Made by a program: the position numbers and the translations under genes. DNA of 64,000 nt from Crambe crambe (lineage: Eukaryota; Porifera; Demospongiae; Poecilosclerida; Crambeidae): assembly GCA_963924555.1 (NCBI GenBank), contig OZ004590.1:2705001-2769000 (forward strand), given 5' to 3'. Positions 1 through 64,000 of this stretch are shown piece after piece. How positions within the stretch are numbered: the stretch's first letter is position 1; each line of letters begins with the position of its first letter. Under the pieces are notes generated by a model that worked only from the letters and a program-made list of their open reading frames with translations, searched no databases and was not told where the DNA came from.

Positions 1-3000
1 CTAAAAGGTTTAGGATGATTTTCATCATATTTATCTTGCAATTGTTGGTCAGAGAGACTTACTTTCCACATAGGGTCCTTCCTTTGGGTGCTCCCTGACT
101 TTTAAGTTGTGCAGTTGCTGGTTTTTGTTGGGTGTGGACGTTGGTGCCTGAAGCAAGTCCCGTACCTTTTCGTTGTAGATTTCCATGTAGCTGCATGTGT
201 GTGAGTGAGGGAGGCAAAGACGAAAGGAGAGGAAAAGAAAGGTAGTGAGGAAGGGAAAGACAGAAGGAGAGGAAAAGAAAGAGAGGGACGAATTGGTACA
301 GGGAAGGGAAGAGGAAAGTTATTAAAGAAGGGGAGGGAGAGAATAGAAAGAGAGATAGAATTGAAGGAGAAGAGCCAGAAGAGGAGAATGAAGGAGGGGA
401 GATTGAGTGAGGAAGAGGAGAGGGAATAAGGGGAGGAATAGATAATTATGATGCAAGCATGTGTTTAGCACACATGGAACACAGGGCAGTGGCTATAAAT
501 GGAAGAACTAAGCTCTACTACTCAACATAAACTGCATTGCATACTACACTTCTCTTGCCACAACAAAGGAAAGTTTATATTAATGTGTATGCTTCAGTAA
601 TCCCAATAGTGTGGCTAACCGGTCAGTGCACTCATATCAATGCCCACCACAATCTAATGGAGAACAAATTGGTACCTACCCTCAACTTCTACTTCTTCAA
701 GTAACGATGTGTGCAGTGGACTATATGGATTAAAGGACATCATATTCCCACCTCTTCCCCCCAACCCTCTGATGAATACATCATGAGCAACCTTCCTGGA
801 AGTGACCCTCCATGTGACCACCTTCAGGAGCCAATACTATGTCACTGGAAGACAGTGACACTTCTCTTACAGTGTAAGACAAGCCACAATATGGTCCCAA
901 GCTTCCAGGAACATCCCAAAGGCTTTTAACTACATCATGATTTATACTTATTGTAAATTTATGGGTAAGTTAATTAGTAGAACTTCATGACACATAAAAC
1001 CACCACTATGAAATTTATACCCTGTCCATAATCCACTTTAACAGTCAACCCAAAGAGATATTCAACACAATATGGCCATCTTGTCAATGTTCCCTTTGTC
1101 TGCTCCGGATTCAGCTATATTGTCATCAGGGTAATCCTTATTATTAATACCATTTAATCACAATACTGGTCACTGGTCATCAATTTCAGTTTGGGGAAGT
1201 GGCCAAACAAGATAATTAATAACTAATTAATTTATGCTTTGTTATTGTATAATGCTAACTAAACACACACACCACCTCTTAAGTGTTTGTGAGTGTTTAG
1301 TTTCTAGGAGATACGTCCATTAGTATGTATTATCAATGCTCTGGTGACAGTCAACTACATTGATAGAGCTAGAAATAAATCACTGGTCACTTTCCAACCA
1401 TTTCTTGGAAATGGACCACCAAATTTCAGTATTACAGGATATTGAGTGTCCGACCAAATCTTTATGATGATAAATCAAATTGAGTGTCTTACTTCCATAT
1501 ATATAAATACACACACAATTCCATCTCTTACTTATTTACCTAGCTTCAACTCTGTACTTGACATTTCTCTTGCTGCCATTCTCGATATGAGCAAACAAAC
1601 TCTGAAATGAAACAAACTGTCAATGCTTGTTTTCGTAACACATGCAGTCATGCACCAATGTTTATCTTTTTACGTACCTCACATATTCTTGGGATCAGCC
1701 CTGGGTTCTCCTGCAAGACATTATAGTCACAGTGAGTATACATACATGTTATATGATCTAAATTCCAGTACCTAATGAAATAAAAGGTAAATTTTCTACA
1801 ATGGCATTATCCTAAGCTCATGTCAATATAAAGAGGTTTCTATTGTACATGCATTCATTGTACATACATTCAATACAATCATAACTATTGAAAAGGGCAT
1901 CAACTACGTACATGGAGTTACCGAGTACATTATTAGAATGGGATAGGGCAAATCTTTTGTGGCTCTTGCATTTTTTTAAAAAAATTTTTCGGTACACAAA
2001 ATATGTGGTCCACTTTTTTTTTGCTAAACCATCCCATGAAAAATAATGTCTAGACTAGTATTGGAAGGCTCCATTCTATTGTGAAGGACTCAAAGAGTCC
2101 AAGTATACACACGTTGGGTACATGCATACCTCAGACCCCATCATGGTGTGTGTTTTTCCCGAGCCAGTCTGCCCGTAGGCAAAGACACAGGCGTTATAGC
2201 CTTGGAAGGCAGACTCCAGCACAGACTTGCCAAGGTCCTCGTAAACCTACGTAGATGTGTGAGTGCACATGGAGATGAAATATTAACACATGGCCGAGGT
2301 GAAAGATAGCAACACATGAAGGCACATAAGACGTGGCATTCCGTGAAAGATACCACATCCAGCTCGGCTATCAGCACATGAAAAGTGAAACATAGTGCTA
2401 TCAGCACACGAAGGTGAAAGCACACGAAACCATGATTTTTTTACATATGTAGGTCCTCCCTTTTAAAATCCCTATAGCTAAGCCCTAATCCCTATAGTTA
2501 CCATGTATTATTATCAGCCCATTATTTTATCATCACAGTCACTATGGTTAGTATTATTGGTTTATACACATGCACCATAGGATGAACCCATCTCCGGCAC
2601 CTGCTCAAGCCTAAGGTAGAGTTATAATTTGAAGGGAACAGGCAACAATCGAGTAATATAGTTAGTACTCTGTAACATCATGGTATGGGCAAACACCTAA
2701 AAATTAGAAATCTAGCCTATGGGAAAACACTTGATTGGTCTCCAGCATTGGCTCTATTTTTTTTCCATGAAATGATTGTAAAGGCAATGACCAAGTAAGT
2801 AGAGTTATTCTGAGCTACTCTTGCTGCCCCATACACGAATCATTAGTTAATTGCTCTACCTGTTCCTGAGTGATGAAGTGCGAGTCTTGAGAGTCCACCG
2901 ACCAGTACGAGTGGTCGTATTCAAACTCCTTGGAGTCATCTCTGGTCTCACCCACAGCTATACCACTCACCGTCTGAATTGTTTAATAATAATAATCATT

Positions 3001-4284
3001 TAAACGATGAATAAAATATCTTCATGCCTTGATCTGAATCACTACATTATAATCATGATCATGTCAGATGGTTCCTTCCGCCAAGTGACCTTGATACGTA
3101 TATGGCAGCTGGTAGCAATGAATTTGCAGGTATTTGCAATATCACATGTCCTAAGTCCCAGATTAGAATATATTTAGTTCCCTATGGGGACTGGCATGTT
3201 CTGCCAGTATAGTTTCGGGAATAATAGGTCAGGAAGCATATTAATAGGCTATGGAAAGTGATCTTGAATGTATTTATCATGAGTGCCTAGCCTAGCTTGA
3301 CCAAACTTGTTTGCTAGTGAGATAGATAGCTAGTCTTTAAAATACATATGACATCGGCTACGAGCATAATTAAAGAAGAGTGGGTCAGTGAAAAAGGAAT
3401 AATACAGCTGGAATTAAAGAATGCATAATGTGCCAGTCCCTTGTGATAGTTATTGTATTTTTGCTAAATGGACCTATGATTATTGGGTACCATGACTTCC
3501 CGTGTGTTGTGTGCCAGCATGATTTAACTCACATAGCTAGACAGAATATTAACTTCCACATCATGCATAGTGTGAGTCAGGATACAGTGTACCCATCAGC
3601 ACCAATATTTACCACTTACTTTAAAAAGAATCGTCGATTTGTTTCGCATTTCCACTGCTATCTTCGTCCCCAGATCCACTTCCCTGATGTGAGCAAAGAC
3701 ATTGCAATTATTCTACAGACCATAGCTGTATTTTATAGCTATTTCTACTACAAGATGTTAATTTCAGTCACATCCACCTCCCAGGTGTGAGCAAAGACAT
3801 TGCAGTGTATAGCTATTTCTAGGAAATAAGGAAGACTTTTGTTCAAACAACATCCACTGATAACTCGTGAAATATACTGTATTTCTCCCAAAAAAGTGTA
3901 AATGCAGTGTTTATCACACCTGCCAGGAATTGATAGTAACTATCTTCAACAGGTATTATTTTCATATGCACAGGCTGGGGAAGTGGCAGAGAGGACTATG
4001 GTGTCAATCATGCATGATGGGGATTTTAATCATACGAACACAATGGCATCAAGCTAGAATCTATCACGTACACAGACACTTTGCTTCCTCTGTAAGATTG
4101 TAGCGAGGTAGATATGCACGACAGCCAGTCAACTAGCTAGCTAGCTACAATCCTTCATTCTGTGTCAGTGATCATGGATATGATCCATGGTGTGATTAGG
4201 TAGTAGGAACTGACTAGCTACATTATGTTCAGCTTACCTTTGTGAAAGAGGTCTCACACGCACTGCGACTTGTACGTTACTCAT
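1..4284 (-). CDS. Kinesin-3 family motor protein, 5' part of gene
   Basis: Microtubule motor gene read leftward and cut by the left edge. Seven exons with GT-AG borders and matching phases: 4284-4238, 3683-3620, 2973-2860, 2246-2130, 1710-1678, 1601-1540 and 190-63. The start is [16 protein letters not shown], the usual kinesin beta-1 opening. Exon 4 (2246-2130) carries the P-loop [15 protein letters not shown]. The next exons give [10 protein letters not shown], then [14 protein letters not shown]. The last visible exon ends [15 protein letters not shown], diagnostic of kinesin-3; the [11 protein letters not shown] form is closest to the KIF16B/Klp98A group as I remember it, while AFQGYNAC and MEIYNEK also fit KIF13. 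About 188 residues of the motor domain are visible; switch I, switch II and the cargo tail lie outside. Introns reach 1.35 kb (191-1539). Family assignment is firm, subfamily is inference. Confidence 0.9.
205..440. repeat. 236-bp purine-rich tract in a kinesin intron
   Basis: Almost uninterrupted A/G on the plus strand, dominated by gga, gaaa and aagg motifs. It lies inside kinesin intron 191-1539. On the transcribed (minus) sense it is a very long pyrimidine tract ending about 15 bases before the 3' splice site of the exon at 190-63. An open frame crosses it but its Glu/Lys/Arg-only translation is a by-product of composition. Confidence 0.8.
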
Positions 4285-4358
4285 GATGAAAGCGTTAGAT
4301 GAATCACTTGCTTCTCTCGATAAAGACAAGCAACCAGAATCAAGAGGCGGGGCGCCGC
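4285..4358. promoter_or_regulatory. Shared bidirectional promoter region
   Basis: The kinesin start codon (4284, leftward) and the methyltransferase start codon (4359, rightward) are separated by 74 bp, so initiation signals of both genes must overlap here or inside the other gene's first exon. An in-frame upstream ATG at 4299 would shrink the gap to 14 bp. No TATA box is evident; a short GC-rich patch (gaggcggggcgccgc) sits just before 4359. Confidence 0.5.
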
Positions 4359-6915
4359 ATGGGCAAGATTATTGCTCATGCGCAAAGTTTTACTTTTATG
4401 ACAACACCCCTTTCGATAATGGGTCTTGCAAAAGATATACCGTACTTCATCTTTAGTCTTATTTGTGGAATTCTAGGTGTTGCAGGTCCGCCAACTGTGA
4501 GTCTATCTATGATCTAGCTCAACTATAAATTTTTTGTAATGTAATGAGCATGAGGCCAAGCAAATGAATAGCTATTCAATCACCTCCAGTCCCTCATGGA
4601 ATTTTGTCAGCAAATAAGTTTTGAGGAGGCAATTTTTAGCCCAACCTCCATCGATTGAGTAAATCTTCATCAGAATAATGGGCTATTTTTGGCTAGAATT
4701 ATTGTTGAATATTGACCTCCCTCCCTCATGGAAATCTGAAACTTGTGTGATGGGCAAATGTAGTTAATGCATGCCCTAAGTTGTCTCAAGTATTAAACTA
4801 AAGTACTCATTATGCAGATGACAATTTTCCTATTGAATATCATAATTCCTATCACTGTTGATCACTCCCCATCCTGGCACAACCCTCCTCGCCTGATCAC
4901 ATGGCCGTTGCTGAATAATATTCTCCTTCTTCTAAGCTTTGGATTCCAACACAGGTATGCAACTAGCGGTGGTATGGTTATTTATTAAGATGACAGACAA
5001 AAGAAACAGCTAAATAAGTCACTGTAGCTGTGTCACTGGAACCACATTCATTCAAGTGGTGATATTTATTGCTGCACATAGCCACTACGTAGCTGCATGG
5101 GACATTCAAGTACAGGATGAGGGGTTTGCTAGAGAAATCAGTTTGAAGTTTTGGTAGTCCTTTGTTTCTTCATAGCTACACATGGTTCGTGGTCTGTGAG
5201 GTGCAAGTTACATGGCCAGATAGTCTATAAGTTAGTAGTACTAGTAGCTAAACCACAGACAAGATTAGATATTTTCTGGCCACCACATACAGTGGGGGAC
5301 TATCACACGGATTTTTGCTTGTTGGTTTGTTTTCCTACAGTTCCATGGTGCGTGGACCAGTAAAGAAGTTCCTACGTTTGTTCTTTTCTGAGGATTACTA
5401 TAAGTCATTATATGTCGGCTATTCTGGACTGCATTTGCTTGGTGTTTTGTACTTATGGACTCCTATGCCATATCTACTGTGGGACGTTCAAAACACACTG
5501 ATAAGACTGATCATCAATAGTGAGTGAATTATTAATATATACCTGAAGCAATCACATTATGTGACATCTAGATTCTCCACACCTTTTCTAGAAGGAACAG
5601 ACTAGTTGATTTAGTTTCATTAGTTAGTAGCTGCATAATTTCATTGACCACATCATCCCCTTGGGTTGTTGGTAAGGGGTTCACAACTGCACATGCACAC
5701 AGTTCAGATCATCCCTTGAGTTGTTGGTAAAGGGTTTACAACTGCACATGCACACATTTCATTGATCAGATCCTTGGGTTGTTGGTAAAAAGGTTCATAA
5801 CTGCACATGCACATATTTCATTGATCAGATCCTTGGGTTGTTGGTAAATGGTTCACAACTGTACATGCACACATTTCATTTCTTGCAGTTTTGATTAATG
5901 TGGACCTCACAATGCTCATGCTGACAATTATTTACTTTGATCCATTCGAATTGTTTGCACTTCAAAGAGCTTTGGATCGACTCTTTAAACGGTATAGCTA
6001 TAACATGTGTGACAGTCCCAGGTTATTATCCCGTTTTTATTAGCTTAATTGAATGGACAATTTCTCAAACTGAAAATTGTCCCAAACATCTGTTATGTGT
6101 TCTATAATGGTTGAACTATCTCTATAGCAAATTTCAAGACCTAGGTCACTAGTAGTCATGAGTATGGACAGCTAAAGTGGCCAGGAATCAAAGACAGTGT
6201 GTCTAACATTTGATTTCTACCTGGGATTGTCACATGTTAAAAAATTTTCATAAATTATCTATTCTTCACACAACAGCGAGAAAAAGAAGAATGAAGTTAA
6301 ACTGATAACCACTGGCCTCTACAAGATGACAAGGCATCCAATGTACACGTTTCTCTTTATCGGATTCTGGCTTGCTCCCACAATGGTAATTAATTTCACT
6401 AGCTAATTGTGCTTTTTCAAGTTACAAGACCACCTGACTCAAGAGCCAGTAAGTGTTCAACTGTTCCATCAAGCTAGCCTTAGCCCTAGTCACCTTTAGC
6501 TTTCTTTTCTTTTTCGATGCAAGCAGTGAGATCGAGAGATCAAGGGTTTACTGAGTTGTGAGATTGAGAGATCAAGGGTTTACTGAGTTGTGAAGCAGTA
6601 CTCTAAGTCTGCTGCTGTGTTGAAAAGTTGTTTCTATTATGCTTATCCAGTAAGTAGCTACATGTACTAATCCAAACTAGCTGTATGCCCATCATATTAC
6701 TTTTACCAATCAGCAAATTTTCTTGTCTCTCATTACAGTCGATAGGTCGTGCTCTGTTTTGTGGCGTTATGACAACATATGTACTGTTTGCTGTGGAGTT
6801 CTATGAAGAACCACTTTTAGTGGAGATATTTGGACAACAGTATGTCGACTACATGAAGACAACGCCACGATACATTCCCAACATTATGCCACTCATCGGT
6901 AAAAAGACAGACTGA
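4359..6915 (+). CDS. Membrane methyltransferase-like protein (NnrU/MddA/ICMT superfamily)
   Basis: Six exons: 4359-4496, 4818-4954, 5341-5519, 5889-5991, 6277-6385 and 6739-6915, all GT-AG with matching phases, giving 280 aa. Exon 1 opens with a hydrophobic helix (IPYFIFSLICGILGVAG), and further membrane-like segments lie in exons 2 to 6. Splicing exon 2 to 3 creates FGFQHSSMVRGPVKKF, the QHSxMxR motif of the MddA/NnrU group. Exon 5 gives TTGLYKMTRHPMYTFLFIGFW, the RHPMY signature of the ICMT/PEMT S-adenosylmethionine-dependent methyltransferase fold, and exon 6 carries the paired glutamates (EFYEEPLL) before FGQQYVDYM. Bacterial MddA methylates methanethiol to dimethyl sulfide; nuclear-envelope nurim is another relative. 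I infer a multi-pass membrane methyltransferase; the substrate is unknown. Start 4359 is preferred; 4299 is in frame and adds 20 residues. Confidence 0.8.
5641..5880. repeat. Four-copy minisatellite in methyltransferase intron 3
   Basis: About four imperfect copies of a 57-60 bp unit with the core ccttgggttgttggtaa and the tail aactgcacatgcacacattt. The last copy runs directly into the 3' splice site of the exon at 5889. Confidence 0.85.
6526..6594. repeat. Direct repeat, two copies of about 34 bp
   Basis: The string gagagatcaagggtttactgagttgtga occurs twice in tandem within intron 5 of the methyltransferase gene. No coding potential. Confidence 0.8.
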
Positions 6916-11357
<4,442 letters not shown>

Positions 11358-11491
11358 CAGCATAGCTATAATGTTATTATACTCAGTGTTCATTCAATTA
11401 TGTCATTGAAATTCTACACTTACCACATACCAAGAAAAGGACAAGCTATTGAAAACTCACTCACTAACTGAAACAGCTACAGTGAACTCCC

Positions 11492-11602
11492 TCTAATCAG
11501 GACCCCTGAAGTGAGGTCACCCCTATATTCTAATCAGGACCCCTGAAGTGAGGTCACCCCTATATTCTAATCAGGACCCCTGAAGTGAGGTCACCCCTAT
11601 AT
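11492..11602. repeat. 37-bp tandem repeat, three exact copies
   Basis: The unit begins tctaatcaggacccctgaag and continues with tgaggtcacccctatat. Copies start at 11492, 11529 and 11566. It lies 135 bp after the SRP54 stop codon, probably in or just past the 3' untranslated region. A related aatcaggaccc string occurs near 9100. Confidence 0.9.
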
Positions 11603-12489
11603 TCGATTGTAAAAAGTGGTCTGAGGTCACCAATGTAATCAGGGCACTTTGATTCTGCTGGCCCCAAAGTAGGAGTCCACTGTATATTAGCCAACCAACA
11701 ATCGATTGCATGTTTAATTGTTGAAACAGTTTGCTTGCATGTATCATAAGCAAGATATTATCATGATCTTAATATACATGTACTTAGCTTACAACAGCCA
11801 ATCTCACATCAGATCAGCTACAAGATGTATAGTTATTCTTGGTCTCAGACAGTGAGTCACATCAGATGGGAGATACTACACTGAGTGATTTGGACAGTGA
11901 TTTACGAGATTTACGAGACTTGGTTGCAACCTCCCAGCTCTATCATCACCTCCCACTGCTACATACCCCCTCCTACTCCCTCTCCACCTCAGTTTCCAGA
12001 TATTCATGCACTTGTAGCTGAGCACTTAGCACACTAGTAGCAATGAGCCTCATAGTATGTGCAAAATTTAATAATGATATTCATTGCCCTTAATTGGAAT
12101 GTTGGCATAGGAATGTAAACCCAATACATAAATCTGTACTTGGTGTGCATATAAAGGAGTGAATTGCAGTAGTATGGTAGCTATGCAACCTTTATCTTCT
12201 AGAGTTTATACTCTACAATTTCTAAATTTTTGGAAAGCCTGTGAGGCTTGCTGTCAGCTATGACATCTTTGAAATTTAAATCACTATTTTGAAGTTCTGA
12301 ACTTTTTATCTTGGCTAAGCAAAGGCATGTTCTATTTTAGCACATGTTTTCCCTTATGCAATATTTTTACTTGGGAGTTTAAATTCATCCTCTGGCTCAG
12401 TGCTACTAACTAGTGATAAAGAACAGCTGTAACTTGTAGCTAGCTATAATGTAGCTATTACTTGAATTAGCTAAACAACTCACAGAGAC
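11603..12489. other. Intergenic, no clear gene; possible coding relic at 11,839-12,021
   Basis: Mostly AT-rich. Around 11,839-12,021 a Ser/Asp/Leu-rich plus-strand frame (TTLSDLDSDLRDLRDL) is followed in another frame by a Pro-rich stretch ending DIHALVAEHLAH and a stop. This could be a frameshifted coding relic or chance. The block at 12,150-12,280 (gtatggtagctatgca ... aagcctgtgaggcttgct) recurs at 30,345-30,480 and is therefore a dispersed repeat. Confidence 0.3.
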
Positions 12490-13111
12490 CTAGCACAATA
12501 TGGTCATTGATTTTGATGTTCCCATACCAGTATTAGCTATATTGCTTGATGTGGGACCAATTATTGGTATCTATTATGTTGGTATAGCTACCTATAAACT
12601 CATGCAAATAGCAGTAAATTATATAGTTTATATCTTCTCAAGGTACTGTACACCATGTAAAGAAAAATAATCATACATCTGTGATATGAATCAACATCAT
12701 TCACAGGACCCTTGTCTCCACCCAAGTTAGAACCACCTTAAGAAGCCTGATGGCGTGACAGTATATTATAGTGCTATGGAAGTGATGTGGGATGCCATCT
12801 AGATATTTTTGTGTGGTAAAGTGTGATACTCTTTACAAACTAGCATTGATATTACTCTCTAATTATGTGTATAATTATTCGTGGGTTTATGTTCATCCTG
12901 AACTAGTTCTTTTTGTGTAAGTATTAATTTTGTCAGTTGCCATCTGCGTAATGCTGCTATCACTAAGTTACCACACTTATCCACTTCATACTCCAGCCTA
13001 GCTCCAGCTGCATTGGTGAGTGTGCTAAGTACAATGGTCTGCTTGTCCCACACTCTTAGTGAACAGGGTTTCATACAGTGGAAGGGGAAAGGGGGGACCA
13101 CCTCTGATTGA

Positions 13112-13147
<36 letters not shown>

Positions 13148-15188
13148 ACCAGTCTTAAAATTTCTAATATAGCATATTTTCTCACACAAGCATGCCCACT
13201 GCATAGTCCCCCTCTATCCAAAATTCCTGTATGAAACTCTGTCACTTGTACAGTGCCATTTAGGCATCCACCCCCTGAGCTTCATTTCAGGATTGACACA
13301 ATAGCTGCAGATATCCTCTGCAGTAGGAATGAGGCTGCACGCTTATCCTCAGTCTGCTGTCTGATCCCTCAAACTCCTTCAGAAACTGGGCCAATTGCTC
13401 CTGACTGGCAATTATCTTCTTTTGTTTATATTCCTTTTGTTCTTGTTTTTTGTTTGTTTGCTTAACAGTTTTTTTTATTATTATGCAAATACAAACATAA
13501 AATTAAAAACATTACATGATAAAAAAACAAAAAAACAAAACAAAAAAACAACAACAAAAAAACAAACAAAAACAACAACAATGAATATTATTATGAGAAA
13601 TATAATGTAAGAATGATTATGCATATAGAGTAAGACCTCAAATGAAGTGTTAGCTATAGCCTATTTCAGTTTTGATAGAATACTTACGTACTACACATCC
13701 AGTCTGTTTTCAGTGATAATGTTCTCTTAAAATAATGATAACTTGTGATGACTGGTTCAATACCTGTAGATATAATATATTTTCACTAGCAGGTAGTAAA
13801 TCATAGTTGTGACGAATCAAACTTACCATAGCTATAATTATTCACATTCATTAATCACATGACATAGTTATGGAGAATCCAGATTGATTGCTTTATTCAA
13901 AAGGTGTATAGTTAGAAGAGCTATCTGCAGTGGCACCTTTATTTGTTAGCTAAGCAACTTTCTATTATCTGACATGTGCAATTGATAGATGATAGGCTGT
14001 TGAGCCAGATTTGGAGAATATACACATAGGGAATGGGAGATTCTTGAATTTGATGCTTTAAATTGCTTTTTTCATTTGATCATTAATGAAAGTTGAATAG
14101 ACAATGACTCTAATCAAGTAGCGATTTAGCAGAAATAAACCAACAATGGTAAATCGATTTCAGGTGATATAATAAGCAATGTAGGCAAATATCCCCTTAC
14201 TTGTTTTGGCTGCTTAATATTCCAATAATCTGTAGCTAGAGAAGTGGACAAGAATAGTTCAGTAGCTGGTATCAATAAATCTGAAGCTGTTTCACACACG
14301 ATTGGCCGAAGAGGAAGGAACGCTGTTGTTGAAATGTTAATGTTATTTGGACACCAGATATTCAACATTAATTAATTTACACAGTCAGGTGGAAGTATAA
14401 AAAGTAAGTTATGAAAGCCACCAATTAATGGTTGATCCTGTCAAAATGTATATAACTAGTAGCTAGGAAAGGTTCACTCATTGCAAGAGTATAAGCAAAA
14501 AGGTATGTAGAATAAGTAAGTTCAGTGAAGTTATTATTCAGAACTCAGTTAGAAAGGGTAGCAAATGTTTATTAGAAAGCTCACTGCAAAAACAAGCAGA
14601 TGATAGCTAATCAACTTTTCATATGACAAGTGTAGTTTGAGATGAGGGATCAAGACGACACTCCATCGTGGAGAAGAGCCAGTCTTTAAAGTTGGATTTA
14701 GTTAATCGTAAAGTATGTCGAAACTCCATCACAGATTAGCAAACTTTTACTCATGAGATAACTGAATCTCAAAATGAGACAATGCTTCATTGTGGAGAAA
14801 AACAAAAACAAAAAAACAACAACAAAAAAAAACAAAAAACAAAACAAAACAGAGTGGCTATGTCATTCAGGTCTGCATTGATGATGGAAAGAGAAGAACT
14901 ATAGTTACATAAATTGGATCATATCATGATAACTAATTATGACTAGTGGCAGGTAAGATGATTTATTTTTCTTTCGATTTTTCGATTTTCTTTTTTATAG
15001 CTAATTATCTTGCTATAGATATATTTTCATTACTTGGAGCAAAATCAGTTACTGCATAAAGAGCAGGAAAAGAGAGGAAAAGGGGAGAAATGCAACCAAT
15101 AAGCAAGAATTTAGAATGCTAATAGTTGTGGGAGAAGCAAACAAACTAAACTACGTACAATAAGCCAGTGAATAGTGTAAGAATTAAG
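12490..15188. repeat. Duplicated 3' flank of ankyrin-kinase gene A (copy 1)
   Basis: Collinear, with small gaps, with 37,415-40,182, which flanks gene B in the same position. Shared landmarks: gggaccaattattggtatct (12,553 / 37,437), tggtctgcttgtcccacact (13,033 / 37,891), gatttagcagaaataaacca (about 14,123 / 39,121), and tttactcatgagataactga just before each gene. No convincing gene. It includes a 32-C run (13,114-13,145) and a segment (about 13,270-13,415) that is inverted relative to copy 2. The minus-strand frame at 12,859-13,245 reads through the C run as poly-Gly and is not credited as a gene. Confidence 0.8.
13114..13145. repeat. Homopolymer run of 32 C
   Basis: Thirty-two consecutive C on the plus strand (G on the other), capable of G-quadruplex or i-motif formation, and liable to length error in sequencing. 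Confidence 0.9.
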
Positions 15189-18100
15189 CTAAACTTTTCC
15201 AAGCTCAGAGATGATATCAGAAGCAGTGAGTCGGTCTTGTATCTTCTGCTTTAAGCATCTCTTCACAAGGGAAAGGAACAGAGGGTGTTTGATGGAGCTC
15301 ATTAGTGGAAACCTCTCCTCTGGAGGAGGTAGCACACCAGTGAACATTTCCATGATGAGAACTCCAAAGCTGAAGATGTCCATTTTAGGGGACTGTTGCT
15401 GAGGGTCACTGGCTTCAGGGGCAGCATACGTGGGATTGCAAGGACCAGTTGTCTGAACCTTGTACAGAAGGTTGACTGATCCATAGTCTGCCACTTTAGC
15501 TCTCCAACAACTATTGGGCAGAGGTTCGAGAAGGACATTGGCACTACTGATGTCTCGATGGATGATGGGTTCTGGTTGCATCAAGTGGAGATAGTTGAGA
15601 GCTTTAGCCACATCCACACATATGGAGGTGAGGACATTCATGGACAAATGCTGGTCTTCTTTTTCCAACTCTTTCCTGAGACTGGTGGGCATCAGCTCTG
15701 TAAGTATAACCATCTCCCCTTCCAAGGTGGCACCAATGAACTGTATTAAGTTAGGATGACGTATTCTGGCAGCCATGTTCATCTCTTTCTTGAATAACTG
15801 TCTGTTGTGTTGAGAGAGGATTTGATGGTGAATGACTTTAGCAGCCACACGTGTCCCTCTGAATAAAGCTACACTGACACCTCCTCTCCCTAACTCTGGA
15901 CCCACCATATGGATTTCCTCCCTTCTTACCACCCATTGGGTCTCTAGTCGGGATAATTGTTCTTCATACAATCTTAGTCTCTGCTCATATTCTACAATTC
16001 TTTCTTGACTTTGTTGATGCTTTAGCTCTGCTGATGCATTCTCTTCTTTTAATATCTTTATTGATTTAGATGTCTCTTTTAATCTTTTCTCCAGTAGACT
16101 GCATCTTACCTCTGCTCTCTTTTCAGCTAGAACAAATTTGATATTAACTTCATTATGCTTCTTAGTAATTCCTGATGCTTCAGAGTTAGATACATTATCC
16201 TTCTTTCTAGCTTGCTCAAGGACTTCTTGGTTATTATTCTGTCCGGTACTTCTAGCACTTAGATCGGGTATTTCATTCTTCCTGGTTACTGATAGGAATT
16301 GTGCTACAGCAGTGTAACCTTTATTTTGGGCTAAAAAGAATGGAGTCTTTTTTTTCTCATCAAGACATATTGGGTCACGGTGATGCGTGTGTTTGAGATA
16401 CTGTACGACATCAAGGTGACCATATTCAATGGCATAATTAAGAGGTGTTCTACCCCATTGACTCCTAATATTAGGATCACACTTTAAGTCTTCAATGAAG
16501 TACTTGACAACAGCCAATCTCCCTTTAAGAGCAGCAAAGTGAAGAGGTGTGATACTGTCCTTGTTTTTGGATAGTGGGTCACATTTGTGTTCCACAGTGA
16601 GGTACTTCACTGTGACTAAGTGACCATTTAAACTAGCATAGTGTAAGGGAGTGCATTTTTCTTCATCTGTGCATGAAGGGTCACAGTGCTGAGTGTCAAT
16701 GAGATACTGCATGACATCAAGATGACCATTTCCACCGGCAAGATGAAGAGGCATTCTACCCCTATGACACCTACTATTGGACGATGGGTCACATTTGTGT
16801 TCCACAGTGAGGTACTTCACTGTGACTAAGTGACCATTTAAACTAGCATGGTGTAAGGGAGTGTATTTGTCTTCATCTGTGCATGAAGGGTCACAGTGCT
16901 GAGTGTCAATGAGATACTGTACAACATCAAGATGACCATTTTCACTGGCAAGATGAAGAGGCATTCTACCCCTATAACCCCTACTATTAGGATCACACTT
17001 TAAGTCTTCAATGGAGTACTTGACGACAGCCAATTTCCCTTTAAGAGCAGCAAAGTGAAGAAGTGTGTTGTTGTCCTTGTTCTTGGACAATGGGTCACAT
17101 TTGTGTTCCACAGTGAGGTACTTCACTGTGGCTAAGTGACCATTCGAACTGGCATGGTGTAAGGGAGTGCATTTTTCTTCATCTGTGCATGAAGGGTCAC
17201 AGTGCTGAGTGTCAATGAGATACTGTATGACATTAAGATGACCATTTCCACTGGCATGATGAAGAGCCATTCCACCCCTATGGCCCTTACTATTAGGATC
17301 ACACTTTAAGTCTTCAATGAAGTACTTGACGACAGCCAATCTCCCTTTAAGAGCAGCAAAGTGAAGAGGTGTGTAGTTGTTCTTGTTCTTGGATAGTGGG
17401 TCACATTTGTGTTCCACAGTGAGGTACTTCACTGTGACTAAGTGACCATTCAAACTGGCATGGTGTAAGGGAGTGTATTTTTCTTCATCTGTGCATGAAG
17501 GGTCACAGTGCTGAGTGTCAATGAGATACTGTATGACATCGAGATGACCATTTCTGCTGGCATGATGAAGAGGCATTCCACCCCTATGATCCTTACTATT
17601 AGGATCACACTTTAAGTCTTCAATGAAGTACTTGACGACAGCCAATCTCCCTTTAAGAGCAGCAAAGTGAAGAGGTGTGTTGTTGTCCTTGTCCTTGGTA
17701 AGTGGGTCACATTTGTGTTCCACAGTGAGGTACTTCACTGTGGCTAAGTGACCATTCAAACTGGCACAGTGTAAGGGAGTGCATTTTTCTTCATCTGTGC
17801 ATGAAGGGTCACAGTGCTGAGCGTCAATGAGATACTCTATGACATCAAGATGACCATTTTCGCTGGCATGATGAAGAGGTATTCTACCCCATCGATCCCT
17901 ACTATTAGGATCACACTTCAAGTCTTCAATGAAGTACTTGACGAAAGCCAATCTCCCTATATGAGCAGCAAAGTGAAGAGGTGTGTCGTTGTTCTTATTC
18001 TTGGATGATGGATCACATTTCTGTTCCACAGTGAGGTACTTCACTGTGAATAAGTGACCATTCTGAGTAGCCCAATAGAGACAGGTGTTGCCATTGTCAC

Positions 18101-18977
18101 AAGTGCAGTGAGGGTCACAGTGCATGTCAGTGATCAGATACACCACAATGTCCATGTGGCCCTGGTTACAAGCAAGCATTAAAGGAGTGATTCCAACTTC
18201 ATCACGATAAGAGGGATCACAGCTCTGATTGTCCATTAAGTATTTGAGCACACTGAGGTGTCCTTCATAGCTGGCTGTGTGCACCAGTGACCTACCTGCT
18301 GCCATGGTGAATTTATCACTTTTCCATTCCTTTGTTGTTTTAAAGTGGGCATCTGCTTGCTTCTCCTCTATCATGTATTTGAGTACATCTAGATGCCCTC
18401 CTCCAGCAGCAAGGTAAGCAGGAGACCTCCCATGCTCATCCATAAGGGTGATGTCGCCACTTACTTCCTCTAATAAAAATTTTACAGTAGGGAAATGGCC
18501 ATGCTGTGCAGCCAGGTGGAGACAGGACAGACCCTCTTTATTAGTTTTATTTGGGTCACGACCAATTTTGTTACAGAGATAAGTGACAATATTGAAGCAA
18601 CCATGTCTACTTGCTATGAGCAATGGGGTATTCCCCTCATGGTCAACATGTTTGTCACGTATTAGGTCAGATTTTGCTACTGAGTTAGTCATTAACAAGT
18701 GGAACAGGTATGTGAACACTTTCAAGTGTCCATACTGAGCTGCAACATGAAGGAGTGTGTACCCATTATCATCCTTGCTCTCTATACTGAAGTTGAATTT
18801 AGTGATGAATTCTGTGATAATATCAATTCTCCCATACTGGCATGCATAGTGAAGAGGAGTGTATCCATTTGAAAATCGGAGTGTCTCATCCTGTATACTT
18901 TCAATCAGAAGCCTTGCTGTTGAAAAGGCACCTGACTCCAAAGCTTTTTGAATCACACGATGCTTAATAGATTCCAT
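15189..18977 (-). CDS. Ankyrin-repeat protein kinase A
   Basis: Single-exon 1,262-aa protein. Residues 1 to about 350 are varied ankyrin repeats; residues about 350-880 hold about six units of three near-identical repeats (TPLHxASxNGHLxTVKYLT, TPLHFAALxGRLAVVKYF, PLHHASxNGHLDVIQYLID). One unit has lost its middle repeat (junction DPSSNSRCHRG). Residues about 915-1020 are a Glu/Lys-rich coiled coil (EYEQRLRLYEEQLSRLE). A TKL-like kinase domain fills about 1025-1262: beta-3 lysine VAAK (1047), HRDISSANVLL (Asp1142, Asn1147), DYG instead of DFG (1164-1166), APE (1186-1188), DIFSFGVLIMEMF. The glycine loop reads GRGGVSVAL, three residues shorter than in gene B (GRGGWATVSVAL), so ATP binding may be weakened. 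The start ATG at 18977 is supported by an ankyrin repeat beginning within 40 residues. Probably a scaffold-linked kinase; pathway unknown. Confidence 0.92.
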   Translation of the reverse strand: MESIKHRVIQKALESGAFSTARLLIESIQDETLRFSNGYTPLHYACQYGRIDIITEFITKFNFSIESKDDNGYTLLHVAAQYGHLKVFTYLFHLLMTNSVAKSDLIRDKHVDHEGNTPLLIASRHGCFNIVTYLCNKIGRDPNKTNKEGLSCLHLAAQHGHFPTVKFLLEEVSGDITLMDEHGRSPAYLAAGGGHLDVLKYMIEEKQADAHFKTTKEWKSDKFTMAAGRSLVHTASYEGHLSVLKYLMDNQSCDPSYRDEVGITPLMLACNQGHMDIVVYLITDMHCDPHCTCDNGNTCLYWATQNGHLFTVKYLTVEQKCDPSSKNKNNDTPLHFAAHIGRLAFVKYFIEDLKCDPNSRDRWGRIPLHHASENGHLDVIEYLIDAQHCDPSCTDEEKCTPLHCASLNGHLATVKYLTVEHKCDPLTKDKDNNTPLHFAALKGRLAVVKYFIEDLKCDPNSKDHRGGMPLHHASRNGHLDVIQYLIDTQHCDPSCTDEEKYTPLHHASLNGHLVTVKYLTVEHKCDPLSKNKNNYTPLHFAALKGRLAVVKYFIEDLKCDPNSKGHRGGMALHHASGNGHLNVIQYLIDTQHCDPSCTDEEKCTPLHHASSNGHLATVKYLTVEHKCDPLSKNKDNNTLLHFAALKGKLAVVKYSIEDLKCDPNSRGYRGRMPLHLASENGHLDVVQYLIDTQHCDPSCTDEDKYTPLHHASLNGHLVTVKYLTVEHKCDPSSNSRCHRGRMPLHLAGGNGHLDVMQYLIDTQHCDPSCTDEEKCTPLHYASLNGHLVTVKYLTVEHKCDPLSKNKDSITPLHFAALKGRLAVVKYFIEDLKCDPNIRSQWGRTPLNYAIEYGHLDVVQYLKHTHHRDPICLDEKKKTPFFLAQNKGYTAVAQFLSVTRKNEIPDLSARSTGQNNNQEVLEQARKKDNVSNSEASGITKKHNEVNIKFVLAEKRAEVRCSLLEKRLKETSKSIKILKEENASAELKHQQSQERIVEYEQRLRLYEEQLSRLETQWVVRREEIHMVGPELGRGGVSVALFRGTRVAAKVIHHQILSQHNRQLFKKEMNMAARIRHPNLIQFIGATLEGEMVILTELMPTSLRKELEKEDQHLSMNVLTSICVDVAKALNYLHLMQPEPIIHRDISSANVLLEPLPNSCWRAKVADYGSVNLLYKVQTTGPCNPTYAAPEASDPQQQSPKMDIFSFGVLIMEMFTGVLPPPEERFPLMSSIKHPLFLSLVKRCLKQKIQDRLTASDIISELGKV

Positions 18978-19639
18978 GTCAAGAATGAATTACACGTGAA
19001 TTGATAATTATTATAATGATACGTAGCAGTATAGATAGGTGTTGATGGTAGCTACTAGGTGGCCAATCTATAAGAAAATAGACATTTTTTAAAAATAATT
19101 AGCTATTAGGCACATTAATTATTGTTATCTAGCTATCAGGGGGGGGGGGGGGGGTCATTCCCTGGGACTTCAGTAATATAATAAAATTGACATAGTTACT
19201 AGCTATACAACAAGCCTTCTACTCTTCCTATTCCATATAATAATGCTTAGCTAGCTAAGCATGGCTGAGCCTCCCAAGCTAAGAGCCATTTTGACAAAGA
19301 ATGGATCAAAGAATTTCTGGGAATAGGTACCAGCTCTAAAGGTAACTTTTAATAGGCATGGATATACCTGTAGAGCTGGTATAGCTTCCTCTGCACAGCA
19401 CACATTGTTAGGTACAGGTAATGCATCCATTGACTATACTGTAATAAGTAAGCGTGGTTAGGCAAAAATGGGCGTGGACAGGGCAAAAATTTCTTCTGTG
19501 CACAAGCGCGTGGATATAACTGACCCCCTATATTTTCCTTAACCTTCATTTTCCCCCTGGCTATAATCCTATAATCCTGAAAGAAACCCTGGCTATGATC
19601 TTGTTATGGAAGAAATGAGGGCAATGTATCATTATTTGA
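18978..19639. other. Upstream region of ankyrin-kinase A, no gene
   Basis: Presumed promoter and leader of gene A, reading leftward, followed by repeat-like DNA. Contains a run of 16 G at 19,139-19,154. The minus-strand frame at 19,349-19,549 has no recognisable features. Confidence 0.4.
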
Positions 19640-20280
19640 CAGCGAGCGAGCAAGTATTCTTTAGTGCTTCAACTCTTTAGAAGATTTTGCTGTTGAATTT
19701 ATATGTAACGAAGATAAGCCTAGATCCTCTACAACTACTACTATAGCAATGTGCAGCATTTGACAGTGAGCAATTAAAGTAGCTGATAGGCTCCAGTGCT
19801 TGATAATGCTGTATGAGACAAGCATGGTTCCAACCAGGAAGCTCCATACATAGAAAGCTGTAAATGCTTACCACAAGCACTTAGATGCCTACAACCCACT
19901 TAGATAAGCCTAGCCCCTCTATGACAAAAGGCTGTAGAAAACAATCTAGCTTTATTACAAGTGGAGCATGTACATTATGCACTTACAGTGCTACGAATTC
20001 AGGACATGTAGCTACATACTTACCTATCTACCATACCTACGCCTGGGGCATTTTGGAGTGTAAACCTAGATATGAGTGCAAAAAATTTCTTCTAAATAAA
20101 AATTGCTTTCTACAGCATTTAGTCATAGAGGGGCTAAGTGGATTGTAGGCACTTGGCTTTCTAAGTGCTTGTGGTAAGCATTATACAGCCTCCTGTGTAT
20201 GCAGCTACAACCACTGCAATATCTTAGCCCGATAAGTCAAAGTACAAATGACTTTCACCAACTGCTTTGCTCGCTCGCTG
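19640..20280. mobile_element. Non-autonomous DNA transposon with terminal inverted repeats
   Basis: Bounded by cagcgagcgagca on the left and its reverse complement tgctcgctcgctg on the right. Internally it folds back on itself: gcttaccacaagcacttaga near 19,868 pairs with tctaagtgcttgtggtaagc near 20,160, and both arms contain the same cttagcccctctatgac block. No transposase frame. Partial copies lie at 21,602-21,894 and 22,512-22,710, so this is a family. Confidence 0.75.
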
Positions 20281-20307
20281 ATTGAATATGTTACATGAAC
20301 ATACACT

Positions 20308-20646
20308 GTAGGGATAGCCTAAAATCTAATTGGGCTGTATAATGTACTCCAGCCTCGTATGGAAACAATCCCTACATTTATATCCACTGCCTATAGCTAG
20401 CTATGGGCCGTTATAAAAAGTAGGGATTGTTTCCATATGAAGCTGCAGTACATTATGAAAGGGAAAAAATTTATGCTAAATAAAAAGGCCATGTAGGGTT
20501 AGCCTGTACTTTAACAGTTTCTGTCAACAAAAAGCTGCCTTCAATAATAATCCCTACATCACTGCCTCCCACCAAGCTCATGTCAGTATAAAAGTGTTCT
20601 GCTTAGTACATTATACAGCCCAGTTAGACTTTAGGCTATCCCTACT
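20308..20646. mobile_element. Foldback element with nested inverted repeats
   Basis: Outer arms: gtagggatagcctaaaatct on the left (20,308-20,349) and the reverse complement ending actttaggctatccctac on the right (20,606-20,646). A second inverted pair (tggaaacaatccctac / tagggattgtttcca) sits in the left half. The right half (20,456-20,606) is a half copy of the 276-bp element found whole at 21,895-22,170. Non-coding nested insertions. Confidence 0.75.
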
Positions 20647-21601
20647 TAATTTTTGAAATTTTTTGCACTCATTTGTTTCTATTCTTTTTCTTAGTGTTTG
20701 AAGTTGAAAGTAAGTTTGTGTAAGTAAAGAATTGAGGGTGGCAGTATTGACCGTGAGAGTATGCTGTGATTATTAATATTTGACATGAGGCTACAATACA
20801 GTACTATACAAAGCCAGCTTTTATCTTTTTTCTTTTGTAGGCACATACACAGTCTCTGGAAGAATTTATTTAGCTATTTAAGTTTTGTCTATTATTTAAT
20901 ATAAAACTTTACAGCAACAGCAATGTAAATGACATGTCCATGGCATGGTGAAGTGAGCTGACTACACTACAGCAAAGTACTGGCTATAATACTACCATAG
21001 GATGAGCATCTGTACTGCAATGCAGCAAGGAGTGTCAGGAAGATTATCGAATAGCTAGACCTAGTTTAGAGCTACCGAACTGTAGCCATATATGTGGTCC
21101 CGCCCATACGCTCCGCCCCCTACCAACATGCGTTTCAAAATGGCATATAGCCAAGTGCTAATAGATATCACTGATTTTTGAAGTAGCGCTTTAGTCAAAA
21201 GTAATAGCAAAAGATCAGCTTAGGTGCTGTTCTAACAGATGGCCAAAGCAGAATTTTGATGACTATAGCCAGTAAGTCGGTACGTCGATCTTATACATTA
21301 TTATTATAAAGAAAAAGAACAAAACAAAAATCAATTTTAGAACTTGTTTTTTTCTTATGTTAGCGAACAAATTCTAGACTTTTAAACATTCTTCCCTCTT
21401 CTGTGTAGAAGTAGTATCTCACTGTAGCCTTCTGGAGCAAGGGTAGAAGAGAAAGAAGAGTTTTAGTTTATACAGTCTTATGACCTTTGACCTTTGAACT
21501 TAGGTGAATGCCTGTGTGTTCACTAAGAGAACTCCACATCAAAAAAATATATAATACATTTTTAGAACAAAATAATAACTAGGGCAATGTGCAACATTAA
21601 T
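20647..21601. other. No recognisable feature
   Basis: AT-rich non-coding DNA. No splice-bounded exon, long open frame or inverted repeat was recognised. Confidence 0.4.
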
Positions 21602-21894
21602 TTTGACAGCGAGCAAGCAAGCAAGTTAGTGCTACAACTCTTTAAAAGATTTTGCTGTTGAGTTTATATGTAACAAAGTACTTAAATAAGCTTAGAGCCT
21701 CTAAAACAACTATTATAGCAATGTGCTGCATTTTGACAGTGAGCAAGTGAGCAGCTGATAGGCTCCAGTGCTTGATATTGCTGTCAGAGACAAGAGTCAT
21801 GTAAGTTGTGGTTGGGAAGCTCCATACATAGAAAGCTGTAAATACTTACCACAAGCACTTAGATAAGCCAAGTGCCTACAATCTATTTAGACAA
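21602..21894. mobile_element. Truncated copy of the 19,640 element
   Basis: Starts with tttgacagcgagcaagcaag and follows the left half of the 19,640-20,280 element (agattttgctgttga, aggctccagtgcttgat, agctccatacatagaaagct, cttaccacaagcacttaga). It stops where the 276-bp element at 21,895 begins, which suggests that element inserted into it. Confidence 0.7.
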
Positions 21895-22170
21895 GTGAAA
21901 GGAAAAAAATTATGCTAAATAAAAAGGCCATGTAGGGTTAGCCTGTACTTTAACAGTTTCTGTCAACAAAAAGCTGCCTTCAATAATAATCCCTTCATCG
22001 ACTGCCTCCCACCAAGCTGGTTTAATTGTTCATGTCAGTATAAAAGTGTTCTGCTTGGTTTAGGCAGTGATGTAGGGATTATTATTGAAGGCAGCTTTTT
22101 GTTGACAGAAACTGTTAAAGTACAGGCTCTACATGGTCTTTTTATTTAGCATATTTTTTTTTCCTTTCAC
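21895..22170. mobile_element. 276-bp MITE with about 110-bp terminal inverted repeats
   Basis: Left arm 21,895-22,007 begins gtgaaaggaaaaaaattatg. Right arm 22,062-22,170 is its near-perfect reverse complement and ends in cctttcac. The 54-bp centre includes catgtcagtataaaagtgtt. Half copies occur at 20,456-20,606 and, decayed, at 26,727-26,865. Confidence 0.85.
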
Positions 22171-22511
22171 TTGTTTGTTTACTTTTTGTATGACCTTTGA
22201 ATATTATTTTCAAGTAAAAATTAATTAATAGCTGGTTGGCATGTGCGTATGTGCACGTGATAGTGACAGACGCGCGGGCATGACAAATGAAAATGGCTGA
22301 CATAATGAAAAGTCGTTCGATATGAGTGAAGGGAAACTGTGGATATAACGATGGTAAAAGCACATTGTGTGGTTATAACTGCACAAGTTGATATGAATTT
22401 CATTGTTGTATGTGCAAGAATAGAAGAGATACAGAGAGTCTAGTTTGTATTGTTCTAATGAGAGAAGCCACGCCCATTCCGTGCATAGAGAGTGCTACTG
22501 CACTCTCTCTG
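22171..22511. other. Short non-coding gap with a 22-bp near-palindrome
   Basis: Contains agagagtgctactgcactctct (22,487-22,508), which recurs exactly at 28,013-28,034. No gene recognised; minus-strand frames here have no domain-like features. Confidence 0.4.
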
Positions 22512-22710
22512 ATAAGCCTAGCGCCTCTATGACAAAAGGCTGTGGAAAACAATCTAGCTTGATTACAATTGGAGCATGCATTGTGCACGCGCACAGCGTT
22601 ACTATTTCGGGACATGTATGATACGTAAGCCTGGGGCGTTTTGGAGTGTAGACATAGATATATATATTTAAAATTTCAATGAGTCATGACCTGAGAGTCA
22701 GCTCGCTTGC
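22512..22710. mobile_element. Partial copy of the 19,640 element, right half
   Basis: Matches the middle and right of that element: ataagcctagcgcctctatg, caaaaggctgtggaaaacaa, cctggggcgttttggagtgt. It ends at a degenerate right terminus, cagctcgcttgctg. Confidence 0.65.
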
Positions 22711-22724
22711 TGCAATTACTGATT

Positions 22725-22800
22725 AGTCTGTTTCAGGGTCACTACCACTACTAGTGTCAGAGTCACCACCTGAACTGCTCTCCAACCAATTCAACTTCTA
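22725..22800 (-). other. Possible acidic C-terminal exon relic
   Basis: Read leftward, a possible acceptor (tacactttag) is followed by a frame encoding a short acidic Ser-rich tail with SSSGGDSDTSSGSDPETD and a stop codon. Too short to name and no partner exon was found. Confidence 0.2.
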
Positions 22801-22802
22801 AA

Positions 22803-23231
22803 GTGTATCAAGGTGTGGAACTAGTTCAGTATGACCAGGGGTTGTCCTTCACGAAAAGCAAGTATAGTATGTACATTGATTCTATATTATCAGGTTTACA
22901 CAATCGACTCAAGTCCCAGGCCAATAGTTCCACAGACACCCTTAGCCATATTTTGAAAATCCTAGCGACTCATGGCTGGGAGAAGACAGATGACTCTTCA
23001 TTTGGTTATGAATTGATATCGTGGTCATATCGTGATATTGTGGTCATATTGTGGTCATGCTGCGTAATTGCAGTAAGTAATAAAAATAACACGTGGTTAT
23101 ATGCTGGAGAGCAGCAGCTACAGTGCAAATCTGCTATGGTTGTAGCTCAGATACCTGTAGCCGGAAATATTGACGGGAATTATATTATACGATTTCCTCA
23201 TACAAATATCAATGATGGTATTGGAATCTGA
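22803..23231 (+). pseudogene. Possible hAT-type transposase-derived fragment
   Basis: A 142-codon frame whose middle (SMYIDSILSGLHNRLKSQAN, ILKILATHGWEK, DDSSFGYELI) resembles, from memory, the region before the dimerisation domain in hAT/ZNF862-like transposase relatives. The frame becomes composition-like after codon 75 (ISWSYRDIVVILWSCC). No zinc finger, DDE residues or C-terminal dimerisation block is visible. If the match is right it is a dead fragment; it could also be an unrelated exon. Confidence 0.3.
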
Positions 23232-25492
23232 AATCGTGCAAAAAAGCGTCGTGCATGTGAGCTGTGTACAGCTCACTAGCTAGCTAGCTAGCCGTATAGC
23301 TATCATCGATTTAACACTAGTTATCCAGTTGTGTTAGGGGCCATCGCTGGACTCTAATTCTTGGGAGAGACTAACACTGATAGCGATCCTTATGCTGTAA
23401 GACAGCTGCATTCGTTGGATACATCCCTCGAAGAATTTCAGTCGTTTGTTCTCTCTTTCTTTATAGTGATGGATGGCTCTCTTCAATTCGTTGCACCATC
23501 ACAGGTTCAAGGCACTACTCCTGTCCAGGGAGGCCTATAAGTTTTAAATTCCAGCAGTGGTGCGCAATAAATGGAACGCAACGTATTGCAAACTTAATTA
23601 AACTGTGCAACTTTTTGATGGTTTTATTTTTGGTGATTTGATGCTTAAACCACCAAAACATCTTCGTCAACATTTCTGGCTATAATATGGTATAGAAAAG
23701 AAGTAACTAAGGGAGGAGAGCAAAAACACAAGCTCTTCCAAATCCAGTTGGGAGCACAGCAAAAATATTCCTGCCAGATAAAAATTGGATTACCATTTTG
23801 AACTGTTCAGGCCTTGAATTCGCGTTCACCTTGCCCTTCTTATATCTGCAATAACTTGCTCAATTCTTGACCAATTTCAAAATTTCAAACACCAGCAGCT
23901 GATTTATGATGATGCTTTTTATAAGGACCCATTCCCTACCAGTAAAAAGTTAGCTGTATATCCCATAAGCAAAGTATGGAGCTGCCATTCACCACAAGGA
24001 ATATAGTGTGCACGCATTGCGTGCGATAGAGCAACAACAATGGCTGCCAGGTGTTACTGATTCTCGAGTAAGTTAGCTAGCTTACGCCAGTAACTGCTGG
24101 TTAAAACTAATTATAGAATAGTTCAGCTAACTAGAAAACTGAATCACAGAATCTTTTAGCTAAATAGAATCAATGAGAAGTCACATTTTCGGGTTTAACT
24201 CGTACACAATATTCAAAATCACTGCTAAACTCCCTGGCAGTTTAGCTCATACAGAACATACAGAATAATCATTGCTAAACCCTCCAGGAATTGCTGGGAT
24301 CAGGAAAGGAAGGGGGCTTGTCCAGGAGGAACAGGGCAGAAGTCCAGGAAGAGTCATGGCGGAAAAAGTCATGCATGAGACAAGAATGAGAAAAGAAACG
24401 AGAAACTTGATCTAAACTGATAACACGTACGTGGCTTGGCTCTAGCCATAACTATGTGGCTAATTGGATTAACACACCTTCTTATTATAAGCTTACTATA
24501 CCACAGCTACTTCCGGTGCAAGGTGAACACAAACTTTAGCTAGTAGTACTGCTGTGCATGTCTGTGGTGTACACTGTGGTTCACACTGTGTTAGGTAACA
24601 ATATTCATGCAGAAACAGATTTTGTCTATTGAATGTTTCCAGATCACCTTGCGCTTCATGCTCGGGGGTGTGGCTATGCCAGACTAGAGATACCCCCACC
24701 AACCTTACAATTGGTCAATAAGCACGTGATCCACGCGATCGACTTTCTTAACGCACATGCGTGTACAAATCTGGGTATAGGCTTGACACCAGACCCTTCT
24801 TTCTGTGTGTGGATGATGTAATACATCCATGCTGTGGTTGGTAAAGGTCTGGCCAAGCGAGACTAGGTTTTAAATAGGTCCCCAACTTTAAGTACCTTTA
24901 AAATGCATATAGCTATAGCTACTGGTACTCACTCTTGAATGCTTCCACAGATAAGGACAGTTAGCATATACGTAGTTACAGCTTCTTGGTGTTGATGGCT
25001 TCAAACATCACGACACTCAATGAGTATCCCATGAAACATATTCATTGATGCTCACACACATGTACCTATTAAAAATCACTACCGACCAGCGTTTACATTC
25101 CTCCTCTCTCCACGTCGATCGTACGAGAGTCAAATCATAGATACTGCCTTGGGACTGCAGAATTTTTTCTATTTACATAATAATTATATAAGGCAGAAAC
25201 TTCCTATACTACTTATAACGCGCGCGCTATCGACGTGACGTTCTACTATTATCGATGACCATTACCCAATTCTTAAGTTCACTTTACCTATTTTTTTCTT
25301 CCATAACTCAACAGTCAGAGTGGTACCATTTCTGAAATATCACATACATTCATACAAAAAATGATGGAGTAGGTATGAAACAAAAACATAGCTACTAGTT
25401 CATACAAAAGGGCAGAATCTTTCTTGACAAGAAAAATTTCTTCAATACATTTCTCATGCACCCATCTATTGCATCCACACTTTACCCACTCT
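23232..25492. other. Long non-coding stretch
   Basis: About 2.2 kb without a credible gene. Small open frames around 24,496-24,856 on both strands overlap each other and show no domain-like pattern. A short CpG-containing patch lies at 25,219-25,240 (cgcgcgctatcgacgtgacg). Confidence 0.4.
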
Positions 25493-25562
25493 TCACCATC
25501 TTTGTATTAGTTTCCATAGCAGAATGCACACCCCATTCCTGGTCCTCTGGAGAATCATCTTC

Positions 25563-25930
25563 TTACATTTGGGTGAAGGTAGAGGGACCAGAATCATCTT
25601 CTTGCTCAGGGTTGAGACCATAGCTAGCTTTTGAATGACCTTGCTCTTTGGCCCCTTTCTGCTTCTTCTGATGCTGAAGCCATTCTTCTTTCTTCTTCTT
25701 CTGCTCTTCTCTCTCAATCTTGCGTCTTTCTTGCATTCTTCCTTCGCTTTCGCCTCGGCATGAAGTATTGGGTGCAAGGGAAGGACTCAGTCTGTCAGGA
25801 ACTGATTGCCCAGGTGAAGAAAGGAGTTCAAGACACATCTCACCCAGATGCCAGGGGCAAATGAAGAGGTGCTATCAGAAGCTGAAGAGTTGTGCACAGA
25901 TTGTTGCAAATCATTGTCAGTCTCCATGGA
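25563..25930 (-). CDS. Possible exon(s) of an unrecognised gene with a basic/acidic coiled coil
   Basis: Leftward, the frame from 25,927 (METDNDLQQSVHNSSASDST ending FAPGIW) meets a donor-like gtgag at 25,843. An overlapping frame at 25,838-25,563 encodes a highly charged segment (RRKIEREEQKKKKEEW, then HSKASYGLNPEQEDDSGPS) ending in a stop. The second segment looks like a coiled-coil C-terminus. I could not build a consistent splice joining the two and do not recognise the family. Low-complexity coding by chance is possible. Confidence 0.25.
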
Positions 25931-25969
25931 TATTGGGTGAACACTTCTTGTTAATAGTCTACATTATCA

Positions 25970-26405
25970 TAGGAGGCGGAAGGTGGGGGCTGGAGGGGCT
26001 AGAGCCCCCCCAATATTCAGAAGGTGGGGGCTGAGCCCCCTCAAAAATGATGGATTATGACATCACGTTCTTAACAAGTGTAACTGAAATAGTTTGCTTC
26101 TTTTGGTTCTTGTTGTTCTTGCTTTTTATTTGTTTTTTGTTCGTATTTTTAGGCAGCTTAAAAGTAGTTAGCTAGCTAACAAGCTATAATATTCAGTGGG
26201 AATTGAGACATCACCCTAGAACCTCAGAGTTTGAGAATGCACCAGATCCAATCCAATGAGGCTTAAAATCCAAAATTTTCCTGGGGGATCATGCCCCCAG
26301 ACCCCCCTAGATGGCACGCTTTGCGTACTAGTGTGGTCACACTTTATTACACTCAGCCCCCCCAAAATAGATGACCTTCCTCCCCCAATGATTATAGCTA
26401 ACATG
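25970..26405. repeat. GC-rich dispersed-repeat-like block
   Basis: Contains ggaggcggaaggtgggggct near the left end and cagcccccccaaaatagatg followed by ccttcctccccc near the right end, which are roughly inverted with respect to each other. Several copies of agcccccc/ggggct strings lie between. It looks like a non-autonomous element, but the ends are not clean. Confidence 0.3.
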
Positions 26406-26726
26406 GCACTGCACATGTAGCTTGTATGCCCATCTTAAGACTATTTCAAGTTATAGCTAGCTAAAATTTGGGTCTCCTGGTTTCACTGTGGCCAAGTAAA
26501 AAAATTTGAGTGAAATTCTTGATGCTGCCCACTTCAGTTGGTTGGGCAATCTGATGGAAACTGTAGCAAACCCGCCGGTTCTTCATTTGTTAACAGCAAG
26601 GACCAGAAGTTTGTCTCTTCAAAAATTCATTGCCACATCAACTCAGATGCCCAGAGGTATGAACCATGTGTCATAATTCAGTAAAACTAATATTGAATTC
26701 CTTTATAGAAATCTGTGGCCTAAGTA

Positions 26727-26880
26727 GGGTTAGAGTCTGTATTTTTACATATACAGCAGTTTCTGTAAACATCAAGATTATGCTGCCTTCAATTATATCA
26801 CTGCCTAAACAAATAAAGCAGCTTGGTCAGTGATGTAGGGATTATTATTGAAGGTGGCATGTTTTTTCGTGAGTTCTTAC
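26727..26880. mobile_element. Decayed copy of the 276-bp MITE
   Basis: Shares gcagtttctgtaaacatcaa, tgctgccttcaatta and gtcagtgatgtagggattat with the element at 21,895-22,170, with many differences. It abuts the truncated end of the transposase pseudogene that follows. Confidence 0.65.
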
Positions 26881-26884
26881 ATAT

Positions 26885-27918
26885 ATCCATGGCTGTATAG
26901 ATACATATGTCAGCCTATGGTCTGGGCCCCCATCAGAATATAAAAAAAGGATGGTTTTTTTCCAATTCTTGTGATGAGTTTTGAATGCAATTCAACTGCA
27001 TGTCTCAAAGAAGATGAGCCTTCATGAACAGCATTTTCGACCCCAACAAAGACTTGACCACTATACCAAGAGCCTTCAAACTGCTCTGGGATTTCAACAT
27101 CCAGTATGACACTAGGAATGACAGAAAACTTGGTGAAATCGTGATCCCCAACAACAAAAGTTTCTGAACTGGACACAATAACTTGTCTGCCATGCTCTGC
27201 CACAGCAACAGGATAGCTCAGCTCTCCTACTTTTATTCTGTGCTTGTTGTCCAAGGAAATAAAAATGGCTACTTCATAAACTGGACTGCAAGCTCTTGTT
27301 GATAATGGAATAATAGTCATTTCCTCCGCCTATGTAGTGTTGATCAGGATGAGACTTCTGAAACAGGCGCTTTTGAATAACATGTTTGATTTTTAGTTTT
27401 CCACAATAGCATTCAGCCACTTTTGCATAAGGATTTCTTGGTGAGAAGTTAAGCCTCACCCAAGGATCAGAGGGAATGGGAGTACCTGGTCCACATTATT
27501 TAGAAACTTGCTCTATAAGATCACATACAGATATGGGTTTAGCCATAAAGCAGATATCACCATGTCTTCTCTCTTGAACAGCTGAAGTTTCTGAGAAGTA
27601 AGCAGCACATTTGGCCCAAAATTCATCGTATTTAGAAGTCCGGCCTTCATTTAACTCTCTTAAATCAACAATAACTTCAAAATCTTCTAACTCTAGTACT
27701 TCTTTTAGTCGCACATCCACTTGTGCTTCATCATAAGTACGTGATCCACTAGCATCACCAGTAAGCTCTCGATATATGCTGTGTAAGATGTATGGCTTAG
27801 TTCCACTCATAAGGGAGCCATAATGGTTAACAAACTCTCTCTTCATTGCCCTCGTATGATATACAGGCAATAAAATTTGAAATTTGGTCTGCACACAGTA
27901 GGCTGGATAATCATTCAC
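26885..27918 (-). pseudogene. Broken DDE-type transposase-like gene
   Basis: Read leftward, one protein is spread over three frames. Frame one (27,918-27,497) gives YDEFWAKCAAYFSETSAVQERRHGDICFM and ends in a stop codon at 27,494-27,496. The same frame resumes with CGPGTPIPSDPWVRLNFSPR and continues to SHPDQHYIGG. It then shifts to a frame with FISLDNKHRIKVGE and PSVILDVEIPEQFEGSWY. A T-run near 26,945 shifts it again to YSDGGPDHRLTYVSIQ, after which it is cut off by MITE sequence. The LDNKHRIKVGE and SDGGPDH blocks resemble a transposase-like family common in sponges and cnidarians as I recall; the conserved Asp residues would be catalytic. One nonsense codon, at least two frameshifts and a missing C-terminus make it inactive. 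Confidence 0.55.
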
Positions 27919-29282
27919 AGTAGCTTTTGTTAGGTCTAAGTGGGGGAACTAGAATTTCACTTTTGTATTAGTCTATAGGTGGTGCGCGCAGCCGTCCGAG
28001 TCATCCCTACATAGAGAGTGCTACTGCACTCTCTGGTAGAAAGTGCTAATGCACTCTCTGTTGACCATACGCATGCACACAATCCTATTCTTACTTCACT
28101 CCCCTTGGGAGTGTATGTACTCTCTATGGTTTGTACTTCAGTTATAAAGGTCATGTTTAATCAAGGGCAGAGAGGGCAGAGAATGTCATTTATATCACAT
28201 TGTCTTGCTTTTCATGGGGAGTTGGTCTAGATTATGGACACCCCTAGGCAGAATGACTTAGAATGCCTACCTATTCCACCCAGTCGTTATATTTGTCATG
28301 TATGGACAGCTGCAAACAATCGTCCACTCGACAGACATAACTATGAGTGTTTACGCGTTGGCCTTTGTGGTGCTATCGTATGCGTCAGCTGCAGTATTTT
28401 GTGTTTGCATTGAGTTTCCACTGGGGACCATGGAAATTTTGCTGTTCAAGCTGATCGGGATTGGTGGTCGGGATAGTCAGCGAGAGGGACCAGGACCAGT
28501 GCTAGCAAAGAGAAAGGAGAAACTATCATGACAGATCATTGAATTGAGCCTCCATACGCCCAGTGTCCATGCATTTTAGAAGTAGCTATACAGATCCATG
28601 GGATGACATGCAGGTGACATGAAACAAAGATTGCATCACAGAAAGAGGCATAACTTTTGTTTGATATAATTAATTTGGTATGAGATATACTGTATGACAT
28701 TCAGTGAACATGTCCACATGTCCTATGATTGTAACCATAGGACATGTTACATGTACATAGCTATACATGAAGCTAAAGGTATTGAAAAAAATGTGTAGAG
28801 ATATCACTAATGCTTTTGTTCTACATCTCCATTAAACAGGTCTTGTGTGTTAAGTCCAAACTTCTCTTTTATGCATACATAATGGTAACATACTGCGTAA
28901 TCAGTTTTGAGACAATCCAGTGTCACACAGCTCTATGATGCACATGGGTATAGCTAGCTGTAGATCCCTTGGACTCATTGTCTAACTATTATATAGAAAG
29001 TGCTAATGCACTCTCTGTTAACCATACCCATGCACCCAATCCTATTCTTACTTCACTCCCCTTTGTGAGCTAGGAGCTATCATGTGAAGTATAGGGAGAG
29101 CTAGTACGTAAGTCTTATACATAGTAGGGTACATAGACTTTCACAATCATGTACAACAAAATAATGGTGCAAGTGAATAAACAACATCACAAAAGAGAGC
29201 TATTTAAGAAGCAATTTTTTAAAAACAAAATTTAATTTTTTCTCATATACCTAAACCCTAATTATAGCTATTGTTAATTTTG
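27919..29282. other. Repeat-bearing stretch with no clear gene
   Basis: A 68-bp block beginning agaaagtgctaatgcactct occurs at about 28,038-28,105 and 28,995-29,063. The 22-bp near-palindrome seen at 22,487 recurs at 28,013-28,034. A plus-strand frame at 28,298-28,531 has one membrane-like helix (YALAFVVLSYASAAVFCVCI) but no supporting exons; I leave it unassigned. Confidence 0.4.
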
Positions 29283-30730
<1,448 letters not shown>

Positions 30731-30989
30731 TACTTTCCTATTATTAGCTATAGCCTTATCAGTTATCATCAACTGCACACCAAGTAGAAAACATGTTGTA
30801 GAGAATCTGATGCTGTTGAAAAACGTTACCCAAGTCACAGTCAGTAAGTTATAAAAGCCAGCAAGCCAGCAAGTATTAGCTACGTGGTAAGGACATAACA
30901 CATTATGAGAATGGTCACTATATCTGTTTGTTTGTTATTGTTTATTGTTATTGTTGTTGTTTCAAGTCTGTCAAAACTCCACCTTGCAA

Positions 30990-31229
30990 TTAGCTATTTA
31001 CATATCCCATGACACCTACAACACTTAGTGGCTCTTCACTTTTTATAAATGGCACTTTGCTATAACCAAGTCTGTAAAGTAAATGAGTAGAGTCATGCAT
31101 GTGGCTCAGGGTGTTCATCACTGCCAGATTGTATCGTAATCTCTCTATTTGTTTTTCATTTTTCATTTTTGTTGTAATCAGTGCTGCCAGAATCTTGGTG
31201 GCCACATAAAGCCTGTACCGCTTTGCATT
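30990..31229 (-). CDS. Exon-like open frame, unrecognised
   Basis: Leftward frame next to the 24-C run. From 31,229 it reads NAKRYRLYVATKILAALITT, then QIERLRYNLAVMNTLSHMHD, then LLYRLGYSKVPFI, and stops at 30,990. Composition is protein-like (helical, mixed charge), unlike neighbouring chance frames, but I recognise no family and no partner exon. A possible acceptor (tgcaaag) lies just before KRYR. Confidence 0.25.
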   Translation of the reverse strand, partial: NAKRYRLYVATKILAALITTKMKNEKQIERLRYNLAVMNTLSHMHDSTHLLYRLGYSKVPFIKSEEPLSVVGVMGYVNS

Positions 31230-31230
31230 G

Positions 31231-31254
31231 CCCCCCCCCCCCCCCCCCCCCCCC
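31231..31254. repeat. Homopolymer run of 24 C
   Basis: Twenty-four consecutive C on the plus strand. The apparent poly-Gly start of the adjacent minus-strand frame comes from this run. Confidence 0.9.
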
Positions 31255-32022
31255 AAAAATAAAAATAAAAAATCTATGCTACTTCCACCAAAGTGTATCT
31301 AGCTAGATGGAGAGGGGATTGGAAACAGCAAATTTTTGTGAGAGATGACCAGAGTCCATATGGACTGGAAAAAATTTTTCTCTGCAAGATAGCTATCATA
31401 GGAAAAAGTAGCATAGGAGCAGAACATCATCGATTTTTCAAGCACATTTTAAAGATCAGCGTGTTTTGGGAAGTATAGACTTCTCTATTTCTGTAATAGG
31501 TGGTATCTCTGGTGGAACAAGTTATTGTTGAGAGGGAACAGACTCCTCCTTGAATTCGGGTTGGCATGCTTTAGTCCTTGACATTTGGTAGGTAGTATCT
31601 CTGGTATTTTCAATCACACCTGCAGAGAGAGCAATCCTATGGCCATGTCAGTGGGAATGTGCAGGTGCACTTAGATGTCAGTGACGTCATCCCATAACAC
31701 GGCTCAGCTCATAATATTTGGAAGTACCAGAGAGGAGTGCATGTTGATTCAAGCTAAGGATACATCACTTTATAGATACATTTGTATTGCGTTCCAATCC
31801 TTCCCTCCTTTATCCATGGTGCCAGAATCAGTGACCCCCATGATGCCAGAATCAGTGACCCCCATGATGATCAGACACATGATTATCACTTTAGTAAGCT
31901 AATACCCAGTCATTAAAGCTGTGAAACTGATCAGAGCATACCACATTAAAGGATTTTGATATTCTTGTGGTTATTAAAATACATTGTTTAACTACATGAA
32001 AGAAAAATGGGCCCCATCAGAG
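31255..32022. other. No clear gene; a 24-bp tandem repeat
   Basis: ccagaatcagtgacccccat (plus gatg) is repeated twice at about 31,822-31,868. No credible exon seen. Confidence 0.4.
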
Positions 32023-32354
32023 AGGTGCTGCACCCTTTGGGGAAAACCCTGCAGTGGCACTGAACTGATTGTAGTAGAAATTTTGCTGATCATGTAGGTA
32101 ATACCAGGCCTGTAGCTGTTAGCTACAGTTACCAGTAAAATAGGCCTCCATGTAAACATGCCAGTCATGCCCATGCCTTTTTTGAAGTAGGTGCTGCACC
32201 CTTTGGGGAAAACCCTGCAGTGGCACTGAACTGATTGTAGTAGAAATTTTGCTGATCATGTAGGTAATACCAGGCCTGTAGCTGTTAGCTACAGTTACCA
32301 GTAAAATAGGCCTCCATGTAAACATGCCAGTCATGCCCATGCCTTTTTTGAAGT
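32023..32354. repeat. Perfect 166-bp tandem duplication
   Basis: Copies 32,023-32,188 and 32,189-32,354, identical as far as I can read. The minus-strand frames here repeat the same short peptide and are products of the duplication, not genes. Confidence 0.9.
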
Positions 32355-32498
32355 AGCTAGATCCATAACTTAGCTGTACATGAATTTAATCTTGAGCCAA
32401 TTTACTGCTAGAGGTGGCAGAATAATTTATTATCAAAGCTGGTTGGCATCTATGAACATCAAAAATTAACAAAATACAACTAAGTAGCTATTGAAAAC

Positions 32499-32617
32499 AA
32501 ATGCTATTTAAACTCTAGTTTAAATGAGGTTAACAGGAAGCGGGGCCACTTCCCAGCTGTGAGGTTGTGCACGTGCGTGGTCTTGCAGGAGCACAGACTA
32601 GCGCTAGCAGATACAGT
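32499..32617 (+). repeat. Split direct repeat A1 (119 bp)
   Basis: Identical, as far as read, to A2 at 34,206-34,324. Core string aggttaacaggaagcggggc. Confidence 0.9.
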
Positions 32618-32860
32618 TTGTGCATATTATCAATTGCACTCATCATCCAGTCATGTCCCAGGGGTGATGAATAAGGCAGCAGATGCAATATCCCGTGATA
32701 ACCTAACATTATTCTCATCTCTTGTCCCCCAGGTGACTCGGTTCTCCACCCCACCTTCCCTTCGCAAGCTGTTAATAACCACAAGGCCGGACTGGGGGTC
32801 TCAGACCTGGACTCAACTGTTTGTGCACTCGTTAAACGAGGTGTTGCCAACTCCACCTTG
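32618..32860 (+). pseudogene. RNase H C-terminal remnant of the retroelement
   Basis: Starts abruptly after A1 with CAYYQLHSSSSHVPGVMNKA, then ADAISRDNLTLFSSL. The HVPGxxNxxADAISR pattern is the end of the RNase H domain in DIRS-order elements (HxPGxxNxxADxLSR). It ends at a stop codon at about 32,858-32,860, overlapping the recombinase frame. Upstream reverse transcriptase is missing. Confidence 0.75.
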
Positions 32861-33772
32861 ATGGCATACGCATCTGGTAAAAGGAAGTATCTCTCATTCT
32901 GTGCTCAGTTTCACTATGAACCCTTGCCAGTGGAGGAAAGTACCCTCCTCCGCTTTGTGGCCTTCTTATTTTCGTTGTCCCTCAGCTATTCATCCATTCG
33001 TTTATATTTGTGTGCCGTCCGTCACTTACAGATAATGGGTAACCTGCCAGACCCGGCACTGACAGCATTTCCAAAACTGAATTATGCATTGCGGGGACTC
33101 CGACGAGAGGGCCCACGGCTGCAGACATGCCCTCGGTTGCCTATCACACCGGAGCTGCTCAGGAAGATATACCAGGTGTGGTCTCAGCGACCCAAGAGCT
33201 ACAACCTGACGATGCTATGGGCAGCTTTTTGTTTGGGCTTTTTTGCCTTTCTGCGTTCAGGGGAATTCACTTGCTCCTCTTGGGAGGCCTATACCCCAGA
33301 TATGCTTTCTCCAGGTGATATCTCGGTCGACTCACATGCTGCCCCTTCGCATGTGGCCATTCATTTAAAGAGGAGCAAAAATGACCCCTTTGCAGTGGGA
33401 ACAATCCTGCACTTGGGTATCACAGGGGATGTCTTGTGTCCAGTTACATCGATGCTGGGGTACCTGGCGATTCGACCCCTGACCCCAGGGCCACTGTTCC
33501 TGTTTGAGGATGGCTGCACTCTCTCAAGACCTAAGCTGGTGCACTTTCTATGACAGGCTCTGCAGGCAGCAGGAGTGGATGATTCCTGCTTTAGTGGACA
33601 TAGTTTCCGCATCGGTGCAGCAACGACAGCTGCTAAAATGGGCTTGAGTGATTCTCTCATAAAGACTCTTGGACGTTGGAAATCATCAGCATTTGAATCA
33701 TACATCCGCACCCCACAACAACAACTAGCAGCAGTCTCAGCCACATTAATTGGCACTCACACCATTATCTGA
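32861..33772 (+). pseudogene. Tyrosine recombinase of the retroelement, one in-frame stop
   Basis: DNA integrase that splices circular element DNA into the genome. The ATG at 32,861 follows an open region in the same frame that overlaps RNase H. N-terminal core-binding part: LMAYASGKRKYLSFC. Catalytic residues recognised: Arg in FAFLRSGEF, Lys in HLKRSKND, His and Arg in GHSFRIGAAT, and the nucleophile Tyr in GRWKSSAFESYIRTP. A TGA at 33,551-33,553 interrupts the frame between VHFL and QALQAAG; the frame is otherwise open to 33,772. A single C-to-T change in a CGA codon would explain it. About 303 codons in all, a usual length. Confidence 0.85.
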
Positions 33773-33949
33773 TGCATAATTTATATATATGATTGGCTGG
33801 TCAGCTGATTGCCATAATCATTATGCCGATTAAATTATAAGGGGAGGGGGGTGTAGCAATAGCGGTAATGATGAGGAAGGTGTGAATAGATATAATCATG
33901 TATCATGTACTAATGGGTTAGTAGATTTGGGGAGTGTGGCTGCGCCACT

Positions 33950-34207
33950 GGAGGATGTCTGGTCTGACATTCACTCCCCTAAATCTCCGGGGCTTACGAA
34001 AAGGTGTTTGGACAGACAGTCCACAGACGGGTGGATGTTCCCAGTCTAGGGGACAAATAGAGTGTAAAGGGCCCGTCAGTTGGCCTGGGATGGGTCAGGC
34101 ATCCCACCCACATGAGGGGAGTGGCCCTTTTAATTTTCCAACCTTTTCTCCATCTCGACATGAGTTACGGAGACTAGTCAGTTAATACAAAACCCGCACA
34201 ATGTTAA
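33950..34207 (+). repeat. Split direct repeat B1 (258 bp)
   Basis: Matches B2 at 34,488-34,745 with one difference seen (cccttttaatt versus cccttgtaatt). Begins ggaggatgtctggtctgaca. Confidence 0.9.
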
Positions 34208-34324
34208 ATGCTATTTAAACTCTAGTTTAAATGAGGTTAACAGGAAGCGGGGCCACTTCCCAGCTGTGAGGTTGTGCACGTGCGTGGTCTTGCAGGAGCA
34301 CAGACTAGCGCTAGCAGATACAGT
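34206..34324 (+). repeat. Split direct repeat A2 (119 bp)
   Basis: Second copy of A1, directly joined to the end of B1. Confidence 0.9.
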
Positions 34325-34487
34325 CTGAAGAGAAGAGGAACGTTTTTAATTTCCCACCCACCCACTCCACCCAGGTACTCGATCCTCCTCCAGTATACTA
34401 TTCCTGGTACTCTCCACCCTTCCCCTTTTGGGGAGGGTGTGAAACTGCAAGGGCTAGGAACACTCCCCTCTCAATTCCTATAATTGG

Positions 34488-34745
34488 GGAGGATGTCTGG
34501 TCTGACATTCACTCCCCTAAATCTCCGGGGCTTACGAAAAGGTGTTTGGACAGACAGTCCACAGACGGGTGGATGTTCCCAGTCTAGGGGACAAATAGAG
34601 TGTAAAGGGCCCGTCAGTTGGCCTGGGATGGGTCAGGCATCCCACCCACATGAGGGGAGTGGCCCTTGTAATTTTCCAACCTTTTCTCCATCTCGACATG
34701 AGTTACGGAGACTAGTCAGTTAATACAAAACCCGCACAATGTTAA
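34488..34745 (+). repeat. Split direct repeat B2 (258 bp)
   Basis: Second copy of B1 and the right end of the element. The 163 bp between A2 and B2 (34,325-34,487) are unique. Confidence 0.9.
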
Positions 34746-37414
34746 CTAAAGTATTGTAAATAGTTGATTGACATAATAATCATAATACGTAACACTGCAT
34801 GGTAAGAGGTCACAGTAAGAGGTCACAGTAAGAAGCAGCGTAGTGTCATAGGAGGTGAAGATCTATTGCAGAGATTAATTTTAATGGTAGAAATACACTA
34901 GCTTGTACTTACATACCTTATCGTGATAGCTACTTATAAGTTCACAAAGAAACTATTCCACGGCCTTAAAGTAGCACATCTATAAAAATTATGATAATTC
35001 TCTTAATACTCAATCATTTCCACATTTCCACACCACGACAAACCTTAGACTTTCTCGCACCCAGTCCCATTTTAAAAATAGGCCTGGGTGTGTGACTAGT
35101 AGCTAAGAGGGCCCCATCCTTAGATAACGCACACAATCAATGTTATACACACCTTACTTTGCTCGTTGATGAATTGCAGAAGTTGCAATAAACTAACAGT
35201 TTCCACAAATTTTACAGTGCCAATAATCTACCATAGTGCAATCGACTATTGCTACCTGAAATACAACAATTATTCAGAAGTTGGTTGTTTAAACACCTTT
35301 ACCTGGTAAAGATAAAATTAATAATTATAAATTATGAGTTACATGACTACATACGTACCTCATTAGTCGTTAATTTGCAGGAACCACAGTGACAACTTTC
35401 AAGTAGTAGTTTTAGTGATTGAGTTCAGCAACCATTTAATTAGCCAAGTAATAATAATAATACTTGGTCAATTTCTCTTTAAAACTAAATATATATGAGG
35501 ATGGAAATTGAAGCACACAAGTCTTTATGATTAGTTGTGATTGTGACAAATCGAAACTGGTAGCTATTTGTCACACTCAGAATATGTAGAGTTTCAGTGA
35601 GTGCCATGCAGCAGCAAGAGCCATTAGCTAAATGAAGATATGATAAGAGGGACAAGGAGCTGGTTCTGGCACATGTGATGATCACTTGAAATGATTGCTA
35701 GCTCTTGGACTATAGCTACAATATTTGCAGAGCAGTTGACTAGATATAGAAAATAGTAGTTGGTTGATATCTTTCAGATTACTTTTACTTCTGTCAGACA
35801 GTAGAAGTCACAGTGGATTATAAAAGCCAGCAATAATAATGGTTGATTTCATCAAAATGTTCTATATCTACGTATGTCCATGGGAATGAGCATCTATTAA
35901 GACGTATAGCTACATAAAGCTCAGCAATTCTGACTGAAGAAAATATTGCGGCAAATAGTAATTACGTAATAGCCAGGGACCAAGACTCTTGATGAGAAGA
36001 TTTGAGTTGATTTAATCGGTAAGTCAGTTAGCTCCATCATCATTCAGTCAGACCATCATGCATGGAGAAATCACTATGGATGATTCTGCTGGTTCATTAT
36101 ACATACCTGCATGGTGATTAGTTCAACTGCATGCTCAGTCTTCAATAACAATTGAATATGAGAAAGCTAATAGAGAACTCTTTGAGGACAGAACAGAATG
36201 ACACACAAAAATAGTACATTTATCTATAGCTGTTATGACATGAAATTGGTACTGGACTGCAAGGAATGAAGCAAGAAGAGCTGCATCTGTGCCTTTGAAA
36301 AGGAGTATGAGAAAAGAAGAATTGCATTATAACTTCTAGCTGCATGTAGCTATGTAGTACTATTATTCTGAAATCTGACAAAATTTTCTAGCCATATTTG
36401 TGACTAGCTATTAAATCTGAAATACATACAATCATGAATATTAGCTAAATGACAATAAGTTTTTGTGAACAATAGCTACATAAACGATTATGTGAAAGTA
36501 GTTATTGTTTACTACATCTATAGCTAAATGTTGCAATTGCTACAAGTCCATTTACCTCTATCTTGTATGTTCAATACAGTTACATGATTCCTCAACTTCT
36601 CCACACTCTGTGCATTCTCTTATTTCACCAATAGCTATAGGCAAATACACAGACACAAAGCAGGATTTGATGAAATGTCATTAAACGGTCAACTCTTGAT
36701 GCCAGATTCCATGAAATAGACACCACTTTCCTAGTGGAAATGGCTAAATGCTAGAAAATAGAAAACATTATTGCATATCTCACAGCATGTAGCTACCATA
36801 AAGCAAAATGAACCAAAAGAGCACGCAATTACGAATGCATGCACCACTGTTATCTAGCTATGTATCAATGCATGCTCTGTTGCTTTTGCTGTTACTCTAC
36901 TCCACAGACACAGAGCTCAGTGAGTGTGTGTGTGCAATCATAATAAGCCTTGCATGCTAGACGTGTTATCCTTTCAAACAGCTAGCTAGCTAGCTATCTT
37001 ATCTCTGGCTGATATTTGCTAAAGCAATAATTATGAATGTTCCATGCACAAGGAAAATTAAGAGTTTCCTATACTAGGTAGCTGTGTAGGGTACGAAGAT
37101 GTTGGAGAGTAGATTGGTAGCATTGCTTATAAAGTTATTTTTGGTAGAAACTGTTACTTCCACATGTTTTTAAATTTCTAATAATGAAATTAATGTTTCT
37201 GCTAACATTTTTCAAGCTAGCACATAGCACAAGAGGATACAGATAGAACTAGGACCTAGCTACTTGCTCCTTGCAATACCCAGTTCAATTTATGTACAGT
37301 ATAATTATAGACAGAAATTAATTTTGTGAGTCTCATGGTTTCCACAGAAAAATAGTTGCAACCAAGACAAAAATAATGGTCGCATTGATTAATTTTCGGA
37401 TATAGCATACCAGT
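34746..37414. other. Long AT-rich stretch with no recognised gene
   Basis: 2.7 kb. I read both strands for splice-bounded exons and saw none I would defend. The small frames at 35,485-35,685 and 37,256-37,516 have no domain-like pattern. Several tagctagcta strings are present. Confidence 0.4.
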
Positions 37415-40182
37415 AGCTATTGCTTGATTCACATGGGACCAATTATTGGTATCTATGTTGGTATACATACCTCTAAACTCGTGCAGTAAATACAGTAAAT
37501 TGTAGTTATGGCACATTAGCTATAATAGTCATAATAATTATATTTTCTCAGCCCATAGCTAGCTACAAGTAGCTACACAATGTAAAAATAATCATGCCAT
37601 TGTGAATCAACATTATTCACAGGACCCTTGTCTCCATGAACCTGTTTGCCTTCAAAGTTTATAGAATCACCTGGACTCCTGAGGTCAGACAGGAAGAAAC
37701 TTGCATGTAGCACAGGACCCTCGTCTCCATGAACCTGTTTGCCTTCAAAGTTTATAGAATCACCTGGACTCCTGAGGTCAGACAGGAAGAAACTTGCATG
37801 TAGTAGATTGTCGTGGAAGTGCGGAAGTTCTGGTATGGGATACCACTCATCTAGATACCTCTGCCACTTCATACTCCAGCCACACTACACTCTATGGTCT
37901 GCTTGTCCCACACTCTTTCACTACAGTGGCTATTGAGACATCAGGAGCAATTGGCCCATGCAGTTCCTGAAGGAGTTTGAGCTGGGTAGAAGGGTCAGAC
38001 AGCAGACTGAGGACAAGCGTGCAGCCTCATTCCTACTGCAGAGGATATCTGCGGCTGTTGTGTCAAAACTACGAAGAAGTTCAGAGGGTGACTGGTAATT
38101 TTCTTATTTCGTTTTTTTTTCCTCTGCTTTTTTTTGTTTGTTTAAAGTTTGTTTACATTCATAGCCATCATCTTAAACATCTTAAAAAGTAACAATTATG
38201 CAAATATAAACACAAATTATTTACCAGGTAGAGAAAAAAAATCAGCTACATAATAAGAAAAGAACAATAAGCATAATTATGAGAGATATTATCATGTAAG
38301 AATGATTGTGCATTTATAGAGTAAGAACTCAGATGAAGAAGCGTTAGCTATGGCCATATCGACAGAAATAATTATTTCACAGTTTTGATAGTAGCTAAAT
38401 CTAGAATATTTACTAGTTTTTACTCTTGAAATAACAATAACTTGCGATGACTGGTTCAATACCTGTAGTTATAAATTATAGAAACAACTATTATTAGCAG
38501 GTAGATAATAGTCTTAAATTATAATTGTGATGAATCCAACTTATTATTCATATTCATTATTATTATTATTAATTTTGATCACATGATATATGGAGAATCC
38601 AGATTGATTCCTTTATTCAAAAAATACATTGAAGAGCTATCTGCAGTGGCACCTTTATTTGTTATCTGTTTGAAGTGTTAGCTTTCAGCTGTAACAATTC
38701 TAGTCAAGATCATTCCCAACACCATGCTATAAATCAAAAATCAATTAATATGATTATAATTATAATGATCAATGATAGCTACATACCTCATTATAGTAAG
38801 TCAACAAGTAGTAGCAGGAAAAAAAACATCTGTTATAAAGTCTGCAAGTGTTTGAAGATGATATTAACCAGCAATGATCGACTGTACTACTGAAGTCAAA
38901 TCATTATATTGAAGCAACTTTTGATTGTCCGACATGTGCAATTGATAGATGGATAGGCTGTTGAGCCAGATTTGGAGAATATGCACATAGGCAACGGGAG
39001 ATTCCTAAAGATGTCAAATGCTGGTTGAATTTGATGTTTTAAATGATAATCAATTGCTAATTTTACACTCGATGGTTGATAAAAGTTGAATAGAAATCAC
39101 AATGACTCTAATCAAGTAGTGATTTAGCAGAAATAAACCAACAATGGTAAATCGATTTCAGGTGATATAGCTAAGCCTCAATGTAGGCAAGCATACATCA
39201 TTTCATCCCCTTACTTGTTTTGGCATAATGATGTGAAATATTCCAATAATCTGTAGCTAGAGAAGTGGACAAGAATTGTTCATTAGCTGGTATCCATAAT
39301 CTAAAGTTGCATTCTGCAGCTTGTTTCACACACAATTGGCTGAAGAGGAAGGAATGCTGTTGTTGAAATGTTAATGTTATTTGGACACCAGATATTCAAT
39401 AACATTAATTTACACAAGTATAAACAGTAAGTTATGAAAGCCACCAATTAATGGTTGATCCAGTCAAAATGACAAGAGTATAAGCAAAAGGTATCTGATC
39501 AGATGCAATGTAGAATAATGAAACTATTGTTTGATAAATCTTCAGAACTCAGTTAGAAAGGGTAGCAAATGTTTATTAGAAAGCTCACTGCAAAAAAAAA
39601 ACAGACGATAATGTGTAGTTTGAGGTTAGGGATCAAGACAACACTCCATCGTGGAGAAGAGCCAGTAATTAAAGTTGGATTAAGTTAATCGTAAGTTTGT
39701 TGAAACTCCATCACAGATTAGCTAACTTTTACTCATGAGATAACTGAATCTCAAAATGAGATAGTGGAGAAAAAATAAAAAAAAAAGTGGCTATGTCATT
39801 CAGGTGTGCATTGATGACGAAATAAGTGAAAAAAGAGAATAAATTGGACGGTAATAATTATGATAACTAATAGCATAGCAAAAGAAGACTAGTGGCAGGT
39901 AAGATGATGAGTATTCTTTTATTCTTCATTTTTCTTTTGATATTTCTTTTCTTTTCTTTTCTTTATTTATTTTTTTCTTTCGATTTTCTTTTTATAATTA
40001 TCTTGCTATGGATATGTTTTTTCATTGCTTGGAGCAAAATCAGTTAGCTAGCTACTGCATAAAGAGCAGGAAAAGAAAGGAAAAGGGGAGAAGTGCAACC
40101 AATAAGTAAGGATTTAGAATGATAATAGTTGTGGGGAGAAGCAAACAAACTAAACTACGTAGTGAATAGTGTAAGCTTTAAG
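37415..40182. repeat. Duplicated 3' flank of ankyrin-kinase gene B (copy 2)
   Basis: Collinear with 12,490-15,188 (copy 1). It differs by small indels, by a 93-bp tandem duplication at 37,618-37,803 that copy 1 lacks, and by the orientation of the segment at about 37,955-38,085. A short coding-like plus frame (FLKEFELGRRVRQQTEDKRA, then ASFLLQRISAAVV) crosses that segment, but it is reversed in copy 1 and not supported as a gene. Confidence 0.8.
37573..37872 (-). CDS. Exon-like frame with a tandemly duplicated 31-aa segment
   Basis: Leftward frame: MKWQRYLDEWYPIPELPHFH, then two copies of HASFFLSDLRSPGDSINFEG followed by KQVHGDEGPVL. The 93-bp DNA unit begins cacaggaccc at 37,618 and 37,711 and keeps the frame. 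I do not recognise the protein. The matching place in copy 1 keeps only the first 20 or so bases of the unit, so this may be a relic exon of a lost gene. Confidence 0.3.
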   Translation of the reverse strand: MKWQRYLDEWYPIPELPHFHDNLLHASFFLSDLRSPGDSINFEGKQVHGDEGPVLHASFFLSDLRSPGDSINFEGKQVHGDKGPVNNVDSQWHDYFYIV

Positions 40183-43100
40183 CTAAACTTTTCCTAGCTC
40201 AGAGATGATATCAGAGGCAGTTGGTCGGTCTTGTATCTGCTTTAAGCATTTCTTCACAAGGGAAAGGAACAGAGGGTGTTTAATGGAGCTCATTAGTCGA
40301 AATCTTTCCTCAGGAGGAGGTAGCACACCAGTGAACATCTCCATGATGAGAACTCCAAAGCTGAAGATGTCCATTTTGGGGGACTGTTGCTGAGGGTCAC
40401 TGGCTTCAGGGGCAGCATACGTGGGATTGCCAGGACCAGTAGTCTGAACCTTGTGCAGAAGGTTGACTGATCCATAGTCTGCCACTTTAGCTCTCCAACG
40501 ACTATTGGGCAGAGGTTCAAGAAGGACATTGGCACTACTGATGTCTCGATGGATGATGGGTTCTGGTTGCATCAAGTGGAGATAGTTGAGAGCTTTAGCC
40601 ACATCCACACATATGGAGGTGAGGACATTCACGGACAAATGCTGGTCTTCTTTTTCCAACTCTTTCCTGAGACTGGTGGGCATCAGCTCTGTAAGTATAA
40701 CCATCTCCCCTCTCAAGGTGGCACCGATGAACTGTATCAAGTTAGGATGACGTATTCTGGCAGCCATGTTCATCTCTCTCTTGAATAACTGTCTGTTGTG
40801 TTGAGAGAGGATTTGATGGTGAATGAGTTTAGCAGCCACACGTGTCCCTCTGAATAAAGCTACACTGACAGTAGCCCACCCTCCTCTCCCTAATTCTGGA
40901 CCTGCCAACTGGATCTCCTCCCTTCTCACAATCCACTGTGTCTCTAGTTGGGATAATTGCTCTTCATATAATTGTAGCCTCTGCTCATATTCTGCAGCTC
41001 TTTCATGATATCTCTGTTCTCTTTCTTCACATTCTGCTATAATAGCATTACATCTTTGCTCTGTCTCTCTTTCTAGTTGCAATTTTTGCAGCCTCAATCT
41101 CTGCTCATACTCTGCTATTTGTTCTAATTCTCTTAGCTTGTAGTTTTGGTCTAACTCTTTTAACCTTTCTGCATTTTCTTCATCTAGTTTCTCCTTGAGT
41201 ACAAGTCTTTCTTTGGAGGCCTCTTTTAATCTTTTCTCCAGCAATATACACTTCCTTTCAGCTTCTTTGGCCCTCTTTTCACTTATTTCCACTAATGTAT
41301 CTGTTTGCTTGGATGCTTTTTCTTTGTATGGCAAATTTTCCACAAAATTTGTCGATCTCTTAGCAGTGCAGACTAATTTACTCGCAATTTCTTCACTTTT
41401 AACACTTCTTTCTATAGAAATTTTTTGATCTTGTGTATTCTCCAAAGCTTTTTTAAGGAAATTTACTATAGTTGAATCACCTTTCAAAATGGCAATATCA
41501 AGTGAAGATTTTTGATTTTCATCCATGCATGAAGGGTCACAGTGCTGAGTGTCAATGAGATATTGTATGACATCAAGATGACCATTTTGACAGGCATGAT
41601 GAAGAGGTATTCTACTCCATCGACCCCTACTATTAGGATCACACTTTAAGTCTTCAATGAAGTACTTGACGACAGCCAATCTCCCATTAAGAGCAGCAAG
41701 GTGAAGAGGTGTGTTGCTGTCCTTGTTCTTGGACAATGGGTCACATTTGTGTTCCACAGTGAGGTACTTCACTGTGGCTAAGTGACCATTCGAACTGGCA
41801 CGGTGTAAGGGAGTGTATCCATCTTCATCTGTGCATGAAGGGTCACAGTGCTGAGTGTCAATGAGATACTGTATGACATCGAGATGACCATTTTCACTGG
41901 CATGATGAAGAGGTATTCTACCCCATCGACCCCTACTATTAGGATCACACTTTAGGTCTTCAATGAAGTACTTGACGACAGCCAATCTCCCATTAAGAGC
42001 AGAAAGGTGAAGAGGTGTGTTGCTGTCCTTGTTCTTGGACAATGGGTCACATTTGTGTTCCACAGTGAGGTACTTCACTGTGGCTAAGTGACCATTCGAA
42101 TTGGCATGGTGTAAGGGAGTAATGAGATACTGTATGACATCGAGATGACCATTTTCACTGGCATGATGAAGAGGTATTCTACCCCATTTACCCCTACTAT
42201 TAGGATCACACTTTAAGTCTTCAATGAAGTACTTGACGACAGCCAATCTCCCATTATGAGCAGCAAAGTGAAGAGGTGTGTTGCTGTCCTTGTTCTTGGA
42301 CAATGGGTCACATTTGTGTTCCACAGTGAGGTACTTCACTGTGGCTAAGTGACCATTCGAACTGGCATGGTGTAAGGGAGTGTATTCATCTTTATCTGTG
42401 CATGAAGGGTCACAGTGCTGAGTGTCAATGAGATACTGTATGACATCGAGATGACCATTTTCACTGGCATGATGAAGAGGTATTCTACCCCATCGACCCC
42501 TACTATTAGGATCACACTTTAAGTCTTCAATGAAGTACTTGACGACAGCCAATCTCCCATTAAGAGCAGCAAAGTGAAGAGGTGTGTTGCTGTCCTTGTT
42601 CTTGGACAATGGGTCACATTTGTGTTCCACAGTGAGGTACTTCACTGTGGCTAAGTGACCATTCGAACTGGCATGGTGTAAGGGAGTGTATCCATCTTTA
42701 TCTGTGCATGAAGGGTCACAGTGCTGAGTGTCAATGAGATACTGTATGACATCGAGATGACCATTTTCACTGGCATGATGAAGAGGTATTCTATCCCATC
42801 GACCCCTACTATTAGGATCACACTTTAAGTCTTCAATGAAGTACTTGACGACAGCCAATCTCCCATTAAGAGCAGCAAAGTGAAGAGGTGTGTTGCTGTC
42901 CTTGTTCTTGGACAATGGGTCACATTTATGTTCCACAGTGAGGTACTTCACTGTGGCTAAGTGACCATTCGAACTGGCATGGTGTAAGGGAGTGTATCCA
43001 TCTTCATCTGTGCATGAAGGGTCACAGTGCTGAGTGTCAATGAGATACTGTATGACATCGAGATGACCATTTTCACTGGCATGATGAAGAGGTATTCTAT

Positions 43101-46100
43101 CCCATTGACCTCTATTATTAGGATCACACTTTAAGTCTTCAATGAAGTACTTGACGACAGCATATCTCCCATTAAGAGCAGCAAAGTGAAGAGGTGTGTT
43201 GTTGTCTTTGTTCTTGGACAATGGATCACATTTGTGTTGCACAGTGAGGTACTTCACTGTGGCTAAGTGACCATTCAAACTGGCACGGTGTAAGGGAGTG
43301 TATCCATCTTCATCTGTGCATGAAGGGTCACAGTGCTGAGTGTCAATGAGATACTGTATGACATCGAGATGACCATTTTCACTGGCATGATGAAGAGGTA
43401 TTCTACCCCATCGACCCCTACTATTAGGATCACACTTTAAGTCTTCAATGAAGTACTTGACGACAGCCAATCTCCCATTAAGAGCAGCAAGGTGAAGAGG
43501 TGTGTTGCTGTCCTTGTTCTTGGACAATGGGTCACATTTGTGTTCCACAGTGAGGTACTTCACTGTGGCTAAGTGACCATTCGAACTGGCATGGTGTAAG
43601 GGAGTGTATTTGTTTTCATTTGTGCATGAAGGGTCACAGTGCTGAGTGTCAATGAGATACTGTATGACATCGAGATGACCATTTTCACTGGCATGATGAA
43701 GAGGTATTCTATCCCATTGACCTCTATTATTAGGATCACACTTTAAGTCTTCAATGAAGTACTTGACGACAGCCAATCTCCCATTAAGAGCAGCAAAGTG
43801 AAGAGGTGTGTTGTGGTCTTTGTTCTTGGACAATGGATCACATTTGTGTTGCACAGTGAGGTACTTCACTGTGGCTAAGTAACCATTCGAACTGGCATGG
43901 TGTAAGGGAGTGTATCCATCTTTATCTGTGCATGAAGGGTCACAGTGCTGAGTGTCAATGAGATACTGTATGACATCGAGATGACCATTTTCACTGGCAT
44001 GATGAAGAGGTATTCTACCCCATCGACCCCTACTATTAGGATCACACTTTAAGTCTTCAATAAAGTACTTGATGACAGCCAATCTCCCATTAAGAGCAGC
44101 AAGGTGAAGAGGTGTGTTGCTGTCCTTGTTTTTGGACAATGGGTCACATTTATGTTCCACAGTGAGGTACTTCACTGTGGCTAAGTGACCATTCGAACTG
44201 GCATGGTGTAAGGGAGTGTCTCTGTCTTCATCTGTGCATGAAGGGTCACAGTGCTGAGTGTCAATGAGATACTGTATGACATCGAGATGACCATTTTTAC
44301 TGGCATCATGAAGAGGTATTCTATCCCATTGACCTCTATTATTAGGATCACACTTTAAGTCTTCAATGAAGTACTTGACGACAGCCAATCTCCCATTAAG
44401 AGCAGCAAGGTGAAGAGGTGTGTTGCTGTCCTTGTTCTTGGACAATGTGTCACATTTGTGTTCCACAGTGAGGTACTTCACTGTGGCTAAGTGACCATTC
44501 AAACTGGCATGGTGTAAGGGAGTGTATTTGTTTTCATTTGTGCATGAAGGGTCACAGTGCTGAGTGTCAATGAGATACCGTATGACATCGAGATGACCAT
44601 TTTCACTGGCATGATGAAGAGGTATTCTATCCCATTGACCTCTATTATTAGGATCACACTTTAAGTCTTCAATGAAGTACTTGACGACAGCCAATCTCCC
44701 ATTAAGAGCAGCAAAGTGAAGAGGTGTGTTGTTGTCTTTGTTCTTGGACAATGGATCACATTTGTGTTGCACAGTGAGGTACTTCACTGTGGCTAAGTGA
44801 CCATTCAAACTGGCACGGTGTAAGGGAGTGTATCCATCTTCATCTGTGCATGAAGGGTCACAGTGCTGAGTGTCAATGAGATACTGTATGACATCGAGAT
44901 GACCATTTTCACTGGCATGATAAAGAGGTATTCTACCCCATCGACCCCTACTATTAGGATCACACTTTAAGTCTTCAATGAAGTACTTGACGACAGCCAA
45001 TCTCCCATTAAGAGCAGCAAAGTGAAGAGGTGTGTTGTTGCCTTTGTTCTTGGACAATGCATCACATTTGTGTTGCACAGTGAGGTACTTCACTGTGGCT
45101 AAGTGACCATTCAAACTGGCACAGTGTAAGGGAGTGTATCCATCTTTATCTGTGCATGAAGGGTCACAGTGCTGAGTGTCAATGAGATACTGTATGACAT
45201 CGAGATGACCATTTTCACTGGCATGAAGAGGTATTCTACCCCATCGACCCCTACTATTAGGATCACACTTTAAGTCTTCAATGAAGTACTTGACGACAGC
45301 CAATCTCCCATTAAGAGCAGCAAGGTGAAGAGGTGTGTTGCTGTCCTTGTTCTTGGACAATGGGTCACATTTGTGTTCCACAGTGAGGTACTTCACTGTG
45401 GCTAAGTGACCATTCGAACTGGCATGGTGTAAGGGAGTGTATTTGTTTTCATTTGTGCATGAAGGGTCACAGTGCTGAGTGTCAATGAGATACCGTATGA
45501 CATCGAGATGACCATTTTCACTGGCATGATGAAGAGGTATTCTATCCCATTGACCTCTATTATTAGGATCACACTTTAAGTCTTCAATGAAGTACTTGAC
45601 GACAGCCAATCTCCCATTAAGAGCAGCAAAGTGAAGAGGTGTGTTGTTGTCTTTGTTCTTGGACAATGGATCACATTTGTGTAGCACAGTGAGGTACTTC
45701 ACTGTGGCTAAGTGACCATTCGAACTGGCACGGTGTAAGGGAGTGTATCCATCTTCATCTGTGCATGAAGGGTCACAGTGCTGAGTGTCAATGAGATACT
45801 GTATGACATCGAGATGACCATTTTCACTGGCATGATGAAGAGGTATTCTACCCCATCGACCCCTACTATTAGGATCACACTTTAAGTCTTCAATGAAGTA
45901 CTTGACGACAGCCAATCTCCCATTAAGAGCAGCAAAGTGAAGAGGTGTGTTGTTGTCTTTGTTCTTGGACAATGGATCACATTTGTGTTGCACAGTAAGG
46001 TACTTCACTGTGGCTAAGTGACCATTCAAACTGGCATGGTGTAAGGGAGTGTATTTGTTTTCATTTGTGCATGAAGGGTCACAGTGCTGAGTGTCAATGA

Positions 46101-49100
46101 GATACTGTATGACATCGAGATGACCATTTTCACTGGCATGATGAAGAGGTATTCTATCCCATTGACCTCTATTATTAGGATCACACTTTAAGTCTTCAAT
46201 GAAGTACTTGACGACAGCCAATCTCCCATTAAGAGCAGCAAAGTGAAGAGGTGTGTTGTTGTCTTTGTTCTTGGACAATGGATCACATTTGTGTTCCACA
46301 GTGAGGTACTTCACTGTGGCTAAGTGACCATTCGAACTGGCACGGTTTAAGGGAGTGTATCCATCTTCATCTGTGCATGAAGGGTCACAGTGCTGAGTGT
46401 CAATGAGATACTGTATGACATCGAAATGACCATTTTCACTGGCATGATGAAGAGGTATTCTACCCCATCGACCCCTACTATTAGGATCACACTTTAAGTC
46501 TTCAATGAAGTACTTGACGACAGCCAATCTCCCATTAAGAGCAGCAAGGTGAAGAGGTGTGCTGCTGTCCTTGTTCTTGGACAATGGGTCACATTTGTGT
46601 TCCACAGTGAGGTACTTCACTGTGGCTAAGTGACCATTCGAACTGGCACGGTGTAAGGGAGTGTATTTGTTTTCATCTGTGCATGAAGGGTTACAGTGCT
46701 GAGTGTCAATAAGATACTTTATGACATCGAGATGACCATTTTCACTGGCATGATGAAGAGGTATTCTACCCCATCGACCCCTACTATTAAGATCACACTT
46801 TAAGTCTTCAATGAAGTACTTGACGACAGCCAATCTCCCATTAAGAGCAGCAAGGTGAAGAGGTGTGTTGCTGTCCTTGTTCTTGGACAATGGGTCACAT
46901 TTGTGTTCCACAGTGAGGTACTTCACTGTGGCTAAGTGACCATTCGAACTGGCACGGTGTAAGGGAGTGTATTTGTTTTCATCTGTGCATGAAGGGTCAC
47001 AGTGCTGAGTGTCAATGAGATACTGTATGACATTGAGATGACCATTTTCACTGGCATGATGAAGAGGTATTCTATCCCATTGACCTCTATTATTAGGATC
47101 ACATTTTAAGTCTTCAATGAAGTACTTGACGACAGCCAATCTCCCATTAAGAGCAGCAAAGTGAAGAGGTGTGTTGTTGTCTTTGTTCTTGGACAATGGA
47201 TCACATTTGTGTTCCACAGTGAGGTACTTCACTGTGCCATTCGAACTGGCACGGTGTAAGGGAGTGTATCCATCTTCATCTGTGCATGAAGGGTCACAGT
47301 GCTGAGTGTCAATGAGATACTGTATGACATCGAGATGACCATTTTCACTGGCATGATGAAGAGGTATTCTACCCCATCGACCCCTACTATTAGGATCACA
47401 CTTTAAGTCTTCAATGAAGTACTTGACGACAGCCAATCTCCCATTAAGAGCAGCAAGGTGAAGAGGTGTGTTGCTGTCCTTGTTCTTGGACAATGGGTCA
47501 CATTTGTGTTCCACAGTGAGGTACTTCACTGTGGCTAAGTGATCATTCGAACTGGCACGGTGTAAGGGAGTGTATTTGTTTTCATCTGTGCATGAAGGGT
47601 CACAGTGCTGAGTGTCAATGAGATACTGTATGACATCGAGATGACCATTTTCACTGGCATGATGAAGAGGTATTCTACCCCATCGACCCCTACTATTAAG
47701 ATCACACTTTAAGTCTTCAATGAAGTACTTGACGACAGCCAATCTCCCATTAAGAGCAGCAAGGTGAACAGGTGTGTTGCTGTCCTTGTTCTTGGACAAT
47801 GGGTCACATTTGTGTTCCACAGTGAGGTACTTCACTGTGGCTAAGTGACCATTCGAACTGGCACGGTGTAAGGGAGTGTATTTGTTTTCATCTGTGCATG
47901 AAGGGTCACAGTGCTGAGTGTCAATGAGATACTGTATGACATTGAGATGACCATTTTCACTGGCATGATAAAGAGGTATTCTATCCCATTGACCTCTATT
48001 ATTAGGATCACATTTTAAGTCTTCAATGAAGTACTTGATGACAGCCAATCTCCCATTAAGAGCAGCAAAGTGAAGAGGTGTGTTGTTGTCCTTGTTCTTG
48101 GACAATGGATCACATTTGTGTTCCACAGTGAGGTACTTCACTGTGGCTAAGTGACCATTCGAACTGGCACGGTGTAAGGGAGTGTATCCATCTTCATCTG
48201 TGCATGAAGGGTCACAGTGCTGAGTGTCAATGAGATACTGTATGACATCGAGATGACCATTTTCACTGGCATGATGAAGAGGTATCCTACCCCATCGACC
48301 CCTACCATTAGGATCACACTTTAAGTCTTCAATGAAGTACTTGACGACAGCCAATCTCCCATTAAGAGCAGCAAGGTGAAGAGGTGTGTTGCTGTCCTTG
48401 TTCTTGGACAATGGGTCACATTTGTGTTCCACAGTGAGGTACTTCACTGTGGCTAAGTGACCATTCGAACTGGCACGGTGTAAGGGAGTGTATTTGTTTT
48501 CATCTGTGCATGAAGGGTCACAGTGCTGAGTGTCAATGAGATACTGTATGACATTGAGATGACCATTTTCACTGGCATGATGAAGAGGTATTCTATCCCA
48601 TTGACTTCTATTATTAGGATCACACTTTAAGTCTTCAATGAAGTACTTGACGACAGCCAATCTCCCATTAAGAGCAGCAAAGTGAAGAGGTGTGTTGTTG
48701 TCTTTGTTCTTGGACAATGGATCACATTTGTGTTCCACAGTGAGGTACTTCACTGTGGCTAAGTGACCATTCGAACTGGCACGGTGTAAGGGAGTGTATC
48801 CATCTTCATCTGTGCATGAAGGGTCACAGTGCTGAGTGTCAATGAGATACTGTATGACATTGAGATGACCATTTTCACTGGCATGATGAAGAGGTATTCT
48901 ACCCCATCGACCCCTACCATTAGGATCACACTTTAAGTCTTCAATGAAGTACTTGACGACAGCCAATCTCCCATTAAGAGCAGCAAGGTGAAGAGGTGTG
49001 TTGCTGTCCTTGTTCTTGGACAATGGGTCACATTTGTGTTGCACAGTGAGGTACTTCACTGTGGCTAAGTGACCATTCGAACTGGCACGGTGTAAGGGAG

Positions 49101-52100
49101 TGTATTTGTTTTCATCTGTGCATGAAGGGTCACAGTGCTGAGTGTCAATGAGATACTGTATGACATTGAGATGACCATTTTCACTGGCATGATGAAGAGG
49201 TATTCTATCCCATTGACTTCTATTATTAGGATCACACTTTAAGTCTTCAATGAAGTACTTGACGACAGCCAATCTCCCATTAAGAGCAGCAAAGTGAAGA
49301 GGTGTGTTGTTGTCTTTGTTCTTGGACAATGGATCACATTTGTGTTCCACAGTGAGGTACTTCACTGTGGCTAAGTGACCATTCGAACTGGCACGGTGTA
49401 AGGGAGTGTATCCATCTTCATCTGTGCATGAAGGGTCACAGTGCTGAGTGTCAATGAGATACTGTATGACATTGAGATGACCATTTTCACTGGCATGATG
49501 AAGAGGTATTCTACCCCATCGACCCCTACCATTAGGATCACACTTTAAGTCTTCAATGAAGTACTTGACGACAGCCAATCTCCCATTAAGAGCAGCAAGG
49601 TGAAGAGGTGTGTTGCTGTCCTTGTTCTTGGACAATGGGTCACATTTGTGTTCCACAGTGAGGTACTTCACTGTGGCTAAGTGACCATTCGAACTGGCAC
49701 GGTGTAAGGGAGTGTATTTGTTTTCATCTGTGCATGAAGGGTCACAGTGCTGAGTGTCAATGAGATACTGTATGACATCGAGATGACTATTTTCACTGGC
49801 ATGATGAAGAGGTATTCTATCCCATTGACCTCTATTATTAGGATCACACTTTAAGTCTTCAATGAAGTACTTGACGACAGCCAATCTCCCATTAAGAGCA
49901 GCAAAGTGAAGAGGTGTGTTGTTGTCTTTGTTCTTGGACAATGGATCACATTTGTGTTCCACAGTGAGGTACTTCACTGTGGCTAAGTGACCATTCGAAC
50001 TGGCACGGTGTAAGGGAGTGTATCCATCTTCATCTGTGCATGAAGGGTCACAGTGCTGAGTGTCAATGAGATACTGTATGACATCGAGATGACCATTTTC
50101 ACTGGCATGATGAAGAGGTATTCTACCCCATCGACCCCTACTATTAAGATCATACTTTAAGTCTTCAATGAAGTACTTGACGACAGCCAATCTCCCATTA
50201 AGAGCAGCAAGGTGAAGAGGTGTGTTGCTGTCCTTGTTCTTGGACAATGGGTCACATTTGTGTTCCACAGTGAGGTACTTCACTGTGGCTAAGTGACCAT
50301 TCGAACTGGCACGGTGTAAGGGAGTGTATTTGTTTTCATCTGTGCATGAAGGGTCACAGTGCTGAGTGTCAATGAGATACTGTATGACATTGAGATGACC
50401 ATTTTCACTGGCATGATGAAGAGGTATTCTATCCCATTGACCTCTATTATTAGGATCACATTTTAAGTCTTCAATGAAGTACTTGACGACAGCCAATCTC
50501 CCATTAAGAGCAGCAAAGTGAAGAGGTGTGTTGTTGTCTTTGTTCTTGGACAATGGATCACATTTGTGTTCCACAGTGAGGTACTTCACTGTGCCATTCG
50601 AACTGGCACGGTGTAAGGGAGTGTATCCATCTTCATCTGTGCATGAAGGGTCACAGTGCTGAGTGTCAATGAGATACTGTATGACATCGAGATGACCATT
50701 TTCACTGGCATGATGAAGAGGTATTCTACCCCATCGACCCCTACTATTAGGATCACACTTTAAGTCTTCAATGAAGTACTTGACGACAGCCAATCTCCCA
50801 TTAAGAGCAGCAAGGTGAAGAGGTGTGTTGCTGTCCTTGTTCTTGGACAATGGGTCACATTTGTGTTCCACAGTGAGGTACTTCACTGTGGCTAAGTGAT
50901 CATTCGAACTGGCACGGTGTAAGGGAGTGTATTTGTTTTCATCTGTGCATGAAGGGTCACAGTGCTGAGTGTCAATGAGATACTGTATGACATCGAGATG
51001 ACCATTTTCACTGGCATGATGAAGAGGTATTCTATCCCATTGACCTCTATTATTAGGATCACACTTTAAGTCTTCAATGAAGTACTTGACGACAGCCAAT
51101 CTCCCATTAAGAGCAGCAAAGTGAAGAGGTGTGTTGTTGTTTTTGTTCTTGGACAATGGATCACATTTGTGTTCCACAGTGAGGTACTTCACTGTGGCTA
51201 AGTGACCATTCGAACTGGCACGGTGTAAGGGAGTGTATCCATCTTCATCTGTGCATGAAGGGTCACAGTGCTGAGTGTCAATGAGATACTGTATGACATC
51301 GAGATGACCATTTTCACTGGCATGATGAAGAGGTATTCTACCCCATCGACCCCTACTATTAGGATCACACTTTAAGTCTTCAATGAAGTACTTGACGACA
51401 GCCAATCTCCCATTAAGAGCAGCAAGGTGAAGAGGTGTGTTGCTGTCCTTGTTCTTGGACAATGGGTCACATTTGTGTTCCACAGTGAGGTACTTCATTG
51501 TGGCTAAGTGACCATTCGAACTGGCACGGTGTAAGGGAGTGTATTTGTTTTCATCTGTGCATGAAGGGTCACAGTGCTGAGTGTCAATGAGATACTGTAT
51601 GACATCGAGATGACCATTTTCACTGGCATGATGAAGAGGTATTCTATCCCATTGACCTCTATTATTAGGATCACACTTTAAGTCTTCAATGAAGTACTTG
51701 ACGACAGCCAATCTCCCATTAAGAGCAGCAAAGTGAAGAGGTGTGTTGTTGTCTTTGTTCTTGGACAATGGATCACATTTGTGTTCCACAGTGAGGTACT
51801 TCACTGTGGCTAAGTGACCATTCGAACTGGCACAGTGTAAAGGAGTGTATCCATCTTCATTTGTGCATGAAGGGCCACAGTGCTGAGTGTCAATGAGATA
51901 CTGTATGACATCGAGATGACCATTTTCACTGGCATGATGAAGAGGTATTCTACCCCATCGATCCCTACTATTAGGATCACACTTTAAGTCTTCAATGAAG
52001 TACTTGACGACAGCCAATCTCCCATTAAGAGCAGCAAAATGAAGAGGTGTGTTGTTGTCCTTGTTCTTGGACAATGGGTCACATTTGTGTTCCACAGTGA

Positions 52101-55100
52101 GGTACTTCACTGTGGGTAAGTGACCATTCAAACTGGCACAGTGTAAAGGAGTGTATCCATCTTCATTTGTGCATGAAGGGCCACAGTGCTGAGTGTCAAT
52201 GAGATACTGTATGACATCGAGATGACCATTTTCACTGGCATGATGAAGAGGTATTCTACCCCATCGATCCCTACTATTAGGATCACACTTTAAGTCTTCA
52301 ATGAAGTACTTGACGACAGCCAATCTCCCATTAAGAGCAGCAAAATGAAGAGGTGTGTTGCTGTCCTTGTTCTTGGACAATGGGTCACATTTGTGTTCCA
52401 CAGTGAGGTACTTCACTGTGGGTAAGTGACCATTCAAACTGGCACAGTGTAAAGGAGTGTATCCATCTTCATCTGTGCATGAAGGGCCACAGTGCTGAGT
52501 GTCAATGAGATACTGTATGACATCGAGATGACCATTTTCACTGGCATCATGAAGAGGTATTCTACCCCATCGATCCCTACTATTAGGATCACACTTTAAG
52601 TCTTCAATGAAGTACTTGACGACAGCCAATCTCCCATTAAGAGCAGCAAAATGAAGAGGTGTGTTGCTGTCCTTGTTCTTGGACAATGGGTCACATTTGT
52701 GTTCCACAGTGAGGTACTTCACTGTGGCTAAGTGACCATTCTGACTGGCACAGTGTAAAGGAGTGTATCCATCTTCATCTGTGCATGAAGGGCCACAGTG
52801 TTGAGTGTCAATGAGATACTGTATGACATCGAGATGACCATTTTCACTGGCATCATGAAGAGGTATTCTACCCCATCGATCCCTACTATTAGGATCACAC
52901 TTTAAGTCTTCAATGAAGTACTTGACGACAGCCAATCTCCCATAATGAGCAGCAAAGTGAAGGGGTGTGTTGCTGTCCTTGTTCTTGGACAATGGGTCAC
53001 ATTTGTGTTCCACAGTGAGGTACTTCACTGTGGCTAAGTGACCATTCGAACTGGCACGGTGTAAGGGAGTGTATCCATCTTCATCTGTGCATGAAGGGTC
53101 ACAGTGCTGAGTGTCAATGAGATACTGTATGACATCGAAATGACCATTTTCACTGGCATGATGAAGAGGTATTCTACCCCATCGACCCCTACTATTAGGA
53201 TCACACTTTAAGTCTTCAATGAAGTACTTGACGACAGCCAATCTCCCATTAAGAGCAGCAAGGTGAAGAGGTGTGCTGCTGTCCTTGTTCTTGGACAATG
53301 GGTCACATTTGTGTTCCACAGTGAGGTACTTCACTGTGGCTAAGTGACCATTCGAACTGGCACGGTGTAAGGGAGTGTATTTGTTTTCATCTGTGCATGA
53401 AGGGTTACAGTGCTGAGTGTCAATAAGATACTTTATGACATCGAGATGACCATTTTCACTGGCATGATGAAGAGGTATTCTACCCCATCGACCCCTACTA
53501 TTAAGATCACACTTTAAGTCTTCAATGAAGTACTTGACGACAGCCAATCTCCCATTAAGAGCAGCAAGGTGAAGAGGTGTGTTGCTGTCCTTGTTCTTGG
53601 ACAATGGGTCACATTTGTGTTCCACAGTGAGGTACTTCACTGTGGCTAAGTGACCATTCGAACTGGCACGGTGTAAGGGAGTGTATTTGTTTTCATCTGT
53701 GCATGAAGGGTCACAGTGCTGAGTGTCAATGAGATACTGTATGACATTGAGATGACCATTTTCACTGGCATGATGAAGAGGTATTCTATCCCATTGACCT
53801 CTATTATTAGGATCACATTTTAAGTCTTCAATGAAGTACTTGACGACAGCCAATCTCCCATTAAGAGCAGCAAAGTGAAGAGGTGTGTTGTTGTCTTTGT
53901 TCTTGGACAATGGATCACATTTGTGTTCCACAGTGAGGTACTTCACTGTGCCATTCGAACTGGCACGGTGTAAGGGAGTGTATCCATCTTCATCTGTGCA
54001 TGAAGGGTCACAGTGCTGAGTGTCAATGAGATACTGTATGACATCGAGATGACCATTTTCACTGGCATGATGAAGAGGTATTCTACCCCATCGACCCCTA
54101 CTATTAGGATCACACTTTAAGTCTTCAATGAAGTACTTGACGACAGCCAATCTCCCATTAAGAGCAGCAAGGTGAAGAGGTGTGTTGCTGTCCTTGTTCT
54201 TGGACAATGGGTCACATTTGTGTTCCACAGTGAGGTACTTCACTGTGGCTAAGTGATCATTCGAACTGGCACGGTGTAAGGGAGTGTATTTGTTTTCATC
54301 TGTGCATGAAGGGTCACAGTGCTGAGTGTCAATGAGATACTGTATGACATCGAGATGACCATTTTCACTGGCATGATGAAGAGGTATTCTACCCCATCGA
54401 CCCCTACTATTAAGATCACACTTTAAGTCTTCAATGAAGTACTTGACGACAGCCAATCTCCCATTAAGAGCAGCAAGGTGAACAGGTGTGTTGCTGTCCT
54501 TGTTCTTGGACAATGGGTCACATTTGTGTTCCACAGTGAGGTACTTCACTGTGGCTAAGTGACCATTCGAACTGGCACGGTGTAAGGGAGTGTATTTGTT
54601 TTCATCTGTGCATGAAGGGTCACAGTGCTGAGTGTCAATGAGATACTGTATGACATTGAGATGACCATTTTCACTGGCATGATAAAGAGGTATTCTATCC
54701 CATTGACCTCTATTATTAGGATCACATTTTAAGTCTTCAATGAAGTACTTGATGACAGCCAATCTCCCATTAAGAGCAGCAAAGTGAAGAGGTGTGTTGT
54801 TGTCCTTGTTCTTGGACAATGGATCACATTTGTGTTCCACAGTGAGGTACTTCACTGTGGCTAAGTGACCATTCGAACTGGCACGGTGTAAGGGAGTGTA
54901 TCCATCTTCATCTGTGCATGAAGGGTCACAGTGCTGAGTGTCAATGAGATACTGTATGACATCGAGATGACCATTTTCACTGGCATGATGAAGAGGTATC
55001 CTACCCCATCGACCCCTACCATTAGGATCACACTTTAAGTCTTCAATGAAGTACTTGACGACAGCCAATCTCCCATTAAGAGCAGCAAGGTGAAGAGGTG

Positions 55101-58100
55101 TGTTGCTGTCCTTGTTCTTGGACAATGGGTCACATTTGTGTTCCACAGTGAGGTACTTCACTGTGGCTAAGTGACCATTCGAACTGGCACGGTGTAAGGG
55201 AGTGTATTTGTTTTCATCTGTGCATGAAGGGTCACAGTGCTGAGTGTCAATGAGATACTGTATGACATTGAGATGACCATTTTCACTGGCATGATGAAGA
55301 GGTATTCTATCCCATTGACTTCTATTATTAGGATCACACTTTAAGTCTTCAATGAAGTACTTGACGACAGCCAATCTCCCATTAAGAGCAGCAAAGTGAA
55401 GAGGTGTGTTGTTGTCTTTGTTCTTGGACAATGGATCACATTTGTGTTCCACAGTGAGGTACTTCACTGTGGCTAAGTGACCATTCGAACTGGCACGGTG
55501 TAAGGGAGTGTATCCATCTTCATCTGTGCATGAAGGGTCACAGTGCTGAGTGTCAATGAGATACTGTATGACATTGAGATGACCATTTTCACTGGCATGA
55601 TGAAGAGGTATTCTACCCCATCGACCCCTACCATTAGGATCACACTTTAAGTCTTCAATGAAGTACTTGACGACAGCCAATCTCCCATTAAGAGCAGCAA
55701 GGTGAAGAGGTGTGTTGCTGTCCTTGTTCTTGGACAATGGGTCACATTTGTGTTGCACAGTGAGGTACTTCACTGTGGCTAAGTGACCATTCGAACTGGC
55801 ACGGTGTAAGGGAGTGTATTTGTTTTCATCTGTGCATGAAGGGTCACAGTGCTGAGTGTCAATGAGATACTGTATGACATTGAGATGACCATTTTCACTG
55901 GCATGATGAAGAGGTATTCTATCCCATTGACTTCTATTATTAGGATCACACTTTAAGTCTTCAATGAAGTACTTGACGACAGCCAATCTCCCATTAAGAG
56001 CAGCAAAGTGAAGAGGTGTGTTGTTGTCTTTGTTCTTGGACAATGGATCACATTTGTGTTCCACAGTGAGGTACTTCACTGTGGCTAAGTGACCATTCGA
56101 ACTGGCACGGTGTAAGGGAGTGTATCCATCTTCATCTGTGCATGAAGGGTCACAGTGCTGAGTGTCAATGAGATACTGTATGACATTGAGATGACCATTT
56201 TCACTGGCATGATGAAGAGGTATTCTACCCCATCGACCCCTACCATTAGGATCACACTTTAAGTCTTCAATGAAGTACTTGACGACAGCCAATCTCCCAT
56301 TAAGAGCAGCAAGGTGAAGAGGTGTGTTGCTGTCCTTGTTCTTGGACAATGGGTCACATTTGTGTTCCACAGTGAGGTACTTCACTGTGGCTAAGTGACC
56401 ATTCGAACTGGCACGGTGTAAGGGAGTGTATTTGTTTTCATCTGTGCATGAAGGGTCACAGTGCTGAGTGTCAATGAGATACTGTATGACATCGAGATGA
56501 CTATTTTCACTGGCATGATGAAGAGGTATTCTATCCCATTGACCTCTATTATTAGGATCACACTTTAAGTCTTCAATGAAGTACTTGACGACAGCCAATC
56601 TCCCATTAAGAGCAGCAAAGTGAAGAGGTGTGTTGTTGTCTTTGTTCTTGGACAATGGATCACATTTGTGTTCCACAGTGAGGTACTTCACTGTGGCTAA
56701 GTGACCATTCGAACTGGCACGGTGTAAGGGAGTGTATCCATCTTCATCTGTGCATGAAGGGTCACAGTGCTGAGTGTCAATGAGATACTGTATGACATCG
56801 AGATGACCATTTTCACTGGCATGATGAAGAGGTATTCTACCCCATCGACCCCTACTATTAAGATCATACTTTAAGTCTTCAATGAAGTACTTGACGACAG
56901 CCAATCTCCCATTAAGAGCAGCAAGGTGAAGAGGTGTGTTGCTGTCCTTGTTCTTGGACAATGGGTCACATTTGTGTTCCACAGTGAGGTACTTCACTGT
57001 GGCTAAGTGACCATTCGAACTGGCACGGTGTAAGGGAGTGTATTTGTTTTCATCTGTGCATGAAGGGTCACAGTGCTGAGTGTCAATGAGATACTGTATG
57101 ACATTGAGATGACCATTTTCACTGGCATGATGAAGAGGTATTCTATCCCATTGACCTCTATTATTAGGATCACATTTTAAGTCTTCAATGAAGTACTTGA
57201 CGACAGCCAATCTCCCATTAAGAGCAGCAAAGTGAAGAGGTGTGTTGTTGTCTTTGTTCTTGGACAATGGATCACATTTGTGTTCCACAGTGAGGTACTT
57301 CACTGTGCCATTCGAACTGGCACGGTGTAAGGGAGTGTATCCATCTTCATCTGTGCATGAAGGGTCACAGTGCTGAGTGTCAATGAGATACTGTATGACA
57401 TCGAGATGACCATTTTCACTGGCATGATGAAGAGGTATTCTACCCCATCGACCCCTACTATTAGGATCACACTTTAAGTCTTCAATGAAGTACTTGACGA
57501 CAGCCAATCTCCCATTAAGAGCAGCAAGGTGAAGAGGTGTGTTGCTGTCCTTGTTCTTGGACAATGGGTCACATTTGTGTTCCACAGTGAGGTACTTCAC
57601 TGTGGCTAAGTGATCATTCGAACTGGCACGGTGTAAGGGAGTGTATTTGTTTTCATCTGTGCATGAAGGGTCACAGTGCTGAGTGTCAATGAGATACTGT
57701 ATGACATCGAGATGACCATTTTCACTGGCATGATGAAGAGGTATTCTATCCCATTGACCTCTATTATTAGGATCACACTTTAAGTCTTCAATGAAGTACT
57801 TGACGACAGCCAATCTCCCATTAAGAGCAGCAAAGTGAAGAGGTGTGTTGTTGTTTTTGTTCTTGGACAATGGATCACATTTGTGTTCCACAGTGAGGTA
57901 CTTCACTGTGGCTAAGTGACCATTCGAACTGGCACGGTGTAAGGGAGTGTATCCATCTTCATCTGTGCATGAAGGGTCACAGTGCTGAGTGTCAATGAGA
58001 TACTGTATGACATCGAGATGACCATTTTCACTGGCATGATGAAGAGGTATTCTACCCCATCGACCCCTACTATTAGGATCACACTTTAAGTCTTCAATGA

Positions 58101-61100
58101 AGTACTTGACGACAGCCAATCTCCCATTAAGAGCAGCAAGGTGAAGAGGTGTGTTGCTGTCCTTGTTCTTGGACAATGGGTCACATTTGTGTTCCACAGT
58201 GAGGTACTTCATTGTGGCTAAGTGACCATTCGAACTGGCACGGTGTAAGGGAGTGTATTTGTTTTCATCTGTGCATGAAGGGTCACAGTGCTGAGTGTCA
58301 ATGAGATACTGTATGACATCGAGATGACCATTTTCACTGGCATGATGAAGAGGTATTCTATCCCATTGACCTCTATTATTAGGATCACACTTTAAGTCTT
58401 CAATGAAGTACTTGACGACAGCCAATCTCCCATTAAGAGCAGCAAAGTGAAGAGGTGTGTTGTTGTCTTTGTTCTTGGACAATGGATCACATTTGTGTTC
58501 CACAGTGAGGTACTTCACTGTGGCTAAGTGACCATTCGAACTGGCACAGTGTAAAGGAGTGTATCCATCTTCATTTGTGCATGAAGGGCCACAGTGCTGA
58601 GTGTCAATGAGATACTGTATGACATCGAGATGACCATTTTCACTGGCATGATGAAGAGGTATTCTACCCCATCGATCCCTACTATTAGGATCACACTTTA
58701 AGTCTTCAATGAAGTACTTGACGACAGCCAATCTCCCATTAAGAGCAGCAAAATGAAGAGGTGTGTTGTTGTCCTTGTTCTTGGACAATGGGTCACATTT
58801 GTGTTCCACAGTGAGGTACTTCACTGTGGGTAAGTGACCATTCAAACTGGCACAGTGTAAAGGAGTGTATCCATCTTCATTTGTGCATGAAGGGCCACAG
58901 TGCTGAGTGTCAATGAGATACTGTATGACATCGAGATGACCATTTTCACTGGCATGATGAAGAGGTATTCTACCCCATCGATCCCTACTATTAGGATCAC
59001 ACTTTAAGTCTTCAATGAAGTACTTGACGACAGCCAATCTCCCATTAAGAGCAGCAAAATGAAGAGGTGTGTTGCTGTCCTTGTTCTTGGACAATGGGTC
59101 ACATTTGTGTTCCACAGTGAGGTACTTCACTGTGGGTAAGTGACCATTCAAACTGGCACAGTGTAAAGGAGTGTATCCATCTTCATCTGTGCATGAAGGG
59201 CCACAGTGCTGAGTGTCAATGAGATACTGTATGACATCGAGATGACCATTTTCACTGGCATCATGAAGAGGTATTCTACCCCATCGATCCCTACTATTAG
59301 GATCACACTTTAAGTCTTCAATGAAGTACTTGACGACAGCCAATCTCCCATTAAGAGCAGCAAAATGAAGAGGTGTGTTGCTGTCCTTGTTCTTGGACAA
59401 TGGGTCACATTTGTGTTCCACAGTGAGGTACTTCACTGTGGCTAAGTGACCATTCTGACTGGCACAGTGTAAAGGAGTGTATCCATCTTCATCTGTGCAT
59501 GAAGGGCCACAGTGTTGAGTGTCAATGAGATACTGTATGACATCGAGATGACCATTTTCACTGGCATCATGAAGAGGTATTCTACCCCATCGATCCCTAC
59601 TATTAGGATCACACTTTAAGTCTTCAATGAAGTACTTGACGACAGCCAATCTCCCATAATGAGCAGCAAAGTGAAGGGGTGTGTTGCTGTCCTTGTTCTT
59701 GGACAATGGGTCACATTTGTGTTCCACAGTGAGGTACTTCACTGTGGCTAAGTGACCATTCGAACTGGCACGGTGTAAGGGAGTGTCTCTGTCTTCATCT
59801 GTGCATGAAGGGTCACAGTGCTGAGTGTTAATGAGATACTGTATGACATCGAGATGACAATTTTGACTGGCATGATGAAGAGGTATTCTATCCCATCGAC
59901 CCCTACTATTAGGATCACACTTTAAGTCTTCAATGATGTACTTGACGACATCCAATCTTCCATTAAAAGCAGCAAGGTGAAGAGGTGTGTCGATGTCCGT
60001 GTTCTCGGACAATGGGTCACATTTGTGTTCTATAGTGAGGTACTTCACTGTGGCTAAGTCACCATTCGAACTGGCATGGTGTAAGGGAGTGTATTTGTTT
60101 TCATTTGTGCATGAAGGGTCACAGTGCTGAGTGTCAATAAGATACTGTATGACATCGAGATGACCATTTTCACTGGCATGATGAAGAGGTAATCTATCCC
60201 ATTGACCTCTATTATTAGGATCACACTTTAAGTCTTCAATGAAGTACTTGACGACAGCCAATCTCCCATAATGAGCAGCAAAGTGAAGGGGTGTGTTGCT
60301 GTCCTTGTTCTTGGACAATGGGTCACATTTGTGTTCCACAGTGAGGTACTTCACTGTGGCTAAGTGACCATTCGAACTGGCACGGTGTAAGGGAGTGTCT
60401 CTGTCTTCATCTGTGCATGAAGGGTCACAGTGCTGAGTGTTAATGAGATACTGTATGACATCGAGATGACAATTTTGACTGGCATGATGAAGAGGTATTC
60501 TACCCCATCGATCCCTACTATTAGGATCACACTTTAAGTCTTCAATGAAGTACTTGACGACAGCCAATCTCCCATTAAGAGCAGCAAGGTGAAGAGGTGT
60601 GTTGCTGTCCTTGTTCTTGGACAATGGGTCACATTTGTGCTCCACAGTGAGGTACTTCACTGTGGCTAAGTGACCATTCGAACTGGCACGGTGTAAGGGA
60701 GTGTCTCTGTCTTTATCTGTGCATGAAGGGTCACAGTGCTGAGTGTCAATGAGATACTGTATGACATCGAGATGACCATTTTCACTGGCATGATGAAGAG
60801 GTATTCTACCTCTTTGACCCCTATTTTTAGGATCACACTTTAAGTCTTCGATGAAGTACTTGACGACAGCCAATCTCCCATTAAGAGCAGCAAAGTGAAG
60901 AGGTGTGTTGTTATCTTTGTTCTTGGACAATGGATCACATTTGTGTTGCACAGTGAGGTACTTCACTGTGGCTAAGTGACCATTCAAACTGGCACGGTGT
61001 AAGGGAGTGCATCCATCTTCATCGGTGCATGAAGGGTCACAGTGCTGAGTGTCAATGAGATACTGTATGACATCGAGATGACCATTTTCACTGGCATGAT

Positions 61101-64000
61101 GAAGAGGTATTCTACCTCTTTGACCCCTATTTTTAGGATCACACTTTAAGTCTTTGATGAAGTACTTGACGACAGCCAATCTCCCATTAAGAGCAGCAAA
61201 GTGAAGAGGTGTGTTGTTGTCTTTGTTCTTGGACAATGGATCACATTTGTGTTGCACAGTGAGGTACTTCACTGTGGCTAAGTGACCATTCAAACTGGCA
61301 TGGTGTAAGGGAGTGCATCCATCTTCATCGGTGCATGAAGGGTCACAGTGCTGAGTGTCAATGAGATACTGTATGACATCGAGATGACCATTTTCACTGG
61401 CATGATGAAGAGGTAGTCTATCCCATTGACCTCTATTATTAGGATCACACTTTAAGTCTTCAATGAAGTACTTGACGACAGCCAATCTCCCATTAAGAGC
61501 AGCAAAATGAAGAGGTGTGTTGTTGTCCTTGTTCTTGGACAATGGATCACATTTGTGTTGCACAGTGAGGTACTTCACTGTGGCTAAGTGACCATTCAAA
61601 CTGGCACGGTGTAAGGGAATGTATCCATCTTCATCTGTGCATGAAGAGTCACAGTGCTGAGTGTCAATGAGATACTGTATGACATCGAGATGACCATTTT
61701 CACTGGCATGATGAAGAGGTATTCTACCTCTTTGACCCCTACTATTAAGATCACACTTTAAGTCTTCGATGAAGTACTTGACGACAGCCAATCTCCCATT
61801 AAGAGCAGCAAAGTGAAGAGGTGTGTTGCTGTCCTTGTTCTTGGACAATGGGTCACATTTGTGTTCCACAGTGAGGTACTTCACTGTGGGTAAGTGACCA
61901 TTCGAACTGGCATGGTGTAAGGGAGTGTCTCTGTCTTCATCTGTGCATGAAGGGTTACAGTGCTGAGTGTCAATGAGATACTGTATGACATCGAGATGAC
62001 CATTTTCACTGGCATGATGAAGAGGTAATCTATCCCATTGACCTCTATTATTAGGATCACACTTTAAGTCTTCAATGAAGTACTTGACGACAGCCAATCT
62101 CCCATTAAGAGCAGCAAAGTGAAGAGGTGTGTTGTTGTCTTTGTTCTTGGACAATGGATCACATTTGTGTTGCACAGTGAGGTACTTCACTGTGGCTAAG
62201 TGACCATTCAAACTGGCATGGTGTAAGGGAGTGTATCCATCTTCATCTGTGCATGAAAGGTCACAGTGCTGAGTGTCAATGAGATACTGTATGACATCGA
62301 GATGACCATTTTCACTGGCATGATGAAGAGGTAATCTATCCCATTGACCTCTATTATTAGGATCACACTTTAAGTCTTCAATGAAGTACTTGACGACAGC
62401 CAATCTCCCATTAAGAGCAGCAAAGTGAAGAGGTGTGTTGTTATCTTTGTTCTTGGACAATAGATCACATTTGTGTTGCACAGTGAGGTACTTCACTGTG
62501 GCTAAGTGACCATTCAAACTGGCACAGTGTAAGGGAGAGTATCCATCTTCATCTGTGCATGAAGGGTCACAGTGCTGAGTGTCAATGAGATACTGTATGA
62601 CATCGAGATGACCATTTTCACTGGCATGATGAAGAGGTAATCTATCCCATTGACCTCTATTATTAGGATCACACTTTAAGTCTTCAATGAAGTACTTGAC
62701 GACAGCCAATCTCCCATTAAGAGCAGCAAAGTGAAGAGGTGTGCTGTTGTCTTTGTTCTTGGACAATGGATCACATTTGTGTTGCACAGTGAGGTACTTC
62801 ACTGTGGCTAAGTGACCATTCAAACTGGCACAGAGTAAGGGAGTGTATCCATCTTCATCTGTGCATGAAGGGTCACAGTGCTGAGTGTCAATGAGATTCT
62901 GTATGACATCGAGATGACCATTTTGACTGGCATCATGAAGAGGTATTCTACCTCTTTGACCAATACTATTAGGATCACACTTTAAGTCTTCAACAAAATA
63001 TTTGACGACAGCTAATCTCCCTTTAAGAGCAGCAAAGTGAAAAGGTGTGTTGTTGTCTTTGTTCTTGGACAATGGATCACATTTGTGTTGCACAGTGAGG
63101 TACTTCACTGTGGCTAAGTGACCATTCAAACTGGCACGGTGTAAGGGAGTGCATCCATCTTCATCTGTGCATGAAGGGTCACAGTGCTGAGTGTCAATGA
63201 GATACTGTATGACATCGAGATGACCATTTTCACTGGCATGATGAAGAGGTATTCTACCTCTTTGACCCCTACTATTAGGATCACACTTTAAGTCTTCAAT
63301 GAAGTACTTGACGACAGCCAATCTCCCATTAAGAGCAGCAAAGTGAAGAGGTGTGTTGCTGTCCTTGTTCTTGGACAATGGGTCACATTTGTGTTCCACA
63401 GTGAGGTACTTCACTGTGGCTAAGTGACCATTAAGACTGGCGTAGTGTAGTGGCAAAGTACCATTTTTGTTTTCATTTATATCACATTGATGCACATTTA
63501 TAAGGTACTGGATGATATCCAGGTTACCACCAACACTTGCTGCATGGAGACAGGTTCTGCCATCATCACCAGTGCAGTGAGGGTCACAGTGCATATCAGT
63601 GATCAGGTACACCACTATGTCCATGTGACCCTCCTGACAGGCAAGGTACAATGGGATCACTCCTTCATCATCTCGACTGGATGGGTCACAGCTCTGATTG
63701 TCCACTAAGTATTTAAGCACACTGAGGTGTCCTTCATGACTGGCTGTATGCACTAGTGACCTGCCTGATGCCATGGTGAATGCATCACTTTTCCTTTCCT
63801 TTGTTGTTTTAAAGTGTGCATCTGCTTGCTTCTCCTCTATCATGTATTTGAGTACATCTAGATGCCCTCCTCCAGAAGCAAGGTAAACAGGAGACCTCCC
63901 ATGGTCATCCATAAGGGTGATGTTACCACCTGCTTCCACCAATAAAAATTTTACAGTAGCGAAATGGCCATGCTGTGCAGCCAGATGGAGACAGGACAGA
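40183..64000 (-). CDS. Giant ankyrin-repeat protein kinase B, 5' end beyond window
   Basis: One uninterrupted frame of about 7,938 codons (about 0.9 MDa), open to the right edge; by comparison with gene A about 150 N-terminal residues are missing. The frame at the edge reads LSCLHLAAQHGHFATVKFLL, matching gene A residues 150-169. After several varied ankyrin repeats come about 72 tri-ankyrin units (plus 63,475 to 41,521), each 102 aa: TPLHRASSNGHLATVKYLT, TPLHFAALNGRLAVVKYF and IPLHHASENGHLDVIQYL types. A coiled coil follows (about 41,450-40,910; EYEQRLRLQKLQLERETEQR). The TKL-like kinase domain (about 40,905-40,186) has GRGGWATVSVAL, VAAK, HRDISSANVLL, DYG in place of DFG, APE and DIFSFGVLIMEMF. 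All catalytic residues are present, so activity is plausible. Likely a filamentous ankyrin solenoid with a kinase at its end; ligand and pathway unknown. Confidence 0.9.
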   Translation of the reverse strand, partial: LSCLHLAAQHGHFATVKFLLVEAGGNITLMDDHGRSPVYLASGGGHLDVLKYMIEEKQADAHFKTTKERKSDAFTMASGRSLVHTASHEGHLSVLKYLVDNQSCDPSSRDDEGVIPLYLACQEGHMDIVVYLITDMHCDPHCTGDDGRTCLHAASVGGNLDIIQYLINVHQCDINENKNGTLPLHYASLNGHLATVKYLTVEHKCDPLSKNKDSNTPLHFAALNGRLAVVKYFIEDLKCDPNSRGQRGRIPLHHASENGHLDVIQYLIDTQHCDPSCTDEDGCTPLHRASLNGHLATVKYLTVQHKCDPLSKNKDNNTPFHFAALKGRLAVVKYFVEDLKCDPNSIGQRGRIPLHDASQNGHLDVIQNLIDTQHCDPSCTDEDGYTPLLCASLNGHLATVKYLTVQHKCDPLSKNKDNSTPLHFAALNGRLAVVKYFIEDLKCDPNNRGQWDRLPLHHASENGHLDVIQYLIDTQHCDPSCTDEDGYSPLHCASLNGHLATVKYLTVQHKCDLLSKNKDNNTPLHFAALNGRLAVVKYFIEDLKCDPNNRGQWDRLPLHHASENGHLDVIQYLIDTQHCDLSCTDEDGYTPLHHASLNGHLATVKYLTVQHKCDPLSKNKDNNTPLHFAALNGRLAVVKYFIEDLKCDPNNRGQWDRLPLHHASENGHLDVIQYLIDTQHCNPSCTDEDRDTPLHHASSNGHLPTVKYLTVEHKCDPLSKNKDSNTPLHFAALNGRLAVVKYFIEDLKCDLNSRGQRGRIPLHHASENGHLDVIQYLIDTQHCDSSCTDEDGYIPLHRASLNGHLATVKYLTVQHKCDPLSKNKDNNTPLHFAALNGRLAVVKYFIEDLKCDPNNRGQWDRLPLHHASENGHLDVIQYLIDTQHCDPSCTDEDGCTPLHHASLNGHLATVKYLTVQHKCDPLSKNKDNNTPLHFAALNGRLAVVKYFIKDLKCDPKNRGQRGRIPLHHASENGHLDVIQYLIDTQHCDPSCTDEDGCTPLHRASLNGHLATVKYLTVQHKCDPLSKNKDNNTPLHFAALNGRLAVVKYFIEDLKCDPKNRGQRGRIPLHHASENGHLDVIQYLIDTQHCDPSCTDKDRDTPLHRASSNGHLATVKYLTVEHKCDPLSKNKDSNTPLHLAALNGRLAVVKYFIEDLKCDPNSRDRWGRIPLHHASQNCHLDVIQYLINTQHCDPSCTDEDRDTPLHRASSNGHLATVKYLTVEHKCDPLSKNKDSNTPLHFAAHYGRLAVVKYFIEDLKCDPNNRGQWDRLPLHHASENGHLDVIQYLIDTQHCDPSCTNENKYTPLHHASSNGDLATVKYLTIEHKCDPLSENTDIDTPLHLAAFNGRLDVVKYIIEDLKCDPNSRGRWDRIPLHHASQNCHLDVIQYLINTQHCDPSCTDEDRDTPLHRASSNGHLATVKYLTVEHKCDPLSKNKDSNTPLHFAAHYGRLAVVKYFIEDLKCDPNSRDRWGRIPLHDASENGHLDVIQYLIDTQHCGPSCTDEDGYTPLHCASQNGHLATVKYLTVEHKCDPLSKNKDSNTPLHFAALNGRLAVVKYFIEDLKCDPNSRDRWGRIPLHDASENGHLDVIQYLIDTQHCGPSCTDEDGYTPLHCASLNGHLPTVKYLTVEHKCDPLSKNKDSNTPLHFAALNGRLAVVKYFIEDLKCDPNSRDRWGRIPLHHASENGHLDVIQYLIDTQHCGPSCTNEDGYTPLHCASLNGHLPTVKYLTVEHKCDPLSKNKDNNTPLHFAALNGRLAVVKYFIEDLKCDPNSRDRWGRIPLHHASENGHLDVIQYLIDTQHCGPSCTNEDGYTPLHCASSNGHLATVKYLTVEHKCDPLSKNKDNNTPLHFAALNGRLAVVKYFIEDLKCDPNNRGQWDRIPLHHASENGHLDVIQYLIDTQHCDPSCTDENKYTPLHRASSNGHLATMKYLTVEHKCDPLSKNKDSNTPLHLAALNGRLAVVKYFIEDLKCDPNSRGRWGRIPLHHASENGHLDVIQYLIDTQHCDPSCTDEDGYTPLHRASSNGHLATVKYLTVEHKCDPLSKNKNNNTPLHFAALNGRLAVVKYFIEDLKCDPNNRGQWDRIPLHHASENGHLDVIQYLIDTQHCDPSCTDENKYTPLHRASSNDHLATVKYLTVEHKCDPLSKNKDSNTPLHLAALNGRLAVVKYFIEDLKCDPNSRGRWGRIPLHHASENGHLDVIQYLIDTQHCDPSCTDEDGYTPLHRASSNGTVKYLTVEHKCDPLSKNKDNNTPLHFAALNGRLAVVKYFIEDLKCDPNNRGQWDRIPLHHASENGHLNVIQYLIDTQHCDPSCTDENKYTPLHRASSNGHLATVKYLTVEHKCDPLSKNKDSNTPLHLAALNGRLAVVKYFIEDLKYDLNSRGRWGRIPLHHASENGHLDVIQYLIDTQHCDPSCTDEDGYTPLHRASSNGHLATVKYLTVEHKCDPLSKNKDNNTPLHFAALNGRLAVVKYFIEDLKCDPNNRGQWDRIPLHHASENSHLDVIQYLIDTQHCDPSCTDENKYTPLHRASSNGHLATVKYLTVEHKCDPLSKNKDSNTPLHLAALNGRLAVVKYFIEDLKCDPNGRGRWGRIPLHHASENGHLNVIQYLIDTQHCDPSCTDEDGYTPLHRASSNGHLATVKYLTVEHKCDPLSKNKDNNTPLHFAALNGRLAVVKYFIEDLKCDPNNRSQWDRIPLHHASENGHLNVIQYLIDTQHCDPSCTDENKYTPLHRASSNGHLATVKYLTVQHKCDPLSKNKDSNTPLHLAALNGRLAVVKYFIEDLKCDPNGRGRWGRIPLHHASENGHLNVIQYLIDTQHCDPSCTDEDGYTPLHRASSNGHLATVKYLTVEHKCDPLSKNKDNNTPLHFAALNGRLAVVKYFIEDLKCDPNNRSQWDRIPLHHASENGHLNVIQYLIDTQHCDPSCTDENKYTPLHRASSNGHLATVKYLTVEHKCDPLSKNKDSNTPLHLAALNGRLAVVKYFIEDLKCDPNGRGRWGRIPLHHASENGHLDVIQYLIDTQHCDPSCTDEDGYTPLHRASSNGHLATVKYLTVEHKCDPLSKNKDNNTPLHFAALNGRLAVIKYFIEDLKCDPNNRGQWDRIPLYHASENGHLNVIQYLIDTQHCDPSCTDENKYTPLHRASSNGHLATVKYLTVEHKCDPLSKNKDSNTPVHLAALNGRLAVVKYFIEDLKCDLNSRGRWGRIPLHHASENGHLDVIQYLIDTQHCDPSCTDENKYTPLHRASSNDHLATVKYLTVEHKCDPLSKNKDSNTPLHLAALNGRLAVVKYFIEDLKCDPNSRGRWGRIPLHHASENGHLDVIQYLIDTQHCDPSCTDEDGYTPLHRASSNGTVKYLTVEHKCDPLSKNKDNNTPLHFAALNGRLAVVKYFIEDLKCDPNNRGQWDRIPLHHASENGHLNVIQYLIDTQHCDPSCTDENKYTPLHRASSNGHLATVKYLTVEHKCDPLSKNKDSNTPLHLAALNGRLAVVKYFIEDLKCDLNSRGRWGRIPLHHASENGHLDVIKYLIDTQHCNPSCTDENKYTPLHRASSNGHLATVKYLTVEHKCDPLSKNKDSSTPLHLAALNGRLAVVKYFIEDLKCDPNSRGRWGRIPLHHASENGHFDVIQYLIDTQHCDPSCTDEDGYTPLHRASSNGHLATVKYLTVEHKCDPLSKNKDSNTPLHFAAHYGRLAVVKYFIEDLKCDPNSRDRWGRIPLHDASENGHLDVIQYLIDTQHCGPSCTDEDGYTPLHCASQNGHLATVKYLTVEHKCDPLSKNKDSNTPLHFAALNGRLAVVKYFIEDLKCDPNSRDRWGRIPLHDASENGHLDVIQYLIDTQHCGPSCTDEDGYTPLHCASLNGHLPTVKYLTVEHKCDPLSKNKDSNTPLHFAALNGRLAVVKYFIEDLKCDPNSRDRWGRIPLHHASENGHLDVIQYLIDTQHCGPSCTNEDGYTPLHCASLNGHLPTVKYLTVEHKCDPLSKNKDNNTPLHFAALNGRLAVVKYFIEDLKCDPNSRDRWGRIPLHHASENGHLDVIQYLIDTQHCGPSCTNEDGYTPLHCASSNGHLATVKYLTVEHKCDPLSKNKDNNTPLHFAALNGRLAVVKYFIEDLKCDPNNRGQWDRIPLHHASENGHLDVIQYLIDTQHCDPSCTDENKYTPLHRASSNGHLATMKYLTVEHKCDPLSKNKDSNTPLHLAALNGRLAVVKYFIEDLKCDPNSRGRWGRIPLHHASENGHLDVIQYLIDTQHCDPSCTDEDGYTPLHRASSNGHLATVKYLTVEHKCDPLSKNKNNNTPLHFAALNGRLAVVKYFIEDLKCDPNNRGQWDRIPLHHASENGHLDVIQYLIDTQHCDPSCTDENKYTPLHRASSNDHLATVKYLTVEHKCDPLSKNKDSNTPLHLAALNGRLAVVKYFIEDLKCDPNSRGRWGRIPLHHASENGHLDVIQYLIDTQHCDPSCTDEDGYTPLHRASSNGTVKYLTVEHKCDPLSKNKDNNTPLHFAALNGRLAVVKYFIEDLKCDPNNRGQWDRIPLHHASENGHLNVIQYLIDTQHCDPSCTDENKYTPLHRASSNGHLATVKYLTVEHKCDPLSKNKDSNTPLHLAALNGRLAVVKYFIEDLKYDLNSRGRWGRIPLHHASENGHLDVIQYLIDTQHCDPSCTDEDGYTPLHRASSNGHLATVKYLTVEHKCDPLSKNKDNNTPLHFAALNGRLAVVKYFIEDLKCDPNNRGQWDRIPLHHASENSHLDVIQYLIDTQHCDPSCTDENKYTPLHRASSNGHLATVKYLTVEHKCDPLSKNKDSNTPLHLAALNGRLAVVKYFIEDLKCDPNGRGRWGRIPLHHASENGHLNVIQYLIDTQHCDPSCTDEDGYTPLHRASSNGHLATVKYLTVEHKCDPLSKNKDNNTPLHFAALNGRLAVVKYFIEDLKCDPNNRSQWDRIPLHHASENGHLNVIQYLIDTQHCDPSCTDENKYTPLHRASSNGHLATVKYLTVQHKCDPLSKNKDSNTPLHLAALNGRLAVVKYFIEDLKCDPNGRGRWGRIPLHHASENGHLNVIQYLIDTQHCDPSCTDEDGYTPLHRASSNGHLATVKYLTVEHKCDPLSKNKDNNTPLHFAALNGRLAVVKYFIEDLKCDPNNRSQWDRIPLHHASENGHLNVIQYLIDTQHCDPSCTDENKYTPLHRASSNGHLATVKYLTVEHKCDPLSKNKDSNTPLHLAALNGRLAVVKYFIEDLKCDPNGRGRWGRIPLHHASENGHLDVIQYLIDTQHCDPSCTDEDGYTPLHRASSNGHLATVKYLTVEHKCDPLSKNKDNNTPLHFAALNGRLAVIKYFIEDLKCDPNNRGQWDRIPLYHASENGHLNVIQYLIDTQHCDPSCTDENKYTPLHRASSNGHLATVKYLTVEHKCDPLSKNKDSNTPVHLAALNGRLAVVKYFIEDLKCDLNSRGRWGRIPLHHASENGHLDVIQYLIDTQHCDPSCTDENKYTPLHRASSNDHLATVKYLTVEHKCDPLSKNKDSNTPLHLAALNGRLAVVKYFIEDLKCDPNSRGRWGRIPLHHASENGHLDVIQYLIDTQHCDPSCTDEDGYTPLHRASSNGTVKYLTVEHKCDPLSKNKDNNTPLHFAALNGRLAVVKYFIEDLKCDPNNRGQWDRIPLHHASENGHLNVIQYLIDTQHCDPSCTDENKYTPLHRASSNGHLATVKYLTVEHKCDPLSKNKDSNTPLHLAALNGRLAVVKYFIEDLKCDLNSRGRWGRIPLHHASENGHLDVIKYLIDTQHCNPSCTDENKYTPLHRASSNGHLATVKYLTVEHKCDPLSKNKDSSTPLHLAALNGRLAVVKYFIEDLKCDPNSRGRWGRIPLHHASENGHFDVIQYLIDTQHCDPSCTDEDGYTPLNRASSNGHLATVKYLTVEHKCDPLSKNKDNNTPLHFAALNGRLAVVKYFIEDLKCDPNNRGQWDRIPLHHASENGHLDVIQYLIDTQHCDPSCTNENKYTPLHHASLNGHLATVKYLTVQHKCDPLSKNKDNNTPLHFAALNGRLAVVKYFIEDLKCDPNSRGRWGRIPLHHASENGHLDVIQYLIDTQHCDPSCTDEDGYTPLHRASSNGHLATVKYLTVLHKCDPLSKNKDNNTPLHFAALNGRLAVVKYFIEDLKCDPNNRGQWDRIPLHHASENGHLDVIRYLIDTQHCDPSCTNENKYTPLHHASSNGHLATVKYLTVEHKCDPLSKNKDSNTPLHLAALNGRLAVVKYFIEDLKCDPNSRGRWGRIPLHASENGHLDVIQYLIDTQHCDPSCTDKDGYTPLHCASLNGHLATVKYLTVQHKCDALSKNKGNNTPLHFAALNGRLAVVKYFIEDLKCDPNSRGRWGRIPLYHASENGHLDVIQYLIDTQHCDPSCTDEDGYTPLHRASLNGHLATVKYLTVQHKCDPLSKNKDNNTPLHFAALNGRLAVVKYFIEDLKCDPNNRGQWDRIPLHHASENGHLDVIRYLIDTQHCDPSCTNENKYTPLHHASLNGHLATVKYLTVEHKCDTLSKNKDSNTPLHLAALNGRLAVVKYFIEDLKCDPNNRGQWDRIPLHDASKNGHLDVIQYLIDTQHCDPSCTDEDRDTPLHHASSNGHLATVKYLTVEHKCDPLSKNKDSNTPLHLAALNGRLAVIKYFIEDLKCDPNSRGRWGRIPLHHASENGHLDVIQYLIDTQHCDPSCTDKDGYTPLHHASSNGYLATVKYLTVQHKCDPLSKNKDHNTPLHFAALNGRLAVVKYFIEDLKCDPNNRGQWDRIPLHHASENGHLDVIQYLIDTQHCDPSCTNENKYTPLHHASSNGHLATVKYLTVEHKCDPLSKNKDSNTPLHLAALNGRLAVVKYFIEDLKCDPNSRGRWGRIPLHHASENGHLDVIQYLIDTQHCDPSCTDEDGYTPLHRASLNGHLATVKYLTVQHKCDPLSKNKDNNTPLHFAALNGRYAVVKYFIEDLKCDPNNRGQWDRIPLHHASENGHLDVIQYLIDTQHCDPSCTDEDGYTPLHHASSNGHLATVKYLTVEHKCDPLSKNKDSNTPLHFAALNGRLAVVKYFIEDLKCDPNSRGRWDRIPLHHASENGHLDVIQYLIDTQHCDPSCTDKDGYTPLHHASSNGHLATVKYLTVEHKCDPLSKNKDSNTPLHFAALNGRLAVVKYFIEDLKCDPNSRGRWGRIPLHHASENGHLDVIQYLIDTQHCDPSCTDKDEYTPLHHASSNGHLATVKYLTVEHKCDPLSKNKDSNTPLHFAAHNGRLAVVKYFIEDLKCDPNSRGKWGRIPLHHASENGHLDVIQYLITPLHHANSNGHLATVKYLTVEHKCDPLSKNKDSNTPLHLSALNGRLAVVKYFIEDLKCDPNSRGRWGRIPLHHASENGHLDVIQYLIDTQHCDPSCTDEDGYTPLHRASSNGHLATVKYLTVEHKCDPLSKNKDSNTPLHLAALNGRLAVVKYFIEDLKCDPNSRGRWSRIPLHHACQNGHLDVIQYLIDTQHCDPSCMDENQKSSLDIAILKGDSTIVNFLKKALENTQDQKISIERSVKSEEIASKLVCTAKRSTNFVENLPYKEKASKQTDTLVEISEKRAKEAERKCILLEKRLKEASKERLVLKEKLDEENAERLKELDQNYKLRELEQIAEYEQRLRLQKLQLERETEQRCNAIIAECEEREQRYHERAAEYEQRLQLYEEQLSQLETQWIVRREEIQLAGPELGRGGWATVSVALFRGTRVAAKLIHHQILSQHNRQLFKREMNMAARIRHPNLIQFIGATLRGEMVILTELMPTSLRKELEKEDQHLSVNVLTSICVDVAKALNYLHLMQPEPIIHRDISSANVLLEPLPNSRWRAKVADYGSVNLLHKVQTTGPGNPTYAAPEASDPQQQSPKMDIFSFGVLIMEMFTGVLPPPEERFRLMSSIKHPLFLSLVKKCLKQIQDRPTASDIISELGKV
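41521..63475. repeat. Coding tandem array, 306-bp unit, about 72 copies
   Basis: The unit is three ankyrin repeats. Landmarks such as tgaagggtcacagtgctgag recur every 306 bp. Units alternate between two main forms (NNRGQWDR with DGY; NSRGRWGR with NKY), so there is also a 612-bp rhythm. Copies differ by few bases. Deletions seen: 9 bp (four times, tgtgccattcg), 3 bp near 45,225, and a larger one near 42,119 joining QYLI to TPLHHAN; all keep the frame. Confidence 0.92.
46348..59785. repeat. 6,714-bp tandem segmental duplication inside gene B
   Basis: Copy 1 about 46,348-53,061 and copy 2 about 53,062-59,785. Rare markers recur at an offset of exactly 6,714: gtatccatcttcatttgtgc at 51,847 and 58,561; gacatcgaaatgacc at about 46,417 and 53,131; aaggtgaacaggtgtg at about 47,760 and 54,474; gttgttgtttttgttc at about 51,132 and 57,846. 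One difference was noticed at the left border (46,347 T, 53,061 G). It corresponds to 2,238 codons, 22 tri-ankyrin units less 18 bp. Confidence 0.88.

Follow-up and report, generated by a model that had tools for sequence, protein, structure and literature searches.

An open frame in the sponge Crambe crambe raises the question of whether a single gene can encode a protein kinase with more than 200 ankyrin repeats and, if so, how such an array arose and what it might do. We analyzed the 64,000-bp stretch of contig OZ004590.1 in which this frame lies (hereafter, the window). The original prediction described a single-exon gene with a frame of about 7,938 codons, comprising about 72 tri-ankyrin units (about 215 repeats) followed by a coiled coil and a kinase domain with intact catalytic residues, and proposed that its product is among the longest ankyrin solenoids and acts as a molecular spring or as a multivalent trap reporting to a kinase.

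An uninterrupted ankyrin-kinase frame

The frame (hereafter, the giant) and a shorter paralogue, P0001, were annotated as follows.

40183..63999, minus strand: open frame of the giant with ankyrin array, coiled coil and kinase (7,938 codons)
63490..63999, minus strand: diverged N-terminal ankyrin repeats of the giant, from the alignment to P0001
41518..63432, minus strand: array of 306-bp units (102 aa, three repeats each), 72 anchored units
15189..18977, minus strand: paralogue P0001, 1,262 aa, intact from ATG to stop, with ankyrin repeats, coiled coil and kinase

The predicted frame was recovered on the minus strand with no stop over its 7,938 codons and was still open at the 5' edge of the window, the encoded protein having a mass of 895.7 kDa within the window. 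Since residue 1 of the giant aligned with residue 150 of the complete P0001, the first ~149 residues of the giant probably fall beyond the window edge; the proposed single exon was supported by the unbroken frame inside the window, and this verdict is limited to that part. Judging by the synonymous changes between units, ~5.6 nonsense changes would be expected in the array, but no stop was found (Poisson probability of about 0.004, calculated by hand), and the observed changes in unit length all preserved the frame. Ka/Ks between the giant and P0001 was 0.24 for the kinase over 239 codons, indicating purifying selection on this domain, and 0.36 for the N-terminal repeats, where 207 codons were aligned within the first 240 residues. 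Constraint was much weaker between the units of the array, with a dN/dS of 0.74 over all sites.

The neighboring genes were eukaryotic and apparently split by introns, as judged by Pfam.

8238-10660, plus strand: SRP54 gene pieces with GTPase and signal-peptide-binding domains, at about 8.2 and 10.4-10.7 kb (Pfam)
Left edge of the window: kinesin piece (Pfam)

Elsewhere in the window, a 283-codon open frame at 32700-34800 (plus strand) resembled a tyrosine-recombinase element by eye and had no Pfam match, similar peptides were repeated around 33.8-34.7 kb near this frame, and a 166-bp sequence was exactly doubled at 32023-32356.

Count and anatomy of the array

With an E cutoff of 1, Pfam PF00023 detected 116 ankyrin stretches in one half of the frame and 104 in the other, and these 220 tandem stretches class the giant as an ankyrin-repeat protein. 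A count of 220-221 repeats was obtained with our own ankyrin HMM, which was trained on other proteins with both the giant and P0001 left out. The HMM counts and the 72 anchored units agreed well with the predicted ~215 repeats. Among the 71 spacings of the tri-ankyrin units, 65 were 102 aa, four were 99 aa, one was 101 aa and one was 87 aa, and Tandem Repeats Finder reported a 306-bp period with 95% matches across 42121-63432.

Identity was 95.4% between neighboring units and 96.6% between next-but-one units, and each even lag exceeded its odd neighbors over the 25 lags computed, with a slight margin at lags 10-13, suggesting that the growth unit was mostly a pair (612 bp). The array appears to alternate two unit subtypes in a dimeric higher-order structure with strong homogenization. 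The mean difference between distinct units was 5.0%. The predicted structure of the array was of low confidence (mean pLDDT of 62.7), and for this reason we make no claim about array geometry.

An exact duplication and the true length

A further identity peak at lag 22 (97.3%) corresponded to an exact tandem duplication, in which a run of 6,725 nt recurred 6,714 bp further on with no mismatch.

53062..59786, minus strand: first copy of the duplication, an exact run of 6,725 nt sharing 11 nt with the second copy
46348..53072, minus strand: second copy, exact run

Given that distinct units differed by 5.0% on average, the exact copy must either have arisen very recently or reflect misassembly. 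Within one copy, two halves of 3,357 bp were 96.2% alike. Outside the second copy lay 51 of the 72 units, 48 of which were distinct, and removal of this copy left 5,700 codons, 51 units and about 154 repeats, the last figure being scaled by proportion from the unit count. The duplication must be confirmed before the repeat number of 220 is quoted.

Coiled coil and kinase domain

40942..41340, minus strand: charged coiled-coil-like segment, with the left limit on the protein side set by eye
40186..40920, minus strand: kinase domain of predicted TKL type (PF00069, alignment and model)
40828-40830, minus strand: VAAK lysine codon, from residue numbers
40543-40545, minus strand: HRD aspartate codon, from residue numbers
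40477-40479, minus strand: DYG aspartate codon, from residue numbers

The predicted coiled coil and kinase were both recovered. The kinase matched PF00069 with an E-value of 5.6e-32, and a confident model of the coil and kinase (mean pLDDT of 84.4, pTM of 0.77) placed the last 41 residues of the coil (40942-41064) in one helix that continues directly into the kinase. In an 18-sequence family alignment whose first row was the giant, with HRD at H173-R174-D175 and with DYG, the residues K80, E98, H173, R174, N180, D197 and G199 (first-row numbering) were invariant. The glycine loop of the giant reads GRGGWATV. The giant has the full catalytic residue set of active eukaryotic protein kinases and is predicted to be active.

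When the kinase was compared with solved structures by sequence, CTR1 ranked first among the best 60 of 1,964 matches, which also included TAK1, IRAK4, LRRK2 and TNNI3K, as well as one EGFR entry and WNK1/WNK3 from outside the TKL group. In a fold comparison of the model, the best match was a tyrosine kinase, with BRAF mixed in at about equal scores, and the assignment of the giant to the TKL group, which we consider sound, consequently rests on sequence.

The tandem paralogue P0001

P0001 has the plan of the giant in a shorter form, with 23-24 repeats by our own HMM and, with an E cutoff of 0.001, 16 PF00023 stretches. Three glycine-loop residues (WAT) present in the giant and in the 16 remaining rows of the alignment are missing from its kinase, which may therefore be impaired. 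The 3' flanks of the two genes were also aligned.

38900..40182, minus strand: 3' flank of the giant, aligned to the P0001 3' flank

The flanks were 73% identical with gaps (270 of 1,392 columns), and the giant and P0001 therefore look like segmental duplicates at the DNA level rather than retrocopies of each other.

Variation between units

We assigned the sites of the unit to concave, core, convex and basal surface classes according to Table 1 of PMC8415598, a choice that was made when the variable sites had already been inspected once. The repeats of the giant have 34 residues against 33 in that numbering, and we counted the extra residue as basal; among the sites so added is unit position 46, one of the most variable. 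Mean entropy was 0.645 for the 24 concave sites and 0.121, 0.188 and 0.163 for the core, convex and basal sites, respectively (0.176 for convex plus basal sites). None of 20,000 permutations reached the concave value, and the same held when only exposed sites were compared. When alternative residues were each counted once over 47 distinct units, 38 fell at the 24 concave sites and 54 at the other 78. Five units of P0001 provided a separate check, though of ancestry shared with the units of the giant, with 29 alternative residues at the 24 concave sites and 33 elsewhere (0 of 10,000 permutations). Variation thus appears to sit mainly on the concave face in both proteins. A narrower test on DARPin-type positions 2, 3, 5, 13, 14 and 26 gave a weaker signal (p = 0.01), and a wider set of 11 positions, picked by eye, was set aside as evidence.

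The pN/pS values were 1.05 for concave, 0.52 for core, 0.84 for convex and 0.25 for basal sites, and pS was 0.11 for concave and 0.10 for basal sites against 0.035 for core and convex sites. A concave pN/pS of 1.05 is neutral-like, not clearly positive, and would fit relaxed constraint as well as diversification, and with the raised concave pS, the pattern could in part come from two linked unit subtypes being exchanged in patches. PMC8415598 describes the concave face as enriched in protein contacts and as the main binding side of ankyrin proteins, and its positions as among the most diverse in ankyrin repeats generally, so concave diversity is not special to this array.

A kinase family with differing N-terminal modules

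Using the coil and kinase of P0001 as the query, we searched proteins of 0.7-2.2 thousand residues and obtained 170 matches, of which 120 were listed. The named matches in the upper part of the list came from sponges (Amphimedon, Halichondria and Geodia) and from corals or anemones, the coral records including Porites and Stylophora, while plant, algal and other kinases ranked lower. The records were unnamed, 'uncharacterized' or variously named. Sixteen relatives in the 18-sequence alignment were 41-63% identical to the kinase fragment of the giant, an HRDxSSxNVLL region was common to the giant and the family with small changes, and DYG was present in 14 of the 18 rows. With its coil directly before the kinase and the motif set of the family, the giant belongs to these sponge and coral coiled-coil TKL kinases.

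In the family, the C-terminal coiled coil and kinase were constant and the N-terminal module was variable. According to the Pfam column for the 120 listed of 170 proteins, 17 had Kelch, 14 ubiquitin, 12 CAP-Gly, 7 ankyrin, 4 HSP70 and 3 OTU modules, and A20, USP-type DUSP, macro and LRR-Roc, among others, were seen once each. When 17 members were scanned with Pfam, the expected module was recovered in 15 (seven ankyrin, three polyubiquitin, and one each of OTU, DUSP, A20, HSP70 and Kelch) and none in the two for which none was listed. The seven listed ankyrin members had few repeats, with at most six Ank_2 stretches in P0025, a distant relative that also has a Roc domain. Among 661 candidates of about 4.4-13.9 thousand residues, no giant-sized relative with this kinase was found at E <= 0.001, sizes of ~2.2-4.4 thousand residues falling outside both kinase search windows.

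A quick kinase tree, with some long branches, was built from 84 rows. For this tree, 88 of the 120 listed matches were labelled by hand from the Pfam column and P0001 was added; the other 32 were left out, and six labelled ones were dropped for short matches. The ankyrin label (9 of 84 rows) needed four changes on the tree, where the starred branches force four, against a shuffled mean of 8.7, and ankyrins were therefore joined to, or lost from, the family kinase more than once. The tree supports N-terminal module exchange in this family. The nearest sister set of the giant and P0001 was composed of 13 polyubiquitin kinases (98*). These sister kinases, P0006-P0018, carry tandem ubiquitin-like repeats, with 5-8 Pfam ubiquitin stretches in each of the three scanned, and growth of N-terminal module repeats may accordingly recur in this branch.

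A pattern search of genome contigs gave 40 matches, eight of which encoded a relative (best identity of 37%, all in records titled bacterial), and none of five pattern matches in viral contigs did so; at this sensitivity, nothing points to an origin in bacteria or viruses. No description of such a kinase family was found among the titles and abstract openings listed in our literature search, by which subscription papers were mostly not covered.

Comparison with other long ankyrin proteins and known kinases

A search with part of the giant's array, run on proteins of about 4.4-13.9 thousand residues, gave 80 matches. Counted alike, the giant had 221 repeats with a longest unbroken run of 213, against 76-153 repeats and longest runs of 8-43 in the seven other proteins with the most repeats. 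The claim that this array is among the longest known was thus upheld within the searched set, where the best other values were 153 repeats and a run of 43, but the implied rarity was not, since these counts show that other ankyrin giants exist. What sets the giant apart is its kinase together with an array that is homogeneous and unbroken. No citable figure for the maximum ankyrin repeat number was found in the literature searched.

P0122 (6,572 aa) is likewise a very long ankyrin protein, with 153 repeats counted along its whole length, but its repeats are divergent, and as an HMM under-counts divergent repeats, their number may exceed 153. Its identity to the array of the giant was 33% over the query region. 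Its repeats are of the CDP type like those of the giant, both of its ends are ankyrin-like and its listed Pfam domains include no kinase; it is possibly another sponge giant. Ankyrin giants of Wolbachia, Amoebophilus and Haliotis are very long like the giant here but also have divergent repeats, and all seven counted proteins differ from it in their shorter unbroken runs (8-43).

Canonical ankyrins (ANK1-3) and NOMPC share a long ankyrin solenoid with the giant and have about 24-29 repeats. A canonical ankyrin was ruled out by the lack of ZU5, UPA and death domains by Pfam, and Pfam detected no NOMPC-type membrane channel domain in the protein as far as it is encoded inside the window, its N-terminus lying beyond the edge. 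TNNI3K also has ankyrin repeats N-terminal to a TKL kinase, albeit far fewer, and its solved kinase domain matched that of the giant (E = 5.8e-20), but CTR1, WNK1, TAK1 and IRAK4 matched better, and TNNI3K orthology was ruled out because the family kinases are much closer. LRRK2, which carries DYG instead of DFG, is a TKL kinase matched to the giant by both sequence and fold; a LRRK2/Roco kinase was ruled out as neither Roc-COR nor LRR was found by Pfam.

Discussion

Building on the domain plan, repeat count, paralogue, family and unit similarity, which are all apparent from the sequence itself, we tentatively propose a reading whose probability we place a little short of likely: the giant is a family member with an arm of ~72 units that grew by unequal exchange and serves as a polyvalent intracellular binding arm clustering the kinase. 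The array would have grown as units of 306 bp and 612 bp underwent round after round of unequal exchange. Sharing a scaffold and differing mainly on the concave face, the units might bind either one ligand in many copies or several ligands that are related, the coiled coil would pair or cluster the protein, and neighboring kinase domains could then activate each other on a repetitive target. The N-terminal module would be an exchangeable input, and the coiled coil and kinase a constant output. Such avidity is the simplest working model for the giant. The originally suggested multivalent trap seems plausible, fitting the concave-face variation and the exchangeable N-terminal modules, but the binding-arm reading is weakened by P0001, for which about 24 repeats suffice, and part of the array length may be an assembly artefact.

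Two rivals are the strongest, namely an inflated assembly and neutral minisatellite growth, and both can be partly compatible with a binding arm. It is distinctly possible, if on balance doubtful, that the plan is real but its length inflated, the exact duplication being an assembly error and the true array having ~51 units (~154 repeats) or some other length. Zero mismatches in 6,725 nt contrast with differences of 5.0% between units and 3.8% between the 3,357-bp halves, and the array is long and near-identical, the type of region in which assemblers tend to err. However, the offset is in frame and equals 22 units minus two 9-bp deletions, which recent unequal crossing-over would likewise produce, and steps of this kind seem to occur here, to judge by a smaller exact copy (611 nt, offset 612 bp) and by the older 3,357-bp doubling. 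Assembly collapse is, moreover, as possible as expansion, and the claim of a giant array stands after the cut to 5,700 codons. Rather unlikely, in our judgment, is a coding minisatellite subject to neutral unequal exchange, for which a few repeats, the coil and the kinase would suffice, while length varied between individuals without consequence and growth was tolerated because ankyrin units add without breaking the frame. The dN/dS of 0.74 between units, the concave pN/pS of about 1, the strong homogenization with dimeric higher-order structure and the ~24 repeats of P0001 would all be expected from it, and PMC5120217 describes, as a phase that repeat evolution generally passes through, a strong relaxation of purifying selection between the repeats within a protein, accompanied by positive selection. 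Neutral growth is harder to reconcile with 72 units free of stops, with constrained core and basal faces (0.52 and 0.25) and with the cost of making a ~0.9-MDa protein.

We regard as improbable a mechanical spring or tether, whose superhelix would transmit force to the kinase. The solenoid is long and uninterrupted and ankyrin stacks in other proteins are known to be springy, but no anchor to a membrane or to the cytoskeleton was recognized by Pfam in the portion of the frame inside the window, the variation falls on the binding face instead of evenly, and other family members carry Kelch, ubiquitin or HSP70 modules, which are not springs; the spring of the original prediction found no specific support. 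A decaying pseudogene or unexpressed frame, to which the loss of three glycine-loop residues from the P0001 kinase might point, is very improbable given the intact 7,938-codon frame, the kinase Ka/Ks of 0.24 and the catalytic residues retained by the giant.

If its length holds, the array of the giant, which is joined to an enzyme, is longer without a break than that of any other protein compared, and offers a natural test of the limit of solenoid growth and of repeat number tuning signaling. More broadly, the giant points to a sponge and coral kinase family with exchangeable sensing modules. It is conceivable, although we consider it unlikely, that sponges hold a modular germline-encoded sensing system in which one coiled-coil kinase output is repeatedly refitted with different inputs, and that the branch with ankyrin repeats has evolved an oversized arm, subject to rapid rearrangement and with a binding face that varies between units, which may serve, for example, in the recognition of microbes or non-self by avidity.
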